Shown: positions 1 through 64,000 of the stretch, piece by piece
Layout: each line of letters begins with the position of its first letter
How positions within the stretch are numbered: position 1 is the stretch's first letter
Made by a program: the position numbers and the translations under genes
Assembly (NCBI GenBank): GCA_020723405.1
Contig: DYIY01000004.1
Coordinates: 124,001-188,000 of the forward strand
Source: Thiobacillus denitrificans
GTDB taxonomy: Bacteria > Pseudomonadota > Gammaproteobacteria > Burkholderiales > Thiobacillaceae
Reading direction: 5' to 3'
DNA: 64,000 nucleotides
The notes under the pieces: generated by a model
What the model was told of the DNA's origin: nothing
Seen by the model: the letters and a program-made list of their open reading frames with translations, nothing else
The model's database searches: none

Positions 1-121
1 TGAAGCTGCCTTCCACGCTGGCCAGGTAGGCCCGCAGGGGATAGGGCGGCACCTGTTCCGTATCGCGGATGCGGTGGATCTCCGGCAGGCGTTCGTAGAG
101 GGGGACGCGGGGCAGGCTCAT
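1..121 (-). CDS. Tail protein I-like eCIS baseplate protein (5' part only)
   Basis: Only the first 40 codons lie in the window; the gene continues past the left edge. The start is the ATG at 121, which overlaps the stop of the preceding large baseplate gene in an ATGA arrangement, so the two are translationally coupled. The N-terminus reads MSLPRVPLYERLPEIHRIRD, which resembles the N-terminus of the phage tail protein I-like proteins that follow the two J-type baseplate genes in eCIS loci. In those systems this protein is thought to connect the baseplate to fibres or to the outer rim. Family assignment rests on position and about 40 residues, so it is tentative. Confidence 0.6.
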   Translation of the reverse strand, partial: MSLPRVPLYERLPEIHRIRDTEQVPPYPLRAYLASVEGSF

Positions 122-2823
122 GGACAGGCTCCGGCGGGGGTGGCCACGGACACCAGGGTCAGGTGGGGCGGGGCCAGTTGCAGCATTTCCTGGGACGCCG
201 GGCTCAGCACTGCCGCCAGGGAGCGGGGCATGGCGGGCAGGGCCAGATTGGCGGGATCGTCGTCTTCCGGCAGGTTGGCGTCGTTGGGCGCGAACATGCC
301 CAGGGCCGTGGCCCGGCACCAGAGGACGCCCGGCACCGCCTGGACGCTGCCCTGGATGCGGCTGGCGTATTCCTTCTGCCCCAGGCGGCGCCGGCCCAGG
401 CCGAACAGGCCCGTGTACCGGCTGGCCTCGTCACCGGCCAGGCCCAGGGCGCCGCGGATGGCGGCTTCCAGATCGGCTGTGGCCAGGGCCGGGTTGCCGG
501 CGTAGTCCAGGTCCAGCCACAGGTAGCGCAGGAAGGCCTGCTCCACGGTGACCGGGAAGCGATTGGGGCCCCGGCAGCGCTGCCAGTCCTGGAGGGTGGC
601 CCGCACCGTCTCGAACTCCGTTTCCCGGCCGGCGGCCATGAGCACCCGCAGGCTCAGGCCGGGCACGCCGCCGTTCATGGCCCAGGCAGCGCTGGCCGTC
701 ACCACGCCGGGGATGGCCAGGGTTTCGCTTTCGTAATCGGCCAGGCTCACCAGCCGACCCAGGCCCTGGACCTTGCCCGGAGCGGCCCGGCGGGCCTTGT
801 CCTGGACTTCCGGTTCGGCCCCGCCGCTCACCACCCCGGGCAGGGCCACCTTGTCCAGACCCTCCACCTTGCTGCCGGCCGACGGGCTGGCCCCGGCCTT
901 GAGGGGGCCGAAGGCGCCGCTGCCGGTGCGCCAGGCGGCGCTCACGTTCTTGATGCCCGAGGGCAGGCGGGCCCCCGTCTCCCCGTCGCCGAACTGCACG
1001 TAGCTGTTGCCCTCCGGGTCTTCCCGGACGATGTAGACCCGGGCATCCGGGGACTGGCCGAAGAAGCTGTCCACCCGGTCCCACAAGCGGCCGCCCACCC
1101 GCACCTCCAGTTCCGGCGCCTGGGGCGGCGTGGCCCCGGCGGACAGGAGCCAGGTCAGGGGCCCCTTGGGCAGCTTGAAGGTCTGGAAACGCAGGCGGGC
1201 GTCGCCGTTGCCCAGCACGGTCTCGGCTTCGGCCTTGCCCTGGGTGGCGTCGGCCAGGTTGCCGTAGACGGTGACGGTGGGCGCTGCCTCGTCGAAATCC
1301 GCCCGGGTGAAGGGGGCCGGCGGAGCGTCGAAGGACAGGGACCACATCCTCGGCTCATGGGCCCCCACGGCCATGACGAAGCCCGTGGCCGAGTTGGTGC
1401 AGGTCAGCTCCGCCCGGCGGCCTTGCTCGTCCACCAGGATGAGGCGCCGGCCGGCCAGGGTGCGGACTTCGCCCTGGGTGCCGAAGAAGCGCAGGGCCTG
1501 GTTGCCGTCGCTGAACGCGGCGCCGTAGGCGGGATCGTGGGCCTGGGGGACCAGGCCCAGGGCCGGGCTGGTCACTTCGTGGATCAGGTAGTCCCGCACG
1601 TCGGCCTGGGCATCGTCCAGGTCCGGGTTGCCCATGAGGGCCGTGTCCAGGGTGAGCAGGGTGGATGAACCGGTGAGACTGCCGAAGCCCAGGCTGGTAG
1701 TGCGCAGGCCCACCAGGGTCTTGTATTCCACCAGGTCCCGGGCCGTGGTGCCCGCCCCCGTGTCCACCCGGGTCTGGACCAACAGCCCGGCATTGACCGG
1801 CAGGTCGTTCACCTGCTGGTCCAGGGGCAGGGTCCGTCCGGACAGATCCAGGCTGCAATCGGTCATGGAACACACATGGTCGGTGCCCAGGTGCCGGCGG
1901 AAGCGGGTGTCCGCGACGGTACTGCCGGTGATGGTGCCCGACGCGTCGGTGTCCGGTGTGGTTTGGGTCAAGGGCGCGTTATGGCCGAAATGCCGGAAGC
2001 TGCGCCCCAGCCGGTAGGCGGTGGCGGGCTTGGCCCAGCTTTGCCGCAAGGGGGCCTCCAGGTCCACCAGGGTGCGGTCCAGGATCAGCCGGACGGCCTT
2101 CACCTTGACGATCTGGGGGGTCTTCTGGGCGGGGGACAGGGCGCTGCCCGTGTGGGTCCAGGCCGGCTCCGGGGGCAAGAGCATGAGCCGGTCCCCGGCC
2201 TTGAGCTTCAGGGGCGCCAGCGCATCGGGGCCGGTCACGCCGGCCACGGTGGCAATCTCCAGGGTCGTGGCGCCCGCCGCGAGACTGCCGGCATAGCCCC
2301 GGGCCCGGTAGAGGTTGAAGCGGGACAGGTGGGGGTGGGCGGTGAGTTCGTCCCGGGTCAGGAAATCCGCCGGCTTGTCCTGTTCCTCCAGGTCGGCCTT
2401 CACCGGGAAACCGGCGGGAAGGGTGACCGGGGCCTTGCCCTTCACCTGGAAGGCAAAGGTGGCCAGCCCGCCGATGCCCGGCGCCAGCCGGTAGCCGGTG
2501 AGGCGCACCAGTTCGGCGATGCTCTCCCGCCAGGCGGCGGTGCGCAGGAAGGCCTCGTTGGCGTAGCGCTCCTGGTAGAAGCTGAGGATGTCCCCCAGGA
2601 TGGCCGCCCCCTCGACCAGGGCGATGGCCGGATCGTCGGGATGGCGATGGGTGAAGGCGGACAGTTCCGGGGCCCGGTCGATGTCCCGCAACATGGCTTC
2701 CAGGAACTCCGGATAGGCGCCGATGCGGTAGCCGATGTGGGGCAGGGCCGGCCGGTTGAAGGGCCGGCGGGGGAAGACGAAGCCGTCGGTGTAGAAGGGG
2801 TTGCAGTCATCGGCCATGGTCAT
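118..2823 (-). CDS. Putative eCIS baseplate assembly protein (J-type, second copy)
   Basis: A 901-aa protein of the putative baseplate assembly (baseplate J-like) group, related in position to Afp/Pvc11-12 wedge proteins. The N-terminal 100 residues hold a conserved helical stretch (DPAIALVEGAAILGDILSFY, then YANEAFLRTA). The C-terminal third carries the J-type signature VSLADYESETLAIPGVV around residue 680. Wedge proteins of this kind surround the spike hub and trigger sheath contraction. The start at 2823 gives MTMADD; a second ATG lies two codons downstream. It follows the first J-type gene after a 310-bp repeat-filled gap and overlaps the next gene by 4 nt. The family is clear; its exact wedge position is inferred. 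Confidence 0.85.
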   Translation of the reverse strand: MTMADDCNPFYTDGFVFPRRPFNRPALPHIGYRIGAYPEFLEAMLRDIDRAPELSAFTHRHPDDPAIALVEGAAILGDILSFYQERYANEAFLRTAAWRESIAELVRLTGYRLAPGIGGLATFAFQVKGKAPVTLPAGFPVKADLEEQDKPADFLTRDELTAHPHLSRFNLYRARGYAGSLAAGATTLEIATVAGVTGPDALAPLKLKAGDRLMLLPPEPAWTHTGSALSPAQKTPQIVKVKAVRLILDRTLVDLEAPLRQSWAKPATAYRLGRSFRHFGHNAPLTQTTPDTDASGTITGSTVADTRFRRHLGTDHVCSMTDCSLDLSGRTLPLDQQVNDLPVNAGLLVQTRVDTGAGTTARDLVEYKTLVGLRTTSLGFGSLTGSSTLLTLDTALMGNPDLDDAQADVRDYLIHEVTSPALGLVPQAHDPAYGAAFSDGNQALRFFGTQGEVRTLAGRRLILVDEQGRRAELTCTNSATGFVMAVGAHEPRMWSLSFDAPPAPFTRADFDEAAPTVTVYGNLADATQGKAEAETVLGNGDARLRFQTFKLPKGPLTWLLSAGATPPQAPELEVRVGGRLWDRVDSFFGQSPDARVYIVREDPEGNSYVQFGDGETGARLPSGIKNVSAAWRTGSGAFGPLKAGASPSAGSKVEGLDKVALPGVVSGGAEPEVQDKARRAAPGKVQGLGRLVSLADYESETLAIPGVVTASAAWAMNGGVPGLSLRVLMAAGRETEFETVRATLQDWQRCRGPNRFPVTVEQAFLRYLWLDLDYAGNPALATADLEAAIRGALGLAGDEASRYTGLFGLGRRRLGQKEYASRIQGSVQAVPGVLWCRATALGMFAPNDANLPEDDDPANLALPAMPRSLAAVLSPASQEMLQLAPPHLTLVSVATPAGACP

Positions 2824-3133
2824 GCCTCAGGAAGGTGAGGGCGGAGTGGACGGCGCGCTGCTTGGCTTCCCCCTTTGGAGAGGGGGGGCCGGGGGATTGG
2901 AACCCGCTCTGCCTGGGCTACCGTCGCTAAATCCCCCCTGCCCCCCTTTACGAAAGGGGGGAACAGCGTCGCGATGCCGAAGACCTGGGCTTCCCGCCAA
3001 CCAACTCCCCCCTTTGAAAAAGGGGGGTGGGGGGGGATTTGATCCCGCTCCGTCATGATCACCGCCGCTAAATCCCCCCTGCCCCCCTTTAGCAAAGAGG
3101 GGAACACCATTCCATGGCCCAGCGCCCCGTGCT
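2824..3133. repeat. Gene-free gap filled with C-rich inverted repeats, including one MITE-like element
   Basis: This 310-bp gap between two eCIS baseplate genes contains no credible gene. It holds four hairpin units of the form CCCCCTTT-(3-5 nt)-AAAGGGGG in alternating orientation, at about 2863-2897, 2929-2963, 3005-3040 and 3070-3105. Units two and three form a composite of 112 bp (2929-3040) with terminal inverted repeats AAATCCCCCC / GGGGGGATTT. Reading frames through the repeat give phrases such as PPFSKGGRGDL, a familiar spurious translation of such extragenic repeats. A related composite lies at 7024-7138. The units could act as mRNA hairpins inside the operon. Confidence 0.85.
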
Positions 3134-5674
3134 TCATTGCCGCCCTCCCCCCAGGTTGAAGGTGATGTAGCCCTGTTCCCGATGGTCCGGGTCGCTCTTC
3201 ACCAGGAAGATTTCGTCGAAGGCGGCTTCCAGCATGTCGGGGGCGGCCACGGCGGGGGGCGGCAGGTTGAAGCGGCGCATGCGGATTTCCACGGCGTGGT
3301 CCACGCCGGCCACCTGGGCCAGGCGGCCTTCGATCTGGCTGCGGTGCAGGGCCTGGCCGAAGGTCCAGGCGTCCGGGTGGAAGAAGCCCATCCCGCCGTC
3401 CCCGGTCCAGCCGGCGGAGAAGGCCTGCTCCAGTTCCCAGCGCACGTCTTCCACCCAGAAATCCGGGTGCAGGCAGAGGTCCACTTCGATGGCCAGGGGC
3501 ACGAAGCGGGGGGGGCGGATCTCCAGGTCTTCGCCGATGAGGCGCACGGCTTCCAGATGTTCGGCGGCGGCCAGGGCCAGGTCCGGGTCCAGCAGATCGG
3601 TGCCGGCCGGGTCCAGGGCGATGCGCACGGTGCGCCAACTGCCGGTCCAGGCATAGCGGGCCACGGCCCGGGCCACGCCGGGGACTTCCATGGCCCGCTT
3701 TTCGTAGTCGGCCAGGGTGACGGCGCGCAACTGGCGGGCCCGGAAGGCTTCCGGGGCGTGGCGCACCACCTTTTCCACCGGCTCCGGGTCCCGGCCGTCG
3801 CTCACGTCGAAGGGGTTCCACACGGCCACGACGGCGTCCACCAGGGGCCCGGACAGGGGCAGGAAGTCCACCACCGAATTGGCCCCCACGTTGCCCGTGG
3901 CGCCGCCCCCCACCTGGTAGCGGCAGTGGACGATGGCGCCCGGGGGGATGGACCGGCCGTTGACCCCGTTGCCGAAGCGCAGCCGGCTGCGGCTTCGCTC
4001 GTCGGTTTCCACGGCGAAGTGGTCGCCGTTCTCGGCGGTGTCGTCGCTGTGCACCAGGCTGATGACCTCGTCCCAGCTTTCCTCGGCGCCCCCCGGGGGC
4101 TCCACGCTGACCGTCAGGGTGGATCGGGGCGGCACCTCGCCGCCCGCCGGGGTGGGCAGGTAGGCCAGGGGGCTGTCGGGCAGCTCGCACAACACGCCCC
4201 GTTCCTCGCCGTAGAGGGACCAGCGCCGGAACCAGGCGTGGCGTTCGGTGTCGCTGCCGGCGGGCAGCGGGCTGCCCGGTTCGTGGAAGTGGGTGCTCAC
4301 CGGCAAGCCCTGGTGGACCTGGAGCAGGTTGCCGTGGAAGGCGGAGACATTGGCCACGCTGCCCAGCACGGGACAGACGGTTTCAAACGCGTAGTCCTGG
4401 CGCAGGGCGTCCTCGGCCCGCCAGTTCACCCGGACCAGCCAGGTGTTGTCGAGGGGATCGAAGAGGGTGCGGGCCGCCAGGTCGCCGGCCGCCAGGCTGT
4501 CGCCGCTCACCAGCCGCAGCAACTGCCGTTTGCGCGGGTTGCGGCCGGGCAACTGGCCGGTGAGGGGGTTGAGCTTTTCCTCGATGAGCAGGCGGGCCAG
4601 GGTGCCGTCCCGGACCCAGTCACGCAGTTGTTCCGCTTCCGCCTGGCCGGCGCCGAACTGGTCGCTCACCAGGTCGGCCTGGGTGGCACCGGCCGCCAGG
4701 CCCGGTTGAGCGCCGCTCCAGGTGTGCAGCCGCAGGCTGTTGAGCAGGGGGTCCAGCAGGGTCCGTCGGGCCGGGTCCAGGTCGGTTTCCCGGGTGGCGA
4801 ACCACAGCCGTTCCGCTCCTTCGGCCCGGCCCCCGGCCCAGGCCAGCAGTTCCTCGTCCAGACTGAAGCTCGGCGCCACCGGGTCCAGTTCCAGGGCCAG
4901 CCAGGTGCTGGACTGGTTGCCCTGGTGCAGGTGGTAGTCCACCAGCCGGGCATGGCGGGCCAGGGACACCCGCTGCCGGCAGGTGGCCAGCCAGGCTTCG
5001 TTCATGACCCGGTCCTGGAAATCCGACAGTTCGTCGGCGGCGGCGGCGAACAGGTCCAGGAGGGTCTGGTCCAGGTCCGCCTCGCTGCTCACCTGCCAGC
5101 CCGGCACCCGTTCCATCATGGCGTTGATGAGGGTGTGGCGGAAACTGTCGTAGTCCTTGGCCAGGTAGTCGATGGCCGGGGCGGGCAGGCGCGGCCGGCC
5201 CGGGTTGGCCGGCGGGGCGCAATGGCCGGTGAAGCAGCCGGGGCGGAACTTGAAGGGCAGTTCGGCGAAGAAGGGGTCGATGAACGCCGGGTCGAAGACC
5301 AGTTCCACCCGGTAGGTGGAGTAGTCGCCGATGGGTTCCACCGTCAGCACCAGGCTGATGGGGTCGCCGTTGCCGTCGTTCTGGCCGGCGGCCACCGCCG
5401 TACACCTGACCTGGCCCGCCCCCGGCCCGGCCCGCAGGCGCTGGCCGCCCTTGACGACGAAGGTGCTGCCCGCCGCCGCCTCGCTGGCGCCGGCCTGGAG
5501 CAGGATGGCGTCCACGTGCAGGGCGTTGATGAAGAACACTTCCAGCAGGGCCTGGCTGCCGGACAGTTCCACCAGGCCCAGGCGCAGACCGTTGCGGCCG
5601 GCGGCCAGCAGGTCGTTGGCCCGCTCGTCCCGGGCGTCGGGGTTCTGCAAGGGGGGAACGATGGGAATCTGCAT
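3134..5674 (-). CDS. Putative eCIS baseplate assembly protein (J-type, first copy)
   Basis: An 846-aa large baseplate wedge protein. After an N-terminal domain of about 170 residues comes a motif typical of eCIS baseplate assembly proteins (AIDYLAKDYDSFRHTLINAM), followed by a helical region with DLDQTLLDLFAAAADELSDF. Near residue 660 is the baseplate-J signature VTLADYEKRAMEVPGVARA. The end reads GYITFNLGGGRQ. Together with the 901-aa paralogue downstream it would form the inner and outer wedge, by analogy with Afp11/Afp12 and T4 gp6/gp7. The gene starts 12 nt after the gp25-like gene. It is intact, and the family call is secure. Which of the two large proteins is the gp6 equivalent cannot be told from sequence alone. 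Confidence 0.85.
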   Translation of the reverse strand: MQIPIVPPLQNPDARDERANDLLAAGRNGLRLGLVELSGSQALLEVFFINALHVDAILLQAGASEAAAGSTFVVKGGQRLRAGPGAGQVRCTAVAAGQNDGNGDPISLVLTVEPIGDYSTYRVELVFDPAFIDPFFAELPFKFRPGCFTGHCAPPANPGRPRLPAPAIDYLAKDYDSFRHTLINAMMERVPGWQVSSEADLDQTLLDLFAAAADELSDFQDRVMNEAWLATCRQRVSLARHARLVDYHLHQGNQSSTWLALELDPVAPSFSLDEELLAWAGGRAEGAERLWFATRETDLDPARRTLLDPLLNSLRLHTWSGAQPGLAAGATQADLVSDQFGAGQAEAEQLRDWVRDGTLARLLIEEKLNPLTGQLPGRNPRKRQLLRLVSGDSLAAGDLAARTLFDPLDNTWLVRVNWRAEDALRQDYAFETVCPVLGSVANVSAFHGNLLQVHQGLPVSTHFHEPGSPLPAGSDTERHAWFRRWSLYGEERGVLCELPDSPLAYLPTPAGGEVPPRSTLTVSVEPPGGAEESWDEVISLVHSDDTAENGDHFAVETDERSRSRLRFGNGVNGRSIPPGAIVHCRYQVGGGATGNVGANSVVDFLPLSGPLVDAVVAVWNPFDVSDGRDPEPVEKVVRHAPEAFRARQLRAVTLADYEKRAMEVPGVARAVARYAWTGSWRTVRIALDPAGTDLLDPDLALAAAEHLEAVRLIGEDLEIRPPRFVPLAIEVDLCLHPDFWVEDVRWELEQAFSAGWTGDGGMGFFHPDAWTFGQALHRSQIEGRLAQVAGVDHAVEIRMRRFNLPPPAVAAPDMLEAAFDEIFLVKSDPDHREQGYITFNLGGGRQ

Positions 5675-5686
5675 GGCCTGCCCCCC

Positions 5687-6067
5687 TCAGTTGCCGGTCC
5701 GCTGGAAGCGCACCACCCGGGAATCCGGGCTGCCGGCGGGGCGGTATTTCACGGTCACTTCGACGAGGGCGCCGCTGAATTCCACTTCCAGACCCTCCAG
5801 GGTCAGGCGATGGCCCAGCCAGCGGGACAGGGCCTGGGTGATGCGCGCCTTGACCACGCCGCGCAGCACATCGGAGGCGGGCTCAAACACCAGTTTGCGC
5901 ACGCCGCCGCCGAACTCCGGCAGGAACAGCCGTTCGCCGGGGCTGGTGAGCAGCAGTTGCAGCAGTTCGTCGCGCACGTGCTCGGCGTCGGACGGCGGGG
6001 TGGCGCTGCGGCCATCGGCGCCGATCCGGAAGGGGAAGGCCAGGTGGCGGCCGGTGGACAGGGCCAT
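5687..6067 (-). CDS. GPW/gp25-like baseplate wedge protein
   Basis: A 126-aa protein of the gp25/GPW family, the small wedge component that joins sheath to baseplate in T4, T6SS (TssE) and eCIS. Seen: an N-terminal HLAFPFRIG strand, then a helix (EHVRDELLQLLLTSPGERLF) leading into the conserved PGERLFLPEFGGGVRKLVFEP, which matches the family core with the EFG-like turn. The C-terminal half is beta-rich. I chose the ATG at 6067 (MALSTG), which lies 2 nt after the stop of the PAAR-like gene; an upstream extension would overlap that gene entirely. Operon spacing is tight on both sides. Confidence 0.9.
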   Translation of the reverse strand: MALSTGRHLAFPFRIGADGRSATPPSDAEHVRDELLQLLLTSPGERLFLPEFGGGVRKLVFEPASDVLRGVVKARITQALSRWLGHRLTLEGLEVEFSGALVEVTVKYRPAGSPDSRVVRFQRTGN

Positions 6068-6069
6068 GG

Positions 6070-6420
6070 TCAGCTTCCTTTCACGACCTGCTGGACCTGC
6101 ACCACGCTGGGCGGGCCCTGGGGGATCTGCTCGGCGCTCAGGCACAGGCCCACGCTGGATTGCAACAACACCGGCACGCCCCCCACCTTGGTCTGACTGG
6201 CCCCCACCAGCCACTGGACGGTGGTGCAGGGCTGGGGCTTGGTGCCGGTGCCGATGGGAATCTGGAAGGGACAGCCGCTCACCGAATGCCGGTCGGACAA
6301 CAGCAGGGCCGGGCTGCCCTGGATGTTGGCCTGGCTGTTGCTGGTGGACAGTTGCACCTGGCCGCCGTGGGGGCACATGAGGGTGCTGGCGGTGGTGAGG
6401 ATGTAGTCGGACATGGTCAT
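6070..6420 (-). CDS. PAAR-like spike-tip protein
   Basis: A 116-aa protein encoded directly after the gpV-like spike and before gp25, the usual place of the eCIS spike-tip protein (Pvc10-like, PAAR-like). It contains a CPHGG motif near residue 16, then repeated short strands and further cysteines (GCPF, QPC, GLCL). This pattern fits a metal-stabilised, sharpened beta-cone like the PAAR tips that cap VgrG trimers. The ATG at 6420 overlaps the spike gene stop (ATGA). A second in-frame ATG two codons later is possible. The role is inferred from position plus the Cys/Gly pattern; sequence identity to canonical PAAR repeats is low. Confidence 0.7.
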   Translation of the reverse strand: MTMSDYILTTASTLMCPHGGQVQLSTSNSQANIQGSPALLLSDRHSVSGCPFQIPIGTGTKPQPCTTVQWLVGASQTKVGGVPVLLQSSVGLCLSAEQIPQGPPSVVQVQQVVKGS

Positions 6421-6986
6421 CCCCCCACCTTGAAGGCGTCGTTCACCAGGCTGGCCCCGGCGGTGGTGACCTTGACCATGCCGTTGTTGAGATTGATCTC
6501 GGTGCTGCTGATCTTCAGCTCGCAACTGCCCATCTTCAGGGTGATGCCGTCGCCGTCCATGACGATTTCCGCGCCGCCGGGGTGGATGAGCTTCATCTCG
6601 TTGGCGTCCTCGTCGATGAGTACCTGGTGGCCGGCGGAGGTGCACAGCAGGCGGGCCTTCTCGCCGTCGGGGGTGGGCCGCTGGCCTTCGCTCCACCAGC
6701 AGCCGGTCCAGATGGGGTAGCTGATGTCGCCGCCTTCGAATTCGATCCACACCCCGTCCCCCACTTCCGGGAGCAGGGCCAGGCCGTGGCCGGCGCCGGC
6801 AAAGGGCAGCGCGGGCAGGGCCCAGGGGGAGTCCTGCTCGCCATAGACCGCCGGCACCGTGGCCTTGATGCGGCCCCGCTTGTCCGGGTCGGCCACGTCC
6901 CGCACCAGGCCCCGGTACTTGCCGAAATGGCGATCCCGCTGGGCTTCCGCCAGGCGATAGAGGAGGTCGTCGTTTTCACCGGACAT
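6417..6986 (-). CDS. gpV/VgrG-like baseplate spike protein
   Basis: A 189-aa central spike protein. Residues about 15-90 form a Gp5/VgrG-type OB-fold: YRGLVRDVADPDKRGRIKAT, then WALPALPFAGAGHGLALLPE and VGDGVWIEFEGGD. The C-terminal part has alternating short strands (DGDGITLKMGSCELKISSTE) as in the triple-stranded spike helix. It is much shorter than T6SS VgrG because the gp27-like hub is a separate gene (7229-8374), as is typical for eCIS. The ATG at 6986 (MSGEND) is preferred over a longer frame from 7010 because the extra residues are low-complexity and run into the repeat region. It overlaps the PAAR-like gene by 4 nt. Confidence 0.88.
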   Translation of the reverse strand: MSGENDDLLYRLAEAQRDRHFGKYRGLVRDVADPDKRGRIKATVPAVYGEQDSPWALPALPFAGAGHGLALLPEVGDGVWIEFEGGDISYPIWTGCWWSEGQRPTPDGEKARLLCTSAGHQVLIDEDANEMKLIHPGGAEIVMDGDGITLKMGSCELKISSTEINLNNGMVKVTTAGASLVNDAFKVGG

Positions 6987-7023
6987 GGCGGGGCTCGGGT
7001 GAGGTGGCAAGACGGACGGGATC

Positions 7024-7138
7024 GAATCCCCCCCGGCCCCCCTTTACAAAAGGGGGGGGAACTTCGGCGCTAGCGGGGATGTCTGGGCCTCCCACGCCCT
7101 GACTCCCCCCTTTCATAAAGGGGGGTTGGGGGGGATTC
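7024..7138. repeat. MITE-like composite C-rich inverted repeat (second copy)
   Basis: A 115-bp element in the 242-bp gap between the hub and spike genes. Its ends are inverted repeats, GAATCCCCCC and GGGGGGATTC, and inside each end is a hairpin CCCCCTTT-n-AAAGGGGG. The middle segment (TCTGGGCCTCCCACGCC before the right half) resembles the middle of the 2929-3040 element (ACCTGGGCTTCCCGCC). The remaining flanks (6987-7023 and 7139-7228) hold nothing recognisable. Confidence 0.8.
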
Positions 7139-7228
7139 ACGCTGGACGGCATTGCCCTGCATCGTTCCCCGCTCCCCCATGCCCAGAGGGAGAAAAGCCG
7201 GTCGATGGAAATCAGGGCATTCATGGCG

Positions 7229-8374
7229 TCACACCAACGAAAAGCTGGCCGAGAAGCCCAGGGACAACCCCCCTGCCCCACCGGCGGGATCCGGCGGCGT
7301 GGCGGTATCCGCCTGGGAGTCGCTGCGTGCCTCGATGTCCTGGGTGTACAGGGAGGGGGTGATGCGGTGGGTGACCTTGGTGAGCAGCCAGTCGCCGGAC
7401 AGGGGACTGTCGCCGGCCCGCAGGGTGATGCGCTGGTAGGGGCTGAGGACGGCGCTGTAGCAGCCGGGCACCACCTTGCCGCTCAGGCGGTAGGCGCCGG
7501 CGGACCGGGCGGCGCGGCCGGCGGCGTGGGCGGCGGCGGTGTCCGGGTGGTTTTCCTCGGGGGGCAGCAGGCGGGTGGCCTGGCGGTCCAGGGGCACGGC
7601 GGGGAAGTCTCGCAGCAGGGCGGCCTCCTGCTGGGCGGTGTCCTGGCTTTCCACCTGGCCGTCCCCGTCCCGCAAGGTGTGGGCCTGGGTGGATTGGGGA
7701 CCGGCCCCGTCCCGGGTGACCTGCACCTCGTCCAGGTTGCGCCCGCTGCCCATGAGGGTGAGGGGCGGCAGGAGGGGGGGCTCGGTCGGGTCCGGCAGGT
7801 AGCAGCCGATGCTGCTGCCGGGGGTGCTGCCGGGCAGCACGTAGGCGTGCCAGTGGCGGGCCCGGGCCAGGCTCGACAGGAAGGCCATGGGAGAGCCCCG
7901 GCGCACCAGGTTGCGGGGCGGGTCGTTGTCCGGGGGCTGGATGCGGTGGGGGGTTTCGGCCTGGGGCAGTTCGTCGAACAGTTCGGCGGCCAGGGCGGCT
8001 TCGCTGGCCTGCTCCCGCACGTCCACGGCTTCCACCCGGTCCAGGAGAAAACGGTCGTCCTGGACCACCAGGGTCAGGCTGCTGCGCCCGGGCCGGGCGT
8101 CCATGGCGGTGTCCACGCTGGCCACGCTGCCGTCGATGAGGGGGGTCACGCTGCCGTCCACCACCATCTCCACCCGGATGCGGGTGAAGGGTTCGTTGAA
8201 TTCGTCCTTGTCGTGCTTCCAGTGGCCGGCCTCGTCCAGACACAGGGCGAGGCGGATCCGGGCCTCCCAGGACACGTCCATCTCCTGTTCCACCACGATC
8301 TCCTCCACCCGGGCCAGTTCTTCCAGGGTGGCGGGCGCGCTGCCAAGCCAGAGGCGGAATCCGGTGTCGGCCAT
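7229..8374 (-). CDS. gpD-like (gp27-type) baseplate hub protein
   Basis: A 381-aa protein of the phage late-control D / gp27 hub group, the trimeric ring between tail tube and spike. Seen: a beta-rich N-terminus with EEIVVEQEMDVSWEARIRLA, a middle domain with WHAYVLPGSTPGSSIGCYLP, and a C-terminal strand region (YQRITLRAGDSPLSGDWLLT, then VTHRIT) that matches the end of the hub tube domain. The start ATG at 8374 shares one base with the stop of the LysM-like gene (TGATG). The last 35 residues are Gly/Ala-rich and probably flexible. Position before gpV is the standard eCIS order. Confidence 0.85.
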   Translation of the reverse strand: MADTGFRLWLGSAPATLEELARVEEIVVEQEMDVSWEARIRLALCLDEAGHWKHDKDEFNEPFTRIRVEMVVDGSVTPLIDGSVASVDTAMDARPGRSSLTLVVQDDRFLLDRVEAVDVREQASEAALAAELFDELPQAETPHRIQPPDNDPPRNLVRRGSPMAFLSSLARARHWHAYVLPGSTPGSSIGCYLPDPTEPPLLPPLTLMGSGRNLDEVQVTRDGAGPQSTQAHTLRDGDGQVESQDTAQQEAALLRDFPAVPLDRQATRLLPPEENHPDTAAAHAAGRAARSAGAYRLSGKVVPGCYSAVLSPYQRITLRAGDSPLSGDWLLTKVTHRITPSLYTQDIEARSDSQADTATPPDPAGGAGGLSLGFSASFSLV

Positions 8375-8646
8375 CAGGTCCTCGGCAGGGTCAGGGTGTC
8401 GCCCGGCACGGCCACCAGCTCCCGGGCATCCAGGGCGGTGTTGGCGTCGGCGATGTGCCAGAAACGGGTGCCGTCGGCATGGCTGGCCTGGGCCAGCACG
8501 TCCAGCCGGTCGTGGTCGGTGACGGCGTGGGGATCGCCGATGACGTAGGGCAGCCGGCGCAGTCGCAGGGCTTTCACCGGGCGGCCCTGGGCGTCCGTGG
8601 TGTCGTCCTGGGCCACCTGGGCATAGCGGGAAGTGTCGAGGAACAT
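8374..8646 (-). CDS. LysM/tail protein X-like adaptor
   Basis: A 90-aa protein between the Pvc7-like gene and the hub, in the place of the LysM-domain adaptor of eCIS (Pvc/Afp7-8 region) and of tail protein X in P2-like phages. The C-terminal half contains RLDVLAQASHADGTRFWHIA followed by ADANTALDARELVAVPGDTL, the usual helix-strand pattern of a LysM/gpX fold ending in a PGDTL turn. In eCIS this domain helps join the hub to the inner tube. Only one LysM unit is present, and there is no signal peptide. Confidence 0.75.
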   Translation of the reverse strand: MFLDTSRYAQVAQDDTTDAQGRPVKALRLRRLPYVIGDPHAVTDHDRLDVLAQASHADGTRFWHIADANTALDARELVAVPGDTLTLPRT

Positions 8647-8658
8647 GGCGGGGCGTCC

Positions 8659-9330
8659 TTAGATGGGGATCAGCTCGACGATCTGCTCGGCGGTATTGGC
8701 CAGGTTGGCGATGGCCTGGACTTCCTTGGCCAGGGTGCTGTATTCCAGGGCCCCCTTGGCCAGCCAGTCGTCGGAGCAGGCGTCCACGGCATTCACCGTG
8801 AGTTCCAGGGTCACCTCGGCACGCACCGGGTTGAGCAGGAAGTCGTATTCCACTTCGTTGATGCGCAGGGAGGTGATGGTCACCGGCAGCACCCGGGTGA
8901 GGCCCCAGATGAAGATGATCTTGGGGTACTTTTCCCGGGGCACCGGCTGGGTGGGGGGCTCCTCGCCGCCGCCTCCCAGGGCGTCGCCGATGGCATCCAG
9001 GGCGGCACCGATGAGGCCGGCCAGCTTGCCGCCGGGGATGACCATCTTTTCCAGGGCGGCCAGTTGGGGCCCCACGCCGAAGGCCCGGGCCAACACCTTG
9101 TCGTCGTTGAGCAGGTCGGCGGCACTGAAATGGGCGGTAAGGCTGATGTTCTCCAGGGTGGGCTCGCCGGCCTGGCTGGTCTCCCGGGTGTTGGCGCCGC
9201 TGGGCCGTGGGGGGATCTGCAGGGTGCGGTTCAGGGATTCCGGGTTGAACTGGAAGATGACGATGTTGGGGATGGGACCGATGAGGTCCGTGCCGTATTC
9301 GATGAGGGCGCCGCGCAGCAGGTAGCTCAT
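8659..9330 (-). CDS. eCIS tube/adaptor protein (CIS_tube, Pvc7-like)
   Basis: A 223-aa protein with the N-terminal signature IVIFQFNPESLNRTLQ of the contractile injection system tube protein domain (Pvc7/Afp7-type). Such proteins link the inner tube to the hub and are often followed by a LysM domain; here the LysM part is a separate gene directly downstream. Residues about 85-130 include a Gly-rich loop (DALGGGGEEPPTQP). Residues 135-185 form the conserved strand set, with KIIFIWGLTRVLPVTITSL and AEVTLELTV. It starts 1 nt downstream of the 84-aa gene stop and ends 12 nt before the LysM-like gene. Confidence 0.82.
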   Translation of the reverse strand: MSYLLRGALIEYGTDLIGPIPNIVIFQFNPESLNRTLQIPPRPSGANTRETSQAGEPTLENISLTAHFSAADLLNDDKVLARAFGVGPQLAALEKMVIPGGKLAGLIGAALDAIGDALGGGGEEPPTQPVPREKYPKIIFIWGLTRVLPVTITSLRINEVEYDFLLNPVRAEVTLELTVNAVDACSDDWLAKGALEYSTLAKEVQAIANLANTAEQIVELIPI

Positions 9331-9331
9331 G

Positions 9332-9586
9332 TCAGGACTTCCCCATGGAGGTTGGGTGGGACGCGTGTTCTGGCAGGTGACTCCGCACCCGGGCCGCCAC
9401 CCGGCCGGCGGCCTGGTCGGCCAGGGCCTGGGCAGAGCCGGGCGCGGGCGGGATCGTGGAACCGGCCCGGCCCGGGTTCAGGGCCCGTTCCAGGGCACCG
9501 GGCAGCAAGGCCGCCACCTGGCGGGCCAGGGCCGGGTCCACCCCATCCAGATCCAGGGCCAGCCGGGGAATGTGCAGGTGGGGCAT
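9332..9586 (-). CDS. Small conserved-type eCIS protein of unknown function
   Basis: An 84-aa protein squeezed between the AAA+ ATPase (2-nt gap) and the Pvc7-like gene (1-nt gap), so it is almost certainly translated. It begins MPHLHIPRLALDLDG, followed by VDPALARQVAALLPGALERA. A short basic-hydrophobic strand and an amphipathic helix are thus followed by a disordered, Pro/Ala-rich tail. From memory, small proteins with a similar HIPRL start occur beside eCIS ATPases, but I cannot verify a family. A chaperone or ATPase-adaptor role would fit its position; this is inference. The long overlapping reading frame that also ends at 9332 and runs into the ATPase is a shadow. Confidence 0.7.
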   Translation of the reverse strand: MPHLHIPRLALDLDGVDPALARQVAALLPGALERALNPGRAGSTIPPAPGSAQALADQAAGRVAARVRSHLPEHASHPTSMGKS

Positions 9587-9588
9587 GG

Positions 9589-11688
9589 TCAGTCCTCCAA
9601 CTGGGGGGCCCAGGGGCCAAACAGGTCGGGGCTGACCGGGCGGCCCAGCTTGTCCAGTTCCCGCCGCACGGCCCCCAGCACCACCGGCATGTCCAGGCGC
9701 CGGCCCGCTTCCCGGGCCGCGCCCTGCAGGCAGGCCTGGAACACCACGGAGCGGATGTGGCCGCCAGCCAGGGCAAACTGGCGGGCCAGGAAGGGGAAGT
9801 CCAGGGCGGAGACATCCACCGCCGGGGGCATGGCCCGGCGCCAGATGGCCTGGCGCTCCTCGGGTCCGGGCAGGGGGAAATCCACCAGGAAGCGCAGCCG
9901 GCGCAGGAAGGCTTCGTCCAGGTCCTTCTTGCGGTTGGTGGCCAGGATGGCCAGGCCCCTGAAGCGCTCCATGCGTTCCAGCAGGTAGCCCACTTCCTGG
10001 TTGGCATAGCGGTCGTGGGCGTCCTTCACTTCGGTGCGCTTGCCGAACAGGGCGTCGGCCTCGTCGAAGAACAGGATCACGTCGGCGGCATCGGCGGCGT
10101 CGAACAGCCGGCGCAGGTTCTTCTCGGTCTCTCCGACGTATTTGTTCACTACCTGGGACAGGTCGATGCGGTACATGGGCATGCCCACGGCCCGGGCGAT
10201 GACCTCGGCGGCCATGGTCTTGCCGGTGCCCGGTGGGCCGGCGAACAGGGCCGACAGGCCCCCTTCGTTCCAGGCCCGGGCGGTGCCCCATTCGTGGTGG
10301 ACCCGGGTGACCTGGGCGGCGGCCCGCACCAGTTCCCGGATCTGTCCGGCTTGGCGGGGCGGCAGCAACAGGTCGTCCAGGGTGAAGCGGGGGTCCACGG
10401 GCTGGGCCAGTTCGCCCAGGTGCACGTCGCCCCGGCAGGCGGCCAGCACGTCCTGGGCCTGGGGCGGACGGCCCAGGCAACGCAGGGTGGCGCAGACCCG
10501 TTCGATGCCGGCCGGCGGGAAAAGGAAGCGCCGGGCGGCCTCCGCCAGGGCACCGTCCAGGCCGGGTTGGCCCAGGTGGTCGGCCAGGCCGGTCCGCCAA
10601 TGGGCCAGGCGGCCGGCGTAGTCCAGGGCCGGGGGGGTGAGCAGGGGCAGGGTGTGGGCGGCGGGCAGGCGGCGGGCCTGGGTCCGGTCTTCCACGAACA
10701 CGAACACGGTGAGGGGCAGGCCCGGCAGGGGGATCGCCACCGGCGCGTCCTGGTGGGCATCCCGTTCCAGCAGGGCAAAGTCCAGGCAGGGCATGAGACC
10801 CTGGAGCCAGGCCAGGGTGAAGCGGGCCGGCAATTGCTCGGGGCCCAGGCCCGGGGGCAGGCACCCCACCCGGCTGCCCAGTTGGGTGGCCAGGGCAGCG
10901 GCGGTCTCGGCCAGGGGGGCATCCAGCCCGCCCAGCAGGGGTTGCAGGTGCAGCCGATCCCTGGGGGCGGCCTTGAGACGGGCGGCAGCCAGGGCCAGGT
11001 GGGGGTCGGGTTCCGTGCCCTGTTCCCGGGTAGCAGGGGGACCCGGCGGATCCAGCAGGCAGGCGGCCACGGCAGGGGCCACCGCCAGGGGCGTGTCCCA
11101 GTCGGTGCCGCCGGAGAGAAGACCGAAACGGAACAGCCGGCGGCCCGGGTCGGCCAGGGCCATGATCTCCTCCGGCCGGTCCCACAGGCGCTGGGCCAGG
11201 GCCAGGCTGGGGCGGGTGCGTCCGGCATCGTTGAGGCAGGCGGCGAAGACGCTGCCGGCGGCGCTGTCGGCGGCAGCCAGCAGGGCCAGGGCCAGGACGA
11301 AGCGTTCCGCTCCGGCCAGTTCCAGTTCCCGGGCCACCCAGGCGAAACCGCCCCGGCGGGGGGCCGGCTCCCCGGGGCCGCCGGGTTCCGGCCGGCGCAG
11401 TTGTTCCCCCAGCCAGGCGGCGGTCTCGTCCCGGGCCAGGAATTCCGCCTTCTCGGCGCCCCAGCGGGTGAGATCCAGGGCCGATTGCAGGGGATCGCCC
11501 AGGGGCGGCAGCAGGCCCGCCTGCTTGGCCGGATCGGCGCCGGCCAGCAGGCCCCGTTCCCGCCACAGCCAGCAGATTTCCCGGCGCAGGCGCAGGGTGG
11601 CCTGGGCCAGCCAGTGGGCCGCCAGGGGCTCGGCCACGGTAAGAGCCGGCTGGAACCCGGCGGGGTGGGGAATCTCGTGCATGCGCAT
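9589..11688 (-). CDS. eCIS AAA+ ATPase (Pvc15-like)
   Basis: A 699-aa ATPase. The N-terminal 450 residues form an accessory region with poor recognisable motifs. The C-terminal AAA+ domain has Walker A GPPGTGKT at about 484-491, Walker B VILFFDEADALFG at about 540, and a sensor-type ATNRKKDLDEAFLRRLRF with the arginine finger region. Known: eCIS and some phage-tail systems encode such an ATPase (Afp15/Pvc15); it is needed for particle production or cargo loading rather than firing. The ATG at 11688 shares a base with the preceding stop (TGATG); an ATG two codons later is also possible. A reading frame extending further upstream overlaps the Pvc16-like gene and is not used. Confidence 0.92.
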   Translation of the reverse strand: MRMHEIPHPAGFQPALTVAEPLAAHWLAQATLRLRREICWLWRERGLLAGADPAKQAGLLPPLGDPLQSALDLTRWGAEKAEFLARDETAAWLGEQLRRPEPGGPGEPAPRRGGFAWVARELELAGAERFVLALALLAAADSAAGSVFAACLNDAGRTRPSLALAQRLWDRPEEIMALADPGRRLFRFGLLSGGTDWDTPLAVAPAVAACLLDPPGPPATREQGTEPDPHLALAAARLKAAPRDRLHLQPLLGGLDAPLAETAAALATQLGSRVGCLPPGLGPEQLPARFTLAWLQGLMPCLDFALLERDAHQDAPVAIPLPGLPLTVFVFVEDRTQARRLPAAHTLPLLTPPALDYAGRLAHWRTGLADHLGQPGLDGALAEAARRFLFPPAGIERVCATLRCLGRPPQAQDVLAACRGDVHLGELAQPVDPRFTLDDLLLPPRQAGQIRELVRAAAQVTRVHHEWGTARAWNEGGLSALFAGPPGTGKTMAAEVIARAVGMPMYRIDLSQVVNKYVGETEKNLRRLFDAADAADVILFFDEADALFGKRTEVKDAHDRYANQEVGYLLERMERFRGLAILATNRKKDLDEAFLRRLRFLVDFPLPGPEERQAIWRRAMPPAVDVSALDFPFLARQFALAGGHIRSVVFQACLQGAAREAGRRLDMPVVLGAVRRELDKLGRPVSPDLFGPWAPQLED

Positions 11689-12884
11689 CAGGCCACCGTC
11701 ACCGTGGGGCTCATGCGGGCCTGCTGGCCGTTGACCAGCAGCACCACCTGGTAATCGCCGGCCGTGAAGGGGCCGGGTGGGGCCTGGGCCACCACCCCGG
11801 CCAGGGTGAGCTGTTTCTGTGCGGGGCCGGGCACGGCGGTGTCGAACACCCGAACGGTGGCCCCGTCCCTGTAGAAGGCCACCAGAATGTCGTCGTCGAC
11901 CGTGCCCAGCAACAGGCCGCTGAGGGTCAGGGTGCCCGCCGCCAGGTTGGCGCTTTCCAGCACCGGCAGCAGGCGGGCGGTGAGCAGGTTGCTGCCGCGA
12001 TAGCGGTTGTTGGGCATGAGCTGGCGCACCAGCAGGGGATGTTCGCCGGCCGAGAGGGTGGTGCCGGCGGCGATGGGACCTTCCGTGGCGGGGGGACTGA
12101 AGGGCCCGTCGGCCAGCAGTTCCAGCCGGTCCGGCCGCTGGCCGGTGATGTCCAGGGACACATTCCCCAACAGGCATTCCAGGCCCGAGGCATGCAGATC
12201 TTCGCCGTTGAGGACGAAGGGGGCGGCCGGTTCGAAGGCCAGCGGATCCAGGCTGTCCAGCTTGGGCCCCAGGCCGGCCAGCACCGCCAGGCCCACCCCC
12301 TCCAGGCCAATGATCTCCGGTGGCGCCTGGGTGTAGTCCACGCCCACCAGCAGGGAGACGGTGGGGGGCACGTCGGGGGCGATCATGATGGGCCGGACCT
12401 GGAAGGACACGGACAGCCGATAGTGTTCCTCGCTGCCCTGCATGAGCTTGGATAGCAGGTCGGCGGGCGTCTCCTCGAAGGTGATCTTGAGGGGTTCCGG
12501 ATTGTTCTCCAGGGCAGCGCGCACATCGGCGGCCAGGCCCGCGTCCAGGCGCAGGTAGTTGAGTTCGTGGAGGGCGGCCAGGCCCCGGCCCAGGAGCTCG
12601 TGGGCGGCGGCGCTGTCCGACAGGTTGTCGGCATCGAACGCTGTGATGAGGAAATGCAGGGACAGCCAGAGGGGGGCCGGCTGGTCTTCCAGAAGACCCA
12701 CGTTGCGCAGGCTGGCGTCGAAGTCGGTCTGATAGAGGAACAGGTTGAGCTTGTTGGAGGCACTGTTGTCGCCGGCTGCCGTATTGGGCGGGCCGATGCT
12801 CACGCCGAAGGCACGGCGGATGAGGTGGGTCTGCAGGAGCCGGGTCACCGCCCCGATGGCCCGTCCGGAATCCGCCAGTGCCAT
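11688..12884 (-). CDS. Tube-terminator/cap protein (DUF4255, Pvc16-like)
   Basis: A 398-aa protein. Residues 1-190 match the DUF4255/Pvc16 N-terminal domain: a start with a helix (VTRLLQTHLIRRAFG), then NKLNLFLYQTDFDASLRN and the characteristic LWLSLHFLITAFD segment. This domain forms the hexameric cap that terminates the tube and sheath. The rest (about 215-398) holds two beta-sandwich, Ig-like repeats (for example APFVLNGEDLHASGLECLLG and AGDYQVVLLVNGQQARMSP), an extension often seen in bacterial DUF4255 proteins. Its gene lies next to the ATPase, as in other eCIS loci. The cap role is known for the family; the role of the Ig-like part is unknown. Confidence 0.88.
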   Translation of the reverse strand: MALADSGRAIGAVTRLLQTHLIRRAFGVSIGPPNTAAGDNSASNKLNLFLYQTDFDASLRNVGLLEDQPAPLWLSLHFLITAFDADNLSDSAAAHELLGRGLAALHELNYLRLDAGLAADVRAALENNPEPLKITFEETPADLLSKLMQGSEEHYRLSVSFQVRPIMIAPDVPPTVSLLVGVDYTQAPPEIIGLEGVGLAVLAGLGPKLDSLDPLAFEPAAPFVLNGEDLHASGLECLLGNVSLDITGQRPDRLELLADGPFSPPATEGPIAAGTTLSAGEHPLLVRQLMPNNRYRGSNLLTARLLPVLESANLAAGTLTLSGLLLGTVDDDILVAFYRDGATVRVFDTAVPGPAQKQLTLAGVVAQAPPGPFTAGDYQVVLLVNGQQARMSPTVTVA

Positions 12885-12898
12885 GGTTCAGACCCCCC

Positions 12899-13852
12899 TC
12901 ATGGATGGATGCAGCGGCGGGCCAGGCCGCCACGGCTCGGGCCCTGGCTGGCCGGCCGGGCAGGAGCAGGCCGGTTGGGGGGAGAGGCGGGGGGCGTCAC
13001 CCGCACCTGGACTTCACCGATGGAGATGCGCACCAGGTCTTCTTCCGGGTGGGCGGTCTGGGGCATCCCCTCCCCGCCCCCTGCCGCGCCGGGTGTGTTC
13101 GGTCCCGAGGGGGGGACGGACCGGAGTGCAGGTCGGGGCGGGAGGGGCTGCGGGGTGACCCCGGCCGGCGGCGGGGCTGGTGATGGGGAGGGTGAATGGT
13201 GGGCAACCGGAAGGTCGCCGGCTGGCGCCGGCGGCAACGCCCGGGGACTCGGGGCAGGACCAGGGACCCGGTCCGGCGGCGTGGCGACCCAGCGCAGGGC
13301 CCGTTGCAGAAGCTGCCCCTCTTCGGGGGGGATGGCGTCCCCGGGCGGGAGCCGGTGTGCCGGGTGGGTGTCCGGGGCGGCAGGAAGCCGGCCGCCCGAC
13401 GGATCCGTCCGGGTCTGGGACAGTGGTTCCCGGGCTTTGGGGGCCGGGGAGGGGATGGACAGGAAGGGAACGGCGGCCGGCTGTCCCCGTTCCGGACCGG
13501 CGGGCGGCCCGGAACGGGCGGGAAATTCCACCGGCTCCAGGGACGGGCGTGGGACTGGGGAGCCCCCCCCGGGGGAGGCCGGGACCGGCCCATCGGCACC
13601 GGCCACTGCGGATTCGTCAGGGGCACTCCCGGCCTGGCGGGCGGATGGCCGGTCCGGCGGTACGGGCGTGGGACGGGAAGCCAGGGGAACGCCTGGTGGC
13701 GAGAGGACCACTTCCTCTTCGATTTCGAGAATGTCCCCGCCTCCCGGAGTGGGAAGGGATGGGGCCGGCCCGGCCACCGCGACGGGGAGGGCCGCAGGCA
13801 CCACCATGGCCGGATGCAGCAGTCGGGCAAAGTAGCCGGGCACGGGGTTCAC
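12899..13852 (-). CDS. Proline-rich eCIS-associated protein with conserved-looking C-terminal strand motif
   Basis: A 317-aa protein starting at GTG 13852, chosen because it overlaps the upstream stop in a GTGA arrangement; longer frames use unlikely upstream starts inside the neighbour. The N-terminus (VNPVPGYFARLLHPAMVVPA) is short and structured-looking. Residues about 30-280 are extremely Pro/Ala/Gly-rich and likely disordered. Near the C-terminus is EEDLVRISIGEVQVRVTPP, a strand motif that I associate with short linker proteins of other eCIS loci. It lies between the zinc-ribbon-like protein and the cap gene (14-nt gap). No enzyme motif, signal peptide or membrane segment is visible. A flexible linker or cap-associated accessory role is possible but not shown. 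Confidence 0.75.
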   Translation of the reverse strand: MNPVPGYFARLLHPAMVVPAALPVAVAGPAPSLPTPGGGDILEIEEEVVLSPPGVPLASRPTPVPPDRPSARQAGSAPDESAVAGADGPVPASPGGGSPVPRPSLEPVEFPARSGPPAGPERGQPAAVPFLSIPSPAPKAREPLSQTRTDPSGGRLPAAPDTHPAHRLPPGDAIPPEEGQLLQRALRWVATPPDRVPGPAPSPRALPPAPAGDLPVAHHSPSPSPAPPPAGVTPQPLPPRPALRSVPPSGPNTPGAAGGGEGMPQTAHPEEDLVRISIGEVQVRVTPPASPPNRPAPARPASQGPSRGGLARRCIHP

Positions 13853-14619
13853 GGCCAGGTTCCTTCCTGGTCGAGCAGGTCCAGGTAGGCGGCCCGCCGG
13901 TGGCCGGGCAGGGCCAGGATGTCGGCCTCCCGCCAGCCGTAGCGGCTGGCCAGGCGGTGCACTGCCCGGATCAGGCGGCGGGCCTGGCCGGCCAGCCGGG
14001 CCAGAAGCAGGCCCTCCAGGTCCAGGGGCAGGTCGTCGGCGTGGCCGCAATGGGGGCAGGCGCTGTGCACGGCGAAAGCCGGCAACAGGTCCGCTTCGGC
14101 CATGGCCTCGGCCACCCGGGCCAGCAGCCCGGGGGCCTGGGCGGGCATGTCCCCCTCCAGCAGCAAGTCATTGAGCACGTCTGCTTCATCGAGGTCCGGA
14201 TCGGCCAGCCAGCGGCGCTGGTCGGCCCCGGTGGGCCGGCGCAGGGCCAGGCGGGGGCCGTCGGCCAGCCGCACTTCCACCCGGGGCCCCCGGGCTTCCC
14301 GTCCCAGTTCACCGATGGCCGCCAGGGACAGGCGCACTTCGAAGGGTTCGGCGCAGCGGGGGCAGGTCAGGGGCACCACCAAGGCATCCTCTTCCCCGGT
14401 CCTGGCCAGGATTTCCGCCAGGGCGCCGATGCGTGCCCCCAGGCTCAGGCTCCAGGCCTGCTCCAGGGCTTCGGCGGGATCACACCCGGACCGGCAGGTG
14501 GCCAGCACCCGGCTGACCAGGACAGGCCGGTCCGCGCTGTGGAAGTCCAGGTCCAGATCCCCCGGGCTGCCGAAGGCCCGCCAGGTCATGGGTGGGGTGA
14601 TTGCGCTTGCGGGACGCAT
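13849..14619 (-). CDS. eCIS-associated protein with two CxxC pairs (putative tail-assembly factor)
   Basis: A 256-aa soluble protein between the tube gene and the proline-rich gene. Two cysteine pairs (TCPRCAEPFEVRL near residue 87 and ACPHCGHADDLPLDLEGLLL near 190) look like the two halves of zinc-ribbon knuckles. The C-terminal 60 residues are helical and basic (YGWREADILALPGHRRAAYL). In T4-like tails the gene after the tube often encodes a baseplate-hub assembly chaperone, and the helical C-terminus would fit, but I recognise no family. The start is uncertain: ATG 14619 (used) or ATG 14589 (MTWRAF). Its stop overlaps the next gene's GTG start, so the two products are made together. Confidence 0.75.
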   Translation of the reverse strand: MRPASAITPPMTWRAFGSPGDLDLDFHSADRPVLVSRVLATCRSGCDPAEALEQAWSLSLGARIGALAEILARTGEEDALVVPLTCPRCAEPFEVRLSLAAIGELGREARGPRVEVRLADGPRLALRRPTGADQRRWLADPDLDEADVLNDLLLEGDMPAQAPGLLARVAEAMAEADLLPAFAVHSACPHCGHADDLPLDLEGLLLARLAGQARRLIRAVHRLASRYGWREADILALPGHRRAAYLDLLDQEGTWP

Positions 14620-14648
14620 GGTGGCGGGACTGGCGCGCCGTCACCCGG

Positions 14649-15173
14649 TCAGGCGGCCGCCGGTACCGGGCTCTTCTCGTCGGGTTCCTTGGTCTCCGGA
14701 TCCCGGGCCCAGCCTTCCAGTTCGATCTTGATGCTCTCGATGGCGATGGCGTTGGCGTTGGCGTCCAGGTCCGGCATGGCGGTGAATTCGCTCACCCAGC
14801 AGCGGTAGAGGAAGTAGCGCTTGGCCACGTGGCCTTTCTCGTTGAGCACTTCCAGGGTCAGGTCCTTCTTGTAGTTCACCAGGTCCATGGCCGGGTCGCC
14901 GCTGTACTGGTGGACCAGGTTGGCCCAGGCCTCGAAGGCCAGGTCGTGGGTGATGCCCCGCTCCATGCTCACCCCCTCGTAGGTGGTGCGCCCGGGGGAC
15001 TTGCGGTCGGTGCTGTTGTCGCCCCCGTCCCGGTGCTTGACGACTTCGGTGGTGCGCTTCAACGCCCCCACCTTGCTGACGCCCATGACCACCTTGCCGT
15101 CGAGAACCACGCGAAACTTGAAGTTCTTGTACGGATCGATGCGGTGGGCGTTGGTGACGAATCCTTTGGCCAT
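14649..15173 (-). CDS. Inner tail tube protein (T4 gp19-like)
   Basis: A 174-aa tube protein. The start DPYKNFKFRVVLDGKVVMGV and the stretch KVGALKRTTEVVKHRDGGDN, followed by SPGRTTYEGVSMERGITHDL, are characteristic of gp19-type tube subunits of eCIS and phage tails. A region near the end (VSEFTAMPDLDANANAIAIE, then IKIELEGW) matches the conserved C-terminal strand. Hexameric rings of this protein stack to form the channel that carries cargo. It follows the sheath gene by 30 nt. Only one gp19-like gene is present, whereas PVC and Afp loci have two, so the same subunit may serve throughout, with the Pvc7-like protein as initiator. Confidence 0.93.
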   Translation of the reverse strand: MAKGFVTNAHRIDPYKNFKFRVVLDGKVVMGVSKVGALKRTTEVVKHRDGGDNSTDRKSPGRTTYEGVSMERGITHDLAFEAWANLVHQYSGDPAMDLVNYKKDLTLEVLNEKGHVAKRYFLYRCWVSEFTAMPDLDANANAIAIESIKIELEGWARDPETKEPDEKSPVPAAA

Positions 15174-15203
15174 GGCAGGTTTCCCCCGGTGTCTGGAAAT
15201 GGG

Positions 15204-16760
15204 TTATTGCAGGTCGCCGGCGATCTGCTGGATGGTGAGGACCACGAACTCCGCCGGCTTCAGCGGGGCGAAGCCCACCTCGATGTTGACGATGCCCAGG
15301 TTGCGGTCCGCCTGGGTGGTGGTCTCGGCGTCGCACTTCACGTAGTAGGCCTCGTTGGCCGTGCTGCCCTGGAAGGCCCCCTGGCGGAACAGGCCGTTCA
15401 TGAACACCCCCAGGTTGAGGCGGATCTTGGCCCACAGGGGTTCGTCGTTGGGCTCGAAGACCACCCACTGGGTGCCCCGGTAGAGGGATTCCTCGATGAA
15501 CAGGGCCAGGCGGCGGATGGGGATGTATTTCCATTCCGAGGCCAGCAGGTCGGCCCCCACCAGGGTACGGGCCCCCCACACCAGATGGCCGGAGACCGGC
15601 ATGGTGCGCAGGCAGTTGAGCCCCAGGGGATTGAGGATGCCGTTCTCCGCGTCGGTCATCTTGTAGGCCATGGCGCTCACCCCGGAGAGGGAGGCATCCA
15701 GGCCTGCCGGCGCCTTCCATACGCCCCGCTGGGCGTCGGTGCGGGCCATGATGCCGGCCACGGCGCCGCAGGGGGCGAACAGGGCCGGGCGGTTCTCCGC
15801 CAGGGGGTCAGCCATGAGCAGGCGGGGGAAATAGACCGCCGCATTGTGGGCCGGGTCGCTGCCGATGGTGCCGCGCAGGGTGCTGATACCGGTTTCCGCA
15901 TCGCCGATGGGGTCGCTGCTGGTGCTCCAGCCTTCCGGGGAATCCACCACCAGCATGGCCCGCCGGTCCCGGCAATAGGCGGCGGCGGCGGTCCAGGTGG
16001 CGTCCCCCACGTCCGTTTCCCGCTCCAGGGGCGGGATGCACAGCAGGTTGAACAGGTCCACCGATTCCAGGGCCCACAGCCCCTGGCGGCCCGCTTCCAG
16101 CCCGGCGCCGGAAATCTGGGTGTCGGTGATGGCGGCGCCGTCGTCGCCGCTGCCGTCGGCATCCACGCTGCCATCGCCGGGGCTTTCATCCACAGGCGCC
16201 GGGGTGCGCACCCGCACCAGGCCCGATTGCTCGGCCAGCACGGAATCGACGAACCGGGCGTGAGCGGGTGCCACGGACACGTTGCGGAACACCTCCGTGG
16301 CCAGTACCCGGGTGCCGCCGGGGGCATCCAGTTCCTGGACCGTCAGGTTGAACAGCAGGGCATCGGCGGGATCCCGGGTCACGTGGTCCACCGTGGCCCG
16401 CAGGTTGTTTCCCCAGAGGCCGGGACTGGCCGCCTCCAGCACCAGGTTGCCGGTGGCGGTGGGCAAGGTGAGGGTGGCGCTGTCGCCGGCCACGTCGCCG
16501 TTGAACACCCGCACCACGATGGCATCGCTGCCGCCGTGCAGGAAGAAATGGCTCAGGGCATAGCCCAGGGGCGCCTCCGACCACAGGCCGCCGAAGCGGC
16601 GCGTGAAATCGGCGAAGCTCTGGATGCGCACCGCTTCATCCACCGGCCCGCGCCGGGCCCGGCCGATGAAGGCGGTGATGGACGTGGCCACCCCGGTGAT
16701 GGTGCGCACCCCGCTGGCCTTCTCCTGGACGTAAACCCCCGGGTAACTGACTTGTACCAT
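15204..16760 (-). CDS. Contractile tail sheath protein
   Basis: A 518-aa sheath protein. The N-terminus YPGVYVQEKASGVRTITGVA, followed by SITAFIGRARRGPVDEAVRI, is the hallmark of eCIS and phage sheath subunits. The C-terminal 150 residues (LGLNCLRTMPVSGHLVWGART, then EWKYIPIRRLALFIEES and VEVGFAPLKPAEFVVLTIQQ) form the conserved inner domain with the handshake strands. The ATG at 16760 has GGAGG eight bases upstream; a further in-frame ATG at 16781 lacks this support. It is the first gene of the locus, directly after a 284-bp non-coding stretch, so the operon promoter should lie upstream. A single sheath gene is seen, whereas PVC loci carry three. Confidence 0.95.
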   Translation of the reverse strand: MVQVSYPGVYVQEKASGVRTITGVATSITAFIGRARRGPVDEAVRIQSFADFTRRFGGLWSEAPLGYALSHFFLHGGSDAIVVRVFNGDVAGDSATLTLPTATGNLVLEAASPGLWGNNLRATVDHVTRDPADALLFNLTVQELDAPGGTRVLATEVFRNVSVAPAHARFVDSVLAEQSGLVRVRTPAPVDESPGDGSVDADGSGDDGAAITDTQISGAGLEAGRQGLWALESVDLFNLLCIPPLERETDVGDATWTAAAAYCRDRRAMLVVDSPEGWSTSSDPIGDAETGISTLRGTIGSDPAHNAAVYFPRLLMADPLAENRPALFAPCGAVAGIMARTDAQRGVWKAPAGLDASLSGVSAMAYKMTDAENGILNPLGLNCLRTMPVSGHLVWGARTLVGADLLASEWKYIPIRRLALFIEESLYRGTQWVVFEPNDEPLWAKIRLNLGVFMNGLFRQGAFQGSTANEAYYVKCDAETTTQADRNLGIVNIEVGFAPLKPAEFVVLTIQQIAGDLQ

Positions 16761-17044
16761 GCGAAATCCCTCCATGTTCACGCCGCGCCCGGACGGGGAG
16801 CCGTTTAAGGCCGTCGCGGGAAGCGGGGGACGCGAAGGCGCCGGCCACGCGCTTCCGACACGCGGATGGTCACCTACAGCAAGACCCGGGCCAGCCTGAC
16901 AAATGTGGTAAGTCCATGATTGGATGAGGAATCAATTTGACGTACGGGTTTCCCGTGGGTCCGCTCATGCCCACCTGGGCAGCCGCGACCGGGCCAACTG
17001 GGTCCTGAATGCCCCATTGGCCCGGGACGACGGCCCCGGCTCCA
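16761..17044. other. Non-coding leader before the eCIS operon
   Basis: This 284-bp stretch separates the sheath start from the end of the exported hypothetical gene. I see no gene. A relatively A/T-richer patch around 16900-16945 is the only likely promoter area for the minus-strand eCIS operon, but I cannot point to a convincing -35/-10 pair. The 3' half is GC-rich and continues the composition of the neighbouring gene. Confidence 0.5.
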
Positions 17045-17848
17045 TCACCCCCTGGGATCAGGCACGAAAGTCCCCGGGAAGGGCTGGGGTTCGGGCCAGG
17101 CCGGACGCGGTGCCGGCAGGATGCCCCTGGCGGTCAGGTTCTCCCGGCTGTCGTAACCCACGCTGATCAGTTCGTCAGGGCGGCTGCCGGCCCGTTCGAA
17201 GTCTGTGTAGCTGATGGGCGCGTATTGCCGTTCGCCGTGCCCCGTGCCCAGGCGTTCAGCCTGGCGGGCGGACTTGGCCACGGCAGCGCCGGCAGGTGCC
17301 GGCCGGGAGCGGGCCGCATCCGCGCTGGCGCTGCCCAGCGCCTGGGATTCCAGGGCGGATTCGGCGGGCAACCCTGCCTGGGGCAAGACCACCACCGGCG
17401 GGGGCGGCGTTTTCTCCCGGAACACGGCTGCGCCGATGATGCCCACGTTGTCCGGCCGATCCGTGCGGGCCGCATAGGAATCGGGCAGGGCGGTGAAGTA
17501 GAACCGGGCCACTTCGCTCATGCTCTTCCGCCAACCGGCGATCTCGGCCCGTTCCCAGGGCCCCAGCACGTAGCCGGTCTGGTCAGGGGAGGCGGTTGCG
17601 CCGTTGATGACGTTGATACCGTCCACGGCAAGCACCACCAGCACCCGCTGGGCGGTGCGATTCACCAGACGCAGGGCATAGCGCTCTCCGGGATTGCCCG
17701 CCACCCACAACCTGCCCCGGTGGCGGTGCACGTCCAGGACTTCCCCGGAGGCACGGTTGACGATTTCCAGGTCCAGCAACCGTCCGGCCTGGACGGGCAG
17801 GGCGGCGGAGGACAGGATGAAGGCGAGGAACAGCAGGCGATGCAGCAT
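17045..17848 (-). CDS. Exported conserved hypothetical protein
   Basis: A 267-aa protein with a cleavable signal peptide (LHRLLFLAFILSSAALPVQA, about residues 2-21). Residues 25-140 form a beta-rich domain with RLWVAGNPGERYALRLVN, VLVVLAVDGINVINGATA, TGYVLGPWERAEIAGWRKS and SYAARTDRPDNVGIIG. From memory, proteins with this domain are widespread in proteobacteria as exported unknowns. The remainder is Ala-rich with a C-terminal RPDELISVGYDSRENL. The ATG at 17848 was chosen because it puts the signal peptide at the N-terminus. It lies immediately upstream of the eCIS operon on the same strand, but nothing in it suggests a CIS part. Confidence 0.75.
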   Translation of the reverse strand: MLHRLLFLAFILSSAALPVQAGRLLDLEIVNRASGEVLDVHRHRGRLWVAGNPGERYALRLVNRTAQRVLVVLAVDGINVINGATASPDQTGYVLGPWERAEIAGWRKSMSEVARFYFTALPDSYAARTDRPDNVGIIGAAVFREKTPPPPVVVLPQAGLPAESALESQALGSASADAARSRPAPAGAAVAKSARQAERLGTGHGERQYAPISYTDFERAGSRPDELISVGYDSRENLTARGILPAPRPAWPEPQPFPGTFVPDPRG

Positions 17849-17973
17849 GGCGGACTCCCGGGTTGGGGTGAAAGGACATCCGCATAAACGCTGCCGGGTC
17901 GGGTTAGGGGTTAACGATTTCCCCACGGGCTGCGGGACACCGACGGATCCTCCGGAGTCCGGCGCCAGGCCTG

Positions 17974-18003
17974 AAAAAAACGGGCCGGAAGTCCGGCCCG
18001 TTT
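17974..18003 (-). terminator. Rho-independent terminator of hppA
   Basis: Read on the minus strand, a stem ACGGGCCGG-(ACTT)-CCGGCCCGT is followed by a run of T residues (complement of the A-run at 17974-17980). It sits 20 bp after the hppA stop codon. Its position and U-tract make it a convincing terminator. Confidence 0.9.
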
Positions 18004-18023
18004 GCGTCAGATGCAGACCAGGG

Positions 18024-20048
<2,025 letters not shown>

Positions 20049-20163
20049 CGCTTCATCTCCTAGAACATGCACGAGTTTTCAAGAGTCGCACCGCACAGAT
20101 TTCCCCCGTACTGCGGGATTTTTTTCGCCCGGCGTGGACCGGGTCGGTTTCTGCAAATCGTTC

Positions 20164-20382
20164 CTACATCTCCTTTCCCACGGCCAGCCCCCCCTCGAAA
20201 CGGGTGCCCGGCGTGAAACCGAAGATGTTCTCCAGGTCCAATTCCCGGATCAGGGCGTCCACCGCCCCCTGGCCGTGTTCCTTCTGGACTTCCGACAGGA
20301 TGAGCTTGGCCGAGTTGGCGTTGTAGAAGCCGCCGAAACTGGCCTGCACTTTCAGGAGTTGCCGGGCACGATCCAGGGTCAT
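20164..20382 (-). CDS. Small hypothetical protein between pfp and hppA
   Basis: A 72-aa soluble protein (MTLDRARQLLKVQASFGG...). It has two predicted helices (SAKLILSEVQKEHGQGAVDAL, approximately) and the end LENIFGFTPGTRFEGGLAVG. It lies 46 bp after pfp and 115 bp before hppA on the same strand. The codon use and lack of a competing frame support a real gene. No family is recognised. The position between two PPi enzymes hints at a link with that metabolism, but this is only context. Confidence 0.65.
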   Translation of the reverse strand: MTLDRARQLLKVQASFGGFYNANSAKLILSEVQKEHGQGAVDALIRELDLENIFGFTPGTRFEGGLAVGKEM

Positions 20383-20398
20383 GGGTATGGAGAATAGA

Positions 20399-20421
20399 CA
20401 AGGGCGCCAGCGGCGCCCTTG
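20399..20421 (-). terminator. GC-rich hairpin after pfp (weak terminator)
   Basis: A perfect inverted repeat, AAGGGCGCC-(3 nt)-GGCGCCCTT, lies just after the pfp stop codon. On the minus strand it is followed by only a short mixed T-rich stretch (TCTATTCT), so it may be a partial terminator or an mRNA 3'-end stabiliser before the 72-aa gene. Confidence 0.5.
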
Positions 20422-20428
20422 ATATCGG

Positions 20429-21685
20429 TTAAAGCTTGAACTCGGGAAGCTTCTTCGCCACCGGCTTGTTCTTCAGGGTGACGTAGACCGGCAGGCCGTT
20501 TTCGTACTTCGGATAATCCTCGCCCTGGATCAGGCCGGTGAGGTACTTGCGGCACTTGTCGGTGATGCCGTAGCCGTCCTTGCTGATGAAGTCCCGGGGC
20601 ATGAACTTCTCCACGTTGGCCACGTCCTTCAGCTCGGCAAAACCCAGCTTGTACTTGTAGGGGATGTCGGAGATCCGGTCGATGGTGGGCATCACCGAGT
20701 TGTGGCCCTTCACCGCCAGTTCCACGGCCTTCCTGCCCAGTTCGTAGGCCTGCTTCACGTCGGTCTTGGAAGCCACGTGGCGGGCGGCCCGTTGCAGGTA
20801 GTCGGCCACGGCCCAGTGGAACTTGTAGCCGTGGGCTTCCTTGATCATGTTGGCCACCACGGGGGCGGCACCACCCAGTTGGGCGTGACCGAAGGCGTCC
20901 CGGGTGCCCTGCTCGGCGAGGAACTTGCCGTCGGGGTAGTGGCAGCCTTCGGAGACCACCACGGTGCAATAGCCGTGTTCTTCGACCTTTTCCTTCACCA
21001 CGGCCAGGAACTTCTTCTGGTCGAACTCGATTTCCGGGAACAGGGTCACCACGGGGATGCCCTGATCGGCCACCAGGGCGCCGGCGGCGGCGATCCAGCC
21101 GGCGTGGCGGCCCATGACCTCGATGACGAAGATCTTGGTGGAGGTCTTGGCCATGGAGCGCACGTCGTAGGAGGCTTCCAGGGTGGACACGGCGATGTAC
21201 TTGGCCACGGAGCCGAAGCCCGGGCAGCAGTCGGTGATGGGCAGGTCGTTGTCCACGGTCTTGGGCACGTGGATGGCCTGGATGGGGTAACCCATGGCTT
21301 CGGACAACTGGCTCACCTTGTAGCAGGTGTCGGCGGAATCGCCGCCGCCGTTGTAGAAGAAGTAGCCGATGTTGTGGGCCTTGAAGACTTCGATCAGGCG
21401 CTCGTATTCGCGCTTGTTGGCTTCCAGGCTCTTCAGCTTGAAGCGGCAGGAGCCGAAGGCGCCGGAGGGGGTGGAACGCAGGGCGGCGATGGCTTCGTCG
21501 CTTTCCTTGGTGGTGTCGATGAGGTCTTCGGTGAGGGCGCCGATGATGCCGTTGCGGCCGGCGTAGACCTTGCCGATGACGTCGGAATGCTTGCGGGCCG
21601 CTTCGATGACGCCGCAGGCGGAGGCGTTGATGACGGCGGTCACGCCGCCGGACTGGGCGTAGAACGCGTTCTTTTTCTTGGCCAT
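20429..21685 (-). CDS. pfp: Pyrophosphate-dependent 6-phosphofructokinase
   Basis: A 418-aa cytoplasmic enzyme that reversibly phosphorylates fructose 6-phosphate with PPi. Seen: NGGGDSADT near residue 105 (replacing the ATP-PFK GGDGS), PKTVDNDLP near residue 130, where the lysine is typical of PPi users (ATP enzymes have glycine), and EVMGRHAGWIAA near 180. Because the reaction is reversible it can replace both ATP-PFK and fructose bisphosphatase. The ATG at 21685 (MAKKKN) has AAGGAG well placed. A strong terminator-like hairpin ends about 20 nt before the start, so expression probably depends on read-through or mRNA processing (see finding). Neighbours hppA and adk make a PPi/adenylate group. 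Confidence 0.95.
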   Translation of the reverse strand: MAKKKNAFYAQSGGVTAVINASACGVIEAARKHSDVIGKVYAGRNGIIGALTEDLIDTTKESDEAIAALRSTPSGAFGSCRFKLKSLEANKREYERLIEVFKAHNIGYFFYNGGGDSADTCYKVSQLSEAMGYPIQAIHVPKTVDNDLPITDCCPGFGSVAKYIAVSTLEASYDVRSMAKTSTKIFVIEVMGRHAGWIAAAGALVADQGIPVVTLFPEIEFDQKKFLAVVKEKVEEHGYCTVVVSEGCHYPDGKFLAEQGTRDAFGHAQLGGAAPVVANMIKEAHGYKFHWAVADYLQRAARHVASKTDVKQAYELGRKAVELAVKGHNSVMPTIDRISDIPYKYKLGFAELKDVANVEKFMPRDFISKDGYGITDKCRKYLTGLIQGEDYPKYENGLPVYVTLKNKPVAKKLPEFKL

Positions 21686-21704
21686 GTCGTATCTCCTTGA
21701 AAAC

Positions 21705-21732
21705 AAAAAAGCGCGCCGGACAAGGCGCGCTT
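21705..21732 (-). terminator. Terminator-like hairpin directly upstream of pfp
   Basis: On the minus strand, the stem AAGCGCGCC-(6 nt)-GGCGCGCTT is followed by TTTTTTG. The hairpin lies between the 120-aa gene and the pfp ribosome-binding site, leaving no room for a promoter after it. It looks like a Rho-independent terminator or attenuator. Confidence 0.8.
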
Positions 21733-21745
21733 CAACGTGAGGGTG

Positions 21746-22108
21746 TTACCGGATGCCGCCTTCCCCTTCCCGGCGGGACTGCTCCTCTTCCTGCACCTTG
21801 AGCAGGGTGATGAGGCAATCCCCCAGGTTGTCGAACTCCTCCTGGCCGGTGCCGAACCGATCCTTCACGGAGTAGTAGAACATGGCCCGATAGGCGGCCG
21901 GACCGGTGCGGGACAGCACGAAGGCGCAGTCCCCCACGATCCAGAACAGGGCCGGACAGACGGTCAGTTCCCGATCGGCGGGCGTCAGGCGGATTTCGGT
22001 CTCCGCCTCCTTGATCTCCACCATGTCGGCCACGGCGGCGCCGAAGCGCTCCTTCAGGGTGGCCTGAACCAGCTTGATGTCGGAGGCGGAAAATTCCGGG
22101 ATGGTCAT
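21746..22108 (-). CDS. Hypothetical protein linked to adk
   Basis: A 120-aa soluble protein 2 nt downstream of adk, so co-transcribed with it. It has an alpha/beta pattern: an N-terminal helix (SDIKLVQATLKERFGAAVAD), strands with ELTVCPALFWIVGDCAFVLS, and then YRAMFYYSVKDRFGTGQEEF. The charged C-terminal tail (EEEQSRREGEGG) is likely disordered. I recognise no family. The three cysteines are scattered and not in a metal-binding spacing. Conservation of the adk link in related genomes would be the best clue to its role. Confidence 0.7.
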   Translation of the reverse strand: MTIPEFSASDIKLVQATLKERFGAAVADMVEIKEAETEIRLTPADRELTVCPALFWIVGDCAFVLSRTGPAAYRAMFYYSVKDRFGTGQEEFDNLGDCLITLLKVQEEEQSRREGEGGIR

Positions 22109-22110
22109 GC

Positions 22111-23080
<970 letters not shown>

Positions 23081-23326
23081 ATGCAGACCGTCAACATCCA
23101 TGAGGCCAAGACCCACCTTTCCCGGCTGGTGGATCAGGCCGTGGCAGGGGAGCCTTTCATCATCGCCAAGGCAGGCCGCCCCCTGGTCAAGGTGATCGCC
23201 CTGGATGCCCCGGAACCGGCCCGGCAAATGCGCACGGGTTTCCTGGCCGGCCAGATGGCGGTGCCGGAGGACTTCGACCGCATGGGTGAGCAGGAGATAG
23301 CCGCGTTGTTCGGCGACCCTTCGTGA
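23081..23326 (+). CDS. Phd/YefM-type antitoxin
   Basis: An 81-aa antitoxin. The N-terminal 50 residues (VNIHEAKTHLSRLVDQAVAG, then FIIAKAGRPLVKVIAL) are the classic Phd/YefM DNA-binding domain. The rest (RTGFLAGQMAVPEDFDRMGE) is the tail that wraps and neutralises the toxin; the same GFLAGQ-VPEDFD pattern is common in antitoxins paired with Sll0205-type PIN toxins. The ATG at 23081 has only a weak GGGA-type ribosome site. Its stop overlaps the toxin GTG (GTGA), so antitoxin is made first and the toxin is coupled to it. Confidence 0.93.
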   Translation: MQTVNIHEAKTHLSRLVDQAVAGEPFIIAKAGRPLVKVIALDAPEPARQMRTGFLAGQMAVPEDFDRMGEQEIAALFGDPS

Positions 23327-23709
23327 AACTCCTGCTGGACACCCACCTGCTGCTCTGGTCCGCCGGCCTGCCGGACCGGCTGCCTCCCGCTGCCCGGGCA
23401 TTGATCGAAGACCCGGAGAACAGCCTGTGTTTCAGTGCCGCCAGTCTGTGGGAGACAACCATCAAACGGGGCCTGGGCCGGGACGACTTCCAGGTGGACG
23501 TGGCCCTGTTGCGTCGTGGTCTGCTGGACAACGGCTACCAGGAAATCCCCATCGACAGCCGCCACGCCATCGCGGTGGACAGCCTGCCGCCCCTGCACAA
23601 GGATCCCTTCGATCGGATCCTGGTGGCCCAGGCAGCGGTGGAAGGCATCACCCTGCTGACCGCCGACGCCATGGTGGCCTGTTACCCGGGCCCCATCCGC
23701 AAGGTCTGA
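23323..23709 (+). CDS. PIN-domain ribonuclease toxin (VapC-like)
   Basis: A 128-aa PIN-domain toxin, expected to cut RNA when not bound by its antitoxin. Acidic catalytic positions are visible: LLLDTHLLLW (Asp6), SLWETTIKRG (Glu near 43), DPFDRILVAQA (Asp near 91) and LLTADAMV (Asp near 113). The sequence fits the Sll0205-like PIN subgroup. The start is GTG 23323, overlapping the antitoxin stop by 4 nt. The gene is full length and no active-site residue is missing, so the module appears functional. Confidence 0.93.
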   Translation: MKLLLDTHLLLWSAGLPDRLPPAARALIEDPENSLCFSAASLWETTIKRGLGRDDFQVDVALLRRGLLDNGYQEIPIDSRHAIAVDSLPPLHKDPFDRILVAQAAVEGITLLTADAMVACYPGPIRKV

Positions 23710-23724
23710 GCCACCAGCAGGGTT

Positions 23725-24378
23725 TCAGCCCCGCCGGGCGGCCATCAGGAACACCGGATAGGCCCGGTTCCCTTCCGGCCGCTCCTTGACGATCTCGAAC
23801 ACGGTGCGGAACGCGGGTTCGGCGAATCCGGCCTGGCCGACCCGGGCCGCCAGCGCCGCCCGGTCGAAACCGTGGTGCACGTCCACCTCGGGCCCGTGAA
23901 AGCTGCCGTCCTCCTGGTCCAGGTCGGCGATGCACAGCCAGCCGCCGGGGTTCAGCAGGGCGTGGAAGGTGGCCAGGATGGCGTCCGTGTCCGGGATGTG
24001 GTGCAGGGCCATGGAGGAATAGATGAGGTCGTAGCGTTCCTCGGGCAGGGGCGCGGAGGTCAGGTCCACGCAGCGGGTGGCCATGTTGCCCACCCCCAGG
24101 GCGGCGATCTTCTCTTCCGCCACGGCCAGCATGCCGGCGGAGGTGTCCTTGAGGGTGATGTGGCCCAGTTCGTCCTTCAGGGGAAAGCTCAGCAGGCCCG
24201 AGCCGCTGCCGTAGTCCAGGGCCCGCATGGTGGAGGCCAGGGGCACGCTGGCGCGGATGGCGGCGGCGATCTTCTCGGCCCGTTCCCGGAACACCGGGTT
24301 CTCGTCCCACTGGCGGGCCTTGCTGTCGAAGTGGGTGGCGTCCAGCACCACCTTGTCCTGGGGGGCTGTCGAACTCAT
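23725..24378 (-). CDS. Class I SAM-dependent methyltransferase
   Basis: A 217-aa methyltransferase of the Methyltransf_11/25 type. Motif I is [17 protein letters not shown] near residue 52, followed by an acidic residue in [11 protein letters not shown], motif II-like [20 protein letters not shown], then MALHHI. The substrate is unknown; it resembles the generic small-molecule methyltransferases often annotated as UbiE-like. Its start overlaps the stop of the HerA-like gene by 4 nt (ATGA at 24375-24378), so the two are one unit. It converges with the toxin gene, 15 bp away. Confidence 0.85.
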
Positions 24379-25928
24379 CGCTTGCCGCCCAGCAGGGAAC
24401 CCAGCACACCGCGGATGATGGCCCGGCCCACCTGGCTGCCCACGGAGCGGGCCGCGCTCTTGGCCAGGGCTTCCACCACCCCTTCCCGACGTCGGCCGCC
24501 GGCCCCGGCGGCACCGCCCAGCAGGTCGCCGAGCATGCCGCCCAGCCCCCCTCCCAGCCCGCCGCCGCCGGCCGGGGCCTGGGCCTCGGCCTTGCGCGCC
24601 GCCGCTTCCTGCTGCTGGACTTCCCGGGTCTGGGCCTGCTCGGCCTGGGCCTGGGCCGCCCGGTTCTTCAACACCTCGTAGGCCGATTCCCGGTCCACGG
24701 TCTTTTCATACACGCCGGCCACCAGGGAGGACTGGATCAACTGCCGGCGCTGTCCCGCTTCGATGGGGCCGATGCGGCCCCGGGGCGGCACGATGAAAGC
24801 CCGCTCCACCACCCCGGGCCGGCCCTTCTCGTCCAGGAAGGAGACCAGGGCCTCCCCGACGCCCAGCTCGGTGATGGCCTTCTCCTCGTCCAGCTTGTCG
24901 TTGTCGCGCATGGTCTCGGCGGCGGCCTTCACCGCCTTCTGGTCCCGCACCGAGAAGGCCCGCAGGGCGTGCTGGACCCGGTTGCCCAGTTGGCCCAGCA
25001 CCTTGTCGGGCACGTCGGCGGGGTTCTGGGTGACGAAGTAGACCCCCACCCCCTTGGAGCGGATCAGCCGCACCACCTGTTCGATCTTGTCCACCAGGGC
25101 CGTGGGCGCGTCGTTGAACAGCAGGTGGGCCTCGTCGAAGAAGAACACCAGCTTGGGCTTGTCCAGGTCCCCGGCCTCGGGCAGGTTCTCGAACAGTTCG
25201 GACAGGAGCCAGAGCAGCAGGGTGGCGTACATCTTGGGGGCCAGCATGAGCTTGTCGGCGGAGAGGATGTTGATGACCCCTTTGCCCCGCTCGCTCTGCA
25301 TCAGGTCGGCGATGTTCAGCATGGGCTCGCCGAAGATGGCCTCGCCGCCCTGGCTTTCCAGGGCCAGCAGGCCCCGCTGGATGGCCCCCACGCTGGCGGC
25401 GGAGATGTTGCCGTACTCGGTGGTGAAGTCCTTGGCGTTCTCCCCCACGAACTGGAGCATGGCGCGCAGGTCCTTCAGGTCCAGGAGCAGCAGGCCCGCG
25501 TCGTCGGCCACCTTGAACACCAGGTTGAGGACCCCGGCCTGGGTGTCGTTGAGTTCCAGCATGCGGGCCAGCAGCAAGGGCCCCATGTCGGAGATGGTGG
25601 CCCGCACCGGATGGCCGGTTTCACCGAACGCATCCCAGAAGGTCACCGGATGGGGGGCGGGCTGGAAATCCGTCAGGCCCAGCTTTTCCACCCGCTCCGC
25701 CACCTTGGGGTTGTCGCCGCCCGCCAGGGCCACCCCGGACAGGTCGCCTTTCACGTCGGACATGAAGCAGGGCACGCCGATGTCCGAGAAGGCTTCGGCC
25801 AGGGCTTGCAGAGTGACGGTCTTGCCGGTGCCGGTGGCGCCGGTGATGAGGCCGTGGCGGTTGGCCATGGCCGGCAGGATGCACAGTTCGGCGCTGTCGT
25901 TCTTGGCGATGAGCAGGGGATGGGTCAT
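24375..25928 (-). CDS. HerA-like ATPase of the DUF853/YjgR family
   Basis: A 517-aa P-loop ATPase. Walker A is [14 protein letters not shown] near residue 28, Walker [18 protein letters not shown] near residue 255, with [20 protein letters not shown] between. The C-terminal 90 residues start with an Ala/Gln-rich helix and continue as a Gly-rich repeat ([19 protein letters not shown]), a regular feature of this family. Its cellular role is not established; relation to HerA/FtsK suggests DNA or nucleoprotein translocation. The ATG at 25928 (MTHPLL) has GAGG upstream and avoids an unlikely 39-residue extension. It is followed by the methyltransferase in the same operon. Confidence 0.9.
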
Positions 25929-26367
25929 GGCAAGGTCCTCCAAGGGATGGGCGGATTCTAGGCGGGCGGCCCCCGACGGAACAGTGCGCCGCGACACAGG
26001 CCGCCGCCCTGCGCTTTTCGCATTGCACCAGTACAAAAAAATCAAGCATTTAGTCGCGTCTTACTGTATAGTGCCGGCCAGTTGTGCAACGCAGTAGTCG
26101 GCTTCCCGGCCTTGAGCCCGGGATCAACAAGCCCACGGGACTGTTTTCACAGCCCCATCGTCCCCGACCCCACCTGATTCCAACGCGGAATTCATTCCGT
26201 CGATTCGGCATCGCGGCACACGGTTGGCGCCGGTGTTTCGCGGGAATCGACGCGGCCTTCGGGCCCCCTCGCTCCTGATTTGAGATTGCGCCCCCGACGG
26301 GCGCGCTGGCCTATTCAGCCTGCCGTTTGCGGCCGGCCGACGGGCGTTTTGTCGCAAAAGGAATGAC
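25929..26367 (+). promoter_or_regulatory. Promoter region and long 5' leader of rhlE
   Basis: This 439-bp stretch has no credible gene; short reading frames in it are unrelated to known proteins. A TATAGT at 26067-26072 could be a -10 box, but no good -35 box is at the right distance. From there to the helicase ATG the leader would be about 290 nt. It contains small GC hairpins (for example GCGCCC...GGGCGC near 26289-26305) and ends in AAAAGGA before the start codon. Long leaders are common for cold-inducible or self-regulated RNA helicase genes; that link is inferred. Confidence 0.45.
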
Positions 26368-28011
<1,644 letters not shown>

Positions 28012-28024
28012 ACCGGTCAGCCGT

Positions 28025-29594
<1,570 letters not shown>

Positions 29595-29663
29595 ATCGGT
29601 TGCCGACCTGGGCTGGGGTGCCACAAAATCGCGCCACAAACCTAAAACCCCAGGGAGAACGCC

Positions 29664-30719
29664 ATGACCCAGCCCACCCGCAACCATCCCTTCCGGTTCA
29701 CCGGCAGCGGTGGCGAGTATTTCCGCATCTGGATCGTCAACCTGGCCCTCACCCTGGTCACCCTGGGCATCTACTCGGCCTGGGCCAAGGTGCGGCGCAA
29801 GCGCTACTTCAACACCCACACCCTGGTGGACGGACACCATTTCGACTATCTGGCCAACCCGGTGGACATCCTCAAGGGCCGGATCATCGCCGCCGGGCTG
29901 TTCGCCGCCTATACCCTGGCGGAAGGCACCCTGCCCGTGGTGGCGGGCATCCTGGCGGTCCTGTTTTTCATCGCCATGCCCTGGATCGTGGTCAAGGCCC
30001 TGCAATTCAACGCCCGCAACACCAGCCACCGGGGCCTGCGTTTCCAGTTCGACGGCGACATGAAGGATGCCTACAAGGTTTTCCTGGGGGGGGGTCTCCT
30101 GTCGATCATCACCCTGGGGCTGGCCCTGCCCTACGTGGCCTATCTGAAGACCCGTTTCGTGGCCGGCAACCATCGCTTCGGCGGCAGCGGGTTCCACTTC
30201 CAGGGACGGCCGGGCCCCTTCTACCGCATCTACCTGATCGCCCTCCTGCTGATGCTCCTGGCCCTGGCTGCGGCAATGGCCGCCGTGATCGGTATTATGG
30301 GTGTCGCGCTCAATCCCTATGAACTCATGGCCGGCAGCAAGAAGGCCGTCATTGCCGCCCTGGTGCTGGGCATCCTGGCCTTCTACGCCAGCCTGCCCTT
30401 CGCCGCCGGCTACCTGAACGCCCGCAGCGCCGACCTCATGTTCAACGGCAGCCGCCTGGAGGGCCTGACCCTGGCGGGCCAACACGGTGCCCGGCGACTG
30501 GTCTGGCTGTACGTCTCCAACCTGCTGCTGATCCTCCTCACCCTGGGCTTCTACCTGCCCTGGGCCCAGGTCCGCACCGCCCGCTACTGGCTGGACAACC
30601 TGTCCGTCAACGGGCCGGAAGGGGGCCTGGATGCCTTCGTGGCCGCCGCCGGACAGAACACGGCCGCCACCGGCTCCGAGATGGCCGACCTGTTCGACGT
30701 GGATCTGGCCCTGGGTTGA
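29664..30719 (+). CDS. DUF898 (YjgN-like) membrane protein
   Basis: A 351-aa multi-pass inner-membrane protein of the DUF898 family. Two similar halves are visible, each with the repeat signature FRIWIVNLALTLVTLGIYSA / WAKVRRKRYF and, later, LLLILLTLGFYLPWAQVRTA. About six to eight membrane helices alternate with short charged loops. The function is unknown. The GTG of the next gene, an M48 peptidase, starts 4 bp after this stop; DUF898 genes paired with membrane or periplasmic M48 peptidases suggest a shared job in envelope quality control, which is inference. The ATG is preceded by AGGGAGAACGCC. Confidence 0.9.
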   Translation: MTQPTRNHPFRFTGSGGEYFRIWIVNLALTLVTLGIYSAWAKVRRKRYFNTHTLVDGHHFDYLANPVDILKGRIIAAGLFAAYTLAEGTLPVVAGILAVLFFIAMPWIVVKALQFNARNTSHRGLRFQFDGDMKDAYKVFLGGGLLSIITLGLALPYVAYLKTRFVAGNHRFGGSGFHFQGRPGPFYRIYLIALLLMLLALAAAMAAVIGIMGVALNPYELMAGSKKAVIAALVLGILAFYASLPFAAGYLNARSADLMFNGSRLEGLTLAGQHGARRLVWLYVSNLLLILLTLGFYLPWAQVRTARYWLDNLSVNGPEGGLDAFVAAAGQNTAATGSEMADLFDVDLALG

Positions 30720-30723
30720 GCCG

Positions 30724-31767
30724 GTGTCCGCCCCCTTCTTCGCCGAACATTTCGACGGCCACACCAGTATTCCCCGGCGGGTGGAAGCCCGCTGGTACGA
30801 CGACGCCCGGCAACTGCGCCTGACCGGCGAAGACGGCGGCCTGACCGTCCCCGCCGCCCAGATCCGGGTGGGCGACCGGCTGGGCCAGGCCCGCCGGATC
30901 ATCTACCTGGGGGAAGCCGGGGAACTCCACGCCGGGGACCAGGCCGCCGTGGAGGCACTGGCCCGGGCCCTGGGCCAGGGGGCCTTCATGGCCCGGGTTT
31001 TCCGTTGGGAATCCCGTTACTCCCTGGCCCTGGGGGCCCTGCTGGTGAGCCTGGTGCTGGGCTGGGCCGGCCTGCGCTACGGCATGCCCGTGCTGGCCGG
31101 GGCGGTCGTCCCCCTGGTGCCGGCGTCCCTGGAAACCCGTCTGGGGGAATTGGGGCTGGAAGCCATGGACGAAGCGGTGTTCCACCCCAGCACCCTGCCG
31201 GTGGCCCGTCAGACGGCCCTGCGCCAGCGGCTGGCCGGAGCCTGCCAGCGGCTGGGGGACTGCCCGGCCTGGCGCATGGAGTTCCGCGCCGGGGGGCAGA
31301 TCGGCGCCAACGCCCTGGCCCTGCCCGGGGGCATCCTGGTGTTCACCGACGAGATCGTGGCCCTGGCGCAACACGATGACGAACTGGTGGCCGTGGCGGC
31401 CCACGAACTGGGCCACGCGGCCCACCGCCACGTGGTGCGCCAGATGCTGGCCAGCACCGGGGTGCTGGTGGTGGGCCAGGTGGTGCTGGGGGACGTGAGC
31501 GGCATCCTGGACCTGGCAGGGGGGCTGCCGACCTTGCTCCTGCAAAGCGGCTATTCCCGGGACATGGAGCGGGAAGCCGACGCCCACGCCCTGAAATTCC
31601 TGCAACGGGCCTGCCTGCCGCCCCACCGCTTCAGCGATCTGCTGGCCCGGCTGGACGTCGCCCACGGCAGCGAAATGCGGGCCGTCACCCTGTTCTCCAG
31701 CCACCCGGAGACCCGGGAACGGCTGCGCAACTTTCAGGAACAGAAGCTTGTCACAGGGGGCTGTTAG
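30724..31767 (+). CDS. M48-family zinc metallopeptidase
   Basis: A 347-aa membrane-anchored peptidase. The N-terminal 70 residues form a small soluble domain (FFAEHFDGHTSIPRRVEARW) followed by one membrane helix (SLALGALLVSLVLGWAGL). The peptidase domain has HELGHAAHRH (HExxH) near residue 225 and the third ligand in MEREADAHAL near 285. Such proteins (HtpX/BepA-like) degrade damaged envelope proteins. I chose GTG 30724 because upstream codons lie within the DUF898 gene and no ATG is available. The gene is complete and ends 36 bp before yajC. Confidence 0.88.
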   Translation: MSAPFFAEHFDGHTSIPRRVEARWYDDARQLRLTGEDGGLTVPAAQIRVGDRLGQARRIIYLGEAGELHAGDQAAVEALARALGQGAFMARVFRWESRYSLALGALLVSLVLGWAGLRYGMPVLAGAVVPLVPASLETRLGELGLEAMDEAVFHPSTLPVARQTALRQRLAGACQRLGDCPAWRMEFRAGGQIGANALALPGGILVFTDEIVALAQHDDELVAVAAHELGHAAHRHVVRQMLASTGVLVVGQVVLGDVSGILDLAGGLPTLLLQSGYSRDMEREADAHALKFLQRACLPPHRFSDLLARLDVAHGSEMRAVTLFSSHPETRERLRNFQEQKLVTGGC

Positions 31768-31803
31768 AATGCGCAGGTTTCCCACCCGCAAGCCCTTCAA
31801 ATC

Positions 31804-32121
31804 ATGCTGATTGCCCCCGCCTACGCCGCCGACCCCGCCCAACCGGACCCCATCGTCAGCTTCCTGCCGCTGATCGTCCTGTTCGCCCTGTTCTACTTTT
31901 TGATCATCCGCCCCCAGATGAAGCGGGCCAAGGACCAGAAGAAAATGCAGGACGCCATCCAGAAGGGCGACGAGGTGATCACCGCCGGCGGCCAACTGGG
32001 CAAGGTGGTGAAGGTCACCGACCAGTACATCACCCTGGACATCGGCGGCGGCACCGAAAGCGTGTTCCAGCGCGGCGCCGTGCAGACCGTCCTGCCCAAG
32101 GGAACGATCAAAGATCTGTGA
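31804..32121 (+). CDS. yajC: Sec translocase accessory protein YajC
   Basis: A 105-aa protein with one N-terminal membrane helix (IVSFLPLIVLFALFYFLIIR) followed by the family motif RPQMKRAKDQKKMQDAIQKG and a soluble beta-rich domain (DEVITAGGQLGKVVKV). YajC associates with SecDF-SecYEG. It precedes secD in the usual order. The gap to secD is filled by a long inverted repeat that begins at the yajC stop codon. The start lacks a strong ribosome site. Confidence 0.95.
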   Translation: MLIAPAYAADPAQPDPIVSFLPLIVLFALFYFLIIRPQMKRAKDQKKMQDAIQKGDEVITAGGQLGKVVKVTDQYITLDIGGGTESVFQRGAVQTVLPKGTIKDL

Positions 32122-32124
32122 GGA

Positions 32125-32196
32125 GTAAGGGGTGAGGAGTGAGGAGACATCCTCGCTCCTCACCCTTCCCCTCACTCCTTACTCCTCACCCCTTAC
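32125..32196. repeat. Long inverted repeat between yajC and secD
   Basis: GTAAGGGGTGAGGAGT (32125-32140) is repeated in perfect inverted form at 32181-32196 (ACTCCTCACCCCTTAC). The inner 40 bp contain further GAGGAG / CTCCTC copies. The arms are built of TGAGGAG-type direct repeats, so slippage between copies is possible. It fills the whole gap and ends seven bases before the secD ATG. Confidence 0.9.
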
Positions 32197-32202
32197 CCGC
32201 AC

Positions 32203-34032
32203 ATGAACCGATATCCCCTCTGGAAATACCTGGTCATCGCCGTCGCCCTGGTGATCGCCTTCGTCTATACCCTGCCCAACTTCTACGGTGAGGTGCCGGC
32301 GGTCCAGGTGACCCCGGTGCGCACTACGGAAAAGGTGGATGGGGCCCTCATGCAACGGGTGGAGACGGTCCTCAAGGCCGGCGGTATCACGCCCCTGGGG
32401 GTGGCCATGGACGCCCGGGGGGTGAAAGCCCGCTTCGCCGATCCGGACACCCAGATCAAGGCCAAGGACGCCCTCCAGCAAAACCTGGGCCAGGGCTACA
32501 CCGTAGCCCTCAACCTGCTGTCCGCTTCGCCGGAATGGCTCACCTCCATCGGCGCCCTGCCCATGTATCTGGGCCTGGATCTGCGCGGCGGGGTGCACTT
32601 CCTCATGCAGGTGGACATGCCCAAGGCCCTGGAAAAGGCGGCCGAGCGCTACCAGGGCGACATCCGCACCCTGCTGCGGGAGAAGAAGGTGCGCTACACC
32701 GGCATCGGCCGGGAAGGCCAGGAAGTGGCCATCCGCTTCCGCGATGCCGCCCAGCGGGACGAGGCCCGCAAGGCCATCGAGAGCGCCTATCCGGAGCTGC
32801 AACTGGATGACGGCCAGTCCGGCGAGGAAATGCTTCTTGCCGCCACCCTGAAGAAACAGGCCCAGGTGAAGACCCAGGAAGACGCCCTGAAACAGAACCT
32901 GACCACCCTGCGCAACCGGGTCAACGAACTGGGCGTGGCCGAACCGGTCATCCAGCAGCAGGGCATCGACCGGGTGGTGGTCCAGTTGCCGGGTGTCCAG
33001 GACACGGCCAAGGCCAAGGAGATCCTGGGCCGCACCGCCACCCTGGAAATCCGCATGGTGGACGAGGAGAAGATGCAGGATCCGGCCGCCGTCCAGGCTG
33101 CCGTGGCCGGCCAGGTGCCCTTCGGCACGGAAATCTACTACGAGCGCAACGGCGTGCCGGTGCTGGTGAAGAAGACCGTGGTGCTCACCGGCGACTACAT
33201 CACCGACGCCCAGCCGGGCTTCGACAACCAGTCCAACCAGGCGGCCGTCCACGTGAACCTGGACGGCCGGGGGGCACGCATCTTCAAGAACGTGACCCGG
33301 GAGAACGTGGGCAAGCGCATGGCCATCCTGCTCATCGAGAAGGGCAAGACGGAAGTGGTCACCGCCCCGGTGATCCGGGAAGAAATCGGCGGCGGCCGGG
33401 TGCAGATCACCGGCATGGATTCCCCCCAGGAAGCCAACGACGTGGCCCTGCTGCTGCGCGCCGGCGCCCTGGCTGCGCCCATGGAGATCGTGGAAGAGCG
33501 CACCGTGGGCCCCAGCCTGGGCAAGGACAACATCGAGAAGGGCTTCAACTCCACCCTCTACGGCTTTGCCGCCATCGCCGTGTTCATGGTGATCTACTAC
33601 CAACTGTTCGGCATCGTCTCGGTGCTGGCCCTGGCCACCAACATGTTCCTGCTGGTGGCCCTGCTGTCCATGATGCAGGCCACCCTGACCCTGCCCGGCA
33701 TCGCCGGTATCGCCCTGACCCTGGGCATGGCCATCGACGCCAACGTGATCATCGCCGAGCGCATCCGCGAGGAACTGCGCAACGGCATGACGCCCCAGGC
33801 GGCCCTGGCGGCGGGTTACGAACGGGCCTGGGACACCATCCTGGATTCCAACATCACCACCCTCATCGCCGGCATCGCCCTGTTCTGGCTGGGCTCCGGC
33901 CCGGTGCGGGGCTTCGCCGTGGTGCTCTGCCTGGGCATCCTCACCTCCATGTTCAGCGCCGTGCTGGTTTCCCGGGCCATGGTCAACTTGACCTACGGCC
34001 GGGCCAAACGCCTGACCAAGCTGTCCATCTGA
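32203..34032 (+). CDS. secD: Protein translocase subunit SecD
   Basis: A 609-aa inner-membrane protein that with SecF uses the proton gradient to complete protein export. Seen: the N-terminal helix after MNRYPLWKYLVIAVALVIAF, the periplasmic P1 domain with LGLDLRGGVHFLMQVDM, a second conserved stretch RNRVNELGVAEPVIQQQG, and the C-terminal five-helix domain with GMAIDANVIIAERIREEL and TLIAGIALFWLGSGPVRGFA. The typical MNRYPLWKY start fixes ATG 32203, yet no Shine-Dalgarno sequence precedes it (CCCTTACCCGCAC). secF follows after 10 bp. Confidence 0.97.
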   Translation: MNRYPLWKYLVIAVALVIAFVYTLPNFYGEVPAVQVTPVRTTEKVDGALMQRVETVLKAGGITPLGVAMDARGVKARFADPDTQIKAKDALQQNLGQGYTVALNLLSASPEWLTSIGALPMYLGLDLRGGVHFLMQVDMPKALEKAAERYQGDIRTLLREKKVRYTGIGREGQEVAIRFRDAAQRDEARKAIESAYPELQLDDGQSGEEMLLAATLKKQAQVKTQEDALKQNLTTLRNRVNELGVAEPVIQQQGIDRVVVQLPGVQDTAKAKEILGRTATLEIRMVDEEKMQDPAAVQAAVAGQVPFGTEIYYERNGVPVLVKKTVVLTGDYITDAQPGFDNQSNQAAVHVNLDGRGARIFKNVTRENVGKRMAILLIEKGKTEVVTAPVIREEIGGGRVQITGMDSPQEANDVALLLRAGALAAPMEIVEERTVGPSLGKDNIEKGFNSTLYGFAAIAVFMVIYYQLFGIVSVLALATNMFLLVALLSMMQATLTLPGIAGIALTLGMAIDANVIIAERIREELRNGMTPQAALAAGYERAWDTILDSNITTLIAGIALFWLGSGPVRGFAVVLCLGILTSMFSAVLVSRAMVNLTYGRAKRLTKLSI

Positions 34033-34042
34033 AGGGCGCGCC

Positions 34043-34978
34043 ATGATCGAACTGTTCCACCTCAAGCAGGACATCCCCTTCATGCGTTGGGCCCGCAGCA
34101 CGATTTTCGTGTCCGTGGCCTTCATCGCCGCCGCCATCGGGCTCCTGGCCAGCAAAGGCCTGAACCTGGGGGTGGATTTCACCGGTGGCACGGTGATGGA
34201 GATCGGCTACCCGGGCAAGGCCGCCGACATTCCGGGCATCCGGCAAGTACTGACCCAGTCCGGTTACGGCGACGCCCAGGTGCAGAACTTCGGCACCGCC
34301 AGCGACGTGCTGGTGCGCTTGCCGGTGAAGCAGGGCGTCACCTCGGCCCAGCTTTCCGAGCAGGTGCTGCTGGCCCTCAAGGCCGCCGACCCGGCGGTGG
34401 AAATGCGCCGGGTGGAGTTCGTCGGTCCCCAGGTGGGCCAGGAACTCCTGGAGGACGGCTCCCTGGCCCTGCTGGTGGTGGCCATGGGCATCGTCATCTA
34501 CCTGGCCCTCCGTTTCGAGTGGCGCATGGCGGCCGGCGCCATCTTCGCCACGGCCCACGACATCTTCATCGTGCTCGGCGTGTGGTCCCTGTTCCAGTGG
34601 GAATTCTCCCTGACCGTGCTGGCCGCCGTACTGGCCATCCTGGGCTACTCGGTGAACGACACGGTGGTGGTGTTCGACCGGATCCGGGAAAACTTCCGCA
34701 AGACCCGCCTGACCAACGTGGCGGCCATCATGGACAACGCCAAGACCGCCACCCTGGCGCGCACCGTCATCACCAGCGGCACCACGTCCTTGATGGTACT
34801 GGCCATGCTGTTCCTGGGCGGCGAAGTGCTCTACGGCTTCGCCCTGTGCCTCATCATCGGCATCGTCGTCGGCACCTATTCCTCGGTGCTGGTGGCCAGC
34901 CCCATCACCATGTGGCTCGGCGTGTCCCGGGAAGACTTCATCAAGCCGGTGAAGACCGAATCCGGCGCCGTGGTCTGA
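34043..34978 (+). CDS. secF: Protein translocase subunit SecF
   Basis: A 311-aa partner of SecD with six membrane helices. Seen: GLNLGVDFTGGTVMEIGYPG (the FTGG motif of the periplasmic domain), then LALRFEWRMAAGAIFATAHD, the conserved SVNDTVVVFDRIRENFR loop and the C-terminal helices. ATG 34043 is 10 bp after secD, with AAGGGCGCG as a weak ribosome site. The YajC-SecD-SecF order is standard in proteobacteria. Confidence 0.97.
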   Translation: MIELFHLKQDIPFMRWARSTIFVSVAFIAAAIGLLASKGLNLGVDFTGGTVMEIGYPGKAADIPGIRQVLTQSGYGDAQVQNFGTASDVLVRLPVKQGVTSAQLSEQVLLALKAADPAVEMRRVEFVGPQVGQELLEDGSLALLVVAMGIVIYLALRFEWRMAAGAIFATAHDIFIVLGVWSLFQWEFSLTVLAAVLAILGYSVNDTVVVFDRIRENFRKTRLTNVAAIMDNAKTATLARTVITSGTTSLMVLAMLFLGGEVLYGFALCLIIGIVVGTYSSVLVASPITMWLGVSREDFIKPVKTESGAVV

Positions 34979-35001
34979 ACCCTCGAACCCTGGAGAACCC
35001 C

Positions 35002-35880
35002 ATGCGCATCCTGCCCCTGTTCCTCGCCCTGGCCTTCGGCAGCGCCCAGGCCGCCACCGTGCTGGTGGACAAGACCCTCCCCGGCTTCTCCTCCCCGGAG
35101 AGCGTGGTGGTGGAAGGGGCCGACGTGTTCGTCTCCAACCTGGGGGTGAAACTGGAGCCCATGGAGAAGGACGGCGACGGCTTCATCGCCCGGCTGGACC
35201 GCCAGGGCAACGTGAAGAACCTCAAGTGGGCGGAAAAGCTCAACGGGCCCAAGGGCATGATCGCCGTGGGCGGAGTGCTTTACGTGGCCGACATCGACCG
35301 GGTGGTGGGCTTCCGCATCCGCGACGGCAAGCCGGTCTTCGACCTGGACATGTCCGCCACCGGCGCCAAGTTCCTCAACGGCTTCGCCCGCTACGACAAC
35401 CGCAAGTTGCTGCTTTCCGCCACCGACCTGAACAAGGTGTTCGCCATCGACCTGGCGGGCAAGAAGTATGAGGAAGTGCGCTTCGACACCCCGCCCCAGG
35501 GCCCCAACGGCATGAAGAAGCGGGGCGACCAGCTCATCGTGGTGGACTGGGGCACCGACGGCCAGCCCAACGGCGCGGTGCGCACCTATCGGCTCAAGGG
35601 GATGCAGGCCACCCTGGACAAGACCTACAACCCTACCCCCGGCGGCTATTTCGACGGCGTGGTGGACCTGGGCGCCAACCGCTGGCTGATCTCCAACTGG
35701 GTCAGGTTCGAGCCCGCCGGGCTGTTGCAGGTGCTGGACACCCGCACCGGCCAGGTCAGCGTGGCCAACGAGAAACTGCCCGTGGCCGGCCCCGCCGACA
35801 TCTTTCTGGACGACCAGGGCAAGCTCTGGGTACCCGGCATGATGGAGGGCAAGGTCTACCGTATGACCCTGCGCCGCTGA
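35002..35880 (+). CDS. Exported beta-propeller (SMP-30-like) protein
   Basis: A 292-aa protein with a signal peptide (MRILPLFLALAFGSAQAA) and repeated strand blades such as FSSPESVVVEGADVFVSN, NGPKGMIAVGGVLYVAD, PNGMKKRGDQLIVVDWG and PADIFLDDQGKLWVPGM. These fit the six-bladed propeller of SMP-30/gluconolactonase/strictosidine-synthase-like proteins. Substrate and metal ligands cannot be assigned. It starts 23 bp after secF, with TGGAGA before the ATG, and may be read from the same transcript. Periplasmic location is inferred. Confidence 0.82.
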   Translation: MRILPLFLALAFGSAQAATVLVDKTLPGFSSPESVVVEGADVFVSNLGVKLEPMEKDGDGFIARLDRQGNVKNLKWAEKLNGPKGMIAVGGVLYVADIDRVVGFRIRDGKPVFDLDMSATGAKFLNGFARYDNRKLLLSATDLNKVFAIDLAGKKYEEVRFDTPPQGPNGMKKRGDQLIVVDWGTDGQPNGAVRTYRLKGMQATLDKTYNPTPGGYFDGVVDLGANRWLISNWVRFEPAGLLQVLDTRTGQVSVANEKLPVAGPADIFLDDQGKLWVPGMMEGKVYRMTLRR

Positions 35881-35907
35881 CCGTAACAAAACAGGCACCA
35901 GACCCTT

Positions 35908-36561
35908 ATGGAAATCCTCACCCAGTTCATCGACATCGTTCTCCACCTGGACAAGCACCTGGCCATTCTGGTGGAGAACTACGGGGTCTGGGTGTACGCC
36001 ATCCTGTTCGCCATCGTGTTCATGGAAACGGGCTTCGTGGTGACCCCCTTCCTGCCCGGCGACTCCCTGCTCTTCGTGGCCGGCGCCGTGGCGGCGGCGG
36101 GCGGCATGGACCCCTGGCTGGTGTCCGGCACCCTCATCGTGGCCGCCCTGTGCGGCGACAACGTGAACTACTGGATCGGCCGCTTCCTGGGGCCCCGGGT
36201 GTTCCAGTTCGAAGGCAGCCGTTTCCTCAAACAGGAAAACCTGGAGCGCACCCACGCCTTCATGGAAAAGCACGGCCCCAAGGCCATCATCATCGCCCGC
36301 TTCGTGCCCGTGGTGCGCACCTTCGTGCCCTTCGTCTGCGGCATCGGCCGCCTCACCTACCCCCGCTTCCTGGGCTTCTCGGTGATCGGCGCCCTGCTCT
36401 GGGTGGGCTTGCTGGTGCCGGCCGGCTATTTCTTCGGCAACCTGCCCTTCGTCAAGAACAACCTGACCCTGGTGATCCTGTTCATCATCTTCCTGTCGGT
36501 GCTGCCGGGGATCATCGAGTTCCTGAAGCACCGTCGGGCTGCGGCCGCCGGCCAGGCCTGA
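35908..36561 (+). CDS. DedA-family membrane protein
   Basis: A 217-aa polytopic inner-membrane protein of the DedA/VTT family, linked in other bacteria to undecaprenyl-phosphate or lipid recycling and membrane potential. Seen: FMETGFVVTPFLPGDSLLFV, NYWIGRFLGPRVF, and the conserved FIARFVPVVRTFVPFVCGIG-like segment (IIARFVPVVRTFVPFVCGIG) that contains the functional arginines. There are about five membrane segments. ATG 35908 lies 27 bp after the propeller gene. It converges with the antiporter gene, with 3 bp between. Confidence 0.93.
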   Translation: MEILTQFIDIVLHLDKHLAILVENYGVWVYAILFAIVFMETGFVVTPFLPGDSLLFVAGAVAAAGGMDPWLVSGTLIVAALCGDNVNYWIGRFLGPRVFQFEGSRFLKQENLERTHAFMEKHGPKAIIIARFVPVVRTFVPFVCGIGRLTYPRFLGFSVIGALLWVGLLVPAGYFFGNLPFVKNNLTLVILFIIFLSVLPGIIEFLKHRRAAAAGQA

Positions 36562-36564
36562 GTC

Positions 36565-38277
36565 TCACGGCCCGGGGCGGGCCGCCGGGGGCGGCGGAAA
36601 ACGGCCCAGGATGTGGTCGGTCATGCCCCGGGCCAATTCCGCCTCGCCGAAGAACACCCGGGAATCCCCCTCCTGCATCAGCAGGTCCGCCTCCTCCTCG
36701 CTGTGGGTGCGCAGCACCACCTCGATACCCGGGTTCAGGGCTCTGGCCGTCTCCAGCATGCGCCGGGCGCTCAGGGGATCGGGCACGGCGATGACCAGCA
36801 TGGCGGCATGGGCCACGTGGGCCTGGACCAGCACCAGGGGATCCGCCGCGTCCCCCGAAACGGCGGCCATGCCCTCACCTCGCAGGCGCTCCACCTGCTC
36901 CCGGCTCAATTCCACCACCACGAAGGGAATGCCCCGCTGGAGCAGCGCCATGGCGATACGCTGCCCCACCCGCCCGTAGCCCACCAACACCACCTGGCCC
37001 GCCAGAAACTTGCGGTCCGTGCTGAGGGGCAGGGCCGCCGTGGGATCCTCCCGGGTTTCCAGGCGCCGGGCCAGGGGGGAACGGGCCAGGATCCAGGCCC
37101 GGGCCGGCTCCGCCAGGGCGAAGATCAAAGGGTTGAGGGCGATGGAGATCAGCGCCCCGGCCACCACCAGGCTCTGGGCCTCCTGGCTGAGCACCCCCAG
37201 GGACAGGCCCAGCCCCACCAGAATGAAGGAGAACTCGCCGATCTGGGCCAGGCTGGCCGCCACCGTGAAGGCCGTATTCAGGGGATAGCGGAACATCAGC
37301 ACCAGCAGGGCCGCCGCCAGGGACTTGCCGAGGATGATGATGGCCACCACCGCCAGCACCCGGAGGGGGCTGTCCAACAGCACCATGGGGTCGAACAGCA
37401 TGCCCACGGACACGAAGAACAGCACCGCAAAGGCATCCCGCAGGGGCAGGGATTCCTCGGCCGCCCGGTGGCTGAATTCCGATTCCCGCAACACCATGCC
37501 GGCGAAGAAGGCCCCCAGGGCGAAGGACACCCCGAACAGGCTGGCGGCGCCAAAGGCGATGCCGATGGCCGCCGTCACCACGGCCAGGGTGAAGAGTTCC
37601 CGGGAACCGGTGCGGGCCACCTGCCAGAGGAGCCAGGGCAGGGCCTTGCGCCCCACCACCAGCATGAGGGCCACGAAGCCGCCCACTTCCAGCAAGGTCA
37701 GCAGCAAGGTTCCGGCCAGGGAACCCCCGGCAGTCCCCGCCTGACCGCCCCCCAGCACCCCGGCCAGGGGCGGCAGGAGCACCAGCAGCAGCACCGTGGC
37801 CAGATCCTCCACCACCAGCCAGCCCACGGCGATGCGGCCGTTCATGGAATCCAGCAGCCCCTTGGCTTCCAGGGCTTTGAGCAACACCACGGTACTGGCG
37901 CAGGACAGGGTCAGGCCGAACACCAGGGCTGAACCCCAGGGCCAATCCCAGGACAGGGCCAGGACCATGCCCAGCACCGTGGCCAGCCCCATCTGCACCA
38001 CCGCCCCGGGCACGGCGATGCGCCGCACGGCCAGCAGATCGTCCAGGGAGAAATGCAGACCCACGCCGAACATGAGCAGCATCACCCCGATCTCGGCGAG
38101 TTGGGCGGCCAGGCCCATGTCCGCCACGAAACCCGGCGTAGCCGGCCCGATCAACACCCCCGCCATCAGATAGCCCACCAGGGTGGGCAGACGCAGACGG
38201 GTGGCTAGAAAGCCCAACAGCAAGGCCAGGCCGAAACCTGCCGCCAGGGTGGTGATCAGGGAAAGATCCTGGTGCAT
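36565..38277 (-). CDS. CPA2 monovalent cation:proton antiporter with RCK domain (Kef/YbaL-like)
   Basis: A 570-aa transporter. Residues 1-390 form 12-13 membrane segments typical of the Na+/H+ exchanger fold (LPTLVGYLMAGVLIGPATPG, SLDDLLAVRRIAVPGAVVQM, FGVSFALGAFFAGMVL). From about 415 an NAD-binding RCK (TrkA-N) domain follows: VVLVGYGRVGQRIAMALLQR with GxGxxG, and AAVSGDAADPLVLVQAHV. Such proteins export K+ or Na+ in exchange for H+ under thiol or pH stress. There is no glutathione-binding KefFC partner nearby, so the YbaL-like subgroup is more likely than KefC. The start at 38277 (MHQDLS) is well supported. Confidence 0.92.
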   Translation of the reverse strand: MHQDLSLITTLAAGFGLALLLGFLATRLRLPTLVGYLMAGVLIGPATPGFVADMGLAAQLAEIGVMLLMFGVGLHFSLDDLLAVRRIAVPGAVVQMGLATVLGMVLALSWDWPWGSALVFGLTLSCASTVVLLKALEAKGLLDSMNGRIAVGWLVVEDLATVLLLVLLPPLAGVLGGGQAGTAGGSLAGTLLLTLLEVGGFVALMLVVGRKALPWLLWQVARTGSRELFTLAVVTAAIGIAFGAASLFGVSFALGAFFAGMVLRESEFSHRAAEESLPLRDAFAVLFFVSVGMLFDPMVLLDSPLRVLAVVAIIILGKSLAAALLVLMFRYPLNTAFTVAASLAQIGEFSFILVGLGLSLGVLSQEAQSLVVAGALISIALNPLIFALAEPARAWILARSPLARRLETREDPTAALPLSTDRKFLAGQVVLVGYGRVGQRIAMALLQRGIPFVVVELSREQVERLRGEGMAAVSGDAADPLVLVQAHVAHAAMLVIAVPDPLSARRMLETARALNPGIEVVLRTHSEEEADLLMQEGDSRVFFGEAELARGMTDHILGRFPPPPAARPGP

Positions 38278-38425
38278 GGACTAGTATTTCCTGTGAGCGA
38301 CGTAACCCGCCTGGCTGCGGGCAGACGTTCCGCAGATGATTGCTTTTGATGCCAATTTCAATCAATTAAGGCATGCCCCTGGAGAGGCTCAGGTCAGATG
38401 ACCCCGGGATGGTGCATCAACATTG

Positions 38426-38454
38426 TTGACAAGACCACTCAGGATTTCTACATT
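38426..38454 (+). promoter_or_regulatory. Sigma-70 promoter of the rubrerythrin operon
   Basis: TTGACA (38426-38431), a 17-bp spacer and TACATT (38449-38454) form a near-consensus promoter in the otherwise A/T-richer gap between the antiporter and rubrerythrin genes. Transcription would start near 38461, giving a leader of about 75 nt. Confidence 0.75.
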
Positions 38455-38464
38455 TTATCCATGA

Positions 38465-38481
38465 TTTAGAGTTGTTCTAAA
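38465..38481 (+). promoter_or_regulatory. Fur-superfamily-like (Irr/PerR-type) operator
   Basis: TTTAGAG-TTG-TTCTAAA is a 7-3-7 inverted repeat with one mismatch. It differs by one base from the TTTAGAA-N3-TTCTAAA box bound by Irr and resembles PerR boxes. It lies just downstream of the expected transcription start, where a repressor would block the rubrerythrin operon. Confidence 0.55.
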
Positions 38482-38534
38482 AACACCCGCATTCCCGGCA
38501 CGGGAAATTGCCGGACATCGACATGGAGACAATC

Positions 38535-38954
38535 ATGCAACTCAAAGGCTCAAAGACCGAGGGCAACCTCAAAGCCGCCTTCGCCGGCGAATCCCAGGCC
38601 AACCGCCGCTACCTCTACTTCGCCGCCAAGGCCGACGTGGAAGGCTACAACGACGTGGCCGCCCTGTTCCGCTCCACTGCGGAAGGAGAAACCGGCCACG
38701 CCCACGGCCATCTGGAGTATCTGGAAACCTGTGGTGACCCGGCCACCGGCATGCCCTTCGGCGCCACCGCCGACAACCTGAAGACCGCCGTGGCCGGCGA
38801 GACCCACGAATACACCGACATGTATCCGGGCATGGCCAAGACGGCCCGGGAAGAGGGCTTCGAGGAGATCGCCGACTGGTTCGAGACCCTGGCCAAGGCC
38901 GAGCGTTCCCACGCCAACCGCTACCAGAAGGCCCTGAACGAGCTGGGTAGCTGA
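38535..38954 (+). CDS. Rubrerythrin-type diiron protein without rubredoxin domain
   Basis: A 139-aa four-helix-bundle protein. Diiron ligand motifs are visible: [30 protein letters not shown] (ExxH), [15 protein letters not shown] and [10 protein letters not shown] (ExxH). Classical rubrerythrins add a C-terminal rubredoxin domain; here the chain ends after the second ExxH, so electrons must come from another donor. The Hdr-like Fe-S protein encoded next is a candidate (inference). Expected role: reduction of H2O2. ATG 38535 (MQLKGS) has GGAGA upstream; a longer frame from 38508 adds residues not typical for the family. Confidence 0.93.
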
Positions 38955-39001
38955 AGCAGCCCGCGCCCGTTCATACCCGGGCCGGCGGGCCGGGGGTGAC
39001 A

Positions 39002-39038
39002 TCCTCCGGGTCCCCGCCTGGGCGGGGATGACGGAGGA
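39002..39038. repeat. REP-like inverted repeat (PAQAG type)
   Basis: Nested inverted repeats, TCCTCCG ... CGGAGGA outside and TCCCCGCC-TGG-GCGGGGA inside, lie between rubrerythrin and the Hdr-like gene. The core is the common proteobacterial repeat whose antisense frame reads VIPAQAG. It may act as a transcript-stabilising hairpin in the operon. Confidence 0.7.
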
Positions 39039-39095
39039 CTTCATCGCCGGCTCGCCCCGCCCCGGGCACCCCCCTTTCTGTTCCCCGGATTTCCC

Positions 39096-40430
39096 ATGAC
39101 CACCCCCGTCCGCGAAGGCAACCTGGAAGCACCCACCCGCCATCCCCTGGATTGGCGGAACCCCGACTTCTACAACCAGGATTCCCTGTTCCGGGAAATG
39201 GAACGGGTCTTCGACATCTGCCACGGCTGCCGCCGCTGCGTCAGCCTGTGCCAGTCCTTTCCCACCCTGTTCGACCTGGTGGACGAATCCGAGTCCATGG
39301 AAGTGGACGGGGTGAAGAAGGCCGATTACTGGAAGGTGGTGGAGCACTGCTACCTGTGCGACCTTTGCTACATGACCAAGTGCCCCTACGTGCCGCCCCA
39401 CGAGTGGAATCTGGATTTCCCCCACCTGATGCTGCGGGCCAAGGCCGTGCACTTCCGCACGGGCACCACCCTGCTGCGCGACAAGGTGCTCACCAGCACC
39501 GATGCGGTGGGCCGCCTGGCGGGCATTCCGGTGGTGGCCCAAACGGTCAACGCCGTGAACAAGCTGGCCCCGGCCCGCCAGGCCCTGCAAGCCGTGGCCG
39601 GCATCCATGCCGACGCCTGGCTGCCGGAATTCACCAGCCGGCCCCTGCGCAGCCGCCTGCAACGGCTTCCGGCCGCCACGCCGGGCCGGCCGGCGGGCCG
39701 CACCCGGGGCAAGGTGGCCCTGTTCGCCACCTGCTACATGAACCGCAACGAACCGGGCCCGGGCGAAGACCTGACGGTGGTGTTCAAACACAACGGCATC
39801 CCCGTCACCCTGGCGGTAAAGGAACGCTGCTGCGGCATGCCCAAGCTGGAACTGGGGGACCTGGAAGCGGTGCGGGCCGCCAAGGAGGCCAACATCCCGG
39901 TCCTGGCCGCCCTGGTGGATCAGGGCTGGGACCTGACCGCCCTGATCCCCTCCTGCGTGCTCATGTTCAAGCAGGAACTGCCCCTCATGTTCCCAGACGA
40001 CCCGGAGGTGCTGAAGGTGAAGGCCGCCTTCTTCGACCCCTTCGAATACCTGATGCTGCGCCACCGGGAAGGGCAACTGAAGACCGACTTCCCCCACCCC
40101 CTGGGCAAGGTGGCCTACCACGCCGCCTGCCACCAGCGGGTGCAGAACATGGGCCCCAAGACCCGGGAAGCCCTGGCCCTGGTGCCGGGCACCGAGATCG
40201 AATTCATCGAACGCTGCTCCGGCCACGACGGCACCTATGCGGTGAAGCGGGAGTTCCACGAATTCGCCATGAAGATCGTCAAACCCGTGGTGGCCCGGGT
40301 GAACCAGGCCAAGCCGGACCACTATGGCAGCGACTGCGCCATGGCCGGCCACCACATCGCCCACGCCCGGGGCGACGGCACCCTTCCCGAGCATCCCATC
40401 ACCCTGCTGCGCAAGGCCTACGGACTATGA
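39096..40430 (+). CDS. Heterodisulfide reductase-like Fe-S oxidoreductase
   Basis: A 444-aa soluble electron-transfer protein related to HdrD/GlpC. Two [4Fe-4S] sites are visible in the N-terminal third: CHGCRRCVSLC followed by P, and CYLCDLCYMTKCP. Two cysteine-rich CCG-type domains follow, with RCCGMPKLELGD near 250 and YHAACHQRVQ / RCSGHDG near 350-375; the second has CSG in place of CCG. It lies between rubrerythrin and DUF3501, a grouping I know from other betaproteobacteria. A role as electron donor for peroxide reduction is inferred. ATG 39096 is 141 bp after rubrerythrin, so an internal promoter is possible. Confidence 0.88.
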   Translation: MTTPVREGNLEAPTRHPLDWRNPDFYNQDSLFREMERVFDICHGCRRCVSLCQSFPTLFDLVDESESMEVDGVKKADYWKVVEHCYLCDLCYMTKCPYVPPHEWNLDFPHLMLRAKAVHFRTGTTLLRDKVLTSTDAVGRLAGIPVVAQTVNAVNKLAPARQALQAVAGIHADAWLPEFTSRPLRSRLQRLPAATPGRPAGRTRGKVALFATCYMNRNEPGPGEDLTVVFKHNGIPVTLAVKERCCGMPKLELGDLEAVRAAKEANIPVLAALVDQGWDLTALIPSCVLMFKQELPLMFPDDPEVLKVKAAFFDPFEYLMLRHREGQLKTDFPHPLGKVAYHAACHQRVQNMGPKTREALALVPGTEIEFIERCSGHDGTYAVKREFHEFAMKIVKPVVARVNQAKPDHYGSDCAMAGHHIAHARGDGTLPEHPITLLRKAYGL

Positions 40431-40450
40431 GTACACGTGAGGACGCCACC

Positions 40451-41035
40451 ATGGCCAAACTGACCCGCCAGGATCTGTTCACCCTGGAGAAATACGCCGA
40501 GATCCGCAACGAATTCCGCGCCCGGGTCATCGCCCACAAGAAACAGCGCCGGGTGCCCCTGGGGGAACACGCTGCCCTCTACTTCGAAGACGCCCTGACC
40601 ATGCAGTACCAGATCCAGGAAATGCTGCGCATCGAGAAGATCTTCGAGGCCGCCGGCATCCAGGAGGAACTGGACGTCTACAACCCCCTGATCCCCGACG
40701 GCCACAACTGGAAAGCCACCTTCATGGTGGAGTACGCCGACGAACACGACCGCCGGGCCGCCCTGGCCCGCCTGGTGGGCATCGAGCAGGACGTGTGGAT
40801 GCGGGTGGAGGGCTTCGACCCGGTGTTCCCCCTGGCCAACGAAGACCTGGAGCGGAGCACCCCGGACAAGACCGCCTCCGTGCACTTCCTGCGCTTCGAA
40901 TTGACCCCCGGCATGGTGGCTGCCGTGAAGAACGGAGCGGAGATTTCCGCCGGCATCGCCCACGTCCAGTACCAGGCCACCCTGGCGCCCCTGCCCCGGG
41001 CCATCCGCGACGCCCTGGCGGCCGACCTGGCCTGA
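40451..41035 (+). CDS. DUF3501 protein
   Basis: A 194-aa soluble protein that starts MAKLTRQDLFTLEKYAEIRN and continues with VPLGEHAALYFEDALTMQYQ, the DUF3501 signature. No catalytic motif is known. I chose ATG 40451 because it has GTGAGG eight bases upstream and matches the usual family start; ATG 40427, which overlaps the preceding stop (ATGA), would add eight residues. The tight coupling to the Hdr-like gene and nearby rubrerythrin suggests a joint role in redox stress, known only from gene context. Confidence 0.87.
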   Translation: MAKLTRQDLFTLEKYAEIRNEFRARVIAHKKQRRVPLGEHAALYFEDALTMQYQIQEMLRIEKIFEAAGIQEELDVYNPLIPDGHNWKATFMVEYADEHDRRAALARLVGIEQDVWMRVEGFDPVFPLANEDLERSTPDKTASVHFLRFELTPGMVAAVKNGAEISAGIAHVQYQATLAPLPRAIRDALAADLA

Positions 41036-41092
41036 AGGCACAGCGGATTCCTCCCGCCAGGCGCTATCATGGCGCCTGTTCCGGAGAGACCC

Positions 41093-41665
41093 ATGCGCCG
41101 CCTGCACTTCGCCTTCCTGACCCTGGGCCTGGCCCTGTCCCAGCCCGTCCTGCCCGCCACCACCTCCGAAGCCACCGTCTGGGGCAGCAGCTACGGCCTG
41201 GGCAAAGACCTGGACCGGGACTTCGACGAGAACGCCAAACCCTGGCAGGAAATCCAGGCCCAGTTGCCGCCCTATCCCAAGGCGGAAAACCTGGTGCCCT
41301 TCGAGGTCAGTGCCGCCACCGGCAACCGCCATTTCGTCGATTTTCCCTCCGTCACCATCGGCAGTGACGGTGCCGTGCGCTACAGCGTGGTGGTGCGCAG
41401 CCCCGCCGGGGCAGAGACGGTGAGCTTCGAGGGCATGCGCTGCGACAGCGGCGAGCGCAAGCTGTACGCCTTCGGCCGCAGCGACGGCAAGGGCGGCGGC
41501 GAATGGTCGCGCAACCGCTACGCCAAGTGGGACATCATCAAGGACCGGCAGCAGACCAGCTACCACCGGGAACTGTTCTACCACTACTTCTGCACCGTGG
41601 ACGGCAAGGGCGACCTGAAGCGGATCCAGCATTTCCTCAAGACCGGCGGCCTTTACAACCGCTGA
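41093..41665 (+). CDS. CNP1-like exported protein
   Basis: A 190-aa protein with a signal peptide (RRLHFAFLTLGLALSQPVLP) followed by a CNP1-like domain: PPYPKAENLVPFEVSAATGN, VDFPSVTIGSDGAVRYSVVV, FEGMRCDSGERKLYAFGRSD and KWDIIKDRQQTSYHRELF. The family is named after a neisserial cryptic protein and has no assigned function; periplasmic or lipid-associated location is expected. The ATG at 41093 has GGAGAG upstream. The gene ends 65 bp before the cobalamin riboswitch. Confidence 0.88.
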   Translation: MRRLHFAFLTLGLALSQPVLPATTSEATVWGSSYGLGKDLDRDFDENAKPWQEIQAQLPPYPKAENLVPFEVSAATGNRHFVDFPSVTIGSDGAVRYSVVVRSPAGAETVSFEGMRCDSGERKLYAFGRSDGKGGGEWSRNRYAKWDIIKDRQQTSYHRELFYHYFCTVDGKGDLKRIQHFLKTGGLYNR

Positions 41666-41676
41666 TCCCCCGGAAG

Positions 41677-41703
41677 CAATACCTCCAATTTCCGGTGGTA
41701 TTG
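41677..41703 (+). terminator. Hairpin after the CNP1-like gene
   Basis: CAATACC ... GGTATTG forms a 7-bp stem, extended by a further CC/GG pair after one mismatch. It is not followed by a T-run, so it may be a Rho-dependent or stabilising 3' structure rather than a classic terminator. Confidence 0.4.
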
Positions 41704-41729
41704 AAGACGCCGCCGTCATAAAATTCTTC

Positions 41730-41900
41730 CCGCTTCAGGTGCCCACCTCGGTGGGTGAAACGGGAAACAGGTGCGGCGTCCACGCCCAAGCCTGTGCTGC
41801 CCCCGCAACGGTAAGCGCCCAACGGGTGTTCATCCAGCCACTGTCCCCCGGGACGGGAAGGCGAACCCCCTCATGCGCGAGCCCGGAGACCGGCCTGGAG
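41730..41900 (+). ncRNA. Cobalamin riboswitch
   Basis: The conserved parts appear in order: CAGGTGCCC at the 5' end, GGTGGGTGAAACGGGAA, GCTGCCCCCGCAACGGTAAG, then CCACTG, GGGAAGGCG, GCGAGCCCGGAGACCGGCC (B12 box) and the closing CCTG that pairs with CAGG. Downstream, GTGGCG (41917-41922) and CGCCAC (41935-41940) can form a hairpin that may belong to the expression platform. Binding of adenosylcobalamin should shut down the btuB-btuM-cobUTCS operon that follows. Confidence 0.95.
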
Positions 41901-42022
41901 AGGACGCGGACCGCGGGTGGCGGGCTCGGCGGGTCGCCACTTCCGCCCTGACCTTGTTGCACCCCGGCCGCGATTGCGGTTTTCCCTGCGGGGACGCTGG
42001 GAACGAATAAGGTCCAACCATC

Positions 42023-43855
42023 ATGCAACGCACTTACCTGGCCATCGCCCTGGCCAGCCTGCCCCTGACGCCGGCCCTGGCCCAGGACATTCCCACCCTG
42101 GACGAGATCGTGGTCACCGCCACCCGCACCGCCCAGACCGCCGACGAAACCCTGGCCTCCGTGACGGTCGTCGGCCGCCGCCAACTGGACCAGGCCACCA
42201 GCCTGGACGAAGCCCTGGCCACCGTGCCCGGCCTGGACCTGAGCCGCAACGGCGGCTACGGCAAAAGCACCAGCGTGTTCATGCGGGGCGCCAATGCCGG
42301 CCACGTGCTGGTGCTGGTGGACGGGGTGCGCGCCGCTTCGGCCACCCTGGGCACCTTCGCCTTCGAACACCTGCGACCGGAACAGGTGGAGCGCATCGAG
42401 ATCGTCCGGGGTCCCCGGGCCGCCCTGTATGGTTCGGAAGCCGTGGGCGGCGTCATTCAGATCTTCACCCGGCAGGCCAAAGGCCCCTACATCGAAGCCG
42501 GCCTGGGCGGCCACGACACCCGCTCCCTCAGTGTCGGCATCGGCGGTGGCGACGCCTGGCGCTACAGCCTGGAAGCGGGCCGACTGACCAGCGAAGGCAT
42601 TCCCTCCTTTGCCGTGCTGAACAGCGATCACGGCTACCAGAACAACCACCTGGCCGCCCGCCTGAGCGGCCCCCTGGCACCTGGCCTGCGCCTGGAGGCC
42701 GACTTCAGCCAGGCCCAGGGCCACAGCGAACAGGACCCGGCGGTGGGCAACGAGGACTTCCGCAACCGGGTGGCCAGCCTGCGCCTCAACCACGACATCT
42801 CCGACGCCTGGACCCAGCGCCTGACCCTGGGCCACGCCCTGGACGACTACACCACCCACAGCCCGTTCCTGCCCGCCAGCATCGTCACCCGCCGCACCAG
42901 CCTGGCCTGGCAGCACGACCTGAACCTGACCCCGGCGGGACTCACCACCCTGGGCCTGGATGCCTGGCGGGACCAGGCCGACAAGGACGGCAGCGGCGAC
43001 ATCCATGCCAGCCTGGACACCTGGGCCGTGTACGCCCAGCAGCAATGGCGGGGACTGGGCTCGGACTGGAGCGCGGCCCTGCGCCGGGACCACCATGAGA
43101 ACTACGGCGACAAGACCACCGGCAGCCTGGCCTGGGGCCGGGATCTGACCGCCGCCACCCGGCTCACCGCTGCCTGGGGCACGGCCGTCAAGGCCCCCAC
43201 GGTCAACGACCTGTTCTGGCCCTACAGCAGCGATCTGTTCCTGGGCACCACCTACATCACCGTGGGCAACCCCAACCTCAAGCCGGAATCCTCCAACAGC
43301 CTGGAACTGGGCCTGCGCCACAAGCTGGGTGACATCCTGGTGTTGAACGCCAATGCCTACCGTACCCGGGTCACGGACCTCATCGAGTGGCAGGGCACCG
43401 CGACCGGCCTGAACGAATTCACCTACACCCCGACCAACGTCAGCAAGGCCGACATCAAGGGTCTGGAACTGGGGGCCAGCGGCCGCCTGGAACAGTGGCG
43501 CCTGGCCGCCGCCCTCACCTTTCTGGACGCGGAGAACACGGGCACCGGCGAACAACTGGACCGGCGGCCCAAGCGCAAGCTCACCGTCACCGTGGGCCAT
43601 CCCCTGGGCAAGGGCGACATCCAGGCCGAATGGATTGCCGCCTCGGCCCGCAACGACCTCAACGCCGCCACCCGTCTGGCCGGCTACGGCATCGTCAACC
43701 TGGCCTGGAAACACCCCTTGCCCGGCGATCTGGAAGTCCAGGCCCGGCTGGAAAACCTCTTCGACCGGCATTACGTGCTTGCATCCAGCTTTTCAGGCGA
43801 TTACAACACGTTCGGTAGAAGCCTCTTCGTGACCCTCCGTTACCAACCCCGCTGA
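42023..43855 (+). CDS. btuB: TonB-dependent cobalamin/cobinamide receptor
   Basis: A 610-aa outer-membrane receptor. After a signal peptide (to about residue 20) come the TonB box DEIVVTATR, a plug domain (SVFMRGANAGHVLVLVDGV, EIVRGPRAALYGSEAVGG) and a 22-stranded barrel ending RSLFVTLRYQPR. The final residue is Arg rather than the more usual aromatic. Length and motifs fit BtuB. The cobalamin riboswitch directly upstream and the B12 genes downstream support B12 uptake. No btuF or btuCD lies here; the next gene probably encodes the inner-membrane step. Confidence 0.94.
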   Translation: MQRTYLAIALASLPLTPALAQDIPTLDEIVVTATRTAQTADETLASVTVVGRRQLDQATSLDEALATVPGLDLSRNGGYGKSTSVFMRGANAGHVLVLVDGVRAASATLGTFAFEHLRPEQVERIEIVRGPRAALYGSEAVGGVIQIFTRQAKGPYIEAGLGGHDTRSLSVGIGGGDAWRYSLEAGRLTSEGIPSFAVLNSDHGYQNNHLAARLSGPLAPGLRLEADFSQAQGHSEQDPAVGNEDFRNRVASLRLNHDISDAWTQRLTLGHALDDYTTHSPFLPASIVTRRTSLAWQHDLNLTPAGLTTLGLDAWRDQADKDGSGDIHASLDTWAVYAQQQWRGLGSDWSAALRRDHHENYGDKTTGSLAWGRDLTAATRLTAAWGTAVKAPTVNDLFWPYSSDLFLGTTYITVGNPNLKPESSNSLELGLRHKLGDILVLNANAYRTRVTDLIEWQGTATGLNEFTYTPTNVSKADIKGLELGASGRLEQWRLAAALTFLDAENTGTGEQLDRRPKRKLTVTVGHPLGKGDIQAEWIAASARNDLNAATRLAGYGIVNLAWKHPLPGDLEVQARLENLFDRHYVLASSFSGDYNTFGRSLFVTLRYQPR

Positions 43856-43878
43856 AGCGCTCCAAGGAGACGATTGCC

Positions 43879-44454
43879 ATGTCCCTCGCCCAACCCCGCA
43901 CCCAGGCCCTCATCGGCCTCAGCCTGGCCGCCGTCATGGCCGCCACCCGTTTCCACCATTTCGGCGACACCCTGCACCTGCCCGATGCCTCCTGGGCCCT
44001 GTTCTTCCTGGCCGGCTTCTACCTGAGCCCGGCCTGGCTGCTGGGCCTCATGGCGGAAGCGGTGGCCATCGACGCCGCCGCCGTGGGCCTCATGGGCGTC
44101 TCCGCCTACTGCCTGACCCCGGCCTACGCCGCCCTGCAACTGGCCCATCTGGGTCTGTGGACCGGCGGCCGTCTGTCCCGGCGGATGAACGGTGAAGGCA
44201 GCGGCCTGGTGGCCCTGGCCAGCGTGGCCGCAGTCACCATCATTGGCGCCTTCCTGGTCTCCAATGGCGCCTTCTACTGGTTCGGCGGCCGGGTGGCCGA
44301 CACCAACTGGCTCCAGTTCGCCCACACCTTCGTGGACTACGGCCCCGCCTTCCTGGCCAGCACCCTGTCCTATCTTGCGGTGGCCGCTTTGGCCCACGGC
44401 CTGGCCGTGCATCTGACGGGCAGCCGCCCCACCCGCCTGGGCGACGCCACCTGA
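43879..44454 (+). CDS. btuM: Predicted B12 permease BtuM (solitary ECF S-component type)
   Basis: A 191-aa inner-membrane protein with about six helices. The N-terminal part has AATRFHHFGDTLHLPDASWA and LFFLAGFYL. A single cysteine at residue 78 lies in VSAYCLTPAYAALQLAHLG. From published work on Thiobacillus denitrificans BtuM, a conserved cysteine in this region (Cys80 there) coordinates the cobalt and allows decyanation, and no ECF ATPase module is needed. The gene lies 24 bp after btuB under the same riboswitch. No sequence search was possible; the call rests on length, topology, the Cys and context. Confidence 0.8.
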   Translation: MSLAQPRTQALIGLSLAAVMAATRFHHFGDTLHLPDASWALFFLAGFYLSPAWLLGLMAEAVAIDAAAVGLMGVSAYCLTPAYAALQLAHLGLWTGGRLSRRMNGEGSGLVALASVAAVTIIGAFLVSNGAFYWFGGRVADTNWLQFAHTFVDYGPAFLASTLSYLAVAALAHGLAVHLTGSRPTRLGDAT

Positions 44455-44498
44455 GCTGAGCCGGGCCGCCGTCCCGGCGGCCCTATCGTTTCCCCGAC

Positions 44499-45014
44499 AT
44501 GGTCACCCTGATCCTGGGCGGTGCCCGCTCCGGCAAGAGCCGTCTTGCCCAGGATCTGGCCGGGCGCTCCGGTCTGGCGGTCAGCGTGGTGGCCACGGCC
44601 CGGGCCGGCGATGGAGAGATGGCCGAACGCATCGCCCGGCACCAGGCAGAACGGCCCAGCCACTGGCAAACCCTGGAAGAACCCCTGGCCCTGGCCGACA
44701 GCCTGCTCGGCCAGTCCACCCCGGATCGCCTGGTGCTGGTGGATTGCCTGACCCTGTGGCTGCTCAATCTGCTGGAAGCCGGAGAAGCCGTTTTCGCCGA
44801 ACAACGCCAGGCCCTGCTGGAAACGCTTCCCAGGCTGGGGGGCCCGGTCCTGCTGGTGGCCAATGAAGTGGGCCTGGGGGTGATCCCCATGGGCGAACTG
44901 AGCCGCCGCTTTGTGGACGAAGCCGGCCGCCTCAACCAGGACCTGGCCCGACTGGCCGGACGGGTCGTGTTCGTGGCTGCCGGCTTGCCCCTCACCCTGA
45001 AGGACACGTCATGA
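44499..45014 (+). CDS. cobU: Adenosylcobinamide kinase / adenosylcobinamide-phosphate guanylyltransferase
   Basis: A 171-aa bifunctional enzyme that activates adenosylcobinamide to AdoCbi-GDP. Seen: P-loop [19 protein letters not shown] at residues 4-22, [19 protein letters not shown] with the catalytic His region, [15 protein letters not shown] and [20 protein letters not shown], all canonical for CobU/CobP. The ATG at 44499 is 44 bp after btuM. The last four bases overlap the cobT start (ATGA). Confidence 0.96.
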
Positions 45015-46075
45015 CCCCCTGGTGGCAAGCCCCCTGCAAAACCCCCGACGGTGAGGCACGCACCGCCGCCCTGGCCCGTCAGGCCCAACTCACCAAGCCC
45101 CCGGGCAGCCTGGGCCGACTGGAGGCCCTGGCCGTGGAACTGGCGGCCCTGGGGGGACGGGGCCCGGAACGGCCCTGGATCACGGTCTTCGCCGGCGACC
45201 ACGGGGTGGTGGCGGAAGGGGTGGCCGCCTATCCCCAGGCGGTCACCCGCCTGATGCTGGCCAACTTCGTGGCCGGGGGGGCAGCCGTATCGGTGCTGGC
45301 CCGGCAGATCGGCGCCCGGCTGGAAGTGGTGGACGCGGGCACCCTGGCCGGGGCAGCCCTGCCCGGGGTGATCGCCGACCGGGCCGGGGACGGCACCGCC
45401 AACCTGGCCCGCCAGGCCGCCATGACGTCCTTCCAGTTGGAAAACGCCCTGGCGGCAGGCCGCCGGGCGGCGGAGCGGGCGCTCACCTACGGGGCAGGCC
45501 TGTTCATCGGCGGTGAGATGGGCATCGGCAACAGCACGGTGGCAGCCGCCCTGGGCTGCGCCTTGCTGGGCCTGCCCGGGGAGGCCCTGGCCGGCCCCGG
45601 GACGGGATTGAATGCGGCGGGGGTGGAAAAGAAGGCAGGAGTGATCGATGGGGCACTGGCCCTGCATGGCTTGTCGGCTGAGCAGGGCCGCCAGCTTGTT
45701 CCATCCCCCTCCGCCCACGCCCTCTTCGTGCTGCAACACGTCGGTGGTTTCGAGCTTGCCGGGTTGGCGGGTGCTTACGTCGCCTGTGCCCAGGCCGGGG
45801 TGCCGGTGCTGGTGGACGGTTTCATCAGTACCGCCTCGGCCCTGGCCGCCTGCCGCCTGAACCCGGGCGCCCGGCCCTGGCTGCTGTTCGCCCACCGCTC
45901 CGCCGAGCCGGGTCACCGCCGTCTGCTGGAGGCCCTGGCGGCCCAGCCCCTGCTGGACCTGGACCTGCGCCTGGGGGAAGGCAGCGGCGCCGCGGCAGCC
46001 TATCCCTTGCTGGCCATGGCCTGGGCCCTGCACCGGGACATGGCCACCTTCGCTGCGGCTGGCATCGATGCCTGA
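45011..46075 (+). CDS. cobT: Nicotinate-nucleotide--dimethylbenzimidazole phosphoribosyltransferase
   Basis: A 354-aa enzyme that makes alpha-ribazole phosphate, the lower ligand precursor. Seen: [18 protein letters not shown] near the N-terminus, [20 protein letters not shown], and [15 protein letters not shown], whose Glu region is linked to catalysis, then [14 protein letters not shown]. It overlaps cobU by 4 nt and cobC by 8 nt. Length is normal (about 350). The DMB ligand itself must come from elsewhere; bluB is not in this window. Confidence 0.96.
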
Positions 46076-46670
46076 GCCCACCCTGGTCACGGTGTTGCGC
46101 CACGGGGCGGTCTTTGGACCGGCCCAGGTGTATCGGGGCCGCACTGACGCGCCCCTGAGCCCGGCGGGCCGGGCGGCCATGACCGCCCGGCTTCCCTGTC
46201 TGGCTGTGCCGCCCTTCACCCAGATCGCCACTTCGCCCCGCAGCCGCTGCCGGGACTTCGCCGCTGGGCTGGCCGACCAACTGGGCCAGCCCCTGACGGT
46301 ACTGGAAGCCATGGCGGAGATGGACTTCGGCGCCTGGGAAGGCCTCTCACCCGCCCAGGCGCAAGCCCGGGATCCATCGTCCCATGCCGCGTTCCGCCAG
46401 GGCCGGGGCGGAGCGCCCGGCGGCGAGACCCTGGCAGATTTCCGCGCCCGGGTGGCAGCGGGCTGGTCCCGGTGGCTGGTGCAAGCCGACGGGGGCCACC
46501 GCCTGCTGGTCACCCACGGCGGCGTCATGCGCGCCCTGCTCATGGATTTGGGCGCCCTGGATCCGGCCAGGCCCTTCGCCGTGGCTCTGCCGGAAACGGC
46601 CCATTTCCGCGTCTCGCTGCTGGCCGGTTGGCCGCCGGTGCTGTTGAGCCTCAACCCATGCACGGCCTGA
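46068..46670 (+). CDS. cobC: Alpha-ribazole phosphatase (histidine phosphatase family)
   Basis: A 200-aa phosphoglycerate-mutase-like phosphatase. Catalytic elements: VLRHGAVFG (RHG, His near residue 11), [17 protein letters not shown], the Glu in EMDFGAWEG and [16 protein letters not shown] with the second His. In most relatives the first motif reads RHGET; here it is RHGAV. The gene overlaps cobT by 8 nt and cobS by 13 nt, so this is one translationally coupled unit. Assignment to CobC rather than a generic phosphatase comes from the operon. Confidence 0.92.
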
Positions 46671-47407
46671 TTCTCGCGCTCCAGTTCCTCACCCGCCTGC
46701 CCACGCCCCGATTGGCCGTGGTATCCCCAGCCCACATGGCGGGCTGTGTGGTGTGGTTTCCCCTGGTGGGCCTTCTGATCGGAGCTCTGGTGGCCGCCTC
46801 GGCCTGGTTGGGGGCACAGGAGGATCCCTGGTTGGGGGCCCTGCTCGGCCTGGTGGCCTGGGTGGGCCTGACCGGCGCCCTGCACCTGGATGGCCTGGCA
46901 GATCTGGCCGACGCCTTGGGGGCTGCCCACCGCCTGGCCGACCCCACGGCCCGGCGGGAACGGCTGCTCCAGGTGCTGGCTGATCCCCACCTGGGGGTGT
47001 TCGGGGGGGTGGCCCTGGTTCTGCAACTCCTGGCCAAGCTCGTGCTGATCATGCTGGCTGTGCAAGTGGGCGCTTACCTTGCCCTGCTGCTGGCTCCGGC
47101 CTGGAGCCGTTGGGGAGTGCTGCTCTGGTCCCGGCTTCCTCCCCTCAAACCCGGGCTGGGAGAACGCTTTGCCTGGCGCTCCGGCAACCTTGCCATCGTC
47201 TTCTGGGCCCTGGCCCTGGCCCTGGCGGGCTTCCTTCAGCCGATGCTGGCTCTGGGCTTCGTCTGGACTCCGGCCTGGCGGTACTGGCTGCTGCGACGGC
47301 TGGGTGGCATGACCGGGGACGCCCTGGGGGCCGGCGTGGAATGGGGGGAAAGTGTCCTGCTGTTGGCCTGGCTGCTGATCTGGCCCGGTCCCTCAGGTCT
47401 GTTCTGA
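46658..47407 (+). CDS. cobS: Adenosylcobinamide-GDP ribazoletransferase (cobalamin synthase)
   Basis: A 249-aa inner-membrane enzyme that joins AdoCbi-GDP and alpha-ribazole to give cobalamin. Seen: ALQFLTRLPTP at the start, the metal-binding HLDGLADLADALGA near residue 80, DPHLGVFGGVALVLQLLAKL, and GGMTGDALGAGVEWGESVLL near the end. ATG 46658 matches the family N-terminus and lies within the end of cobC. Its 3' end overlaps the convergent diguanylate cyclase gene by 15 bp. It closes the riboswitch-controlled operon. Confidence 0.96.
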   Translation: MHGLILALQFLTRLPTPRLAVVSPAHMAGCVVWFPLVGLLIGALVAASAWLGAQEDPWLGALLGLVAWVGLTGALHLDGLADLADALGAAHRLADPTARRERLLQVLADPHLGVFGGVALVLQLLAKLVLIMLAVQVGAYLALLLAPAWSRWGVLLWSRLPPLKPGLGERFAWRSGNLAIVFWALALALAGFLQPMLALGFVWTPAWRYWLLRRLGGMTGDALGAGVEWGESVLLLAWLLIWPGPSGLF

Positions 47408-48619
47408 GGCGTTATTGCGGGCCGCCTTGCGTTCCCGCTTGATCCGGTACATGGCACTGTCGGCGGCGTGGAGCAGTCCCTCCAGGTCACTGGCATCCCG
47501 GGGATAGAGGGCATAGCCGACGCTGCAATGGGGCAGCAGGGTCATGCCCTGGAAGCCCAGGGGCTGGGTCACTTCCTCCTCCAGTTTGTGCTTGAAGCTG
47601 GTGCAGAATTCCGCGCTCTCCAGGCCGGAGAGGATCAGGGCGAATTCGTCGCCCCCCAGCCGGGCCACCGTGTCGGAAACCCGGGTGCAGGCCTTGAGTC
47701 GGCTGGCCACCGCCTTGAGGATGGCGTCCCCGGCGGCGTGGCCGTGGGTGTCGTTGGCCAGTTTGAAATCATCCAGATCCACATAGAGCACCCCCATCTG
47801 GAAGTTCTCCTGGCTGGCATGGGCCAGGCCCTCCTGCAGGCGGCGGTAGAACAGGGCCCGGTTGGCCAGGCCGGTGAGGGGATCGTGGGTGGCCTCATGT
47901 TCCAACTGGTCGCCGGCAATCTCCAGGGCCTTCATCTGGTCGCCGATGGTCCGGGCGTGGCGGGTCTGGAGGCGGTTGGACTTGAGGGCGATGAGGGTGG
48001 CCAGCAACAGCAGGGCCACCCCCAGTCCCAGGTGCAGGGCGATGGCCTGGTCGGTGGCCTGGCGGGTGGATTCCAGGGCGGCGCGGATGCCGTCCCGCTC
48101 GTAGCGGCGCAGCTCCTCCACCACTTCCGTGTAGCCCACGTTGAAGGGACGCAGTTCCATGGACAGGCGGTCCCGGGCTTCCTCCAGGCGCTCCCGGGCG
48201 GCCAGATCGCTGATCTCCTCGTGCAGCACGATGATGCGTTCCACCAGTTTGTCCTGGCGGGCCAGATTGTCCATTTCGAAGCGGTCCAGCGGCAGGAGCT
48301 TCAGGTCGTTGCGTGCCTTGCCGACCTGGTAGCCCCATTTGATGTAGAGCTGGAAGTGGCCGTCCCGTTCGAAGGAATCCCGGGTGAGGGTCTGGTAGAC
48401 CAGGGTGTTGTGCCGGTTGTAGGAGGCTTCCAGCAGGTCCGTGGCCAGTTGGATCTTGCGGTTGCGCAGGTCCACGATGTCGCCCATGCGGGACGCCAGG
48501 TCGCGGAACTGCCAGATCGCGTGGCCCACCAGGCCGGCCATCAGGACGATGAGCAATAGAAAACCCACGACCAGATATCGGCCGAGCTGGCTGGAACTTG
48601 TTGTTGTTTCTTTTTTCAT
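47393..48619 (-). CDS. Membrane-bound diguanylate cyclase with product-inhibition site
   Basis: A 408-aa protein. A membrane helix (VVGFLLLIVLMAGLVGHAIW, about residues 18-37) and a second one (LGLGVALLLLATLIALKSN, near 195-215) enclose a periplasmic helical sensor region of about 155 residues. The GGDEF domain follows: DPLTGLANRALFYRRL, VLYVDLDDFKLANDTHGHAA and the intact active site RLGGDEFAL. RVSD lies five residues before GGDEF, i.e. the RxxD inhibitory site is present, so c-di-GMP feedback is expected. No EAL domain. ATG 48619 has GGAGA four bases upstream. Confidence 0.93.
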   Translation of the reverse strand: MKKETTTSSSQLGRYLVVGFLLLIVLMAGLVGHAIWQFRDLASRMGDIVDLRNRKIQLATDLLEASYNRHNTLVYQTLTRDSFERDGHFQLYIKWGYQVGKARNDLKLLPLDRFEMDNLARQDKLVERIIVLHEEISDLAARERLEEARDRLSMELRPFNVGYTEVVEELRRYERDGIRAALESTRQATDQAIALHLGLGVALLLLATLIALKSNRLQTRHARTIGDQMKALEIAGDQLEHEATHDPLTGLANRALFYRRLQEGLAHASQENFQMGVLYVDLDDFKLANDTHGHAAGDAILKAVASRLKACTRVSDTVARLGGDEFALILSGLESAEFCTSFKHKLEEEVTQPLGFQGMTLLPHCSVGYALYPRDASDLEGLLHAADSAMYRIKRERKAARNNASEQT

Positions 48620-48764
48620 GGGGTCTCCGATCCGGCGCACAGGATAATCAGGATCAAGGCCGCTTGCAAGACCTTACGATCCGCAATTCCCACCGTCTGT
48701 CCCCTGGGGCTGCGGCGCGTAGAATCGGCATCCCTGTCCGCATTCCAGGCCGAGGCCTACTGCC

Positions 48765-49547
48765 ATGTCATCCCCCCCCATATTCCAGGCCGTCGTACCC
48801 GCCCGCCACGCCTCCACCCGCCTGCCCGGCAAGCCCCTGGCGGACATCGGCGGCAAACCCATGGTGGTCCGGGTGCTGGAACGGGCGGCGGCCAGCGGGG
48901 CGGCCGGGGTGTGGGCGGCCACCGACCATCCGGAGGTGGAGGCCGCCGTGCAGGCGGCAGGATTCCGAGCGGTGCTGACCAGCCCCGACTGCCCCTCCGG
49001 CACCGACCGGCTGGCCGAGGTAGCGGTCCGCCAAGGCTGGTCCGACGCCACGGTGGTGGTCAACGTGCAGGGCGACGAGCCCCTCATCGATCCGGCCCTG
49101 ATCCGCGCCACCGCCCAGGCCCTGTTCGACCATCCGGCCGCCAGCATGGCCACGGTGAGCCATCCCATCCACGACCCGGCGGAGGTGTTCAACCCCAACG
49201 TGGTGAAGGTGGTCACCGACCAGGCGGGCTATGCCCTGTACTTCTCCCGGGCCCCCATCCCTTGGGCACGGGACGCCTGGGCAGGCGGCACGGCCGGGGC
49301 AGGCCTGCCCCCCGGCATGCCGGTGCTGCGCCACATCGGCCTGTATGCCTACCGGGTGGGCTTCCTCAAGGCCTATCCCGGCCTCTCCCGGCCGGCCCTG
49401 GAAAGCCTGGAATCCCTGGAACAATTGCGCGCCCTGTGGCATGGCCACCGCATCGTGGTGGTGAACACCGACCAGGCCATCCCGCCCGGCGTGGACACGC
49501 CGGAGGATCTGGAAAAAGTGCGCCGCCTGTTCGCCCGGCCTGACTGA
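48765..49547 (+). CDS. kdsB: 3-deoxy-manno-octulosonate cytidylyltransferase
   Basis: A 260-aa cytoplasmic enzyme that activates Kdo as CMP-Kdo for lipopolysaccharide core synthesis. Seen: [20 protein letters not shown] near the N-terminus, [32 protein letters not shown] and [20 protein letters not shown], all typical. The ATG at 48765 has no strong ribosome site. The gene does not sit with the usual lpxK/ycaR partners; it is followed 17 bp later by a sensor kinase. Confidence 0.96.
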
Positions 49548-49564
49548 ACAGGCCACCCAGGCCC

Positions 49565-51754
49565 GTGAAGCCCCGCCTCGCCGCCCCGCCCTGGCTGAGC
49601 CGGGCCGGCACCCTGCGCCGGATCATCCAGATCGAGCCGCGCCGGGTGCTGATCCACACCCTGCTCTGGGGATGCCTGCTGGCCTTGCTGCTGGCCCTGC
49701 CCTTTTCGCTGTATTACCAGGCGGAGCGCCAGTCCATCCGCGACCGGCAACAACAGGACGGGGAACGCATCCTCCACCTGGCGGCGGAAGCCCTGCGCCA
49801 GGAACTGGACACCACCCTGTCCGACCTGCTGTTCCTGGCCGCCACCGAGGCCACCCGGGCATTCCTGGAAGCCGACACGCCCGAGCGGCGGGCGGCCCTG
49901 GCCCGGGAGTTCCTGGCCCTGGCCCGACACAAGGCCCGCTACGACCAGGTCCGCTTCATCGACGCCCGGGGCTGGGAACGGGTGCGGGTCAACAACGGCG
50001 GCGCCCTGGCCACCGTGGTCGATGAGGCGGATCTGCAATTCAAGGGGGACCGGCCATACTTCCGCGCCACCCTGGCTTTGCAATCCGGCCAGGCCCATCT
50101 GTCCCCCTTTGAGCTCAACGTCGAACGCGGCCGGCTGGATTTCCCCCACAAACCGGTACTCCGCCTGGCCATGCCGGTGGCCGATACCCAGGGACGGGTA
50201 CGCGGCATCCTGATCCTCAACCTGTTGGGGCAACGCCTGCTGGACCATCTGGTCACCCTGGGAGGACGACCAGGGGTCTTGTGGCTGGTGGACAAGCAGG
50301 GACATTGGCTGCTGGGCCCCGACCCGGGGAACGAATGGGGCGGCAGCCGGACCGAGGGGGCGGGGCATACCCTGGCCATCCGCCACCCCGCCCTGTGGCA
50401 ACGCATACAGTCCCAGGACCAGGGCTTCCATCTGGATGGCCCTCCTCCCATGGGTTTTCTGCGGGTCCCCGCCGTCACCGCCCAGCACCCCGGCATCGCC
50501 GTCTTCACGGGGCCGGACCGGCCCTGGACGCTGCTCGTCTCCCTGGCCGGCCAACAGCGCAACGACGGACCGGATGGCCTGCTCCGGCGGGTGGCCGGCC
50601 TGTATGCCCTGTGGACCCTGTTCGGCTTCACCCTGGCCGGCGCCCTGGCCTTCATGGGCCAGCGCCAATCCGCCCTGGCCCACATCGCCGAACGGGTGAT
50701 CGATGGCCTGCCCATGCTGGTGGCCTATGTGGACACCGAGTTGCGCTATCGCTTCAACAACCGTGCCTACGAAACCCTCTTCGGGCTCACGCCGCGCCAG
50801 CTCTACGGCAAAACCATGGCCGAACTGCTGGATGCGGACACCTTCGCAAGGCTCCGCCCCCTGCTGGACCAGGTCCTGTCCGGTCATCCGGCCCATGCCC
50901 AGTTGAGCCTGGAACATGGCCGGGAGGGCTGGCGGGACGTGCAGATTTCCTACCTGCCCGACCGGCAGGATGACGGCCGGCTGCGGGGCTTCTTCGTCAT
51001 GGTCAACAACATCACCCACCTCAAGGAAGTCGAGCGGCGGGAGCGCCAGCACCTGCTGGAGCTGGCCCATGTGTCCCGCCTGGCCAGCCTGGGAGAGATG
51101 GCCGGAGAGATCGCCCACGAAGTGAACCAGCCCCTGTCGGCCATCGCCATGTTCAGTTCCGCCAGCCTGCGTCGCGCCCCGGCCGGAGACGCGCAGTTGC
51201 GCGACTGGCTGGAATCCATCAACGCCCAGGCCAAACGGGCCAGCGAAGTGGTGCGGCGGCTGCGCCGTTTCGTGGGCAAGGGGGAGCTGCGTCCCGGCCC
51301 GGTGGACCTGAACCAGGTGGCCCGGGAAGTGGTTGGGCTCATGCGCTTCGAGGCCGATCGGCTGGACGTGGCCCTCACCCTGGAAATGGATGCCACCCTG
51401 GCCCCCCTGTCGGCCGAACTCATCCTGGTGGAACAGGTGCTCTTCAACCTGTTGCGCAATGCCCTGGAGGCCCTGACCGGCCGGGAAGGGCCCCGCCTGA
51501 TCCTGCTGCGCACCCGCCAGGACGCGGAACGGGCCTGGGTGGAGGTGACCGACAACGGCCCCGGCGTGGACCCCACCCGGGGCCAGGACATCTTCGAACC
51601 CTTCATGACCGACAAGGCCAACGGTCTGGGCATGGGCCTGGCCATCAGCCGTTCCATCGTCGAGGCCCATGGCGGTATCCTCGACCATCACAACAATCCG
51701 GAGGGCGGCGTGACCTTCCGGGTGGGACTGACCAAGGAGGTGAAACATGACTGA
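49565..51754 (+). CDS. Membrane sensor histidine kinase with PAS domain (FixL/DctB-like)
   Basis: A 729-aa kinase. A first membrane helix (LIHTLLWGCLLALLLALPFS, about 22-41), a periplasmic Cache-like sensor of about 290 residues (RYDQVRFIDARGWERVRVNN), a second helix near 345-365, and a PAS domain (about 378-490, VIDGLPMLVAYVDTELRYRF). The kinase core follows: phospho-acceptor His518 in GEIAHEVNQPLSAIAM, N box LFNLLRNALEAL, G1 VTDNGPGVD and G2 GLGMGLAISRSIVEAHGG. The start is GTG 49565. It overlaps the response-regulator gene by 8 nt. The ligand is unknown; Cache sensors usually bind small organic acids or amino acids. Confidence 0.92.
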   Translation: MKPRLAAPPWLSRAGTLRRIIQIEPRRVLIHTLLWGCLLALLLALPFSLYYQAERQSIRDRQQQDGERILHLAAEALRQELDTTLSDLLFLAATEATRAFLEADTPERRAALAREFLALARHKARYDQVRFIDARGWERVRVNNGGALATVVDEADLQFKGDRPYFRATLALQSGQAHLSPFELNVERGRLDFPHKPVLRLAMPVADTQGRVRGILILNLLGQRLLDHLVTLGGRPGVLWLVDKQGHWLLGPDPGNEWGGSRTEGAGHTLAIRHPALWQRIQSQDQGFHLDGPPPMGFLRVPAVTAQHPGIAVFTGPDRPWTLLVSLAGQQRNDGPDGLLRRVAGLYALWTLFGFTLAGALAFMGQRQSALAHIAERVIDGLPMLVAYVDTELRYRFNNRAYETLFGLTPRQLYGKTMAELLDADTFARLRPLLDQVLSGHPAHAQLSLEHGREGWRDVQISYLPDRQDDGRLRGFFVMVNNITHLKEVERRERQHLLELAHVSRLASLGEMAGEIAHEVNQPLSAIAMFSSASLRRAPAGDAQLRDWLESINAQAKRASEVVRRLRRFVGKGELRPGPVDLNQVAREVVGLMRFEADRLDVALTLEMDATLAPLSAELILVEQVLFNLLRNALEALTGREGPRLILLRTRQDAERAWVEVTDNGPGVDPTRGQDIFEPFMTDKANGLGMGLAISRSIVEAHGGILDHHNNPEGGVTFRVGLTKEVKHD

Positions 51755-52376
51755 AGCACCCGTCCTGGTGCACGTGGTGGACGATGATGGGGCCGTGCGC
51801 AACGCCCTGGCGGCCCTGCTGGCCTCCGTGGACCTGCCCTGCCGCACCCATGCCTCGGCCGAGGCCTTCCTGGACCAGGCCAGCGCCGACATGGCCGGCT
51901 GCCTGCTGCTCGACGTGCGCATGCCCGGCATGGGAGGGTTGGAACTCCAGAAGCGGCTGCGGGAGATGGACCTGACCCTGCCGGTGATCTTCATCACCGG
52001 CCATGGTGACGTACCCATGGCGGTGAAGGCTCTCCAGGCCGGGGCCATGGATTTCATCGAGAAACCCTGCAACGAACAACTGTTGCTGGAACGGGTGCGG
52101 CTTTGCCTGGATGAGGATCGCAAGGTACGCCGTGCCCGACAATTGCGGAACCAGGCCCGGGCCGGCTTCGAACTGCTCACCCCCCGGGAAAGGGCGGTCA
52201 TGGAGCGCATGGCGGCAGGGGGCAGCAGCAAGAGCATCGCCGCCGAACTGGAGATCAAGGAACGCACTGTGGACGTGCATCGCTTCAACATCATGCACAA
52301 GGTGGGCGCCCGCAACCTGGCCGATCTGCTGAAACGCTGGTTTCAGGCTTCCCCCCCGGAAGACGGGTCGAAATGA
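51747..52376 (+). CDS. LuxR-type response regulator (FixJ/TodT family)
   Basis: A 209-aa regulator. Receiver domain: VHVVDDDGAVRNALAALLAS, phospho-acceptor Asp56 in LLLDVRMPGMGG, ITGHGDVPMAVKALQAGAMD with the conserved Thr and, later, FIEKPCNEQLLL with the Lys. The output domain (about 140-205) is a LuxR helix-turn-helix: LTPRERAVMERMAAGGSSKS, IAAELEIKERTVDVHR. It overlaps the kinase gene, making a dedicated pair. Targets cannot be read from the sequence. Confidence 0.94.
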   Translation: MTEAPVLVHVVDDDGAVRNALAALLASVDLPCRTHASAEAFLDQASADMAGCLLLDVRMPGMGGLELQKRLREMDLTLPVIFITGHGDVPMAVKALQAGAMDFIEKPCNEQLLLERVRLCLDEDRKVRRARQLRNQARAGFELLTPRERAVMERMAAGGSSKSIAAELEIKERTVDVHRFNIMHKVGARNLADLLKRWFQASPPEDGSK

Positions 52377-52564
52377 CGGGGGCCGGCTGGCTTCTAAAGA
52401 TTCGTTAATCCCGGGTAAATAATCTCGACATTCATTTCCAGAGTATTTTCATACTATCCTGACAACTCGCCCCACCGGCCGGCCTACCCAGCCTCGTCAC
52501 GCCGGATCCAGAGCCGCCCCGCAGCGGCCAACCCGGGCGAAGGCCAACAGGCATGGAGAGAGAC

Positions 52565-52885
52565 ATGATTGAGATTCGGGATTGCCAGGAACGGTCCGTG
52601 ACCGTTCCGGACGGCGGGGCCCCGCGGCCCCTCGTAGCCGTCCGCTACAGCGGGCGCAAAGTGGGTCTGTATCGGGTCAAGCGGGTCGGGGAGGTCGGCT
52701 TGCTGCTGAACCACGGGGGAATTTCCTTCCCCGTGGGGACGCGGCTTGAGGTGGATGACATCCAGCGGCTCTTGCCCCCCGGCGGCCTCGGCCGCCTGTC
52801 CGCCATGGTGGTGGACAATTCGCCTCTGGGCCTGCGCCTGGTCTGGTGCGACAAGGACTCCGGGGAAATCCGGTGGCTTTCGTGA
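52565..52885 (+). CDS. PilZ-like small protein (degenerate)
   Basis: A 106-aa soluble beta-rich protein. Strand pattern and the segment GGISFPVGTRLEVDDIQ resemble a PilZ barrel, and a later AMVVDNSPLGLRLVW has the DNS-xxG look of the PilZ signature. A clean RxxxR element before it is not visible, so c-di-GMP binding is doubtful. ATG 52565 has GGAGAG seven bases upstream; ATG 52553 is an alternative. The stop overlaps the GTG of the next gene (GTGA), so both products are coupled. Confidence 0.7.
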   Translation: MIEIRDCQERSVTVPDGGAPRPLVAVRYSGRKVGLYRVKRVGEVGLLLNHGGISFPVGTRLEVDDIQRLLPPGGLGRLSAMVVDNSPLGLRLVWCDKDSGEIRWLS

Positions 52886-53355
52886 ATGCCGTCCAAGCCA
52901 GGCAGGCCCCGGCCCAACCTGCGCCCGGCTGCCCGGGCAAAGCCGTACTGCTCGCCCTGGACGGGCGCTGCCTGGACCGGCTTGCCCTGCCCCTGGCCTT
53001 GCAGCACTGCCGCCGGGGCGGCCATCGCCTGGACATTCTGCTGACCCAGCCTCCCCGGGCCGCCACCACCCTCCTGGGGGGGTTCCTCACGGAATTGGAG
53101 CGGCAGGGCATTGATTACCGCCTCACCAGCTCGGAGCGGGATCTGGAACAGGAATTGCGCAGCCATCTGCACCGGTTCCGCTACATCTCGGTGGTATTGC
53201 TGGATTGCCTGGCCCATTGGGACGGGGAGGACAACCCGTTCCTGGAAGGTCTGCGCTCCCAGGGTTACCGGGTCATCAGCCTGGAACACCATCGCCAGGA
53301 CGGCCGGGCCACCCGCACGACCCTTCTCGACGCCGGGAGTACCGGCACGGGTTGA
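52882..53355 (+). CDS. Usp-like alpha/beta protein of unknown function
   Basis: A 157-aa soluble protein. After a 25-residue Ala/Pro-rich start comes KAVLLALDGRCLDRLALPLA, then RRGGHRLDILLTQPP, an amphipathic helix (TLLGGFLTELERQGIDYRL) and FRYISVVLLDCLAHW. This alternation matches the universal stress protein fold, but the ATP-binding Gx2Gx9G(S/T) motif is absent. Start is GTG 52882, chosen for its overlap with the upstream stop. Coupling with the PilZ-like gene suggests that the two act together; the process is unknown. Confidence 0.7.
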   Translation: MNAVQARQAPAQPAPGCPGKAVLLALDGRCLDRLALPLALQHCRRGGHRLDILLTQPPRAATTLLGGFLTELERQGIDYRLTSSERDLEQELRSHLHRFRYISVVLLDCLAHWDGEDNPFLEGLRSQGYRVISLEHHRQDGRATRTTLLDAGSTGTG

Positions 53356-53460
53356 TCCTGGTCACTTTTTGCGGGCGAGAACGATTCTCCTCTACCCCTG
53401 GTCTGATTACACTGGCACCCGTCACGCTCTTGGCGTGTGCAATCACCAGAGGAGATCATC

Positions 53461-53847
53461 ATGGGTCGTACCCTTCCCATCTTCGCGCTGGCCCTGGCCA
53501 GCCTTTTCACCCAGCCCGCCCTGGCCGAATCCACCGGCCATCAGCATGGTCAGGAGGCTGCCGGCGCCCCCCGGGCAGACGCTCCCGACGCCCTGGACGA
53601 CATGAAGTCCGGCGGCAAATCGTGCAAGAAATGCAAGAAAGGCGGCAAAGGCGGCGGCCATGACCATGGGGGTGCCACCGGCGACCAGGACGACGGCGGC
53701 GATGGGGCCCTGGCAGAACGGGTCCGGCAACTGGAAAAGCGGCTCGACCTGATGCAGACCATGCTGGAGATGCTGGCCGAACGGCGCGGTGGTGGTGGCA
53801 GTGGCGCGGGTGGCGGAGGGGGTGGCGGCCACGCCGGCCATCACTGA
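53461..53847 (+). CDS. Small exported Gly/His-rich protein with CxxC motif
   Basis: A 128-aa protein with a signal peptide (RTLPIFALALASLFTQPALA). The mature chain is low in complexity: TGHQHGQEAAG, a basic cysteine pair KSCKKCKKGGKGGGHDHG, a short coiled coil (ALAERVRQLEKRLDLMQTML) and a Gly-rich end with HAGHH. Histidines and the CxxC pair suggest metal binding in the periplasm; the coiled coil suggests oligomers. No family is recognised. ATG 53461 has AGGAG eight bases upstream. Upstream lie a palindrome GAGAA-CGA-TTCTC (53377-53389) and a CACGC/GCGTG hairpin. Confidence 0.75.
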   Translation: MGRTLPIFALALASLFTQPALAESTGHQHGQEAAGAPRADAPDALDDMKSGGKSCKKCKKGGKGGGHDHGGATGDQDDGGDGALAERVRQLEKRLDLMQTMLEMLAERRGGGGSGAGGGGGGGHAGHH

Positions 53848-54674
53848 GGCGTGGCGGCGGGCAGGAAGAAGCGTCCCCGCAGATCGTCCAGTCCGAGCAG
53901 GTCCAGCAGTACCCCCAGGCGCTCGGCCGACGCCCTACGGGGCGGGCCGGCCAGGCTGGCGATGATCAGTTCGTTCTTCATGGCGTGTTCCCAGCCCACC
54001 AGTTCGGTCACGTTGACCTGGTAGCCGTGGGCCTCCATCTGCAGGCAGCGCAGCACGTTGGTCACGTGGCTGCCGAATTCCCGGGTGTGGATCGGGTGGC
54101 GCCACAGTTCGGCCAGGGCGCCCCGGGCCAGAGCCCGGGCCTTGCCGGCCCGCAGGCTGGCCGCCACTTCGGCCTGGCAGCAGGGTACCACCACGATGAA
54201 GCGGGCCCGCCGGGCCAGGGCGAAGCGGATGGCGTCGTCCGTGGCGGTGTCACAGGCATGCAGAGCGGTCACCACGTCCACCCGGGCCGGCAGGGCCGGC
54301 GAGTCCATGGATTCGGCCACGGTGAGGGGGTGGAAATGCATGTTGGCGAAGCCCAGCCGGTCCGCCAGGGCCCGGGATCGGGTCACCAGATCCTCCCGGG
54401 TTTCGATACCGTGGATGCTGCCCTGGGGGGCGTGTTCGCGGAAATACAGGTCGTGGAGGATGAAGCCCAGGTAGGACTTGCCGGCACCGTGGTCCACCAG
54501 GTTCAGATCCGGGTGGTGGCTCTGGCACTCCTTGAGCAGGGGCTCGATGAACTGGTGCAGGTGATAGACCTGCTTCAGCTTGCGCCGGCTGTCCTGGTTC
54601 ATCTTGCCGTCCCGGGTGAGGATGTGCAGTTCCTTGAGCAGTTCGACGGATTGGCCGGGGCGGACTTCGTACAT
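53841..54674 (-). CDS. SAM-dependent methyltransferase, RNA-methylase-like
   Basis: A 277-aa protein resembling the Methyltransf_32 group. Motif I is DLNLVDHGAGKSYLGFILHD near residue 58; a later segment VVTALHACDTATDDAIRFAL followed by IVVVPCCQAEVA (a PCCQ catalytic-loop motif) is typical of this group, whose members include RNA and protein methylases. The N-terminal 45 residues are helical and basic (KMNQDSRRKLKQVYHLHQFI). Substrate is not known. It converges on the Gly/His-rich gene with a 7-bp overlap. Confidence 0.85.
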   Translation of the reverse strand: MYEVRPGQSVELLKELHILTRDGKMNQDSRRKLKQVYHLHQFIEPLLKECQSHHPDLNLVDHGAGKSYLGFILHDLYFREHAPQGSIHGIETREDLVTRSRALADRLGFANMHFHPLTVAESMDSPALPARVDVVTALHACDTATDDAIRFALARRARFIVVVPCCQAEVAASLRAGKARALARGALAELWRHPIHTREFGSHVTNVLRCLQMEAHGYQVNVTELVGWEHAMKNELIIASLAGPPRRASAERLGVLLDLLGLDDLRGRFFLPAATPQ

Positions 54675-54788
54675 GGCGGGAGCAGGGATGGGATGACTCG
54701 GCCATGCTACCCAAATCCCCCGGGTTTGCGGACCCGCCGACCCGGCCGGATTCCGCGATAATTCCCTGCCTTGCTCTCACCACACGCC

Positions 54789-55505
54789 ATGGACCTGGTT
54801 TTCACCTATCTCAGCCGCGCCCTCGGGGACCTGTTCCGGCCCCGGGTGCTGACCGTGCTCTTTCTGCCCATGCTGGCCGCCCTGGCCCTGTGGGGCCTGT
54901 TGTTCTGGCTGTTCGGCAACGCCTGGATCGATGGCCTCGCCATCTGGGTGGCCGGCGTGCCCCTGCCCGACTGGCTGGGGGCCGCCGTGGCGGCCTGGCT
55001 GCTGGCGTCCGGGGTGTTCTTCCTGCTGGTCCTGCTGCTCCTGCCGGCCATCTACGTGACCGCCCTGCTGCTGGCAGCCCTGGTCTTCATGCCCCTGCTG
55101 GTGAACGAGGTGGCCCAGTCCCGTTTCCCCCATCTGGCCCGACGCCGGGGCGGTAGTTTCGCCGGCAGCCTGGGTAACGCCCTGGTGGCCATCTCGGGGT
55201 ATCTGCTGGCCTGGCTGCTGACCCTGCCCTTCTGGCTGTTCCTGCCCCTGGGGGCGGCCATCGGCCTGGTGCTCAATGCCTGGCTGAACAAGAAACTGTT
55301 CCTCTACGACGCCCTGGCCGACCACGCCGACGCCGAGGAACTGGCGCGCCTGGGCCGGGAAGCCGGGGCGCCCTTGTACGGTATGGCCCTGCTCCTGGGT
55401 CTGCTGCATCTGGTGCCGGTGCTCAACTTCCTGGCCCCGGTTTACATGGGTCTGGCCTTCGCCCACTATGGCCTGGATCAGTTGAACAGGATACGCAACC
55501 CGTGA
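54789..55505 (+). CDS. EI24-domain membrane protein (CysZ-like)
   Basis: A 238-aa inner-membrane protein with five to six helices and an EI24/CysZ domain: YLSRALGDLFRPRVLTVLFL at the start, WLNKKLFLYDALADHADAEE and the C-terminal LVPVLNFLAPVYMGLAFAHY. CysZ family members move sulfate, but the sequence here is closer to the uncharacterised EI24 relatives of betaproteobacteria, so transport of sulfate is not claimed. ATG 54789 is used; a TTG at 54771 is less likely. The stop overlaps the acpS GTG. Confidence 0.85.
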   Translation: MDLVFTYLSRALGDLFRPRVLTVLFLPMLAALALWGLLFWLFGNAWIDGLAIWVAGVPLPDWLGAAVAAWLLASGVFFLLVLLLLPAIYVTALLLAALVFMPLLVNEVAQSRFPHLARRRGGSFAGSLGNALVAISGYLLAWLLTLPFWLFLPLGAAIGLVLNAWLNKKLFLYDALADHADAEELARLGREAGAPLYGMALLLGLLHLVPVLNFLAPVYMGLAFAHYGLDQLNRIRNP

Positions 55506-55882
55506 TCTACGGCATCGGCACCGACATCGTGGCCACCCGGCGCATGGCCGACATCCACGCCCGCCATGGCGACCGTCTGGCCAGCCACCTGCTGGCCGAG
55601 GCCGAGCGGGAGGACTTCGCCCGGGCCCCGGACAAGGTGCGTTTCCTGGCCAAGCGCTTCGCCGCCAAGGAAGCCCTGGGCAAGGCACTGGGCACCGGCA
55701 TCCGGGTACCCATGACCCTGACCGCCGTGGCCGTGGTCCACGACGGCCTGGGCCGGCCGGAGTTCGCCCCCACGGAAGCCCTGGCCGTCTGGCTGCGGGA
55801 GCGGGGTGCCGGCGCCCTGCATCTCACCCTGTCCGACGAGCAGGATTACGCCGTCGCCTTCGTCGTCGTGGAGCGTCCATGA
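55502..55882 (+). CDS. acpS: Holo-[acyl-carrier-protein] synthase
   Basis: A 126-aa phosphopantetheinyl transferase that activates acyl carrier protein for fatty acid synthesis. Seen: IYGIGTDIVATRRMADIHAR with the Mg-binding Asp, FLAKRFAAKEALGKALGTGI (the KExxxKA motif) and LTLSDEQDYAVAFVVVE near the end. GTG 55502 overlaps the EI24 stop (GTGA), and its own stop overlaps nagZ (ATGA). In many betaproteobacteria acpS follows pdxJ; here pdxJ is not adjacent. Confidence 0.96.
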   Translation: MIYGIGTDIVATRRMADIHARHGDRLASHLLAEAEREDFARAPDKVRFLAKRFAAKEALGKALGTGIRVPMTLTAVAVVHDGLGRPEFAPTEALAVWLRERGAGALHLTLSDEQDYAVAFVVVERP

Positions 55883-56994
55883 GCCCCGTCCACTCCGCCA
55901 TCCCCCACCTGCCCCTGGGCCCCGTCATGGCCGACGTGGCCGGCACCGTTCTCAGCGAGGCCGAACGGGTGCGCCTGTCCCATCCCCTCGTGGGCGGGGT
56001 GATCCTGTTCAAACGCAATTACGAGAACCCGGAACAGATCGCCGCCCTGTGCCGGGACATCCACAGCCTGCGCAGCCCCCACCTGCTCATCGGCGTGGAC
56101 CAGGAAGGGGGCCGGGTGCTGCGTTTCCGCGACGGTTTCACCCCCATCCCGCCCATGGGCGCCATCGGCGATGACTGGGACAACCACCCCCAGCGGGCCC
56201 GGCGCATGGCCCGGGACGCGGGCTACGTCATCGGCGCCGAGTTGCGCGCGGTGGGGGTGGATTTCAGCTTCGCTCCGGTGCTGGATCTGGACTACGGCCG
56301 CAGCGGGGTGATCGGCGACCGGGCCTTCCACCGCAGCCCCCAGGCCGTGGCCGACCTGGCCCATGCCCTGGTGCTGGGCCTCCAGGAGGCCGGCATGAGC
56401 GCCGTGGGCAAGCACTTTCCCGGCCATGGCTACGTGGCCGCCGACTCCCACCTGGCCATCCCGGTGGACGAGCGCAGCCTGGCCGACATCGAATTCGCCG
56501 ACCTGCTGCCCTTCCGCCACATGATCGACCTGGGCCTGGCCGGCATCATGCCCGCCCACGTGGTCTATCCCCGGGTGGACCGCCAGCCCGCCGGCTTCTC
56601 CCGCAAGTGGCTGAACGACATCCTGCGCGGCCAGATGGGTTTCGAAGGCGTGGTGTTCAGCGACGACCTGACCATGGAAGGGGCCAGCGGCGCCGGCGGC
56701 ATCACCGAGCGGGCGGTGGCCGCCCTGTCCGCCGGCTGCGACATGGTGCTGGTGTGCAACAAGCCCGACCTGGTGGACGAACTGCTGGCCCGCCTGAAAT
56801 GGAACCTGGCCCCCGTGTCCCTCATCCGCCTCGCCCGCATGCACGGCCGCCCCCATGCCCCCAGCCGCACCGCCCTCCACGAGAGCAGCCGCTACGTGGG
56901 CGCCGTGCGCCACCTGGCCGGCATCGGCCAGGGCGACGCCGACCTGGCCCTGCTGGACCCCACCAACACCTGCGGCCGGCTGGACAACGCCTGA
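55879..56994 (+). CDS. nagZ: Beta-N-acetylhexosaminidase (GH3)
   Basis: A 371-aa cytoplasmic glycosidase of peptidoglycan recycling that removes GlcNAc from anhydro-muropeptides. Seen: GVILFKRNYENPEQIAALCR, IGVDQEGGRVLRFRDGFTPI, the catalytic loop VGKHFPGHGYVAADSHLAIP (with the general acid/base His and Asp), and the nucleophile region VVFSDDLTMEGASGAGGI. Length fits proteobacterial NagZ with a little C-terminal extension. It overlaps acpS by 4 nt. Activity of NagZ can affect ampC induction, but no ampR/ampC is present here. Confidence 0.96.
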   Translation: MSPVHSAIPHLPLGPVMADVAGTVLSEAERVRLSHPLVGGVILFKRNYENPEQIAALCRDIHSLRSPHLLIGVDQEGGRVLRFRDGFTPIPPMGAIGDDWDNHPQRARRMARDAGYVIGAELRAVGVDFSFAPVLDLDYGRSGVIGDRAFHRSPQAVADLAHALVLGLQEAGMSAVGKHFPGHGYVAADSHLAIPVDERSLADIEFADLLPFRHMIDLGLAGIMPAHVVYPRVDRQPAGFSRKWLNDILRGQMGFEGVVFSDDLTMEGASGAGGITERAVAALSAGCDMVLVCNKPDLVDELLARLKWNLAPVSLIRLARMHGRPHAPSRTALHESSRYVGAVRHLAGIGQGDADLALLDPTNTCGRLDNA

Positions 56995-57026
56995 GCCGCC
57001 CCCCCGACCTCTGCAAGGACGCCAAC

Positions 57027-58187
57027 ATGAAACGCCGCCGCCTCTACGGACGCCACCGCCTTTCCCGGGACGCCGAACGCCTGGCCTGGCTGGCCCAGGG
57101 CCTGGCCGAATCGGGCAGCCGCCTGGAAGACGCCTGGCTGGAAAGCGAAATCACCGGACTCATCGACCGCCTGCTGAGGGCCGGCGAGGAGGACGCACTG
57201 AACCAGGCCCTGGACCGGCTCCACGAAACCAACGCCCGGGCCTACGACGAACTGGCCGATCTCATCGAAGCCGGCTGCGAGGTGAGCCGCTCCGCCGACG
57301 GCGCCAGCCTGCTCGTCGCCCTGCCGGTGCTGGCCTGGTCCCGCTACGCCATCCCCACCCGCAACGTGCCCCGGGCCACCCTGGACGCCCTGCGGGCCCA
57401 GTTGTCCGCCCACGTGCTGGCCGGCGACACCCGGGTGCAGTTCGCCGACTACCTGTTCAGCCCGGACCAGTTGCCCCAGGGCTACGTGGAAACCCGGGCC
57501 TTCGCCGACGCCATCTGGCAGGCGGCCGCCGCCGGCCAGGACCTGCAAGTGGATGGCAAGCGGGTGCCGGAAAGCCAGGTGTTCGTCTCCGACGTGCGCT
57601 ACCTGCTGGCCGCCGTGCAGGTGCCCGCCGGCAAGCCGGTGTTCCGCTGGAACGAGAGCGACGGGGGCCGTGCCGCCGCCCTGGCCGCCTGGCGGGAACA
57701 GGGCGGACCCAACTTCCAGAGCCTGCTCACCGGCTGCGCCTACGAACTGCTGCTGCCCGACGCCTACTTCGCCGCCTGGCGCCTGGCCGACCGGGAGACC
57801 CGGCCCTTCGCCCTGAAGGCCGCCGTGGAATACCTGAAGGCCCTGTTCAACGAACCGGCCAACCGCCTGCGGGCCATCATCGCCCCCTACTACGAGCATT
57901 GGCTGGAAGAATGGCGGGTGGGCTTCACCCTGTCCTACTCCGACGAGGTGGTGCACGGCGTCACCTGGCCCCTGCTGGGCCACGAGGACGAGAACACCGA
58001 CCTGGGGGCCGAGATCGAGTCCCTGCTCAAGGGCTGCGGGGTGGGCGACGTGCGCATCCTGGACACCCGCATGCCCCTGGAATACTGCGAGGACTGCGGC
58101 GCCCCCCTGTTCCCCAACCTGGACGCGGAAAACGTCCACGCCGAGCTGCCGGAGGACATGCAGGGCACCCCGGCCCAGTTGCACTGA
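57027..58187 (+). CDS. DUF2863 protein
   Basis: A 386-aa soluble protein with the features of the DUF2863 family of betaproteobacteria: DAERLAWLAQGLAESGSRLE and AWLESEITGLIDRLLRAGEE at the start, VALPVLAWSRYAIPTRNVPR, and the C-terminal LEYCEDCGAPLFPNLDAENV with a CxxC pair. The function is unknown. ATG 57027 lies 32 bp after nagZ, preceded by AAGGACGCC. The stop shares a base with the UDG start (TGATG), so the two are coupled. Confidence 0.88.
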   Translation: MKRRRLYGRHRLSRDAERLAWLAQGLAESGSRLEDAWLESEITGLIDRLLRAGEEDALNQALDRLHETNARAYDELADLIEAGCEVSRSADGASLLVALPVLAWSRYAIPTRNVPRATLDALRAQLSAHVLAGDTRVQFADYLFSPDQLPQGYVETRAFADAIWQAAAAGQDLQVDGKRVPESQVFVSDVRYLLAAVQVPAGKPVFRWNESDGGRAAALAAWREQGGPNFQSLLTGCAYELLLPDAYFAAWRLADRETRPFALKAAVEYLKALFNEPANRLRAIIAPYYEHWLEEWRVGFTLSYSDEVVHGVTWPLLGHEDENTDLGAEIESLLKGCGVGDVRILDTRMPLEYCEDCGAPLFPNLDAENVHAELPEDMQGTPAQLH

Positions 58188-58834
58188 TGGCCGGGGACGC
58201 CCTCGCCGCCTGCACCGCCTGTCCCCGGCTGGCGGACTTCCTCGCGGCCGGCCGGACCAGCCATCCGGGCTACTTCTGCCGGCCCGTGCCGGCTTTCGGC
58301 GATGCCCGTCCCCGCCTGCTCATCGTCGGCCTGGCCCCCGGCTTCCACGGCGCCAACCGCAGCGGCCGGCCCTTCACCGGCGACCACGCCGGCCTGCTGC
58401 TGTACGAAACCCTGCACGCCTTCGGCTACGCCGACCGGCCCGAGTCACTGTCCGCCGACGACGGGCTCACCCTCACCGGCTGCCGCATCACCAACGCGGT
58501 GAAATGCGTCCCCCCGGCCAACAAACCGGAAACCGCCGAGATCCGCCGCTGCAACGGCTACCTGAAGCAGGAACTGGCCGACCTGCCCCAGGGCACGGCC
58601 CTCCTGGCCCTGGGCCAGATCGCCCACAAGGCCGTGCTCCAGGCCCTGGGCCTGAAGGACAAGGCCCACCCCTTCAGCCACGGCGCCGTCCATCGACTCC
58701 CCCCGGAGAGCGGCCCCGCCCGCACCCTCCACGACAGCTACCACTGCAGCCGCTACAACACCCAGACCCGCCGCCTCACCCCGGAGATGTTCCGGGCCGT
58801 GTTCCAGCAAATCGCCACCGCAAGGAGTGCCTAA
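58187..58834 (+). CDS. Uracil-DNA glycosylase, family 5 (UDGb)
   Basis: A 215-aa base-excision repair enzyme. The N-terminal cysteines (AACTACPRLADF, then YFCRPVPAFGD) belong to the [4Fe-4S] site, with others near CRITNAVKC. Motif A reads VGLAPGFHGANRSGRPFTGD, where GLAP(A/G) in place of GEAPG is the mark of family 5 UDGb. Motif B is HDSYHCSRYNTQTRRLT. These enzymes remove uracil, hypoxanthine and other deaminated bases. The ATG at 58187 overlaps the DUF2863 stop. The position next to uvrC gives two repair genes in one cluster. Confidence 0.92.
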   Translation: MAGDALAACTACPRLADFLAAGRTSHPGYFCRPVPAFGDARPRLLIVGLAPGFHGANRSGRPFTGDHAGLLLYETLHAFGYADRPESLSADDGLTLTGCRITNAVKCVPPANKPETAEIRRCNGYLKQELADLPQGTALLALGQIAHKAVLQALGLKDKAHPFSHGAVHRLPPESGPARTLHDSYHCSRYNTQTRRLTPEMFRAVFQQIATARSA

Positions 58835-58836
58835 CC

Positions 58837-59025
58837 ATGCCCGTCGTCACCATCAAGCTCGCCGGCAGCCTGACCCGGGAGCAGAAGAAGAAGATCGCCG
58901 AGGAAATCACCGACACCCTGGAACGCCACGCCCTCAAGCCCAAGCGCTACACCTACATCGCCTTCGAGGAACTGCCCGACGAGAACTGGGCCATCGCCGG
59001 CCAGCTGCTGGACGAGGACGACTGA
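58837..59025 (+). CDS. 4-oxalocrotonate tautomerase-like protein
   Basis: A 62-aa protein of the 4-OT family, which form hexamers with an N-terminal catalytic proline. Seen: MPVVTIKLAG (Pro2 becomes Pro1 after Met removal), the helix REQKKKIAEEITDTLERH and YIAFEELPDENWAIAGQLL. The usual arginines around positions 11 and 39 are not both obvious, so the substrate is open. ATG 58837 is preceded by AAGGAG 10 bp upstream. It sits between UDGb and uvrC, probably as an operon member. Confidence 0.88.
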   Translation: MPVVTIKLAGSLTREQKKKIAEEITDTLERHALKPKRYTYIAFEELPDENWAIAGQLLDEDD

Positions 59026-59031
59026 CCGTCC

Positions 59032-60831
59032 GTGGGCGACGCCTTCGACCCCAAGCCCTTCCTAGCCGGTCTGCCCAACCTGCCCGGCGTCTACCGCATG
59101 CTCGGCGACGCCGGCGCGGTGCTCTACGTGGGCAAGGCCCGGGACCTGAAGAAACGGGTGTCCAGCTACTTCCAGAAGACCGACCTGTCGCCGCGCATCC
59201 AGCACATGGTGGCGCGCATCCGCGACATCCAGACCACGGTGACGCGCACGGAAAGCGAAGCCCTGCTGCTGGAGAACAACCTCATCAAGGGCCTCTCGCC
59301 CAAGTACAACATCCTCTTCCGGGACGACAAGTCCTACCCCTACCTGCTCCTGTCCGGCCACGACTTCCCCCGCCTGGGCTTCTTCCGCGGCACGCCGGAC
59401 AAGAGCCACCGGGTTTTCGGCCCCTTCCCCCACTCCCTGGCGGTGCGCGAGAGCATCCAGATCCTGCAGAAGGTGTTCCGCCTGCGCACCTGCGAGGACA
59501 CGGTGTTCAGCAACCGCTCCCGGCCCTGCCTGCTGCACCAGATCCGCCGTTGCAGCGCCCCCTGCGTGGGCCTCATCGGCCCCGCCGACTATGCCCGGGA
59601 TGCGGAAAACGCCGCCCTGTTCCTGGACGGCAAGGACAACGAGATGCTGGCCGGCCTCACCAGCCGCATGGAAACCGCCGCGGCGAACCTGCGCTTCGAG
59701 GAGGCCGCCGTGTACCGGGACCAGATCCAGGCCCTCTCCCAGGTGCGGGCCCGGCAGTTCGTGGAAAGCCGCTCCAGCCAGGATGTGGACGTGATCGCCG
59801 CCGTGCAGAAGGGGGGCCTGGCCTGCGTGTACCTGACCATGGTGCGGGGCGGCCGCAGCCTGGGGGGCCGGGCCTTCTTCCCCAGCCAGGCGGAGGACAG
59901 CGACCCGGCCAGCCTGCTGGAAGCCTTCGCCGAACAGCACTACGCCGGTCACCCCATCCCCGCCGCCCTGGTCCTGTCCTGGGAGGTGGAAGGCCTGGCC
60001 GACACCCTCTCGGAACAGGCCGGCCGGCGGGTCCAGGTCATCGCCCATCCCCAGGAGGAACGGCGGATCTGGCTGGAGATGGCGCGCAAGAACGCGGAAC
60101 TGGCCCTGGCCACCCGGGAGGGGCTGCGGGAGAACCAGTCCCACCGCCTGGCCGCCCTCAACGAAGCCCTGGGGGAGTCGGGCATCGCCCGCATCGAGTG
60201 CTTTGACGTGAGCCACACCATGGGGGAGGCCACGGTGGTGTCCTGTGTGGTATTCGACAACGGCGCCATGCAGTCCTCGGAATACCGCCGCTTCAACGTG
60301 GCCAACCCCACCCCCGGCGACGACTATGCCGCCCTGCGGGACGCCCTGGGTCGCCGCTACGGCAAGCTGGCCGGGGGCGAGGGGAAATTGCCCGACCTGC
60401 TGCTCATCGACGGCGGCAAGGGCCAGCTCCACGTGGCCGTGGACGTGCTGGGCGAACTGGGCCTGGCCGACCTGCCCATGCTGGGCGTGGCCAAGGGCGT
60501 GGAGCGCAAGGCCGGCCAGGAACAACTCTTCCTGCCCGGGGAAGTGGAGCCCCTGCGCCTGCCCCCCGACCACCCGGGCCTGCACCTCATCCAGCAGGTC
60601 CGCGACGAGGCCCACCGCTTCGCCATCACCGGCCACCGGGCCCGGCGCGGCAAGGCCCGCACCCGCTCCACCCTGGAGGACATCCCCGGGGTGGGCGCCA
60701 GGCGCCGGCAGAAGTTGTTGCAGACCTTCGGCGGCCTGCGCGGCGTGGTGGACGCGGGAGTGGAGGAGCTGGCCCGGGTGGAGGGCATCAGCCGCGAACT
60801 GGCGGAAAGAATCTACCGGGAATTACACTAG
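59032..60831 (+). CDS. uvrC: Excinuclease ABC subunit C
   Basis: A 599-aa nucleotide-excision-repair nuclease. Domains: GIY-YIG (GVYRMLGDAGAVLYVGKARD, about 14-33), a Cys-rich HQIRRCSAPCVG, UVR motif (MLAGLTSRMETAAANLRFEE, about 205-225), RNase H-like part with ECFDVSHTMGEATVVSCVVF and LLIDGGKGQL, and two C-terminal helix-hairpin-helix units (LEDIPGVGARRRQKLLQTFG). All catalytic elements look intact. The start is GTG 59032, 6 bp after the tautomerase. pgsA follows, the same neighbour order as in many gamma- and betaproteobacteria. Confidence 0.97.
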   Translation: MGDAFDPKPFLAGLPNLPGVYRMLGDAGAVLYVGKARDLKKRVSSYFQKTDLSPRIQHMVARIRDIQTTVTRTESEALLLENNLIKGLSPKYNILFRDDKSYPYLLLSGHDFPRLGFFRGTPDKSHRVFGPFPHSLAVRESIQILQKVFRLRTCEDTVFSNRSRPCLLHQIRRCSAPCVGLIGPADYARDAENAALFLDGKDNEMLAGLTSRMETAAANLRFEEAAVYRDQIQALSQVRARQFVESRSSQDVDVIAAVQKGGLACVYLTMVRGGRSLGGRAFFPSQAEDSDPASLLEAFAEQHYAGHPIPAALVLSWEVEGLADTLSEQAGRRVQVIAHPQEERRIWLEMARKNAELALATREGLRENQSHRLAALNEALGESGIARIECFDVSHTMGEATVVSCVVFDNGAMQSSEYRRFNVANPTPGDDYAALRDALGRRYGKLAGGEGKLPDLLLIDGGKGQLHVAVDVLGELGLADLPMLGVAKGVERKAGQEQLFLPGEVEPLRLPPDHPGLHLIQQVRDEAHRFAITGHRARRGKARTRSTLEDIPGVGARRRQKLLQTFGGLRGVVDAGVEELARVEGISRELAERIYRELH

Positions 60832-60902
60832 GTCCCTGTCGCCCCCTCGCGGGGGTCATCCACGGAAATTCCAACCCCACGCCCAGCCCGGGGAACCCCT
60901 TG

Positions 60903-61481
60903 ATGCCCTTCAACCTGCCCAACACCCTCACCTGGCTGCGCATCGTCCTGATCCCCCTGTTCGTGGGCGTGTTCTACCTGCCCGACGGCTGGGTACCGCC
61001 CCACGCCCTCAACCTGACCGCCACCCTCATCTTTGCCCTGGCATCGGTCACCGACTGGCTGGACGGCTGGCTGGCCCGGCGCCTCAACCAGATGTCCGCC
61101 TTCGGCGCCTTCCTGGACCCGGTGGCCGACAAGCTCATGGTGGCCGCCGCCCTCATCGTCCTGGTGGACCTGGACCGGGCCAGCGTGGACGTGGCCCTGA
61201 TCATCATCGGCCGGGAAATCGCCATCACCGCCCTGCGCGAATGGATGGCCAAGCTGGGGCGCTCGGGCAACGTGGCCGTCTCTTTCATCGGCAAGCTCAA
61301 GACCACCTTCCAGATGATCGCCATCCTCATGCTGCTCTACCAGGATTCCATCCTGGGCTGGCCCTACACCCAGGTGGTGGGCCGCTGGTGCCTGTACCTG
61401 GCCGCCTTCCTCACCCTGTGGTCCATGTTCCATTACCTGTTCGCAGCCTGGAAAGCACTGAAAAACGAGCCGGCCAGTTGA
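60903..61481 (+). CDS. pgsA: CDP-diacylglycerol--glycerol-3-phosphate 3-phosphatidyltransferase
   Basis: A 192-aa inner-membrane enzyme of phosphatidylglycerol synthesis. The CDP-alcohol phosphatidyltransferase signature is complete: TDWLDGWLARRLNQMSAFGA followed by FLDPVADK (DGxxAR...GxxxDxxxD). About five membrane helices. ATG 60903 is used; the codon before it could be a TTG start. A small hairpin, CCCCC-TCGC-GGGGG, lies in the 71-bp gap after uvrC. The stop codon lies within the -35 box of the tRNA promoter. Confidence 0.96.
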   Translation: MPFNLPNTLTWLRIVLIPLFVGVFYLPDGWVPPHALNLTATLIFALASVTDWLDGWLARRLNQMSAFGAFLDPVADKLMVAAALIVLVDLDRASVDVALIIIGREIAITALREWMAKLGRSGNVAVSFIGKLKTTFQMIAILMLLYQDSILGWPYTQVVGRWCLYLAAFLTLWSMFHYLFAAWKALKNEPAS

Positions 61482-61505
61482 CAGAAAAAGTTCACTCCCT
61501 ATAAT
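61478..61505 (+). promoter_or_regulatory. Consensus sigma-70 promoter of the tRNA-Gly/tRNA-Cys unit
   Basis: TTGACA (61478-61483), a 16-bp spacer and TATAAT (61500-61505) match consensus exactly. The -35 box includes the stop codon of pgsA. The tRNA-Gly gene starts 17 bp after the -10 box. Confidence 0.92.
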
Positions 61506-61521
61506 GCGCGTTCACTTCGAC

Positions 61522-61597
61522 GCGGGAATAGCTCAGTTGGTAGAGCGCAACCTTGCCAAGGTTGAGGTCGCGAGTTCGAGCCTCGTTTCCCGCTCCA
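61522..61597 (+). tRNA. tRNA-Gly (GCC)
   Basis: A 76-nt cloverleaf with acceptor stem GCGGGAA / TTCCCGC, D arm with AGCTCAGTTGGTAGAGC, anticodon loop TTGCCAA (anticodon GCC), T arm GTTCGAGCC and encoded CCA. All stems pair. Confidence 0.98.
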
Positions 61598-61658
61598 GAT
61601 TCTCCGGGGAAAGCCACGCCGCTTTCCCCTTTTGGTTTCCAGGCCAAGATTTCATCGC

Positions 61659-61732
61659 GGCGCGTTAGCAAAGCGGTTATGCAGCGGATTGCAAATCCGT
61701 TTAGATCGGTTCGACTCCGGTACGCGCCTCCA
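61659..61732 (+). tRNA. tRNA-Cys (GCA)
   Basis: A 74-nt cloverleaf with acceptor GGCGCGT / ACGCGCC, anticodon loop TTGCAAA (anticodon GCA), T arm GGTTCGACTCC and encoded CCA after the discriminator T. It lies 61 bp after tRNA-Gly on the same transcript. Confidence 0.97.
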
Positions 61733-61750
61733 GATTACTCCCCGACGTCA

Positions 61751-61774
61751 AAGCCCGCATGCGCGGGCTTTTTT
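61751..61774 (+). terminator. Rho-independent terminator after tRNA-Cys
   Basis: AAGCCCGC-(ATG)-CGCGGGCTT followed by a run of T lies 19 bp after tRNA-Cys and ends the tRNA transcript. Confidence 0.92.
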
Positions 61775-61788
61775 CCTGGCGCCGACCG

Positions 61789-62070
61789 TCAACGCATGAA
61801 GAGTCCCGGGGGAAGCTTCAGCACCCCATCCCGGCAGGACGCATCCTGGATGTCGCCGCACACCCCGTCGAACCGGTAAACCTTGCCGTCCGACGTGGAC
61901 ACCCATTCGGGAATCTCGGTTTCGCGGAAGCAGCCCAGGCTTGAGCCCGCCGCAACGATGAAGGCGCATTGGCCGTCGCCCAGATCCACACGAATGCCGA
62001 CCCAGGACTGGTTGCCGTGCAGATCGAGTAAAACCGGGCACTCCTGGAACGACGGGTCGAGGCTGGCCAT
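61789..62070 (-). CDS. Hypothetical protein beside the tRNA genes
   Basis: A 93-aa soluble protein starting MASLDPSFQECPVLLDLHGN at ATG 62070, which has GGAGGAG eight bases upstream, a strong ribosome site. It appears all-beta, with WVGIRVDLGDGQCAFIVAAG, EIPEWVSTSDGKVYRFDGV and a cysteine pair (CGDIQDASC). No family recognised. It lies between tRNA-Cys and a gene-poor stretch, a typical position for acquired DNA. A much longer frame through the same region (to 62595) runs into tRNA-Phe and is not credible. Confidence 0.6.
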   Translation of the reverse strand: MASLDPSFQECPVLLDLHGNQSWVGIRVDLGDGQCAFIVAAGSSLGCFRETEIPEWVSTSDGKVYRFDGVCGDIQDASCRDGVLKLPPGLFMR

Positions 62071-62511
62071 GGCGACACTCCTCCGGGTGGTGGATGCCTG
62101 ATGGGGGGATTCCCCCCAATGCATTTGCCAGCAATTCCGAGCAACCTTGATGCCAACCCTGGGCACGCGGAAAACCAGCCGACCAGGCATGTCAAAGACC
62201 AGCCTACCTACCCCGTCGCCTTCGGGGAAAGCAGGCGCAACGGGACGCGGCATGGCATGTTGACTCCACCTGGATCGGCTTGCCTGCCGCCCAGGAGTCC
62301 ATTGGAATAACAGGGTGATCGTTCGATGCCTGCCGGATGTGTCGAGGAATCGCCAGGCTCCGAGGCGCATGCCAGAACGCACAAACCCGGACACCGGCAA
62401 CAAACGGCGGTCAACGTAGGTAAGGTTGGGGAGCACGGAAGCGTCGGGCATGACAGACCTGAGACCATGCCGAAACCCGCACCTGTACCAGTAGCCTGAC
62501 GGATACAGGCG
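62071..62511. other. Gene-poor stretch, possible mobile-element remnant
   Basis: This 441-bp stretch has no credible gene. It contains two similar direct repeats, AAACCAGCCGACC (about 62171-62183) and AAGACCAGCCTACC (about 62195-62208), separated by AGGCATGTCAA. Repeated GACCA...GTCAAA patterns of this kind resemble the multiple terminal repeats of IS21-family elements. No transposase frame remains. The identification is a guess based on the repeat pattern. Confidence 0.35.
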
Positions 62512-62544
62512 AAAAAAAACCAACCGGGAAAGGTTGGTTTTTTT
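62512..62544 (-). terminator. Terminator of tRNA-Phe (bidirectional)
   Basis: AAAAAAAACCAACC-(GGGAAA)-GGTTGGTTTTTTT is a symmetric stem with an A-run and a T-run, so it can end transcription from both sides. For the minus strand it lies 6 bp after tRNA-Phe. Confidence 0.9.
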
Positions 62545-62550
62545 GAATTC

Positions 62551-62626
62551 TGGTGGCCAGGGGCGGAATCGAACCGTCGACACGCGGATTTTCAATCCGC
62601 TGCTCTACCAACTGAGCTACCTGGCC
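62551..62626 (-). tRNA. tRNA-Phe (GAA)
   Basis: On the minus strand a 76-nt cloverleaf starts GGCCAGGTAGCTCAGTTGGT, has the anticodon loop TTGAAAA (anticodon GAA), T arm GGTTCGATTCC and ends with encoded CCA. All four stems pair. Confidence 0.98.
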
Positions 62627-62663
62627 GACGCGCCAGCCGTGAGCTGGCCGCGCGAAGTCGCGC

Positions 62664-62693
62664 ATTTAAGCGCGAAAGGCATGCCATCGTCAA
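62664..62693 (-). promoter_or_regulatory. Promoter of tRNA-Phe
   Basis: On the minus strand TTGACG (62693-62688), an 18-bp spacer and TTAAAT (62669-62664) precede the tRNA by about 38 bp. One mismatch in the -35 and two in the -10. Confidence 0.65.
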
Positions 62694-62783
62694 GGTATGG
62701 AGCGAACAGTCAGACAAGACGAAGTCACGAAACCGTCGCAATTCCTTCATCAAGGATTCTTGCCCGGACGGCAGAGTGGTGCC

Positions 62784-64000
62784 ATGTTGACCAGGGAAAT
62801 CGCAGTCCAGCAATTCTCCTCGCCGCGGCGTCGTTTGCGGGTTGCCGTGGTGACCGAAACCTATCCCCCGGAAATCAATGGGGTGGCCATGACCCTGGGG
62901 CTCATGGTGAAAGCTCTCCAGGCTCGGGAGCACCAGGTCCAGTTGATCCGTCCCCGGCAGCACGCCGCCGACTTCCCTCCCCAGGAGGAAAACCTGGAGC
63001 AGATTCTTCGCCCCGGGGTCCCCATTCCCCGCTATGCCGGCTTGAAAATGGGGTTGCCTGCCAAGTCCGCCCTGCATCGCCTGTGGTCTCTGCGCCGGCC
63101 TGACGTGGTGCACGTGGCCACCGAGGGCCCCCTGGGCTGGTCGGCGGTGGCAGTGGCCAACAAGCTGCGCATTCCGGTGGCCAGCGATTTTCACACCAAT
63201 TTCCACAGTTACAGCCGGCATTACGGCTTCGGTTGGCTGAAGAAACCGGTGATGAGCTACCTGCGCCGCCTGCACAACCAGTCCCGGGTAACCCTGGTGC
63301 CTTCCCAGAGCATCCGCCGGGATCTGGAGGCGGCGGGATACCGGAACGTGGAAGTGGTGGCCCGGGGGGTGGACACCCAGTTGTTCGATCCTGCCCGTCG
63401 CGACCGGCATCTGCGCAGGGAGTGGGGTGTGGAGGACGGCGGTCTGGCGGTGCTGCATGTGGGCCGTCTGGCACCGGAAAAGAATCTGTCCCTGCTGATC
63501 CGCGCCTTCGAAGCCATCGAAGCGATACGGCCCGACGCCCGACTCGTGATGGTGGGAGACGGGCCGGAGTTGCCCTTGTTGCGCCAGAACCATCCCCGGT
63601 TCGTTTTCCGCGGTGCCCGCCGGGGCGAGGATTTGGCCAGCCACTACGCCTCCGCCGATATGTTCCTCTTTCCCAGTCTGACGGAGACCTTCGGCAACGT
63701 CCTGCTGGAAGCCATGGCCAGCGGCCTTCCCCTGGTCTGCTTCGACTATGCAGCGGCGGCGGAACACGTCAAGCACGGCAGCAACGGACTGAAGGCCACG
63801 TTTGGCGACGATGCCGCATTTATCGAGGCGGCCCGGGAACTGATCCGGGATCCGGGCCTGCGGGACCGGGACATGGGCCGTGCGGCCCGGGAAAGTGCCC
63901 TGAACCTGTCCTGGGAGGACATCTTCAGCCGTTTCGAGAACGTGTTGCTGAACATCGTGGGGGAAAGCGAATCCCTCCAGGAGAAAGCCCTGTTCGGCCT
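62784..64000 (+). CDS. GT4-family glycosyltransferase (3' end outside the window)
   Basis: At least 405 codons, open to the right edge. Start ATG 62784. The N-terminal Rossmann half has LRVAVVTETYPPEINGVAMT, VHVATEGPLGWSAVAVANKL and SDFHTNFHSYSRHYGFGW; the C-terminal half has VLHVGRLAPEKNLSLLIRAF, MVGDGPELPLL and the nucleotide-sugar site FPSLTETFGNVLLEAMASGL with the E-x7-E arrangement. This is a retaining GT4 enzyme of the type that adds hexoses to lipids (compare PimB/MgtA/SqdX-like enzymes). Acceptor and donor are unknown. The PPEINGV element and the SDFHTNF loop support the lipid-linked subgroup, which remains inference. Confidence 0.9.
   Translation, partial: MLTREIAVQQFSSPRRRLRVAVVTETYPPEINGVAMTLGLMVKALQAREHQVQLIRPRQHAADFPPQEENLEQILRPGVPIPRYAGLKMGLPAKSALHRLWSLRRPDVVHVATEGPLGWSAVAVANKLRIPVASDFHTNFHSYSRHYGFGWLKKPVMSYLRRLHNQSRVTLVPSQSIRRDLEAAGYRNVEVVARGVDTQLFDPARRDRHLRREWGVEDGGLAVLHVGRLAPEKNLSLLIRAFEAIEAIRPDARLVMVGDGPELPLLRQNHPRFVFRGARRGEDLASHYASADMFLFPSLTETFGNVLLEAMASGLPLVCFDYAAAAEHVKHGSNGLKATFGDDAAFIEAARELIRDPGLRDRDMGRAARESALNLSWEDIFSRFENVLLNIVGESESLQEKALFG

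Follow-up and report, generated by a model that had tools for sequence, protein, structure and literature searches.

The locus described here raises the question of what kind of contractile injection system (CIS) it encodes, and whether the machine would act inside its producer or on other cells. The analysed stretch of DNA (the window) is 64,000 nucleotides of a Thiobacillus denitrificans assembly and corresponds to positions 124001-188000 of contig C13 (genome G000). Based on the ORFs of positions 1-17200 and profile searches, the CIS cluster occupies positions 1-16781 with 15 complete genes on the minus strand and the first part of a 16th. Together with the contig to its left, it forms a single collinear block, roughly 32 kb long, flanked by housekeeping genes (Table 1). 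The sheath, tube, cap, ATPase, spike, tip, gp25, two J proteins, adaptor, fibre, and DUF4157 proteins are all recognized by sequence in this one block. We consider that it probably encodes a seemingly complete, fibre-bearing CIS of the DUF6519/eBAP5 lineage, for which an extracellular injection mechanism is proposed (discussed below).

Table 1. Predicted genes of the CIS cluster and its flanks, with the profile matches or other observations behind each designation.
Feature	Position	Strand	Evidence
Contractile sheath, Cis2-like	window 15204..16781	-	Phage_sheath_1C 7.4e-11; best solved relatives 9ezm, 8bky
Inner tube, gp19-like	window 14649..15173	-	PF06841 5.8e-38
T4_baseplate-family protein, two CxxC pairs, likely assembly chaperone (presumed function)	window 13849..14619	-	PF12322 in family
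Pro-rich protein, conserved C-terminal motif, candidate ruler / tape measure	window 12899..13852	-	motif gene in slot, 64/70 loci
Cap / tail terminator, Pvc16_N, DUF4255	window 11688..12884	-	PF14065 9.6e-25
AAA+ ATPase	window 9589..11688	-	PF00004 4e-30
Small protein, about 84 aa	window 9332..9586	-	own match only
Pvc7-like tube initiator / adaptor	window 8659..9330	-	profile built from own protein, 35 ORFs
Tail protein X / LysM-like	window 8374..8646	-	own-built profile; L110 homologue annotated 'tail protein X'
Hub, gpD / Pvc8-like	window 7229..8374	-	phrog_52 6.7e-5 (weak tail match); own-built profile
Spike gpV	window 6417..6986	-	PF04717 3e-26
PAAR / DUF4280-like tip	window 6070..6420	-	PF14107 1e-5, just over cut-off; PF05488 1.9e-4, under cut-off
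gp25 baseplate wedge	window 5687..6067	-	PF04965 8.9e-13
Baseplate J1, Cis11-like	window 3134..5674	-	PF04865 8.2e-9; TIGR02243 1.2e-55, over cut-off
Baseplate J2, second TIGR02243-type	window 118..2823	-	TIGR02243 1.6e-37, under cut-off; phrog_219 1.4e-13
Tail_P2_I adaptor, first 40 codons in window	window 1..121	-	PF09684 1.2e-5, over cut-off
Tail_P2_I adaptor, 778 aa, spans window edge	contig C13:121785-124121	-	PF09684 1.2e-5
Fibre, 1,586 aa, DUF6519 + CarboxypepD_reg + beta-helix + HHH	contig C13:117038-121798	-	PF20129 2.7e-14
Aspzincin-like protein	contig C13:116164-117000	-	2.3e-6, just below Pfam cut-off
DUF4157 (eCIS_core) protein, start uncertain, frame overlaps preceding gene	contig C13:114546-117035	-	5.8e-31
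Second DUF4157 protein, 1,240 aa	contig C13:110819-114541	-	2.8e-25
ORF without family assignment	contig C13:110151-110987	-	Pfam scan
Peptidoglycan-binding-domain protein	contig C13:108915-110141	-	Pfam
Gene without family, signal-like start	window 17045-17926		right of sheath gene

The gene list of an earlier note on this DNA is borne out by the ORFs and profiles. Its description of sixteen tightly packed minus-strand genes holds for the count, but the packing is interrupted twice, by gaps of some 310 and 240 bases that contain palindromic repeats. The hub, LysM/X, and Pvc7-like genes gave no Pfam match over the cut-off, and their identities rest on position, profiles built from our own proteins, and the annotation of homologues in two plasmid loci. 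The Pvc7-like profile matches a protein annotated as LysM in locus L109, and the hub profile hits where a 'VgrG/Pvc8 family' protein is annotated in the same locus, as judged by order and length. With its own-built profile, the small protein next to the ATPase found no relative in the loci examined. In searches against solved structures, J1 and J2 as single sequences gave nothing useful, and the cap had no match. The Pro-rich gene and the conserved T4_baseplate-family gene had been overlooked in the earlier note.

The fibre and cargo genes, which had been supposed to lie beyond position 1, were found there: a DUF6519 fibre, two DUF4157 proteins, an aspzincin-like protein, and a peptidoglycan-binding protein. 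The N-terminal DUF6519 domain of the fibre scores 53.1 bits (cut-off, 22.4), with the best stretch spanning profile positions 1-178 of 593, and the C-terminal part comprises an HHH domain together with a Lys-rich tail. A third DUF4157 protein is encoded on contig C26. Past the peptidoglycan-binding gene, ABC1-kinase and IF-2B family genes follow leftward; beyond the gene with the signal-like start, H+-pyrophosphatase, phosphofructokinase, and adenylate kinase genes follow rightward. A T6SS gene, TssK, is located about 75 kb from the cluster. Geller et al. (2021) define an eCIS by at least four linked core genes and at least three core Pfams, of which our cluster has the sheath, gp19, Pvc16_N, AAA, gp25, Baseplate_J, and DUF4157, and by no capsid or T6SS gene within 10 kb; Pfam searches of nine proteins on the left side and six on the right (small ORFs covered in part) found no capsid, portal, terminase, or T6SS gene. 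The gene content and the lack of a head gene left of the window thus agree with the earlier assignment to the eCIS kind and not to prophages or tailocins, where 'extracellular' stands for a presumed mode of action.

According to a 2026 study (PMC12923769), DUF6519 is eBAP5, one of five fibre anchors, the Tail_P2_I protein is likely its adaptor, and eBAP5 marks an eCIS subtype that was previously missed. Our locus fits this subtype by two predicted features, the N-terminal DUF6519 domain of the fibre and the Tail_P2_I gene upstream. The loci of that study also have a beta-helix in the fibre, Tail_P2_I directly upstream, and Baseplate_J and gp25 genes, and they are likewise spread over phyla. 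They differ in that Afp12 homologues are stated to be largely absent, whereas our cluster has a J2-type gene before Tail_P2_I. This second J gene fits uneasily with the statement, and its assignment to Afp11 or Afp12 is ambiguous. The HHH domain and Lys-rich tail of our fibre are a further difference. HHH at the fibre C-terminus was considered as a lineage trait and rejected: the match is 5.3e-5 (Pfam) in our fibre, weak (0.025) in L127, not found in G041, and seen only by eye in G051, and most of the 46 fibre rows compared (one protein is double) end otherwise. In a full-text search of an open-access library, DUF6519 was mentioned by PMC12923769 only, and keyword searches of the same library found no study of the particles that a DUF6519 system makes; some studied systems are absent from our tree.

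The same gene plan recurs throughout the lineage. Profiles built from our own proteins give it across 85 loci, which comprise our own, four from relatives selected by kinship, and the best 80 listed in the scan. Within this set, the order sheath-tube-chaperone-cap-ATPase on one strand is found in all 70 loci having all five genes, and the baseplate genes keep their order in each of the 17 loci that have no fewer than four of them. Gene order was therefore rejected as a novelty. The earlier note was right that the order differs from that of PVC/Afp, but not that it is special, given the 70 related loci with the common five-gene order; compactness as a special feature is likewise unsupported. 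The annotated ORF next after the ATPase is a DUF4157 match in 51 of these 70 loci, while our DUF4157 genes lie at the far end and not next to the ATPase. PF20129 was detected in 46 of the 47 genomes behind the named loci among the best 80 listed (45 over the cut-off), and regions were fetched from 40 of the 46, some of which end early. The annotated gene immediately before the DUF6519 gene is of the Tail_P2_I type in all 40; a J2-type gene precedes Tail_P2_I in 39, the fortieth region ending at a contig edge, and both J types are present in 36. The DUF6519 lineage is spread over many phyla in our sample.

The arrangement of sheath, tube, chaperone, and a following gene is the tape-measure slot of myophages, and type III secretion systems include rulers that are rich in Pro. 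In our cluster, this slot is occupied by the Pro-rich gene, which has no family match in Pfam, NCBIfam, or PHROGs. A gene with a shared C-terminal motif stands in this place, after the chaperone-like gene and before the cap, in 64 of the 70 loci (own, kin, and best 80 listed). The C-terminal consensus of this family is VHVTIGRIEVRA ... SLDDYLRRR, and the N-terminal consensus is MSDFLARLAARALG ... RPRLPSRFEP. The proteins of the 64 loci have a median length of 268.5 aa, from 114 aa (probably a start-site error) to 1,116 aa, and in 44 of the 64 the start overlaps the stop of the chaperone-like gene by four bases. An alignment of 43 members is near-invariant only at the two ends and at a few prolines. 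A regular expression for the motif matches 76 of 6,840 ORFs of at least 100 aa and misses six of the 70 loci (G051, L060, L080, L094, L100, and L105), several of which hold variants by eye. When built without our copy, both end profiles match in Streptomyces europaeiscabiei (L110; 3.6e-7 and 7.8e-9), and neither falls below 0.2 in L108, L109, and L111.

The neighbouring chaperone-like family has four invariant Cys residues. PF12322 (T4_baseplate) matches 52 of 56 aligned members (best, 4.1e-23), and one member matches a tail-assembly-chaperone family (0.0014). Our own protein, which has a mean AlphaFold pLDDT of 88.7, matches neither family at 0.01, and the family profile found nothing below 0.38 among solved structures.

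The earlier statement that no tape measure is visible is thus doubtful, because a candidate lies inside the window. Our own copy is divergent: its C-terminal motif is recognized with E 7.7e-5 by a profile built without it, but the N-terminal motif was not found by the corresponding profile and the SLDDYL end is absent. That the Pro-rich protein is a ruler appears possible, at about one chance in three. We give about even weight to the alternative that it is a flexible tether, a scaffold, or a cargo adaptor, or that our copy is decaying. Short conserved ends with a variable linker fit a tether equally well, and the unmatched N-terminus, the missing end, and a G+C content lower at third (0.77) than at first codon positions (0.83) would suit a decaying copy. 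Furthermore, CISSc lacks a tape-measure gene and yet has a fixed length (PMC12237407), so that not every CIS needs a ruler. Against this alternative stand the position of the gene in the tape-measure slot, after the tube and the chaperone-like gene, and the varying length between conserved ends.

A Cys motif, CxCGGxCPxC, connects five of our own proteins: P0002, P0003, and P0008 (DUF4157), P0005 (peptidoglycan-binding), and P0007 (aspzincin-like), of which the last two lack DUF4157. P0008 is the protein encoded on C26. The motif is near the N-terminus in four of them; in P0002, a protein of uncertain start, 67 residues separate it from the DUF4157 domain that follows. This strict form was looked for in 22,669 ORFs from 129 loci, where a few overlapping stretches mean that some ORFs are perhaps double-counted. 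It occurs in four, all from our own locus and two without DUF4157, and was therefore rejected as a lineage-wide tag. A looser form, CxCG[GN]-x(1-12)-CxxC, occurs in 30 ORFs, 20 of which belong to the 97 DUF4157 ORFs, and five shuffles of the set gave no match. Another loose match, in L157, looks like chance. In a second set (12 loci, 1,082 ORFs), the loose motif was found in four of 16 DUF4157 ORFs (our own on C26, one in G021, and two in G041), against 0.1 matches per round of shuffling. Another G021 ORF, which has no DUF4157 but looks similar to P0005 by eye, carries it as well. With 20 of 97 and 4 of 16, most DUF4157 ORFs do not carry it. By machine type, the loose motif is present in 23 of 91 against 0 of 20 ORFs (p = 0.012), a comparison that leaves out two G021 ORFs, treats related proteins as independent, and counts among the 'others' G051 (DUF6519 fibre, sheath outside our group), G004 (no sheath match), and several same-genus genomes whose sheaths were not placed in the tree.

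DUF4157 itself tracks the sheath genes: among the same 61 genomes, it is present in 12 of the 15 with a sheath and in 3 of the 46 without one. G059, of the same machine type, has no DUF4157 match in its genome, which, like the partial DUF6519 stretch of our fibre, speaks against the reading that we favour. DUF4157 proteins are described as tube cargo in AlgoCIS, and the haloarchaeal system secretes such proteins (PMC11566945). The signals by which PVC and Afp cargo is loaded reportedly revealed no specific conserved sequence (PMC11297309). The Cys motif may help cargo loading in our system. A joint reading, in which a Pro-rich, largely disordered ruler (about 190 to 1,100 aa) goes together with a CxCG[G/N]...CxxC cargo mark apart from DUF4157, is more doubtful than the ruler itself; if it were true, tagged proteins without DUF4157 would be loaded too.

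When the sheath was compared as a single sequence with solved structures, 9ezm was the best match (5.1e-75) and 8bky, which we take to be the CISSc sheath, was the second (1.6e-67); the sheaths of PVC, Afp, tCIS, and AlgoCIS scored far lower. The former is named in a paper on the haloarchaeal system (PMC11566945). The sheaths of Haloferax larsenii (1,189 bits) and S. clavuligerus (885 bits) are close relatives of 9ezm and 8bky, respectively. A tree of 94 sheath rows was calculated by a quick method with SH-aLRT support only and a midpoint root for drawing; L019 (227 aa) was too short and was dropped. A branch with SH-aLRT 100 separates 85 rows, including our own, from S. clavuligerus, H. larsenii, and Deinococcus grandis; G051 and four same-genus rows also fall outside the 85. 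Within the 85, our sheath clusters with rows from Methylococcaceae, Comamonadaceae, Azoarcus, and Pseudomonas guryensis (support 100). A sheath match is present in 9 of 22 same-genus genomes, with 34-47% identity over the matched part for the best matches, and this patchy spread suggests transfer.

Roseiflexus and Deinococcota systems have been placed in subtype IId with CISSc (PMC12998442). Filing our locus there was at first favoured from the sheath matches, and it was dropped after the sheath tree and a comparison with the S. clavuligerus cluster. In a cytoplasmic CIS like Streptomyces CISSc, the particles would stay inside and fire on the producer's membrane under stress. The rank of 8bky among the solved relatives is consistent with such a system, and a strong hydrophobic stretch of some 35 residues, the only one in the second DUF4157 protein, may reach a membrane. 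Streptomyces CISSc/SLP also shares with our locus a single sheath gene, a TIGR02243-type wedge protein, and a DUF4255-type cap, and it, too, has neither a tape measure like Afp14 nor a fibre like Afp13 (PMC10066040). However, the CISSc-type cluster of S. clavuligerus shows no DUF6519, has a single J gene and two tubes, and carries the cap and ATPase upstream of the sheath, and its sheath lies outside our clade. Our cluster also has a fibre gene, and we regard a cytoplasmic mode as improbable.

Slightly less probable again is a membrane-anchored, contact-dependent system like the haloarchaeal T6SS-like CIS (clade IIa), which has the closest solved sheath and resembles ours in its two J (cis11) genes and its secreted DUF4157 proteins (PMC11566945). 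The putative anchor of that system has six membrane helices, whereas a crude hydropathy scan found no multi-helix protein in our cluster, only weak stretches in the ATPase, J1, and the fibre besides the strong one in the second DUF4157 protein. In addition, the haloarchaeal genes form two separate blocks, the H. larsenii cluster gave no DUF6519 or Tail_P2_I profile match, and its sheath is outside our clade. PVC and Afp (subtype I) share the core machine, but they have several sheath genes (Pvc2-4, Afp2-4) and an Afp13-type fibre (PMC12923769), whereas our cluster has one sheath, one tube, and the DUF6519 fibre. A prophage remnant or R-type tailocin is very unlikely despite the phage-tail families common to our machine and phages, since capsid, portal, and terminase genes, which the earlier note had named as signs of such a remnant, are absent among the nine proteins directly to the left and the six to the right, housekeeping families mostly lie beyond the cluster, and the ATPase, DUF4255 cap, and DUF4157 genes are eCIS core domains (PMC8213781).

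For the fibre-bearing CIS that we favour, action outside the producer and on other cells is likely, because the fibre and its adaptor are present. The mode is left open in so far as the solved sheath relatives act in the cytoplasm, at the membrane, or extracellularly. From the gene content, we infer the following course. The two J proteins, gp25, hub, and spike would first assemble into a baseplate. The tube and sheath would then grow with the T4_baseplate-family protein as an assembly chaperone and the Pro-rich protein as a ruler, and the cap would end growth. The ATPase may help load the DUF4157 proteins and their tagged neighbours. The particle would be released by lysis; no lysis gene was seen, which leaves release unexplained and counts against the extracellular mode. 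Outside, the DUF6519 fibre would bind a target cell while the Tail_P2_I adaptor holds the fibre in place, and contraction of the sheath would push the cargo into the cell.

The ruler candidate and the Cys motif common to cargo-like proteins seem to be the new points of this locus. Together, they would make length control and cargo loading directly testable in the DUF6519 lineage, and the Cys motif could help to list cargo proteins without DUF4157.

Paired palindromes CCCCCTTT-n-AAAGGGGG were observed in two gaps between operon genes of the contractile injection system (CIS) cluster, with two palindromes in each gap (window 2942-3026 and 7038-7124). Read along the minus strand, the former gap follows the baseplate gene J1 and the latter precedes the spike gene gpV, and a pattern search of the whole window found no further copy of the full palindrome beyond these gaps. 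For the 293-aa protein next to the sheath gene (see table), a profile search gave no family above the cut-off.

The DUF6519 fibre has a helix-hairpin-helix domain and a basic tail at its C-terminus, and the fibre of a related locus (L127) gave a weak helix-hairpin-helix match (0.025). A machine of the same type as the present cluster is carried by a Streptomyces europaeiscabiei plasmid (L110:27431-41086), in which the baseplate-fibre half and the sheath half are located on opposite strands.

Two ORFs carrying the four-cysteine motif (tagged) sit close to a contig end in the same-genus genome G021, and a search of that genome detected neither a sheath nor DUF6519. These ORFs may represent orphan cargo, or else reflect missing assembly.

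Coordinates of the features discussed in the text (L002, own locus; L155, locus in G021; G000:C13, own genome and contig)
Feature	Location	Strand	Remarks
DUF6519 fibre, C-terminal helix-hairpin-helix domain and Lys/Arg-rich tail	L002:13038-17798	minus	HHH_5, 5.3e-5
Tagged ORF, DUF4157	L155:633-1928 and 2083-6318 (both tagged ORFs)	minus	genome G021
Tagged ORF resembling own PG-binding protein	as preceding row	minus	genome G021
293-aa protein, signal-like hydrophobic start	window 17045-17926	minus	directly upstream of sheath gene
T6SS TssK match	G000:C13:216160-217443		4.3e-129; outside window

The TssK match lies approximately 75 kb from the sheath gene. The genome carries a T6SS marker in addition to the CIS, a combination described as rare in a review (PMC8910223).
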